Source of the DNA: a virus
IMG/VR virus record: IMGVR_UViG_3300020205_005372
Location: 1-22,929 of that record
Reading direction: 5' to 3' (one strand)
Length of the DNA: 22,929 bases
Part shown: positions 1 to 22,929 of the stretch, piece after piece
How the letters are laid out: the number at the start of each line of letters is the position of its first letter
Position numbering within the stretch: position 1 is the first letter of the stretch
The notes under the pieces: generated by a model
Databases searched by the model: none
What the model was told of the DNA's origin: nothing
Seen by the model: the letters and a program-made list of their open reading frames with translations, nothing else
Made by a program: the position numbers and the translations under genes

Positions 1-44
1 ATATCGAAGTTAATTATCTTCATTGAGAAACCGTTAATTACCAT
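1..44 (-). CDS. possible 5' end of a truncated minus-strand ORF
   Basis: A minus-strand ATG at 44 opens a frame that runs without a stop off the window edge (14 codons, beginning MVINGFSMKI). It has the same direction as the following minus-strand block, but 14 codons are far too few to prove coding and no strong ribosome site precedes it. The 16-bp palindrome at 50-65 lies just upstream. This may be the start of the next gene of the block or simply chance. Confidence 0.2.
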   Translation of the reverse strand, partial: MVINGFSMKIINFD

Positions 45-49
45 GAATG

Positions 50-65
50 GTCTATCTAGATAGAC
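50..65. repeat. 16-bp perfect palindrome
   Basis: GTCTATCTAGATAGAC is its own reverse complement. It lies in the gap between the minus-strand gene at 121-333 and the possible next gene at the window edge, so it could be an operator or an RNA hairpin. No poly-T follows on the minus strand, so it is not a classical terminator. Confidence 0.5.
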
Positions 66-120
66 TAGATAACCTATAGTTTCATCTTCATTGATGTAGT
101 TAACTGAATAATCATTTTTA

Positions 121-333
121 TTATTCACACCACCATTCATCTCTTATTGTTTCTGCTGGTTTGTCTAAATCAACAAAGAATTTTGTTATGGTTATAGACC
201 TATTCTTTTTCTTACCCACAGTTAAAAGATAGTCAGTAACTTTTTGTTCTGTTGAAAATAAGAGTTGTTTTTCTATAGAAGTAGAAATTTCGCCATTGTA
301 AGTCCAAGCCGTAGCAATTGTTAATAAAAACAT
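121..333 (-). CDS. hypothetical protein, 70 aa
   Basis: I do not recognise the family. The protein starts MFLLTIATAWTYNGEIS and ends with the tryptophan pair of DEWWCE. It alternates short hydrophobic and polar stretches, suggesting a small beta-rich soluble fold rather than a membrane protein; the first ten residues are hydrophobic but no charged n-region makes a convincing signal peptide. The start is well supported: reading on the minus strand, AAGGAG stands about nine bases before the ATG and is itself joined to one copy of the GTAAGAAAAA motif (347-357). It is the last complete gene of the minus-strand block before the window edge. Confidence 0.6.
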   Translation of the reverse strand: MFLLTIATAWTYNGEISTSIEKQLLFSTEQKVTDYLLTVGKKKNRSITITKFFVDLDKPAETIRDEWWCE

Positions 334-370
334 TGTTATTTTCTCCTTTTTTCTTACGTTGTTGAAGTAT

Positions 371-430
371 CTGGTAATTTAATTAACTACCAGCAACAGG
401 TAACTAATATAGAGTTAATTAATTACCTGT
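371..430 (-). repeat. two adjacent stem-loops in the gap between minus-strand genes
   Basis: The first pairs CTGGTA at 371-376 with TACCAG at 388-393. The second pairs ACAGGTAA at 396-403 with TTACCTGT at 423-430. They lie just downstream of the stop of the 459-1268 gene. There is no convincing U-tract after either, so they may be RNA-stabilising or processing structures, or factor-dependent terminators, rather than intrinsic terminators. Confidence 0.45.
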
Positions 431-458
431 AACTGAAAGTCAATGTTACGTAAGTTAA

Positions 459-1268
459 CTACTCTTCGTTAGAGTAGTCGTACTCAACATCTTTATCATC
501 ATAATCATAATCTTCGATGTCATTAGTTTGACTTACAGGTGAAGCATCTTTTTGTCTATCTAATAACTCCAATAAACGACGATAACTGAAGTTGTATTCT
601 GTATTAGTTTCGCCAGATTCATTAGCTTCAGTTAGTGTATTAAAAGGTTGATATGGGCGACCTTCGGCGTATGTAATGTATTGATAATAATGATTTGGAT
701 TATGCCAAACTCTTGTGTAACCGATAGCAGGTATAACTCGATTAAATCCTAATGTCATTAATTCATTATCAATTTCTACGCCATTATCTCTAGCTCGAAA
801 ATTAGATAATTTACCTAGATACCATTCTGGAGTAGGTATTTCAAACTCAGGATTCATTTCAATTAATTCTGGTTGAACCTTATCCCAATTAAATGGATAC
901 AATGCTTCAGTTAAGCATTCATAATGACATCTACCTGACATTGCACGATCATCAGGTATCCATATACTAATCTCAATTTCTGTAACTTCCATGTTGTTGT
1001 CAAACTTGTACCATATACTAACTAATGTACCTGATGTAGATGAGTAACTGATAAGTAGGAACTTCTCATTGAAAGTTAACTCTAGATCCGCTTGTCCAAA
1101 TCCACAATCACTGAATGATCTAGATAACTGTATCTTAGTGAAGTTATTAATAACTTCAGTTAAACTATTTCCATTTGGAATGTATGTAGTGTTAATTGCT
1201 TTATTTAAAGCAGCGATTGTATAGTTAGCAGATGAGAAGCTTTCGACAGTCTTGTTAAGTAATTGCAT
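459..1268 (-). CDS. hypothetical protein, 269 aa, acidic tail
   Basis: No family recognised. The first two thirds are mixed alpha/beta with several aromatic-rich segments; the C-terminus (about residues 245-269) is strongly acidic and tyrosine-rich (DIEDYDYDDKDVEYDYSNEE), the kind of low-complexity tail that can mimic DNA or bind basic partners. There are no membrane segments. The start ATG at 1268 is supported by AGGAC about nine bases upstream on the minus strand. The gene sits in a run of minus-strand genes separated by roughly 90-125-bp gaps that contain hairpins, so it is probably one of several small units rather than part of a tightly packed operon. Any role as a DNA mimic is inference from composition only. 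Confidence 0.7.
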   Translation of the reverse strand: MQLLNKTVESFSSANYTIAALNKAINTTYIPNGNSLTEVINNFTKIQLSRSFSDCGFGQADLELTFNEKFLLISYSSTSGTLVSIWYKFDNNMEVTEIEISIWIPDDRAMSGRCHYECLTEALYPFNWDKVQPELIEMNPEFEIPTPEWYLGKLSNFRARDNGVEIDNELMTLGFNRVIPAIGYTRVWHNPNHYYQYITYAEGRPYQPFNTLTEANESGETNTEYNFSYRRLLELLDRQKDASPVSQTNDIEDYDYDDKDVEYDYSNEE

Positions 1269-1317
1269 GATTAATGTCCTGTAATAGTAAGTGAACTGAT
1301 TAAATAATTAACCAGCA

Positions 1318-1347
1318 AAGTAAGATTAACTTACGCTAATCTTACTT
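1318..1347 (-). repeat. 11-bp inverted repeat, 8-base loop
   Basis: AAGTAAGATTA (1318-1328) pairs perfectly with TAATCTTACTT (1337-1347). It lies between the stop of the small membrane protein gene at 1358 and the start of the 459-1268 gene, so it would form a hairpin at the 3' end of the membrane-protein transcript. Only a short run of T follows on the minus strand, so termination is possible but not certain. Confidence 0.55.
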
Positions 1348-1357
1348 AACTGAATAA

Positions 1358-1561
1358 CTAATTAACTACTAAACTAAACCATGCTTTAACTAATGTACCG
1401 ATAGAATAACTGTACATAGCGATGAATACGAAGTATCCGTAACTTGATTGTCGTGTAACTAAGGTGTATTTATATCCAGCATAATAAGCTAGGATAACTA
1501 ACGCTACTCTAACTGTAATTGGGGTAGAGTCGTTATTAATGAAATCAATTAGTTGTTGCAT
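1358..1561 (-). CDS. small two-helix membrane protein, 67 aa
   Basis: Two hydrophobic segments (about residues 14-31 and 42-64) are joined by a short polar turn, giving a likely inner-membrane hairpin. It is clearly paralogous to the 68-aa protein at 6037-6243: both have a proline-isoleucine pair before helix 1, an AY...Y.YT stretch at its end, a GY opening helix 2, a central glycine, and finish on F-x-LVV plus one residue. AAGGA six bases before the ATG supports this start. Small two-helix phage membrane proteins are often holins, but I see no endolysin in the window, so that role is only a possibility; an accessory membrane or superinfection-exclusion protein is equally open. Confidence 0.65.
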   Translation of the reverse strand: MQQLIDFINNDSTPITVRVALVILAYYAGYKYTLVTRQSSYGYFVFIAMYSYSIGTLVKAWFSLVVN

Positions 1562-1607
1562 GAGTTCCTTAGTTAGAATGAGTTGATGTGTATCTGTTAG
1601 TTAACTC

Positions 1608-1682
1608 GTAAGAAAACATGAGCGGCACTTAGATACTTGTATAATTTTATACCTAAGTAGATCCGCCCACCTGCTTTCTTAC
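1608..1682. repeat. 75-bp element bounded by inverted GTAAGAAA copies
   Basis: The element begins with GTAAGAAAA (1608-1616) and ends with TTTCTTAC (1675-1682), so its ends are 8-bp inverted copies of the dispersed motif. Inside are GTATAATTTTATAC, an inverted repeat with GTATAA and TTATAC arms, and an AGATCCGC word. It occupies the gap after the 1687-1911 gene. A stretch near 8140 shares a similar core (GTAT-x-ATTTTATAC followed by TAAGTA). It could be a small mobile repeat or a regulatory RNA structure; the sequence alone does not decide. Confidence 0.4.
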
Positions 1683-1686
1683 TTAA

Positions 1687-1911
1687 TTAATCTTGATTAT
1701 CTTTAATATCAAGATAAGACTCACGAGACATGAAACCATATTCAGTTTTAATTTGATCGTGCATAGGTACACGAATTAAAGTTGTATCTGATGTAGCATA
1801 ATCCGCGTTAGGACGTAATTCACCTAATGTTTGTAGATCCCACTTGGGAGAACTACCTACTGACATTAATTCGCCATCTAATTCTATAGCGTATCCAAAT
1901 TGTTGTTTCAT
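1687..1911 (-). CDS. hypothetical protein, 74 aa
   Basis: No family recognised. The protein begins MKQQFGYAIELDGELMSVG and is polar throughout, with no membrane segment and no cysteine. The short beta-like N-terminus is followed by an acidic C-terminus (DIKDNQD). No clear ribosome site precedes the ATG at 1911. The frame and its codon usage match neighbouring genes. It is flanked downstream by the GTAAGAAA-bounded element. Confidence 0.5.
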   Translation of the reverse strand: MKQQFGYAIELDGELMSVGSSPKWDLQTLGELRPNADYATSDTTLIRVPMHDQIKTEYGFMSRESYLDIKDNQD

Positions 1912-2007
1912 TGATCTAATTGTGTATGATGTTTAACTTATTTATCTTTAACGTCTTAACAAGTAACAAGACACAGCGAAATAAAAATCCCGTAAGAAAA
2001 AGGATGG

Positions 2008-2178
2008 TTACTTGGTAACATACCACTCATTAATAAAGTGATAAAGTTCTCTACTATTAGCAGCTATGTTAATAAATCTATCTACACTAATGTTAGTTAT
2101 ACCATTAATTTGTAGATGATTTAGTAGATGTGATTGAGCGGGGTTAGTTGTAGGATACTTAGAATAATCGAATGACAT
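2008..2178 (-). CDS. hypothetical protein, 56 aa
   Basis: The frame extends upstream to a GTG at 2229, but that GTG lies inside the intrinsic terminator at 2219-2244, so the internal ATG at 2178 is the better start. The protein then begins MSFDYSKYPTTNPAQ. It looks like a small soluble helical protein with aromatic residues near the C-terminus (FINEWYVTK). No family recognised and no good ribosome site, so the coding call is moderate. Confidence 0.45.
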   Translation of the reverse strand: MSFDYSKYPTTNPAQSHLLNHLQINGITNISVDRFINIAANSRELYHFINEWYVTK

Positions 2179-2218
2179 GGCGTAGATAAAAAAATTGCTT
2201 AACTTAATTCTACCCAAC

Positions 2219-2244
2219 AAAAAAGCCACCTTGTTAGGGGCGGC
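2219..2244 (-). terminator. intrinsic terminator of the 2286-3149 gene
   Basis: On the minus strand GCCGCC pairs with GGTGGC (one G-U pair) and is followed at once by six T. It lies about 40 bases after the stop of the 287-aa gene and separates it from the next minus-strand gene. Confidence 0.8.
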
Positions 2245-2285
2245 TCTGGTTACTGGTAGTAATTATTACATGAGTAGATCGGCGG

Positions 2286-3149
2286 TTAGTATGCTTCTAA
2301 GTTATCACCACTAATAGGAAACTTGAAACCTAACTTATTTTTAACTTGATATGTATTGTTATCAAGTATTTTAGTTATTTCAACCTTACGCTTCTGAATA
2401 CCGCGTTTAGTAGTAGTTAGTTCCCATGCTGTATTACCAACTGAGAACTTAGACTTCTCATAGATGCTGAAATTAACACTATTTTTTCTTACTCTAGATG
2501 CTTCATGTTGCGTAACTCTAACCGGAGTAGTAGTTGTATCGTTGTAATATTTAAGTACACTACGTCCACCTTTAGAATACTGTTGTTTAAGTCTAGTTGC
2601 GTTATCTTGTTTAAGTCCTACAAATCCAATAACATCTATTATTGATTTAAAGAATGGTTCTATTATGTTAGTGAAAATATCCTTATCGTAGATATCTGCA
2701 ACTTCAATAAACAAGTATGATTTATAGTTTTCAACTAACTTAACTGTAGTTAAATCAAATTGATGCGGATATGCGATATCTAAGATAAGTGAATCTAACT
2801 TAAATGACTCATTAATTAAACCTGATTCTACACAGTGTTTATAGTCCGGTATAGCGTTAATTTTAAGTTGTTCTACTATAGTGTTGATAGTAGACTTCTC
2901 TTTACCATATCTAATAAACAATGCGTAATAGTTACGTCGGATAGCAGGAGTTATTTTAACTGCATTATTGATTGCAGTAATAGAATCAGATAGAGTTGTT
3001 GTAGTTAGAGTAGTCATAATCAAGTGTTGTAGAGTAACGTGAGGTAAATAAAAACCTAGTTTATTAGTTGCATTAATATTGCTTCGCGTAGCTAACGTAA
3101 CTAACTCACTATGTGATGATAGAAATAACTTAGTCTTGGTTAACTGCAT
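2286..3149 (-). CDS. hypothetical protein, 287 aa, possible C-terminal small beta-barrel
   Basis: No family recognised for the whole protein. Residues about 1-200 are mostly helical. The last 56 residues (232-287) follow a pattern typical of SH3/KOW-like small barrels: F-S-V-G-N near the start, a basic turn (KRGIQKRK), then I-T-K-I-L-D-N-N-T-Y-Q-V, a KLG turn and a closing SGDNLE. Such barrels bind nucleic acids or proteins in phage integrases and other factors, but that role is inference here. A basic segment (about residues 195-225) precedes it. A copy of the GTAAGAAAAAA motif lies inside the gene at 2482-2492, in sense orientation (encoding part of VRKNSV). It has its own terminator downstream, and no evident ribosome site. 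Confidence 0.65.
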   Translation of the reverse strand: MQLTKTKLFLSSHSELVTLATRSNINATNKLGFYLPHVTLQHLIMTTLTTTTLSDSITAINNAVKITPAIRRNYYALFIRYGKEKSTINTIVEQLKINAIPDYKHCVESGLINESFKLDSLILDIAYPHQFDLTTVKLVENYKSYLFIEVADIYDKDIFTNIIEPFFKSIIDVIGFVGLKQDNATRLKQQYSKGGRSVLKYYNDTTTTPVRVTQHEASRVRKNSVNFSIYEKSKFSVGNTAWELTTTKRGIQKRKVEITKILDNNTYQVKNKLGFKFPISGDNLEAY

Positions 3150-3189
3150 AATAAAAAATATTAATTTGGTAAGAAAAATGTAGTCATGA

Positions 3190-3213
3190 GAAAAGCCCGA
3201 ACTGGCCGGGCTT
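3190..3213 (-). terminator. intrinsic terminator of the 3242-5065 gene
   Basis: AAGCCCG (3193-3199) pairs with CGGGCTT (3207-3213) around a seven-base loop; on the minus strand the stem runs into TTTTC. It lies about 30 bases after the stop of the 607-aa gene. Confidence 0.85.
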
Positions 3214-3241
3214 ATAATACATACTGAGTGTTAGATCCGCG

Positions 3242-5065
3242 TTATTGCACCACTGTAAACGGACAACAATACTTAGGATCATACTTAATCTCACCTGCTT
3301 TGTTCATTGGTGCTACTTTAATACCTGTTAAGATACTCCAATTAACCGATATATGTTTGATCTCTGAGTTAATTGTTACTAACTTACTAGGTTTGACTAC
3401 TGCGTTATGGGATAAGCCATAAAGTGACAGAAACATAGTAACATCACTACTAACTTCTATTTTCTTACTCTCTAGAGTGCTAGTTAATTGTGTTACTGGT
3501 ATGAAGATCGGGATCTGTTGCTGTTCCCATTGTCCGATCTTATTTTTAACCATCTTATTAACCATCTTAATTTCTTCTCTTAGTCCACCATTACCATCAC
3601 TTGCATAACTAACACGGTTAACTTGTGTAGTAGCGGTCTTTTGCAGCAATGTAAACCAGAGAACTGTCTTGATATCCTTAGTAGCTTTATTCTTAACTTC
3701 CTTAGTGTGAATAATACCAAGTTTATCAACTGTACCTGATTGATAACGTATACCGATATAACCGACTATATCGTTATCTTTGATATTAAACTGTTTTTGA
3801 GTTGGTAGTAACCATGTTGGATGACTTAAATTACCAGTTATAGCGTTAGTTTCCATACTGTAACGCTTAAATACTAGAACACTGTCACGATAAGCAGGAC
3901 TATCACTAGCTATTATTTCTATCTCAGTGTTAGTAACTCTCTGAGATAATAAGCACCAATCATCAAGTGATCTTGGGGCTTTACTAGATCCTCTTGTTTG
4001 TGGTATAACGCGCTTAACAGTTCCAATTTTGCGGATCTTAACACTGTCTATTATTTGTTCCCTAGTATCAGTGGGAACTGTAAAAGTTAAGTTAACAGCA
4101 TAACTGTTTTTTCTTACCTGTATGATTCTATCTAGATGATTAGTTAAATCTAAGTTGATACTACTAGCTAGAACTGAATTAGCGTGATTAATACCTATGT
4201 TGCTAGTTAAAATGTCTAATGCTATCAACTTAGGACATCTAAGAATGTTATCTCTACCAAAATACTTGTTTAGTAAATAGTCGTTATCTATCTTAGCTTC
4301 ATTAGTAACACTGAATTTTAGTATTCTAATGATGGTACTAAACTTAACTTTATCTACCTTAGTCCAGTCAGGAGATATGATGTAATCGCCCCATGTATCA
4401 TCAATTGATATAATCCAGTTAATACGTTGTAAATATTCAAGATCCGCATCACTAGGTTTAGTGCATCTGAATGTTAGATACTTTTTAAATGTATCAGACC
4501 GTTGTAATATCTCACTAACGTTAATATTACCATTATTAAATAGTAGTTGTTCGCTTTGTGTCTGTTGGTGTTCACTCATCACTTGATTAGTGACTTGTAA
4601 ATAAACTTTACGTAGCCAGAAAATAGAGTCTTGACCACTACCATCAAAACTGTTACTAGCTGGTCTAGTTGTATGATTAGTTATCATACTAACTGACTTA
4701 ATACTTTTAGTTTCTAATTGTGTTTGAATAGTGGGAAGAACTAATTCATGTTCAACACTAGAATAACTAGCATCACTAACAGGCATCAATTCTTGATCAA
4801 TGCTATGTCCAGTTTGTAATTCTCTCTCAAGTATCCGTATATCCTTAGTAGTATCTATTGTTGTATTAGTTGTTACGTGCTTAGATAGATTAGTGATAGC
4901 TATATTTTGTTCTATATCTAACAAGTATTCTAGATAATCGGACAATTCAAGCTTTAATGACTTAATAGATACTGATTTAATGTTGTAAGTTGCATTAATG
5001 TTAGTTAGTTTAGTTTCTAATTCATTGATTGTAGTAAGCAATTCAATCTTGGTAACAGCACTCAT
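3242..5065 (-). CDS. hypothetical protein, 607 aa
   Basis: This is the largest gene of the minus-strand block and I do not recognise it. Residues about 5-55 form a likely coiled coil (leucine/isoleucine heptads beginning MSAVTKIELLTTINELETK). A Thr/Ser-rich linker follows, then mixed alpha/beta sequence with many aromatic residues, and the protein ends with a paired cysteine (KYCCPFTVVQ). No membrane segment or catalytic motif is evident. AAGGA about eight bases before the ATG at 5065 supports the start, and a strong terminator follows the stop. A sense-orientation GTAAGAAAAAA copy is at 4107-4117. Its size and coiled-coil start would suit a structural or replication scaffold protein, but nothing proves either. 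Confidence 0.7.
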   Translation of the reverse strand: MSAVTKIELLTTINELETKLTNINATYNIKSVSIKSLKLELSDYLEYLLDIEQNIAITNLSKHVTTNTTIDTTKDIRILERELQTGHSIDQELMPVSDASYSSVEHELVLPTIQTQLETKSIKSVSMITNHTTRPASNSFDGSGQDSIFWLRKVYLQVTNQVMSEHQQTQSEQLLFNNGNINVSEILQRSDTFKKYLTFRCTKPSDADLEYLQRINWIISIDDTWGDYIISPDWTKVDKVKFSTIIRILKFSVTNEAKIDNDYLLNKYFGRDNILRCPKLIALDILTSNIGINHANSVLASSINLDLTNHLDRIIQVRKNSYAVNLTFTVPTDTREQIIDSVKIRKIGTVKRVIPQTRGSSKAPRSLDDWCLLSQRVTNTEIEIIASDSPAYRDSVLVFKRYSMETNAITGNLSHPTWLLPTQKQFNIKDNDIVGYIGIRYQSGTVDKLGIIHTKEVKNKATKDIKTVLWFTLLQKTATTQVNRVSYASDGNGGLREEIKMVNKMVKNKIGQWEQQQIPIFIPVTQLTSTLESKKIEVSSDVTMFLSLYGLSHNAVVKPSKLVTINSEIKHISVNWSILTGIKVAPMNKAGEIKYDPKYCCPFTVVQ

Positions 5066-5093
5066 TTTTCGATTCCTTATTTACTAGATGATA

Positions 5094-5109
5094 TGTTAGT
5101 TAACTAACA
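5094..5109. repeat. 16-bp perfect palindrome upstream of the 607-aa gene
   Basis: TGTTAGTTAACTAACA is its own reverse complement and is part of a larger imperfect inverted repeat (ATGAT on the left, ATCAT about 5135 on the right). It sits about 30 bases upstream of the minus-strand ATG at 5065, where an operator or 5' leader hairpin would be expected. It belongs to the GTTAGTTA/TAACTAAC hairpin series of this block. Confidence 0.55.
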
Positions 5110-5166
5110 AAAAAGACTAACTAGCATCATACTAATTAATCTTATTTGGTGTTTAACTATGCTGTG

Positions 5167-5820
5167 TTACGCTGTAACCAATTCCTCTTCTGTAACTAAT
5201 TCATTAACAGGTAGTAATGGAGTTAGTATCTCAGGTGGATTAGTTAACTCTAATTGATTTAACAGTTGAGTTAATTGCACTTTATCGCTAGTACCTAATA
5301 AGTGTTTGATGGAACTAGAGTTAATTAACCAGTCTATGATACGTATCGCACTAATTTCATTGATTTTTTCTAGCGCATCAATCCAGTCAGTAACTGTTGC
5401 ATATTGGATATCAGTGCTAACAGCGTCAATACGCCTCATGTAAACAGCGTTATATACACTGAGTGCAACTATAAGCCAGTCAAGACCTAAATCGGTATTT
5501 AACTTGTAACTGTGTTTACTGATATCAGCAACTAAGTTAATTAAGTCTACATTAGGAGAACCATCACGCATAGCAGGTGTTTCATAACTTAATCCTTCAT
5601 TGAATGATAGATTTAACTCTAGTAACTGCTTTTTATCGTTACGTAGTCTGATAGAACTACCATCTGATGCAGCTAGGAATAAGTAGTTATCTACTTTACT
5701 AGACTTGCTATTTTGTGATTCACGACTGATAACAGCAATTTGTTGGTTAAGTCTAGCCGCATTCTGATTGATGTTAACTAATGTATCAGCAGATGGATTT
5801 ACCCAAGTTGTAGTAGCCAT
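5167..5820 (-). CDS. hypothetical protein, 217 aa
   Basis: No family recognised. The N-terminus (MATTTWVNPSADTLVNINQN) is polar and helical; the middle contains a fairly hydrophobic stretch (about residues 113-128, LDWLIVALSVYNAVYM) that could be a buried helix rather than a membrane span; the C-terminus is acidic and proline-rich and ends VTEEELVTA. The ATG at 5820 has only a weak ribosome site (CGGA). It is the first large gene after the small membrane protein at 6037-6243. Confidence 0.65.
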   Translation of the reverse strand: MATTTWVNPSADTLVNINQNAARLNQQIAVISRESQNSKSSKVDNYLFLAASDGSSIRLRNDKKQLLELNLSFNEGLSYETPAMRDGSPNVDLINLVADISKHSYKLNTDLGLDWLIVALSVYNAVYMRRIDAVSTDIQYATVTDWIDALEKINEISAIRIIDWLINSSSIKHLLGTSDKVQLTQLLNQLELTNPPEILTPLLPVNELVTEEELVTA

Positions 5821-5893
5821 GTTCCGATTACCCTATTGAATGAAGTTGTCTATCTGATTAGATAATTGGTGCTTGCACTATTAACTAACCACA

Positions 5894-5920
5894 ATGTGAA
5901 CTAATTAAGTTAGTTCACAT
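5894..5920. repeat. 11-bp inverted repeat, 5-base loop
   Basis: ATGTGAACTAA (5894-5904) and TTAGTTCACAT (5910-5920) are perfect reverse complements. The repeat lies in the 216-bp gap between the two minus-strand genes that end at 6037 and start at 5820. It could be an operator for the 5820 gene or a hairpin at the end of the 6037-6243 transcript. No U-tract follows. Confidence 0.55.
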
Positions 5921-5986
5921 AATGGGTATTTAATGACTAGATTAATTCAAATTCTCATTAAGTGTACATTGAGTTAACTAACTCTA

Positions 5987-6027
5987 GTTACTAACTAACC
6001 TTACATAGTAAGTAGCTAGTTAGTAAC
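5987..6027 (-). repeat. nested stem-loop after the small membrane protein gene
   Basis: GTTACTAACTA (5987-5997) pairs with TAGTTAGTAAC (6017-6027), and inside the loop CTTAC (6000-6004) pairs with GTAAG (6008-6012). It begins ten bases past the stop at 6037, so it likely folds at the 3' end of that transcript. No strong U-tract follows. Confidence 0.55.
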
Positions 6028-6036
6028 AAGAGGTAT

Positions 6037-6243
6037 TTAACCTACAACTAATGTAAAGTAACCATTGATTAAGATACCTGTGAAGAACCATGTCATAAAT
6101 ACACTAACTAGATAACCTTTATCTACAGTTATCTGATTTTTGATTGTGTAGTTATAAGTAAACAAGTAAGCTACCACAGGTAACAGTAGTTGAATAACTA
6201 TAGGTACGTTAGATGGGTTAAGCCACAAGTTGAGTAGTTCCAT
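6037..6243 (-). CDS. small two-helix membrane protein, 68 aa, paralogue of 1358-1561
   Basis: Hydrophobic segments at about residues 13-31 and 44-67 are joined by a short polar turn, predicting a membrane hairpin. It aligns end to end with the 67-aa protein at 1358-1561, as described there, so the two came from a duplication or repeated acquisition. The ATG is preceded by an A/G-rich tract joined to a GTAAGAAAAAAA copy (6258-6269), the same arrangement as before the 121-333 gene. Holin-like function is possible but unproven. It is the first gene of the minus-strand block, facing the 690-bp divergent region. Confidence 0.65.
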   Translation of the reverse strand: MELLNLWLNPSNVPIVIQLLLPVVAYLFTYNYTIKNQITVDKGYLVSVFMTWFFTGILINGYFTLVVG

Positions 6244-6312
6244 AATACAAGTCTCTCTTTTTTTCTTACTAGGTTAGAACTTCCGGTTAAGGAAGATGTT
6301 AACCGTTCAGAT

Positions 6313-6358
6313 ACTACTAACTAACTCTATACAGATGATCCTTGTGTTAGTTAGTAGT
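6313..6358. repeat. 13-bp perfect inverted repeat
   Basis: ACTACTAACTAAC (6313-6325) and GTTAGTTAGTAGT (6346-6358) flank a 20-base loop. It is the longest perfect inverted repeat I found and contains the GTTAGTTAG core common to the hairpins of the minus-strand block. A smaller repeat, CGGTTAA (6284-6290) with TTAACCG (6299-6305), stands just before it. Confidence 0.6.
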
Positions 6359-6395
6359 GTAACTATGTCACTTAGTTACTGCGGTTATTGTAGTC

Positions 6396-6530
6396 ATGAA
6401 ACAACCTTTATTATTTAACAGTGTGTACCAGTTCAGTAAGTTCTCATGTACTGGCATCAATAACAGGTTATTTATTTATCAAGGTTCTGAATTGTTAGTT
6501 AGGAATTACTTGATGTGTCATCCTAACTAA
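6396..6530 (+). CDS. doubtful small ORF, 44 aa
   Basis: ATG at 6396 opens 44 codons (MKQPLLFNSVYQFSKFSC...) ending in TAA at 6528-6530. There is no ribosome site, the sequence matches nothing I know, and the last codons overlap an 11-bp inverted repeat (6494-6531). It is listed only because it is the one open frame of any length in the divergent region. Confidence 0.15.
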   Translation: MKQPLLFNSVYQFSKFSCTGINNRLFIYQGSELLVRNYLMCHPN

Positions 6531-6531
6531 C
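6494..6531. repeat. 11-bp perfect inverted repeat
   Basis: GTTAGTTAGGA (6494-6504) and TCCTAACTAAC (6521-6531) flank a 16-base loop. It has the same GTTAGTTAG core as the other hairpins of this region. Confidence 0.55.
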
Positions 6532-6721
6532 GAATAATTTGTGATTTGCAAGTTACTAAACTGTAGCGGTTTTCGTTGACTTATCGGACAATAATTATCC
6601 GTCACTGTTTCCAGTTGAACTACTAACCTGAGTTATTCGCTTGATACGGCGGTTTTCGAGGTGTTCTCTACTAACTTAACCGTGCGTGAGGCATTTCCTC
6701 CACCTCTTCAATATACACTGA

Positions 6722-6745
6722 CTACTACATAGTCTACTACATAGT
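6722..6745. repeat. 12-bp tandem direct repeat, two copies
   Basis: CTACTACATAGT is present twice without a gap (6722-6733, 6734-6745). Two adjacent copies could serve as protein-binding half sites upstream of the terminase genes; no further copies are seen nearby. Confidence 0.6.
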
Positions 6746-6774
6746 TTCAAATAGCTAGAACCCAGTCACAGTAA

Positions 6775-6810
6775 GGGTTTCAGAGGTTGGGGAATGTGGG
6801 ATTTTGGGGG
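6775..6810 (+). other. four G-runs, possible G-quadruplex
   Basis: Runs of 3, 4, 3 and 5 G (6775-6777, 6789-6792, 6798-6800, 6806-6810) are separated by 11, 5 and 5 bases. This is exceptional in such an AT-rich window. The last run with its flank (TGGGGGTAA, 6805-6813) also has an inverted copy TTACCCCCA at 6875-6883, so the region could instead form a long-range stem. Confidence 0.45.
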
Positions 6811-6885
6811 TAACAAATACATAAATCATATATTACACACATAAACTAAAACTACATATAAACTATATATACCATTACCCCCACT

Positions 6886-6932
6886 ATGACGTAGTACAAT
6901 TAAGGTGACAATAAAACTCACAATTACGTCAT
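6886..6932 (+). promoter_or_regulatory. nested inverted repeat covering the start of the small terminase candidate
   Basis: ATGACGTA (6886-6893) pairs with TACGTCAT (6925-6932), which includes the first two bases of the ATG at 6931. Inside, GTGA (6905-6908) pairs with TCAC (6918-6921). If transcribed, the leader could hide the start codon. No Shine-Dalgarno stands close to the ATG, so translation may depend on this structure or a DNA-binding operator may be involved. Confidence 0.35.
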
Positions 6933-7557
6933 GGCAAATGAACTATATCCCTGGGACATCATAGAGAGAGAATTCGTACAAGGTAGAGATGAACGTGATG
7001 CTAATACAGGACTTAAACGTAAGACATTCCCAACTCATGAACAACTATGTCAACAATATGGTTGCAAACTAGAAACAATAAGAAATAGAAGTGAAACAGG
7101 TAAATGGTTACTTCAACGTACTCAATTCAAACGTAAACTACGCATTAAGAATACCGAAATTAACCTAGATGATCTAATGGGAGAAAGTGGTAAGTTCGAT
7201 GCACAACATCTACGTATACTAGAGAAAACTAATCAACTAATGGAGGACTTCCTAGAACCATATGTAAATGGAGGTTATGAAGATTTACCACCACTTAAAC
7301 CAAGAGATCTAAAAGACATAATAGGTGCAATTAAAGATAGTGTAATAACAGTACGTAGCATTCTAGGTGAACCTAATACAGCATCACTATTAGATGAGAT
7401 TAAAGAAGCAACATTAACTGAGCGTAAGAATAAGGAAGTAAGTAAGACTAGACTTGCTCATCTAAACAAACTACTAACTGATAGTGATAAAGTTAAAGAA
7501 GAATTGGAGTTGAGGAGATCAGAGATACGTAAGCAACTTGATAATGACAAAGCATAA
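6931..7557 (+). CDS. terS: probable terminase small subunit, 208 aa
   Basis: The small terminase recognises phage DNA and hands it to the large subunit for packaging. The N-terminus fits the type: an LYPWDIIEREF opening, then a helix-turn-helix (about residues 33-59) where FPTHEQLCQQYGCKLETIRN resembles small terminases with a PT-x-E-x-L-A-x-x-Y-G-x-S-x-x-T-I-R pattern, followed by GKWLLQR. The rest is helical with a long charged coiled coil at the C-terminus (about 135-208), suited to oligomer formation. It lies two kilobases before the large subunit, which is further than usual, with minus-strand genes in between. The start ATG overlaps an inverted repeat and has no ribosome site. A general phage DNA-binding regulator is the alternative. 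Confidence 0.6.
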   Translation: MANELYPWDIIEREFVQGRDERDANTGLKRKTFPTHEQLCQQYGCKLETIRNRSETGKWLLQRTQFKRKLRIKNTEINLDDLMGESGKFDAQHLRILEKTNQLMEDFLEPYVNGGYEDLPPLKPRDLKDIIGAIKDSVITVRSILGEPNTASLLDEIKEATLTERKNKEVSKTRLAHLNKLLTDSDKVKEELELRRSEIRKQLDNDKA

Positions 7558-7561
7558 CAAA

Positions 7562-8077
7562 ATGATCTATTTAATCGGTGATATAGCTGAGTTCAAGAAG
7601 AATGATAAAGATAACACAAAGAGAAATCTGTTAATAGCTGGAGGGTTATTAGGAGCAGGAATATTAGGAACAATAGCAGTTAAAAGTTATCTTCGTAATG
7701 GTAAGTTAGTTAAACCTACAACTCGTAAAGTGATTAAAACTAGTGAATCTGTAACACCTAAACTAACTAGTAAACAGAAATTAGATGCTAGACGTAAAGC
7801 TATTAACGATAACGTTAATAATAATTTAAAACCCAATACAGCAATCAACTTTGATGATTACTTAGATAACACTAGTGGCGGACAACCTACATTCGGTGAT
7901 TATTTCACAGATTTAAAATTACATAATGATACTATTAAATTAAATTTAAGTAAAACAGATGTAAATTATGCAAAACAAAAGAAACAAGCTATTAAAAAAC
8001 AAATTCAAATGATTGCAAGTAAACTAAGACAACGTAATGCTTATTACAATAGACAATTAAATCTGACAAACTTCTAA
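7562..8077 (+). CDS. tag-family basic membrane protein, 171 aa
   Basis: A short N-terminal part (MIYLIGDIAEFKKNDKDNTK) leads into a Gly-rich hydrophobic helix (about residues 22-40, LLIAGGLLGAGILGTIAV). This runs directly into the tag VKSYLRNGKLVKPTTR (40-55), shared with four other proteins of the window. The remainder is basic and hydrophilic, ending in a lysine/arginine/glutamine-rich helix. Earlier in-frame starts exist (TTG 7538, ATG 7544), but the ATG at 7562, four bases after the preceding stop, matches the spacing used elsewhere in this genome. It is likely co-transcribed with the small terminase candidate. In this member the tag follows the helix instead of preceding it. Function unknown; a virion membrane protein is inferred from the family context. 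Confidence 0.65.
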   Translation: MIYLIGDIAEFKKNDKDNTKRNLLIAGGLLGAGILGTIAVKSYLRNGKLVKPTTRKVIKTSESVTPKLTSKQKLDARRKAINDNVNNNLKPNTAINFDDYLDNTSGGQPTFGDYFTDLKLHNDTIKLNLSKTDVNYAKQKKQAIKKQIQMIASKLRQRNAYYNRQLNLTNF

Positions 8078-8173
8078 TTACCGTAAGAAAAAAGGATGGA
8101 CAACAAAGTAATCTAATCAAGGCGCGACCTAACTCTGGTATCATTTTATACTAAGTACAAGAGCGACACTAAT

Positions 8174-8205
8174 AAAGCTACCTAGTTCATATTAGGTAGC
8201 TTTTT
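8174..8205 (+). terminator. bidirectional intrinsic terminator
   Basis: AGCTACCTA (8176-8184) pairs perfectly with TAGGTAGCT (8193-8201), with extra A-T pairs outside. TTTTT follows on the plus strand and TTTATT on the minus strand. It lies between convergent genes ending at 8077 (+) and 8216 (-). Confidence 0.85.
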
Positions 8206-8215
8206 AATAGCGGAT

Positions 8216-8422
8216 CTATTTACCTAACACCTTATAACTTCTACTACGATTAGCTGTGTTAACTTTACTAATTAATTCATCTAATGTAATACGTTCATTA
8301 ACTAGTGTTGTTCCTACCATATATCTAACGTTACTTAACTTAACTAACTGCTCTAACTCAACTAAACGATGTTTAAGTTGTAGTACCTCTTCATGATCAA
8401 CTTCAGTTACTACACCTTTCAT
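8216..8422 (-). CDS. hypothetical small protein, 68 aa, coiled coil
   Basis: No family recognised. Residues about 10-30 form a leucine-heptad helix (HEEVLQLKHRLVELEQLVKL), followed by a mixed part ending SRSYKVLGK. The annotated ATG at 8422 has no ribosome site. The frame is open for 28 more codons upstream (to a TAA at 8507-8509) and these look protein-like, but there is no ATG, GTG or TTG start among them. That upstream stretch is in the same frame as the 8516-8665 gene, from which it is separated by two closely spaced TAA codons, so a broken or unusually initiated gene is possible. Confidence 0.45.
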   Translation of the reverse strand: MKGVVTEVDHEEVLQLKHRLVELEQLVKLSNVRYMVGTTLVNERITLDELISKVNTANRSRSYKVLGK

Positions 8423-8515
8423 TACATCATCTAAAAAATTGATGAAGTTAGTTAACTTATCTGTAATGTAACTAAACTCAATTACATTATCTTTAATAAC
8501 ATAAATTTACATCGT

Positions 8516-8665
8516 TTAACTCATAACCATGTTTACTAGAGTAATGTATTCTAGTAGTTGTATAACACCACTTAACTTATCATCTTTAATTGTTAACGAA
8601 GTAAATCGTACAGTTCTAATTGCTTTAAGTAACTCACTAATTGCCGCACTATATTGTAGTCCCAT
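8516..8665 (-). CDS. hypothetical small protein, 49 aa
   Basis: The frame extends upstream to 8698, but the ATG at 8665 is a better start: it follows GGTGAT and lies just after the stop of the preceding gene at 8676. The protein (MGLQYSAAISELLKAIRTVR...) is a likely helix-beta-helix miniature with alternating charge. No family recognised. It is in the same frame as the 8216-8422 gene downstream. Confidence 0.4.
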   Translation of the reverse strand: MGLQYSAAISELLKAIRTVRFTSLTIKDDKLSGVIQLLEYITLVNMVMS

Positions 8666-8675
8666 AATTATCACC

Positions 8676-9134
8676 TTAATTATTATCTTCATTATCAATT
8701 AACTGAACTAACTCTCTCTTCAACTGAACTATTTGTTTTAACATATAACTTTTAACACTATTGTCTTCAAGTGTGATAGTTAAATTAAGATCAGTAACAT
8801 TAGATCTATTAATTAATTCAATAATACGTTCGTTAAATTTCTTATTTTGTTGTTTAGCATAATATTCTTTATAATTACCAAATAATAAATGAAGTTCTGC
8901 TATAGCATTATGTTCATGAAAACAATGTTCAGTAACTACAGTGTTATTAGTTTGTTGAATTAACCATCGTTTGTCATCAACCCAACTATCTCTAGGTGCT
9001 ATAACTTTAACTGAACCAACATCAGTTAATTTAACCGCAATTAACTTATCATCAATTAAATCAACAGTATTAAACTTAAATGGTTTTAATTTATCTGCGA
9101 ATACTGTAATTTCGTTTATGTACTTAATATCCAT
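8676..9134 (-). CDS. hypothetical protein, 152 aa
   Basis: No family recognised. The N-terminal half is rich in short beta-like segments (for example LIAVKLTDVGSVKVI). There is a histidine-rich turn around residues 70-75 (EHCFHEHNA) that could bind a metal, and the C-terminus is a charged helix (LKQIVQLKRELVQLIDNEDNN). AAGGAT about nine bases before the ATG at 9134 supports the start. It is followed closely by the 8516-8665 gene and probably shares its transcript. Confidence 0.6.
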   Translation of the reverse strand: MDIKYINEITVFADKLKPFKFNTVDLIDDKLIAVKLTDVGSVKVIAPRDSWVDDKRWLIQQTNNTVVTEHCFHEHNAIAELHLLFGNYKEYYAKQQNKKFNERIIELINRSNVTDLNLTITLEDNSVKSYMLKQIVQLKRELVQLIDNEDNN

Positions 9135-9175
9135 TAACTGTTATCCTTGTAATGTTAACTAACAATATACTAACA

Positions 9176-9637
9176 CTATTTTTTCTTACTCATACGATTT
9201 CTCAATTCATTAACTCCAAGTAGTGCAGTTCCAATACCTGCACCTATTAATGCACCTTTACCAATAGATACATTTCTAATTTTATTAAGTTTATTGTTTA
9301 GTCTAACTTCTATTATTTTTCTTTTAATTTTATTATCTAAAAACTTATATTTATTAGCAGTTTCTTCTATTGCTTTAATACTATTAATAGTCTGTTGTTT
9401 AACTTGCTTACTGTTTAGTTGTTTAATCGCTTCTTCATAAGCGATAGGATCATTCTTATAATATTTTAATAATTTACGTCCATGTTTAATATTAGTTTTG
9501 TAAAGGGCATTAACTTTACTATCTTTACCTCCAACGTATCCACCTATAGCAGTTGCGCCACCAAGTAAAGCAGTATTAGTTAGCAAACCTCTAGATTTCC
9601 TCTTCTTCTTATCTTTATCACCTATTTTACGCGCCAT
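9176..9637 (-). CDS. basic protein with two Gly-rich membrane helices, 153 aa
   Basis: The basic N-terminus carries KDKKKRKSRGL (about residues 8-18), followed by a Gly/Ala-rich hydrophobic segment (about 19-36), a basic helical middle of roughly 85 residues, a second Gly-rich helix (about 125-143, GALIGAGIGTALLGV) and a short basic tail (SKKK). The protein at 20575-21081 has the same tag and the same order of parts, so the two are paralogues or share a domain plan. Small-residue repeats of the GxxxG type favour helix packing in membranes. The stop codon lies within a GTAAGAAAAAA copy (9179-9189). It is transcribed divergently from the large terminase across only 32 bases. Confidence 0.65.
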   Translation of the reverse strand: MARKIGDKDKKKRKSRGLLTNTALLGGATAIGGYVGGKDSKVNALYKTNIKHGRKLLKYYKNDPIAYEEAIKQLNSKQVKQQTINSIKAIEETANKYKFLDNKIKRKIIEVRLNNKLNKIRNVSIGKGALIGAGIGTALLGVNELRNRMSKKK

Positions 9638-9669
9638 AATTAAAACATATTAACTTACACATATATTAT

Positions 9670-12564
9670 ATGACCTCTCGCGAACAACTAGAAAAGGAAT
9701 TAGCCAACATAGAGAACAAGTTATACGAACTAGCGATACTAGATAATAAGGATGAACAGTATGAATTAGAATCACTACTAGAAGAACAAAGTTACGTTCA
9801 AGCATATCAATCTAGTTACAGTTTCCTAGCTCATAGTTGGCAGACATTTAATGGTGAAGTATTCCTACCAGCTAAACATCTACACGCAATCGCCGAACAT
9901 CTAGATGCAACATTAACTGGTGAAATTAAACGACTCATAATTAATGTGCCACCTAGAACTGCTAAGTCAGCATTAGTAACTAAAGCATTCCCCGCATACT
10001 GTTGGATTAAACAACCTCATCTTAAATTCGCCAACGTTAGTTATGGTTATGGACTTGCTGAAGAAGGTAGTGTACATAGTCGCCAGATAATGCAATCTGA
10101 TTGGTATAAGCGAGGTATGGCTACAGTATGGCGCGATATGGGTGCTACACCTTGGGAGTTCAGACGCGATAAGAATATGAAAAATGATTATGAGAATAAT
10201 GCTAATGGTCGTAGATTCGCAACATCGTGTCCTGAAGGTATCTTTACTGGCATTGGCGCAGACACAATCATAATTGATGATCCTGTTAAAGCTAATGCTG
10301 CATATAGTAAGAATACACTAGATAAAGTTAATCAATGGGTTAGTAATACTCTGATGTCGCGACTTAACAACCAATCAGAAGGTGTTATTATACTAGTGAT
10401 GCAGCGAATTAGTGAATGTTTATTACCAGGTAATTTAATTACAACACCAACAGGAGTAAGAAAAATAGAAGAGTTAAATGTAAATGACTCTATTATTAGT
10501 TCTATCGGATTTGATAACGTATTACATAAAACAAACAAACAATATTCTGGTACAGTATATGGAATAAGAACTTATGGTGACTGTAATACTATATGGGTTA
10601 CTGACACTCATGAACTATTAACAGGAAGAGGTTGGATTAAAGCTGAAGATTTATTAGAAACTGATATCATAATTAACAATATAAATTATGATGTAACTGA
10701 AGATTTAGATTACATAATTAGTTTGTATCCTGATTTAGAACCAGGTAAACAAGTACATAAACCTAGTGGTAATTATAAAAATGCAACACCTCCAATAAGT
10801 AAAGAAGAATTAAGCGAACAACTTAACGCTAATACTATATTGAAAGTAGCTGAACATTATAATGTCCATAGAAGTACAATACATAACTATATGTATCATT
10901 ATGGTTTAAGAAAACAAAGACGTAACTACCTACCAAAAGAGATATTAAAGAATAAGTTATTTTGGCGATTTATAGGTTATTGGTTAGCTGAAGGAAATAT
11001 TACTAAAAGTAGAAATAAAAATACAGGTATACAGTTAGTATTTCATAAAAACGAAATTGAATACATTAACAATATAGTTGAATTAATAAGTCCTTACTTA
11101 AGAATTACTGTGACTCCACATAAAGAAGATAACTATACCAAATTGCAATTTAATTCAACACAATTAGCAAACTTTTTAGCTGATAACTTTGGATTACTGT
11201 CGCACTATAAACACTTACCTTCTTGGATAAATAAATTACCAATTGAATTTAAACAAGAGTTAATAAAAGGTTATTATCGTGGAGATGGTAGTTTATCTAA
11301 AAATATGTGTAGATTTGGTAGTGTTTCCATAGACTTATTAACTGGTATGAGACATTTGTTATATCAGTTAAATGTTAAGTCACAATTATATAAAAACAAC
11401 GCGCCAACTAAACCTAGGTTTATTAAAGGTAAACAGATATATCCTGGTATTAGTTATGAATTAAGATGTCTATTAAGAGATGCTCATTGGTTAGAAGATT
11501 ATGACAAAACTTTAAGTATTGCTGTTGAAACACGTAAAGAAAAAAATACTTTAACTAAAATTAAAATTAAAAGTATTGAAACTAAACAATATGACGGTTT
11601 AGTTTATGACATTACAACTAACGCTGGTAACTTTATTAGCGGTTTAACTACAGTTCATAACTGCGATATGACTGGTTTTTTCTTACAACAAGAAGGAGTC
11701 TGGGAACATCTGTGTCTCCCAATGGAATATGAAGATACTCAGAGATATTGGACTCGCATTGGTTGGACAGATTGGCGCACTAATCAGAATGAGTTACTTG
11801 AACCAGTTCGATTTCCGCGAGATGTGGTTGAGAGGCTCAAGAAGGACGAGGAATGGAGTTATGCTAGTCAATATCAACAACAGCCAGTTCCGCTCGGCGG
11901 TGGACTTATTAGGCGTGAATGGTGGCAGAATTGGTACATACTTCCAACTCAGTTTGATGCAACTTGCATGGCATTCGATTTATCTATGAACGATAAGGAG
12001 ACTAGTGATAATACGTCACTTATAGTTATGGGACGTAAGGATAACAAGTTCTATATTATTGACTTAGTGTATGGCAAGATGGATATACTTAAACAAGTAG
12101 AATCAATAATTGAGTTATGTAATAAGTATCCAATGATAAGAACTAGGTTAATTGAACAACGTGCAAATGGAGATGCTGTAATTGCACTACTGAAACGCAC
12201 GATAACTGGACTTATACCACTCATAACTAAAGGTGATAAAGAACAACGTATCCTTAGTTGTGTGCCAGAGATTAATGCAGGTAACGTATTAGTTCCAGAT
12301 GAGAATGTACATAGTTGGATTAAACCACTATTACTAGAAGCTACTATGTTTCCTAGAGGTAAGAATGATGATGCAATTGATAGTATGCAGATGGCACTTA
12401 ATCATTTAGTTACGTCTAATGTAATTACTTATATGCCACTTCAAGTTATTACAGATAGTCCAGGTAATACAACTCGTACTGAAATAAGAGAGCATATAAT
12501 GGATAGTAGTTATGGTGTTACAGTTAATGTGACTCGTAACTATATTAAAGGTTTATTTGAATAA
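9670..12564 (+). CDS. terL: terminase large subunit with intein, 964-aa precursor
   Basis: This is the packaging motor ATPase/nuclease. The spliced protein would be 549 residues, normal for the family. ATPase motifs: a Walker A variant PPRTAKS (residues 94-100) and Walker B TIIIDDP (199-205). The coupling region VMQRISE-CDMTGF is split by the intein (250-664). The C-terminal RNase-H-like nuclease keeps its acidic residues: D770 in AFDLSM, E829 in LIEQRANGD, and D901/D904 in NDDAIDS. A coiled-coil stretch occupies about residues 1-45. The ATG at 9670 has no ribosome site and lies only 32 bases from a divergent gene. The intein interrupts an essential motif, so packaging should require splicing. 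A GTAAGAAAAAA copy is placed antisense right after the splice junction (11676-11686). Confidence 0.95.
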   Translation: MTSREQLEKELANIENKLYELAILDNKDEQYELESLLEEQSYVQAYQSSYSFLAHSWQTFNGEVFLPAKHLHAIAEHLDATLTGEIKRLIINVPPRTAKSALVTKAFPAYCWIKQPHLKFANVSYGYGLAEEGSVHSRQIMQSDWYKRGMATVWRDMGATPWEFRRDKNMKNDYENNANGRRFATSCPEGIFTGIGADTIIIDDPVKANAAYSKNTLDKVNQWVSNTLMSRLNNQSEGVIILVMQRISECLLPGNLITTPTGVRKIEELNVNDSIISSIGFDNVLHKTNKQYSGTVYGIRTYGDCNTIWVTDTHELLTGRGWIKAEDLLETDIIINNINYDVTEDLDYIISLYPDLEPGKQVHKPSGNYKNATPPISKEELSEQLNANTILKVAEHYNVHRSTIHNYMYHYGLRKQRRNYLPKEILKNKLFWRFIGYWLAEGNITKSRNKNTGIQLVFHKNEIEYINNIVELISPYLRITVTPHKEDNYTKLQFNSTQLANFLADNFGLLSHYKHLPSWINKLPIEFKQELIKGYYRGDGSLSKNMCRFGSVSIDLLTGMRHLLYQLNVKSQLYKNNAPTKPRFIKGKQIYPGISYELRCLLRDAHWLEDYDKTLSIAVETRKEKNTLTKIKIKSIETKQYDGLVYDITTNAGNFISGLTTVHNCDMTGFFLQQEGVWEHLCLPMEYEDTQRYWTRIGWTDWRTNQNELLEPVRFPRDVVERLKKDEEWSYASQYQQQPVPLGGGLIRREWWQNWYILPTQFDATCMAFDLSMNDKETSDNTSLIVMGRKDNKFYIIDLVYGKMDILKQVESIIELCNKYPMIRTRLIEQRANGDAVIALLKRTITGLIPLITKGDKEQRILSCVPEINAGNVLVPDENVHSWIKPLLLEATMFPRGKNDDAIDSMQMALNHLVTSNVITYMPLQVITDSPGNTTRTEIREHIMDSSYGVTVNVTRNYIKGLFE
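10417..11661 (+). mobile_element. intein with LAGLIDADG homing endonuclease, 415 aa
   Basis: The element starts with Cys (codon 250, CLLPGNLITTPTGVRKIEEL) and ends with LTTVHN (codon 664) before an extein Cys, so all class 1 splicing residues are present, including the block B TDTH histidine. The endonuclease has both LAGLIDADG-type helices: FIGYWLAEGN (434-443) and LIKGYYRGDG (531-540), each with its acidic residue. Between the splicing domain and the first motif lies a helix-turn-helix-like stretch (about 378-417) that probably adds DNA specificity. Its leucine codons are mostly TTA, whereas the extein uses many CTA/CTT, suggesting independent recent acquisition. It sits in the coupling motif of the terminase ATPase. 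Confidence 0.95.
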
Positions 12565-12568
12565 CACT

Positions 12569-12832
12569 ATGACTATTAATCAGATATTAAAGAAAGCATA
12601 TACAGATCAATCTCATATAACTCTGTTTATAGACAACATCGAATATCAGTTTGATAATGCAATAGTAACTAAGTTAACTAGAACTGAGATAACATTCATG
12701 AGTCCGGCGTATCATCCTGATGGAACGTGTCTAATTGAATATACGTTTGATCGCACATTAATAGTTGGAGTTGGACGTATCGTAGCTAGACTGAATGTAG
12801 ATAGTAAACCACCAGATACATTTATGTTATAA
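12569..12832 (+). CDS. hypothetical protein, 87 aa
   Basis: The frame could start at TTG 12557 inside terL, but the ATG at 12569, four bases past the terL stop, is preferred. The protein (MTINQILKKAY...) has a short N-terminal helix and then beta-like segments, with no membrane span. It does not match a family I know. It is co-transcribed with the large terminase and followed by a terminator, so it may be a packaging or head accessory protein; position is the only argument. Confidence 0.55.
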   Translation: MTINQILKKAYTDQSHITLFIDNIEYQFDNAIVTKLTRTEITFMSPAYHPDGTCLIEYTFDRTLIVGVGRIVARLNVDSKPPDTFML

Positions 12833-12853
12833 TTGAATAACGCATACCAACCA

Positions 12854-12886
12854 AAAAGCACCCTCTTAACTGAAGGTGCTTTTCTT
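12854..12886 (+). terminator. bidirectional intrinsic terminator
   Basis: AAAAGCACC (12854-12862) pairs with GGTGCTTTT (12875-12883). TTTTCTT follows on the plus strand and TTTTT on the minus strand. It ends the terL transcript and the convergent HU transcript. Confidence 0.85.
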
Positions 12887-12917
12887 ATGTTGCAGTAGTT
12901 AAATTAAGATGCTTAAC

Positions 12918-13220
12918 TTAACTCTGTTTATCGTAACGTGCTTTACTCTTATATTCCTTACTTGGTTTGAAGCTAACCTTCTTATGAGACTCAACTAACT
13001 TAGGTTCATTAGTGAAGATAGTGTTAACTGTACGTTCCTTAACTTCAGTTGTGCTAAATGTACCAAATCCCTTAATGCTAACTGACTCAGTTAATGATGC
13101 TGCTTTAATTGCTTCAATCATAGCCATGAATGCTACTTGCAACTTGTACTTAGGAATAGTGTCAGTGAACTTATCGTAAACTGCTCTAGAACCAACTTCT
13201 ACTAAATGTTCAACGTTCAT
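12918..13220 (-). CDS. HU/IHF-family DNA-binding protein, 100 aa
   Basis: HU-family proteins bend and compact DNA as dimers. The length and order fit: helical N-terminus (MNVEHLVEVGSRAVYDKF), second helix to about residue 43, the signature GFGTF (51-55), the start of the DNA-binding arm (VKERTVN), and a closing FKPSKEYK. The arm tip is unusual: the RNPxTG loop of typical HU is replaced by TNEPKLV, which keeps the proline that intercalates into DNA. The gene stands alone between a bidirectional terminator and the divergent promoter region of the RHH gene. Phage HU homologues occur in several viruses; a role in packaging or replication is inference. Confidence 0.85.
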   Translation of the reverse strand: MNVEHLVEVGSRAVYDKFTDTIPKYKLQVAFMAMIEAIKAASLTESVSIKGFGTFSTTEVKERTVNTIFTNEPKLVESHKKVSFKPSKEYKSKARYDKQS

Positions 13221-13286
13221 CGTAGTTATGTGTATGTAATTAACTAATGACTAAGATAACATAGATGTATGAGAAATGACAACTAC

Positions 13287-13315
13287 TTGCTATATTTAAG
13301 TTAAGTTAGTATGAT
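13287..13315 (+). promoter_or_regulatory. sigma-70-type promoter for the RHH/KilA-N genes
   Basis: TTGCTA (13287-13292) and TATGAT (13310-13315) are separated by 17 bases, giving good matches to -35 and -10 boxes. Transcription would begin near 13322, some 27 bases before the RHH start codon. A 12-bp palindrome AGTTAATTAACT (13330-13341) lies just after the predicted start and is a candidate operator for the RHH protein (inference). Confidence 0.5.
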
Positions 13316-13348
13316 ATAGTGGATGAGTAAGTTAATTAACTAACTATT

Positions 13349-13486
13349 ATGAGTGATAAAGAAGTAGCAGTTAAAGTAATTGGATTTAGAGTTACGTTAA
13401 CTGAATATGAACAGTTACAACAACAAGCTAAGTTAGAGAAAAGAAAGTTATCTGATTACATCAAATTAAAATTAGGTCTGTTATAG
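13349..13486 (+). CDS. ribbon-helix-helix (CopG/Arc-like) protein, 45 aa
   Basis: This very short gene begins MSDKEVAVKVIGFRVTLTEY and ends SDYIKLKLGLL. The pattern is the ribbon-helix-helix one: a beta strand with alternating residues (VIGFRVT), a helix opened by TEYEQLQQQAKLE, a turn, and a second helix opened by LSDYI. RHH proteins act as dimers that insert the strand into the DNA major groove, often repressing their own operon; some are mobilisation accessory proteins. It follows a good promoter and a 12-bp palindrome, and precedes the KilA-N gene by 65 bases, so it may regulate both. No ribosome site is evident. Confidence 0.65.
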   Translation: MSDKEVAVKVIGFRVTLTEYEQLQQQAKLEKRKLSDYIKLKLGLL

Positions 13487-13551
13487 TAGAGATATCGTTA
13501 ACTTAGTTAAACAAATAACGAGATAAGGTAAGAAAAATAAGGATAAGTAAT

Positions 13552-14610
13552 ATGAGCGAGTTGACAGTAGTAAGTAAAGATGGATTAAGTGTAGTTGAAT
13601 TTAACTACGATAATAATGTTATTGATTATGTATTAAACAATGATTACTTTAATGGAACAGCAATGGTGAAGACTTACGGTAAAGAACTCAGTAGATGGTT
13701 AGACACTAAGGATGCTGCCGAGGATATTTTTCTTACCGCTATAGAGTTAGGTATTGTTACGTACCCCGGAATTTCCGAGGAACGGTTTATGGAATTATCC
13801 GGTGCTGACAAAGTTAAGTTGGTTAAACAAAATAATTACTTCGGTTTAATTAAAGTACGAACTGCGGTTGCTAATGAGTTACGCGGTACTTTCATTCATC
13901 GTGAATTAGCAGTTAGTTTAGCTCAATGGTTAGATCCACGATTTAGACGACAAGTATCTAAATGGATAACAGAGTTAGTTAATCATGGCAAACTAATACT
14001 TGATTCTAATGAAGCGGCACTATTTGAACAATACAAACAATCACATCAATTACTACTAGAACAAGAGTCCGCCAATGTACGCGGTATTCCAATTGCACCA
14101 CGTAATGAAGTTGATTTAGCATTCCGCATTAAGAACTGGATTGATCTATGTACTGATGGTGGTAGATTCTACATTGAACATCCACTAATCAATACTATTA
14201 ATGCAGCAACTAAAACTAGAAGAGTTGACTTCGTTAAATCTAATGGACGTAATGTTATAGTATATGAGTTAAAGTTAAATAAGATAACTACAAGTGACAT
14301 AGCTAAGACTATCGGAGATAAAGGTTATTATCAGTTATGTGCTGATAAGTTCAATCGTCCTATTAAGTTCATATTCCTATCACCATTAGGTATAACTAAT
14401 GAAGCGCAGTTACTACTAGATAGGATGAATGATGTGAGTTTCCTAACTACACAACAACTATGCGAGGATTACTATGTTAAAGGTAAGAAAAATAAGTGGC
14501 GCAGTTCTGAATGGTATTTAGATGTGCAAGTTAAAGATGATAAGTTCTCACATCTATTCACAGATGAGTTTATTGATGATGTTACAGTTAAGTTAACTAA
14601 AGTAAATTGA
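13552..14610 (+). CDS. KilA-N protein with a probable PD-(D/E)XK nuclease domain, 352 aa
   Basis: The KilA-N domain occupies about residues 20-150: the YFNGTAMVKTYGKELSRWL opening (32-50) and the HRELAVSLAQWLDPRFRRQV segment (116-135) are typical. KilA-N proteins bind DNA and include phage antirepressors. The C-terminal half (about 175-352) is not a usual antirepressor tail: D226 in RRVDFV, then E239-L-K241 in VIVYELK, reproduces the D-x(n)-ExK signature of PD-(D/E)XK nucleases, with a further Glu in the preceding helix. It could thus be a free-standing homing or restriction-type endonuclease. AAGGAT and a GTAAGAAAAA copy precede the start. Codons at about 13715-13810 (GCC, TCC, CGG, CCC) are unlike the neighbours, a sign of transfer. 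Confidence 0.8.
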   Translation: MSELTVVSKDGLSVVEFNYDNNVIDYVLNNDYFNGTAMVKTYGKELSRWLDTKDAAEDIFLTAIELGIVTYPGISEERFMELSGADKVKLVKQNNYFGLIKVRTAVANELRGTFIHRELAVSLAQWLDPRFRRQVSKWITELVNHGKLILDSNEAALFEQYKQSHQLLLEQESANVRGIPIAPRNEVDLAFRIKNWIDLCTDGGRFYIEHPLINTINAATKTRRVDFVKSNGRNVIVYELKLNKITTSDIAKTIGDKGYYQLCADKFNRPIKFIFLSPLGITNEAQLLLDRMNDVSFLTTQQLCEDYYVKGKKNKWRSSEWYLDVQVKDDKFSHLFTDEFIDDVTVKLTKVN

Positions 14611-14613
14611 GTT

Positions 14614-14874
14614 ATGAAACACACAGTATTAATCAGTTGTTTAAGTGGTGTTATTTATGAACAACTTAAACCAGATACATCTAACTACATTACTTATTGC
14701 TACGATAACAATGCTAAGTTATGGACAATTAAATTAACTTGGTATGTAGAATCTAAGTTAATGGGATATCGCACAACTATAACTGACTTTGATTTAGATA
14801 CGATATATCAGAACTTAATTATTGATAAATACTCAACTGAAGTTATCGCCGCATATAATAAGTCATTTAACTAA
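14614..14874 (+). CDS. hypothetical protein, 86 aa
   Basis: It starts three bases after the KilA-N stop, so it is translationally linked to it. The protein (MKHTVLISCLSGVIYEQLKP...) has a hydrophobic beta-like start, several Tyr/Trp residues in the middle and a helical C-terminus. I do not recognise it. A terminator follows, making it the last gene of the RHH/KilA-N transcript; a partner or inhibitor of the nuclease-like protein is possible but only from position. Confidence 0.55.
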   Translation: MKHTVLISCLSGVIYEQLKPDTSNYITYCYDNNAKLWTIKLTWYVESKLMGYRTTITDFDLDTIYQNLIIDKYSTEVIAAYNKSFN

Positions 14875-14897
14875 GCTACATTATAAATAACACTAGA

Positions 14898-14924
14898 AGC
14901 CGCCACTAACTGCGGCTATTTTAT
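14898..14924 (+). terminator. intrinsic terminator after the KilA-N operon
   Basis: AGCCGC (14898-14903) pairs with GCGGCT (14912-14917), followed by ATTTTATTA. It separates the KilA-N transcript from the head-morphogenesis operon, whose start codon lies only 12 bases beyond the stem. Confidence 0.75.
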
Positions 14925-14928
14925 TAGG

Positions 14929-17900
14929 ATGAACATCAACAAGTACATTAAACAACAAGATGAGTTAGTTACTGCATTTACAGATGGATTAACTAATAGT
15001 ATAGGTAACTCATTATCGCGTAAACAAGATAATTTTAACTTAGTTATCAGTAATCAATTAACTAAGTTATGGAATGATAGTTGGAATCTCGGACGTACTC
15101 ATGCAATAGGTGAAGCGACGCAGTTACAACAATCCCTTTTTTCTTACTCTTATAGCATTGCGGAATTCGCATCACCACTTGAAAATATTAGAAGTGAAAT
15201 TAATAAAATCAATGAAGATAAGTCTAACTATCAATCTGAGTTAATTAGAATACGTCGTGCTTATCAAGATAAAGAAGGTAATTATAATGGTACTAAAATA
15301 CTACGATCTATTAGAAAAGAAGGTACTTATACTGGAGTAGATAAAGTTAGAGCAATTCAAACTATTGTTAAACGTGATGATGAATTAGTTGCATTAATTA
15401 AAGCTAAGGATAACTTACTTGAAGTTAAGATTAATGAGTTTCAGACATTAAGTGATCCTGCTAACATAGCTAAGTTAAATGAGTTATCTAAAGTTACTAA
15501 AGATACTACACCGGAAGTTAATACAGTTAAGTTACCTCGTGTTAATACAACTGAAGTTAAACAAGAGTTAGATAGAGCAAGTAAAAGAAGAGATGATTGG
15601 CGTAAATCATTTGTAGATGAGAAAGGTAATTTAAACTTAGCTAAGTATCGTAAAGTTAGAGGATTTGATAATGATGTTAGTGATGTAGATGTACTAACTC
15701 AAATGAGAATAGAAGAACGTGATTTAAATAATGAAGTTAATAGTAAAATACAAGCACTTCGCGAAACTAAACCACGTAAAGGTATATCTAATAAAGAACA
15801 ACGTTTAATTGAACAACAGTTAAAGAAGCAACAGAAGTTACAAACAACTAAGTTAAGTGATGATAAGATACCTGCTAATATAAGAGATTCAGTTAGAGCA
15901 ATTGAATCACGTCGTCAAATTGAATCTACTAGAGGTGATGTACCGTTACTTGAACAAACTGAATTTGGTAAATCGTATTTAAATAAACGTATTAATGTAT
16001 TAACTAATGATTTAAATGAACGATATAAAGATACCTTAAAACAAGTAGTTCCTGAATATCTTGCTGATAATAAAAAAGATAAAGATGTTAACTATTATCG
16101 TCGCATTAGTGGAATGTTAACTAGAGAAGATGCTAAACAGATGGAGTTATATAATAAACAACTTGATCTAATTAACGGTAAGTTAAAAGATATTCCAAGT
16201 AAGGAGATAGCTGAAATTAATGTACCTAGTTATAAACGTCAAGAGTTTCGCAACACTAAATATAATCCTGAAGTACCACTAAGTCCCGGTAATAAGAAAC
16301 TACTTAATGAGTTACCAGATAAAGCAGTTTATACAAGAGAAGATATTAAGAGTTATCGTGACAAGTTACTTGAGAAGGTAAGAAAACTAAAGGATAATCA
16401 GGCGCGAACTAAACGTATTGCAATAACTGAAATGGGACACGCTTATAATCTAGGACGACTTGATTACTACGTGAAACAAGGTATTAAATTTGTTAAGTGG
16501 AACAATAGTATTGAACATAAGCGGGCAACTATACCACCTGATTACCGTCAGAAGTATGCTGAGTTATTTACAAGACGATTAGAGCAAGTAATAGATCGCC
16601 CATTCCAATTAGAAACATTTAAGATGGATGGTATTGTATGTCCAATATGTCAGGAACGCGCCATATATGATTATGGTTATGGTAAAGGGATAATTCGAGT
16701 AGAAGATTTGTTAAATAATATACAAACTCAACCGTTACTTCACGCAAATTGCTCGTGTTTTCTTACGGAATCAAAGGAATCTGAAACTAAAGAACCATTT
16801 AATGTACCAATCTATATATCATCATTACTTAATAACAATGTTGTTAAATGGGCAACTGCTGGTATATTAGGAACTGCTGCTATGTATGCGGCATTTAAGA
16901 AGAGTAACTTAACTCCACTTAATATACCTGATGTTATTAGAAGTAAACCAGCAGTAGTTACAACTAAAGCATTAACTAGTGCATTAGTTAATGATGTTCC
17001 TATTATTGATGTTCCTCTAGTTCCATTACAAGTACCAGACTTAATACCATCTAATATAAACGTTAATAGAGCTAATGACGTATTAGAACCTATACTTAAT
17101 TGGCGCACGGGTGTTATTGATGATTTAATTACTGAAGCTACAGAAACTGATGTTAAGTATGAGTTAATTAATCCTCAAATGCAAGAGTCTACTGAATCAG
17201 CAGTAGATGGAATTATCCGTAGAGCTAGAGAATATAAAGCTGCAACTAAAGCTGATTTAAATAGACCTATACTTGATAGATTTAAAGAAGATGTAGATGA
17301 AATTCAATATTATATGAATGAAATAGAAGATGGTAACGTTAAGTTATATTCATCTATTCAATCAATGAAGTTGGTTAGGAAGTCAGTAATGGATGAGGGG
17401 TTAACTACATTAACTGATGATGTAATTCCACCTGGATTTACTATGGAACAAGTTATTGCAAGTAATCCTATTATTAGACGATTAGACTTCCGCATTATGG
17501 ATAGTGAGAATTCACTTAGAAGACTACTATCATTACAGTATGGTGAAAATAGTTATTACTCGCGTTTGCGCGAAATACAAAATGACTTATTAAGTAATGA
17601 ATTATTTAAACGAGAGTATCTTAAAGGTAAACGTAGTGTTCTATTGAGATTACAACGTAACTTAAGTAGAGAAGTGTTTCCTCAAATAATGATAGAAGAT
17701 ATAACTCAATTAAGGAAGAGAGTGTTAAGTAATTATCTAACTACAACTAATGAACAGTTTGATAGATATGTTAGACAGTTAGATAACATTGAGTTTGCAA
17801 TAGATAATCAACTTGAGTTAATTAAGAATAAGTTAGGTTTCACTAGTTTAAATCTCCAAATTTCTACACTTAATAATCAAGCAACTCTCGCTGCTGAGTT

Positions 17901-17997
17901 TATCTATGACTATAAGACTGGTTTAATTAAGAGTAAGAAACAAGTTATTGAACTTAGAAATATATTATTAGATGTAAAATTAGATATACAACCTTAA
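14929..17997 (+). CDS. Mu-F/SPP1-gp7-type head morphogenesis protein, 1022 aa
   Basis: Proteins of this family are minor head components that assist procapsid assembly and DNA entry or exit near the portal. The Mu-F domain is at about residues 485-620: RIAITE (496-501), a G-x-x-x-Y-x-x-x-G helix, C571-P-I-C574, and the closing HANCSC (605-610), a likely zinc-binding set. The N-terminus has the helix LWNDSWNLGRTHAIGEA expected before the domain, but it is separated from it by an insertion of about 400 charged, coiled-coil residues. After the domain comes a hydrophobic span (about 639-655, VKWATAGILGTAAMYAA) and some 350 further helical residues. At 1022 residues it is far longer than usual. 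TAGGA just before the ATG is the only ribosome-like site. It heads a tight operon to 21788. Confidence 0.85.
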   Translation: MNINKYIKQQDELVTAFTDGLTNSIGNSLSRKQDNFNLVISNQLTKLWNDSWNLGRTHAIGEATQLQQSLFSYSYSIAEFASPLENIRSEINKINEDKSNYQSELIRIRRAYQDKEGNYNGTKILRSIRKEGTYTGVDKVRAIQTIVKRDDELVALIKAKDNLLEVKINEFQTLSDPANIAKLNELSKVTKDTTPEVNTVKLPRVNTTEVKQELDRASKRRDDWRKSFVDEKGNLNLAKYRKVRGFDNDVSDVDVLTQMRIEERDLNNEVNSKIQALRETKPRKGISNKEQRLIEQQLKKQQKLQTTKLSDDKIPANIRDSVRAIESRRQIESTRGDVPLLEQTEFGKSYLNKRINVLTNDLNERYKDTLKQVVPEYLADNKKDKDVNYYRRISGMLTREDAKQMELYNKQLDLINGKLKDIPSKEIAEINVPSYKRQEFRNTKYNPEVPLSPGNKKLLNELPDKAVYTREDIKSYRDKLLEKVRKLKDNQARTKRIAITEMGHAYNLGRLDYYVKQGIKFVKWNNSIEHKRATIPPDYRQKYAELFTRRLEQVIDRPFQLETFKMDGIVCPICQERAIYDYGYGKGIIRVEDLLNNIQTQPLLHANCSCFLTESKESETKEPFNVPIYISSLLNNNVVKWATAGILGTAAMYAAFKKSNLTPLNIPDVIRSKPAVVTTKALTSALVNDVPIIDVPLVPLQVPDLIPSNINVNRANDVLEPILNWRTGVIDDLITEATETDVKYELINPQMQESTESAVDGIIRRAREYKAATKADLNRPILDRFKEDVDEIQYYMNEIEDGNVKLYSSIQSMKLVRKSVMDEGLTTLTDDVIPPGFTMEQVIASNPIIRRLDFRIMDSENSLRRLLSLQYGENSYYSRLREIQNDLLSNELFKREYLKGKRSVLLRLQRNLSREVFPQIMIEDITQLRKRVLSNYLTTTNEQFDRYVRQLDNIEFAIDNQLELIKNKLGFTSLNLQISTLNNQATLAAEFIYDYKTGLIKSKKQVIELRNILLDVKLDIQP

Positions 17998-18004
17998 TTA
18001 AATA

Positions 18005-19576
18005 ATGCTTATGTATGCTCAATTCTCAACTAATGTTAAGACTCACAATCGTAAAGGTAAATTAGTTAGAAGCTTCAATCGCAAAACGTTAACCCCTGAA
18101 CAACGTGAACGTAATAGAAAGTTACGTATGTTAAGTGGTTATGGAATATTAGGAGTAACTGTAGGAGCATTACTATATCCATCATTAGTGTTCGATAAGA
18201 AAGCTAAAAATGCGTCAGATGTATTTGATGCTGCTGATAGAAAACGTATGGATGATTATGGAATGAAGAAAGTTAAATCATTTGATGAACGTTTATCTGA
18301 AGCTGCTGAAGCTGATAGAAATAGAAGTGGAAGTGGTAGAGGTTTATATTTAAATGATTTAGAGTTTGATAAATCAATTGCAAATAAGGGTAAACTTCAA
18401 CCACGTTTACGTAACTTAAATAAAATAATGAATGGTTCTGAAGATAAATTATTTCCTGGTTTATCTAAAGATATTAAAGCACTTAAAAATAGTAAAGGTT
18501 TAACTAATGGTGGAGTTAAATATAAGAAGGAATTAATTAAAGCAGTTGGACAGAAGTTAAAGATACTTAAGTTAATGGGTAGGTTTAATAATGATGTAAC
18601 TACAGCTAACTTCAAGCGCACTAAAGTTAAATCATTTATTAGGAAAGGTAAAGTAGTTAGAAGTTACGATAGATCAATCAGAGATAGAATTCGTGATGTT
18701 GCTATAGGTGCAACTGGAACTGCATTATTAGGTGGTGCATATCTATTAGGTAAACGTAATGGGGCTGTTTCACGTAGTCAATCATTAGATGAAGTTAAAT
18801 CGTTAATTAAGAACATTAAACCTGAAGTTACAGTTAATGTACCAACTCCAATTGTTAATGTAACTAATACTCCAAGTGTAGTTAGAGAAGTTATCAATAA
18901 CACTCTTAGTAATAACACAGTTAAAGAAGTATCTAGTAACTCAAGTAAAGTTAAAGAAGCAATTAACAATGCAGTTAAATTAGATATAGTTAAAGTTAAA
19001 TTACCATCTAAGGTTAATAACCTAAGTCAATTAACTATTAATAAAACTGCTAGTGAAGCTGCTAAGATGAACGACGTTAAATTAGAGAAAACTATTAGTC
19101 TTATTAGTAATAGATTACAGAAGTATAACGTTAGTAATGATGAGTTAGTTAAACTAGATAGTTTGTTACTTAGTTTAAATAAATTTAAAACAGGTAAGTT
19201 TAATAAACCTAGTGAACGTGAGTATTTACGTAAACAGATAATTGAATATAGAGATTACTTTAAGTTACCTAAAGTAGATGTAGATGAACTTAATGTAGAA
19301 TCAGTTGTAGATAGAGATTATTCAACTAAATTAAAGAAGGTTATTAATAGAGATAAATCAATACTAGACATCTATCAAAGTGAGTTAACTAAACGTCGCA
19401 AAGTTGCAACTAATATAACTACTCCAACTGATGCTGACATTGATAGACTTAGTGGTATGTTAGATGACTTTAGTAGTTCACGCAAACTAATATTATTTAA
19501 TGACACTAAATCGCGCCGTTCCTTTTTTCTTACAGATACAAGTATTCCTAAATTAAGTAAACTATTAAATAGATAA
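18005..19576 (+). CDS. tag-family membrane protein with two tag modules, 523 aa
   Basis: The protein contains the shared tag twice. The first copy, VKTHNRKGKLVRSFNR (residues 11-26), precedes a hydrophobic helix (about 45-62, GYGILGVTVGALLYPSLV). The second, VKSFIRKGKVVRSYDR (208-223), precedes a Gly-rich helix (about 230-250). The second module, up to SIRDRIRD, resembles the start of the next gene (19595), so this looks like a fusion of two formerly separate tag proteins. Between and after the modules the sequence is basic and helical, with a Val/Asn-rich stretch (about 275-320). An antisense GTAAGAAAAAA copy near the end (19523-19533) encodes SFFLTD. It follows the head protein by seven bases and probably acts in or on the virion (inference). 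Confidence 0.7.
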   Translation: MLMYAQFSTNVKTHNRKGKLVRSFNRKTLTPEQRERNRKLRMLSGYGILGVTVGALLYPSLVFDKKAKNASDVFDAADRKRMDDYGMKKVKSFDERLSEAAEADRNRSGSGRGLYLNDLEFDKSIANKGKLQPRLRNLNKIMNGSEDKLFPGLSKDIKALKNSKGLTNGGVKYKKELIKAVGQKLKILKLMGRFNNDVTTANFKRTKVKSFIRKGKVVRSYDRSIRDRIRDVAIGATGTALLGGAYLLGKRNGAVSRSQSLDEVKSLIKNIKPEVTVNVPTPIVNVTNTPSVVREVINNTLSNNTVKEVSSNSSKVKEAINNAVKLDIVKVKLPSKVNNLSQLTINKTASEAAKMNDVKLEKTISLISNRLQKYNVSNDELVKLDSLLLSLNKFKTGKFNKPSEREYLRKQIIEYRDYFKLPKVDVDELNVESVVDRDYSTKLKKVINRDKSILDIYQSELTKRRKVATNITTPTDADIDRLSGMLDDFSSSRKLILFNDTKSRRSFFLTDTSIPKLSKLLNR

Positions 19577-19594
19577 ACTCATGTAATTAAAATT

Positions 19595-20572
19595 ATGGTA
19601 AAACAATCTAAAGTTAAATCATATGTTCGCAATGGTAAAACTGTTAGATCATATGACAGATCAATTAAAGATACAGTTAGATAAATAGGAAGTGTAGTTG
19701 GTGCTGGACTGGGTGGAATCGCAGCAGTTAAATACGGTAGAAGAGTACCATTAGCATTACCTGATAAGTTTGTACTTGGTGCATTAGGTGGTGCGTTATT
19801 AGGTGGAGTTCCTGCAAGATTAGTTGATAAAGATAATAAGAAAGCTAAACAGCAATTAAAAAATGTAGCAACTATTGGTGGAGGTATAGCCGGATTAGGA
19901 TTAGCTACATTAGGTGGAGTTAAAGGATATAAGTTTATTAAAGCTCGTAATACTAAGTCTTTAGTGTTATTTAATCCAAATGAATCATATCGTAATACTG
20001 TTGCAGCATTTAATATTAAAGCTAGGGAACAAGCTAGATCAGCACCTAAAGATTTAAATGAACTTAGAAGGAAGTATCAATCATTGTACAGTAATAGTGA
20101 TTTACAATCAGCAGATTTAAGTATTAGTTTATATGATATTAAATCTAAAACGCTAACAATGAATAAATCAGCAACTGCTAGTGACGTATTGAAGATGTAT
20201 GATGAAACACTAAATCCAATAGCTAAACAAATAGTTATTGATAGTGAACGTATTGCAGCAATTGAAGGTAAAGATGGGTTAAGAGATACTATTTATAAAG
20301 CAGTTACTAAGGATCTAGATGTACCACTAAGTAAAGCAGAACGTAAATATTTTGCTGGTGTTGCTAAGATGAACGATCCTAACGTTAGAGAAGCTGAACG
20401 TAAGGTACTTAAACAATCATTAGATAGTTATGCTAAAGTTAATAATATTGATACAACTAGAGTTAGCGGTAGTGTAGATTTAAATAAGATAGTTAAGTCA
20501 CTTAAAGAACGTGGTTTTACTGAATTAGATATTAAACAAATGATGGATAAACACAATAACATTAAACTGTAA
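19595..20572 (+). pseudogene. tag-family membrane protein gene interrupted by an in-frame TAA
   Basis: One reading frame runs 326 codons from ATG 19595 to TAA 20570-20572, broken only by TAA at 19682-19684 (codon 30). Before the stop is a complete tag (VKSYVRNGKTVRSYDRSIKD), after it Gly-rich helices (about codons 31-45, 59-76 and 92-115) and a long helical, charged C-terminal part. The paralogue at 18005 continues through the equivalent place straight into its membrane helix. No ATG follows until 20159; GTG at 19964 is possible but would drop all the helices. It may be a nonsense mutation, a sequencing error, or readthrough. TAA is the ordinary stop of many neighbours, so recoding by an altered code is unlikely. 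Confidence 0.7.
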
Positions 20573-20574
20573 TT

Positions 20575-21081
20575 ATGCAATATAAATTAGCTACATTTGG
20601 TCGCGGTAAAGATAAAGTTAAGCGTAAATCTCGTGGTTTAGGTTTCTTCGGTGATAAGAAAGATGATGATGGTAAGAAAACAGTAACGTTAAGAGAACCT
20701 GTTTTAAAAAGAGGTTTAATTGGTGGAGCTATTGGTGGAGGTTTAGGATTAGCTGCGGGAGGAGGGCTATATAGTGTTTCAAATAAAACAATTAAAGATC
20801 AATTTGGTAGATTAAAGAATGTTAATCAAAAGCGTAGAGCTGTACGTCATTTAATAAAACAAGGTAATGGTTTAATTAAATTATCTAGTCGTACAGGATT
20901 AGGTGCTAACTTAGGATTAAGACCATCTAAGAAGCTATTACTAATTGGTGCATTAGGTGGAGCAACATTAGGATCTCAAATTGGAGCAATTAATGGATTA
21001 ATGACTTATGGTAATCGTAAAAGAGTATTTAATGATGAGAAGATTAAGAAGGATTACAAACTACGTGATAACTCCAAGTAA
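20575..21081 (+). CDS. basic protein with two Gly-rich membrane helices, 168 aa
   Basis: After a short start (MQYKLATFGRG) comes KDKVKRKSRGL (about residues 12-22), the tag shared with the 9176-9637 protein. Then follow a Gly-rich helix (about 45-65, LIGGAIGGGLGLAAGGGL), a basic middle segment, a second Gly-rich helix (about 122-142, LLIGALGGATLGSQIGAI) and a basic tail. The start ATG lies two bases after the preceding stop and the stop overlaps the next start (TAATG), so it is translationally coupled in the virion operon. Repeated GxxxG spacing suggests tight helix packing or oligomers in a membrane. A sense GTAAGAAAAC copy is at 20672-20680. A role in the virion or in genome ejection is inference. 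Confidence 0.7.
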   Translation: MQYKLATFGRGKDKVKRKSRGLGFFGDKKDDDGKKTVTLREPVLKRGLIGGAIGGGLGLAAGGGLYSVSNKTIKDQFGRLKNVNQKRRAVRHLIKQGNGLIKLSSRTGLGANLGLRPSKKLLLIGALGGATLGSQIGAINGLMTYGNRKRVFNDEKIKKDYKLRDNSK

Positions 21082-21788
21082 TGAAACAAGTTAAAGTAAA
21101 ACAATCAGTTCGTAAAGGTAAGTTAGTACGTGGTTATAATCGTGTACTAACTAAAGCAACAGATAAGTTATTTAAGAAAGATGGTAAGAAGAAGTTAAGT
21201 AATCTTAGTAAAGGTATTATAGGCGCGACTTCTATTGCAGGTTTATTAACTGCATTTAAATATCGTCGTAATATAGCTCAGTTGAGTGAGAAGATTGTAA
21301 ATAAGGTTAGTCCAATTGTTAAACGTGTGTTTAATAAAACTGGAAATACTATTAATCAACCTATCACTAACACAACTGGTGATGTTATGGCAGCTAGTGT
21401 AACTGGTGGAGCTATGACTAGAGAAGCTAGACGTAAATACATACGCGAATTAGATAACTTACCAAGTGAAGCAGTTAATATAACTCCAATTACTAAAGGT
21501 GAAGATAGTTTAATTACTAGACGTATTAAACGTAATGCGGCAACACTCAATAAACGAGTTAATAATGCAAGAGGTAAACTAACTTCAGTTAACTATAATC
21601 CAGATGATGATCTATATTTAGCTATCAAGACTAATAAGGATTTTAGTTATAAGGGAGTTAGTAATATTGAAGATAGACGTGCTACTCGTAAAGCATTAGC
21701 TAGGAAACTTAAACAACAGTTAGGAGTTAATCCAGGTAAATCAACTCCAGTTAAACGTAAACGAGGTAGACCGAGGAAATCAACTTAG
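21081..21788 (+). CDS. tag-family membrane protein with C-terminal AT-hook, 235 aa
   Basis: The tag VKQSVRKGKLVRGYNR occupies residues 6-21, followed by a lysine-rich stretch and a hydrophobic helix (about 45-59, GIIGATSIAGLLTAF). The rest is basic and ends in KRKRGRPRK (225-233), a textbook AT-hook: an RGR-P core flanked by basic residues that lies in the minor groove of AT-rich DNA. A membrane anchor at one end and an AT-rich DNA binder at the other would suit a protein that holds or guides the phage genome (inference). Its start overlaps the stop of the 20575 gene (TAATG). Its stop TAG overlaps by four bases the stop of the convergent hydrolase gene, with no room for a terminator. Confidence 0.75.
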   Translation: MKQVKVKQSVRKGKLVRGYNRVLTKATDKLFKKDGKKKLSNLSKGIIGATSIAGLLTAFKYRRNIAQLSEKIVNKVSPIVKRVFNKTGNTINQPITNTTGDVMAASVTGGAMTREARRKYIRELDNLPSEAVNITPITKGEDSLITRRIKRNAATLNKRVNNARGKLTSVNYNPDDDLYLAIKTNKDFSYKGVSNIEDRRATRKALARKLKQQLGVNPGKSTPVKRKRGRPRKST

Positions 21789-22624
21789 TTATTAAATAGA
21801 TGTTTAATAATAGGTTTAGTTACTTTACTTCTAGTATCTGCATCAGTTAAATAAGCATCTAATCTATGACTATTAACGTTAGGTATTACAACTGAGTTTG
21901 GCGCACGCAATTTCTCGAACCAATCTCTATCACCCATTATATTAAGGTCATTTTTAGTTGATAGCACTTTAAAGTCACTTGTTCTAATTGTTGCTACTTT
22001 AACTTTAACGCCGCGTTTATTTAGAATGTATTGAATATCTCTAGCCATATTTCCGCCGGCACTATATCCAACTATACTTATTCGTTTAGTTGGATTTTTA
22101 ACGTGCCAACTATAAATATCTTCAGCTAATTTAATTGATTCATTATTGCGCCCACTAAAAAATGGCTCACTTACGTTTTTAACTAACTTAGGAAAATAAG
22201 CCGGATCATTCTTATCTATCGTCTGTAATTTAAAGTTGTGGTCTAATGATATGAATTGTACATTTTTTCTTACGTTAGAGGGAGTATTCTTTTTTAATGC
22301 AATTGTTAATCCTTCAGCTTGTCGTAATGCACTTTCATTTGCAGCAATTCCACCAAATCCACCTATAGTAAATGTAATATCATCAATATTGTTCTTTAAT
22401 ATAATACCTACATTGGGTTTAACTTTAATTGACTTAGCTGCTTTATCTAAGTTACCTATATAACGTCGTTTTAATGCAATATAACTAGCAGCAGTTAGTC
22501 CAAGTGTACTTGCTGTAACTATGGTTGCTTTAACTAAAGTTCCGTTATCTTGTTTACGTTGGTACTGTTTAACTAGTTTACCTTTCCTTACATAAGATTT
22601 AACCTTTACGTCTTGTTTAACCAT
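21785..22624 (-). CDS. tag-bearing membrane-anchored alpha/beta-hydrolase, 279 aa
   Basis: The N-terminus carries the tag VKSYVRKGKLVKQYQR (residues 8-23) and a membrane helix (about 30-51). The rest has alpha/beta-hydrolase features: a strand leading to GGFGG (88-92), where an oxyanion-hole loop is expected; the nucleophile elbow ISIVGYSAGG with S188 in GxSxG; and a late histidine H253 in NSHRLD, with D217, D226 or D232 as possible triad acid. Lipases and esterases share this layout. The substrate is unknown; phage enzymes of this fold can attack host envelope esters, but nothing here proves it. Its start overlaps the stop of the XRE gene (TAATG), so both are co-expressed. The tag ties it to the virion-operon proteins although it lies on the other strand. 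Confidence 0.7.
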   Translation of the reverse strand: MVKQDVKVKSYVRKGKLVKQYQRKQDNGTLVKATIVTASTLGLTAASYIALKRRYIGNLDKAAKSIKVKPNVGIILKNNIDDITFTIGGFGGIAANESALRQAEGLTIALKKNTPSNVRKNVQFISLDHNFKLQTIDKNDPAYFPKLVKNVSEPFFSGRNNESIKLAEDIYSWHVKNPTKRISIVGYSAGGNMARDIQYILNKRGVKVKVATIRTSDFKVLSTKNDLNIMGDRDWFEKLRAPNSVVIPNVNSHRLDAYLTDADTRSKVTKPIIKHLFNN

Positions 22625-22836
22625 TAGATATCACTTAAAAAATAGATTATTTTTTTATTTAATGCTCGACTAAAGTTGCCAAGTCTATCTGCTGCTACAG
22701 AATACTTACCTGTCTCTATCTTACTTAATACACTTCTCTGCATAAATAGTTCCTTAGCTAACTGTTCCTGAGTTAAGTTAGCCTCTTGTCTAGCTCGTTT
22801 AATTTTGTCGCCAATTAATTTGCGTTTATCTATCAT
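22624..22836 (-). CDS. XRE-family helix-turn-helix regulator, 70 aa
   Basis: A single HTH_3-type domain fills the protein: IGDKIKRARQEANLTQEQLA (about 8-27) gives the first two helices, QRSVLSKIETGKYSVAAD (about 33-50) the recognition helix and the conserved IE-x-G turn, and a last helix packs after RLGNFSRALN. Such proteins repress or activate nearby promoters as dimers. It is the first gene of a two-gene minus-strand operon with the hydrolase (stop and start overlap as TAATG), so it probably controls the hydrolase and itself. A TATAAT box lies 33 bases upstream. It could also be a restriction-controller or toxin-antitoxin type regulator, but no such partner is seen. Confidence 0.85.
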   Translation of the reverse strand: MIDKRKLIGDKIKRARQEANLTQEQLAKELFMQRSVLSKIETGKYSVAADRLGNFSRALNKKIIYFLSDI

Positions 22837-22868
22837 GTGCTTATTAAGAACAATAACCCACTATGTCT

Positions 22869-22874
22869 ATTATA
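22869..22874 (-). promoter_or_regulatory. possible -10 box of the XRE/hydrolase operon
   Basis: On the minus strand TATAAT stands 33 bases before the ATG at 22836, followed by AGAC. No convincing -35 box lies at the proper distance, so the promoter would need an activator or be weak. Confidence 0.35.
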
Positions 22875-22929
22875 TTCACTATTATGAAACATATAGAGCT
22901 AGTAGGAGTTAAATCACAATAAACAAGTA

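Follow-up and report, generated by a model that had tools for sequence, protein, structure and literature searches.

Selected, per-strand spaced words in the genomes of large aquatic phages: probable sites of lagging-strand priming

The 22,929-nt stretch of viral DNA analysed here (the window), whose source is a large freshwater phage with cyanobacteria as its probable host group, is punctuated by a short word, GTAAGAAAA, that constitutes a selected, orientation-sensitive and phage-specific signal. The word is strongly enriched, exact and conserved between relatives, it is evenly spaced along each strand separately, and other phage lineages carry words of their own in its place. We consider GTAAGAAAA and its sister words to be probable hard-wired sites of lagging-strand priming, and of the explanations weighed below the best overall, favoured by a slight balance of probability, is that these evenly kept per-strand words are priming sites for the phage primase.

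Enrichment and conservation of the word

Among the 9-mers of the window GTAAGAAAA ranks first in frequency, with 22 exact copies, nine as GTAAGAAAA and 13 as TTTTCTTAC; the first-pass annotation of this DNA was right about the excess, although its count of 21 was one too low. Markov models of orders 1-4 predict 0.3-0.7 copies and a model of order 5 predicts 3.1, which bears out the earlier statement that the word is commoner than composition predicts (22 vs 0.3-3), and single-mismatch neighbours are near-absent, all 27 of them together occurring 8 times. The copies cross gene borders as freely as was first described, being found in gaps, in sense in genes and in antisense in genes. Those of the plus strand lie at 1608-1616, 1992-2000, 3169-3177, 8083-8091, 10456-10464 (inside the terL intein), 13528-13536 (before the KilA-N ORF at 13552), 14483-14491, 16378-16386 and 20672-20680. 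Minus-strand copies occupy 207-215, 349-357 (in the gap preceding the ORF that starts at 333), 2484-2492 (in sense in ORF 2286-3149), 3460-3468, 4109-4117, 6261-6269, 9181-9189, 11678-11686 (antisense in terL), 13728-13736 (antisense in the KilA-N gene), 15139-15147 and 16758-16766 (both antisense in the gene for a 1022-aa head protein), 19525-19533 (antisense in ORF 18005-19576) and 22265-22273.

Several commonplace origins of such a word were tried and rejected. Shuffling of synonymous codons in the coding part of the window gave 1.4 expected sense copies against 10 observed and 0.65 expected antisense copies against 5 observed, which rules out lysine codon bias as the source, as had been argued from the antisense peptides. 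A mobile or duplicated element is ruled out by the flanks of the copies, which are unrelated outside the word. A promoter or ribosome-site motif might be suggested by the copies that precede start codons, yet 31 of the 87 copies in a 111-kb relative, G001, are antisense in genes. A literature search on the word in both orientations returned unrelated sequence lists only.

The whole-genome count that the first-pass annotation had proposed as a check was run on G001 and came out far above chance, at 87 copies (42 forward and 45 reverse) vs 1.3 expected, an enrichment of ~66-fold and a density of about one per 1.3 kb, as compared to a single copy of the reversed control word. At 75-80% nucleotide identity, aligned copies were kept in 10 of 10 cases, whereas 29% of other 9-mers were. 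Eight window sites could be aligned to relatives, and the word was retained in all 111 site alignments, namely at 9181-9189 (6 of 6 relatives), 11678-11686 (24 of 24), 14483-14491 (16 of 16), 15139-15147 (15 of 15), 16378-16386, 16758-16766 and 19525-19533 (14 of 14 each) and 22265-22273 (8 of 8); the loss at aligned positions that was initially held to speak against a role for the word was thus seen at none of them. In the divergent relative L075, whose major capsid protein is 73% identical, GTAAGAAAA is absent at the orthologous sites, and this contig, at 8.8 kb, is too short for its own word to be found.

Spacing by strand and the words of other lineages

Distant relatives bear other words of similar geometry that share one [GC]NNNGAA-like skeleton: GNTAGAAAA in G407, GTCCGAAA in G412, C[AG]TAGAA in G413 and, more weakly, [AG]CAGAAAA, so that there are five words in five lineages overall. 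The words number 87-143 copies per genome, are balanced between strands and are mostly intragenic; that of phage PA-SR01 is more degenerate than the others, and for G407, G413 and PA-SR01 more than one word definition was tried. Three of the new words were reached by following the primase through IMG/VR; following the DNA polymerase through its relatives led to none, and polymerase relatives outside the clade carry no such word. A close relative of G412 was sought and not found. The marine-looking contigs L274, L290, L300 and L303 were set aside; although CCCGAACAA recurs along them as a dispersed word, they show strand bias or are short, and they encode a different, fused TOPRIM-helicase protein.

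Within these genomes, copies on the same strand avoid one another. Same-strand gaps of <500 bp numbered 4 vs 15.1 expected in G001, 3 vs 20.1 for GTCCGAAA in G412, 10 vs 25.9 for C[AG]TAGAA[AG] in G413 and 17 vs 28.7 for GNTAGAAAA in G407, while close pairs on opposite strands were near chance for the words of all four and opposite-strand copies of GTAAGAAAA occur as close as 31 bp. Orientation also alternates along the genome more often than expected in G001 (60 runs vs 44.5, P 0.0008), G412 (74 vs 51.5, P 0.0001) and G413 (C[AG]TAGAA, 95 vs 72.5, P below 0.0001), not significantly so in G407, and control 7-mers show neither this spacing nor this alternation. Mean same-strand spacing is 1.5-2.6 kb in the four genomes, with 59-85% of gaps falling within 1-6 kb, and GTAAGAAAA recurs about every 2.6 kb per strand; the spacing effect is weak in PA-SR01 and absent in Pam2. 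Strands are balanced in nearly all 20-kb bins, and sense and antisense copies in genes numbered 44/31, 46/47, 40/28 and 47/62, most copies being intragenic. Same-strand repulsion, alternation of orientation and indifference to the opposite strand together indicate that each strand is served separately. The first-pass annotation had called the word evenly spread, which the spacing tests support statistically, and strand-symmetric; both strands do carry copies, but strand is not ignored, since each has its own evenly spaced set.

Candidate readers of the words

All six genomes compared share a primase gene with a predicted T7/DnaG-like fold, one of ten gene families common to them, among which the DNA polymerase is not found; the gene is situated outside the window fragment, and in G001 it spans 76624-77457. 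Its zinc-ribbon/TOPRIM product has four invariant cysteines and TOPRIM motifs with acidic residues, three members match PHROG primase families (E 1e-7 to 8e-7), and structural comparison places the protein closest to T7 primase (1nui) and DnaG (E 1e-4), for an AlphaFold model of moderate quality (mean pLDDT 72) and with Pfam matches below curated cut-offs. Helicase, exonuclease and a helix-turn-helix (HTH) protein accompany the primase in six of six genomes, so that co-occurrence by itself does not set the primase apart from them. Among the genes common to the six genomes it is nonetheless the primase that best fits a strand-specific signal at the spacing of Okazaki fragments, and we would call it an even bet that the putative reader of the words is the phage's own primase.

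Known priming sites resemble the phage words in several respects. Sites of T7 gp4 and DnaG (GTC for T7 gp4; CTG, CTA and CCC for bacterial DnaG) are strand-specific on the lagging template, and active sites of T7 lie 1-6 kb apart, which is the T7 Okazaki range (PMC12839067, PMC5204125); such spacing per strand is seen in G001, G407, G412 and G413. DnaG primases start at CTG, CTA, TTA or CCC, one zinc-domain residue setting the choice, and the resulting primers begin with two purines (PMC5204125). The candidate ssDNA words for the primases of G001, G407, G412 and PA-SR01 are TTTTCTTAC, TTTTCTAAC, TTTCGGAC and TTTTCTGC; the template-strand trinucleotide is CTT, CTA, CTA and CTG in four of the five words and CGG in G412, and AG or GA is present in every word, which fits the two-purine rule, a compatibility and not a proof. 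The differences are that T7 and DnaG sites comprise 3-5 bases and exist in large excess with few used, whereas the phage words are strict, 8-12 bases long, with rare near-misses, lineage-dependent, and serve both strands. Flanking bases do matter for T7 primase (PMC12839067). A search for papers on over-represented priming sites in phages returned none. Since known primases require 3-5 bases, a site of 8-12 would be unusual. The first-pass annotation had mentioned primase signals among its parallels, and the per-strand spacing and shared primase agree with that suggestion.

The mechanism that we propose would run as follows. Selection keeps successive copies of GTAAGAAAA about 1-6 kb apart on each strand, and the single-stranded lagging template would display the word as TTTTCTTAC; the zinc-ribbon/TOPRIM primase, moving with the phage helicase, would start an RNA primer in the purine part (AGAAAA or GAAAA), by which the starts of Okazaki fragments would be hard-wired in the genome. 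Sites on both strands along the whole length would fit bidirectional forks. Related phages would have different words because primase zinc ribbon and sites changed jointly. The primase as reader, the position of the primer start and this co-evolution are what we infer. The joint reading, in which a widespread group of large phages from aquatic habitats, cyanophages among them, punctuate their whole genomes with evenly spaced, lineage-specific words that program lagging-strand starts on both strands and that change along with the primase, has in our estimation somewhat less than an even chance of being correct.

Of the competing explanations, Chi-like sites fare best, as a possible but unlikely one in which a phage nuclease or helicase entering from either end would alter its behaviour at the oriented word and so protect or recombine the DNA of the phage. 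Chi too is short, asymmetric, over-represented, orientation-sensitive and spread through genes; both strands are served, a PD-(D/E)XK exonuclease is encoded in six of six genomes (PHROG exonuclease, E 1e-30), and RuvC- and RecA-like genes are present as well. At 270 aa, however, that exonuclease is small, and it has no helicase domain; a RecBCD/AddAB-like gene was not recognised among the genes examined, and Chi gives no reason for same-strand avoidance; the balanced strands also lack the orientation bias of Chi along replication, and the word varies between relatives.

Hardly more or less probable are sites at which a repressor or another DNA-binding protein of the phage would bind, in the manner of stoperators or to condense or segregate DNA; the candidate reader is the 70-aa HTH protein that the genomes have in common (22624-22836, minus strand; PHROG transcription regulator, E 1.4e-10; homologue in 6 of 6 genomes), the sole window gene among the shared DNA-binding candidates for reading GTAAGAAAA. 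The stoperators of Cluster A mycobacteriophages are likewise dispersed, asymmetric and lineage-specific, but these 13-14-bp sites number 20-30 per genome and are oriented with transcription (PMC6550527), whereas the present words number 87-143, are mostly intragenic, and are common in sense and antisense alike. A double-stranded binding site would moreover leave strand-wise spacing and repulsion unexplained, and a stoperator-like role is disfavoured.

Another possibility, of lower probability again, is that virion DNA is nicked in one strand at specific sites, as happens in phages T5, phiKMV and tf. The 14 nicks of tf lie in a strict consensus of nine bases, TACTRTGMC, to which very few other sites come close, an exactness like that of GTAAGAAAA, but in all three phages nicks are few and confined to one strand (PMC3517423), as opposed to about 90 copies here, on strands balanced throughout (9 and 13 in the window, 42 and 45 in G001). 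Opposite-strand copies 31 bp apart would, if nicked, risk breaks.

A word derived from the host, i.e., a host Chi, DNA uptake sequence or methylation site accumulated by the phage, is very improbable. Dispersed, frequent words of this kind occur in other bacteria, and G001 ends with a partial gene sharing 93% identity with a plasmid gene of Anabaena sp. 90, which points to a likely host group for testing. There is, however, no enrichment of GTAAGAAAA to speak of in 386 cyanobacterial species or 80 Anabaena-family genomes, the densest cyanobacterial genome having about one copy per 34 kb, roughly twice its reversed control, whereas the phage has one per 1.3 kb. Were the word a Chi read by the host, it should be over-represented there, and an uptake sequence should be dense in the host genome, so both of these early suggestions are disfavoured, with the host assignment itself indirect; a search of bacterial genomes with the major capsid protein found no integrated relative. 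HIP1, a dispersed repeated word of cyanobacterial DNA, is likewise disfavoured, being a palindrome (GCGATCGC) unlike the phage word and having 0 copies in the window and in G001.

Implications for phage replication

In T7, few of several hundred candidate priming sites are active. If the primase reading is true, these phage genomes would themselves list their primase sites, as strict words at one per 1.5-2.6 kb per strand; primase specificity would be readable from sequence and zinc-ribbon swaps predictable, and Okazaki mapping could be carried out with PA-SR01 or Pam2, which are cultured on Pseudanabaena. Should the reader be other than the primase, the data would still define a new genome-wide phage signal that counts strands.

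Abundance, exactness and conservation of the word

The window, a tailed-phage fragment of 22,929 bp with 32% G+C, carries 22 copies of the word GTAAGAAAA (9 on the plus strand and 13 on the minus strand), which is its most frequent 9-mer, as compared to expectations of 0.3-0.7 copies from Markov models of order 1-4 and 3.1 from order 5. G precedes TAAGAAAA in 22 of 24 occurrences and A follows GTAAGAAA in 22 of 24, single-mismatch neighbours are nearly missing, and the flanks show just a mild preference for A on the 3' side. Shuffling of synonymous codons yields 1.4 sense and 0.65 antisense copies, versus 10 and 5 observed. The left 6.7 kb has little detectable homology in relatives yet holds 9 copies, so newly acquired DNA also gains the word. 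One copy (10456) lies inside an intein with an endonuclease-like part that interrupts terL (10391-11665) and is missing from related contigs, whose alignment runs uninterrupted over the insertion point.

Relatives were collected through TerL and capsid searches of IMG/VR and include G001, a contig of 111,623 bp in which the word occurs 87 times (42 forward, 45 reverse; 1.3 expected) and its reversed control once; 44 copies are sense, 31 antisense and 12 non-coding. Another relative, of 68.7 kb, carries the word 50 times (26 and 24 by strand). The word is intact in 111/111 site alignments between the window and relatives (8 sites covered), as compared to 29% (at 75-80% identity) to 64% (at 90-95%) for other 9-mers in the same alignments, a set of closely akin relatives that represents few independent events. 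After redundancy reduction it was kept in 10/10 cases in the 75-80% bin (29% for other 9-mers) and in 20/21 in the 85-90% bin (54%). Among lake variants, 2.6% of word columns are variable versus 10.2% in the flanks. G001 also has a second over-represented word, GGCGCGAT, at 11 places on both strands (e.g., 1280, 47414 and 109304; about 0.8 expected), which is found in the window at 10130 and 19510.

Strand-wise spacing and the words of related phages

Gaps between copies in G001 are more even than random, with a coefficient of variation (CV) of 0.69; none of 20,000 random placements was that low, and 100 control 7-mers all gave at least 0.83. The summed per-strand CV is 1.21, versus 1.61 when orientations are shuffled among the fixed positions (P 0.0008). 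Orientations alternate in G001 (60 runs versus 44.5 expected, P 0.0008) and in the window (17 versus 11.6, P 0.012). Same-strand gaps below 500 bp number 4 in G001 versus 15.1 expected, and opposite-strand neighbours occur at chance frequency; expected spacings presume uniform placement, with control words run in parallel. The regularity works strand by strand. A direction-blind protein bound to dsDNA would not give such spacing and same-strand repulsion; the protein that reads the word must act on a single strand or travel one way. A Chi-like system of the phage itself would leave this repulsion unexplained, and no helicase-nuclease to go with it was recognised among the genes examined. Stoperators are oriented along transcription (PMC6550527), whereas these words are not, and the localized nicks of tf-like phages are confined to one strand (PMC3517423), whereas these words occur on both.

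The capsid protein of the window phage has 26% identity with its counterpart in the Pseudanabaena phages PA-SR01 and Pam2. PA-SR01 has 2 copies of GTAAGAAAA but 102 of [AG]CAGAAAA (53 and 49 by strand), and GCAGAAA and CAGAAAA are among the 7-mers most over-conserved between the two phages. The spacing signal is weaker in PA-SR01 (GCAGAAAA, CV 0.68, P 0.0005), and none was seen in Pam2. Several product names annotated in the Pam2 record (L081-L083, ON014754), namely neurotoxin, neurexin and centromeric histone, are hardly credible in a phage and seem to stem from reading too much into remote-homology matches.

Tracking the primase through IMG/VR led to three further lineages. G407 (83.7 kb) has 56 copies of GTTAGAAAA and 107 of GNTAGAAAA, G412 (111.2 kb) has 101 of GTCCGAAA (52 and 49 by strand; 2.95 expected) and G413 (132 kb) has 143 of C[AG]TAGAA. 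Runs of orientation number 74 versus 51.5 expected in G412 (P 0.0001) and 95 versus 72.5 in G413 (P <0.0001), and G407, G412 and G413 each have fewer same-strand gaps below 500 bp than expected (17 versus 28.7, 3 versus 20.1 and 10 versus 25.9, respectively). Lined up on GAA, the words read GTAA-GAAAA, GNTA-GAAAA, CRTA-GAAR, RCA-GAAAA and GTCC-GAAA; these five form a single skeleton with differing bases ahead of it, as judged from few independent lineages and after several definitions of the degenerate words were tried. A comparable word was sought in contigs outside the clade that were reached through DNA polymerase, and none was found. Four contigs with a fused TOPRIM-helicase protein (L274, L290, L300 and L303) carry a dispersed CCCGAACAA word, with CCGAACA strand-biased at 10-20 copies per 11-14 kb.

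Host and candidate reader

A formylglycine-generating-enzyme-like fragment at the end of G001 (111259-111507; L034 11259-11507) shares 93% identity with a gene on a plasmid of Anabaena sp. 90. This match and the capsid similarity to the Pseudanabaena phages point indirectly to a freshwater cyanobacterial host. Enrichment of GTAAGAAAA was sought in this inferred host group (386 cyanobacterial species and 80 Anabaena-family genomes) and none was found, the densest genome sampled having about one copy per 34 kb. Host Chi and host uptake sequences are ruled against by these genomes. Because the word is unenriched there, its reader is most likely phage-encoded. HIP1 (GCGATCGC) is enriched in the 21-kb contig L240 (12 versus 0.25 expected), pointing to a cyanobacterial host for that phage, whose DNA polymerase is 39% identical to that of G001.

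Families common to all six genomes compared are structural and tail proteins, a protease, an HTH protein, an AAA helicase, a PD-(D/E)XK exonuclease and a zinc-ribbon/TOPRIM protein; DNA polymerase is not among them. Many proteins of the structural half bear a short basic tag near the N-terminus, e.g., GSKDKKKRKSR or RKGKLVRxYxR, followed by small-residue segments (L029-L030 of G001; window 7538-9637 and 18005-22624). This tag, also present in G412, may serve for targeting or virion packaging. The zinc-ribbon/TOPRIM protein, our main candidate, has four zinc cysteines and TOPRIM residues that are invariant amid 26-36% identity, and for several members the PHROG matches are primase families (E about 1e-7 to 8e-7). 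The predicted structure of the G001 protein (pLDDT 72) has T7 primase as its first match, and nearly all of its top 17 matches are T7 primase or DnaG. The role of reader could instead belong to the helicase, the exonuclease or the HTH protein.

Proposed hard-wired priming sites

Primases act on single strands, move with the helicase and determine Okazaki lengths. T7 makes Okazaki fragments of 1-6 kb despite a much higher frequency of GTC sites, with flanking bases deciding which sites are used (PMC12839067). Bacterial primases initiate at CTG, CTA, TTA or CCC, so that primers open with two purines, and one zinc-domain residue governs site choice (PMC5204125). The template-strand trinucleotides within the phage words are CTT, CTA, CTA and CTG, with CGG in G412, and mean same-strand spacing is 1.5-2.6 kb. 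From these features and the behaviour of T7 and bacterial primases, we propose that the words are hard-wired priming sites, although 8-12 bases is long for a primase site. Sites nearer to each other than one useful fragment would be wasted, which would explain the same-strand repulsion. Hard-wired priming would account for the strand-wise spacing, the repulsion and the indifference to genes, as well as for the absence of the word from the host and the existence of lineage-specific words.
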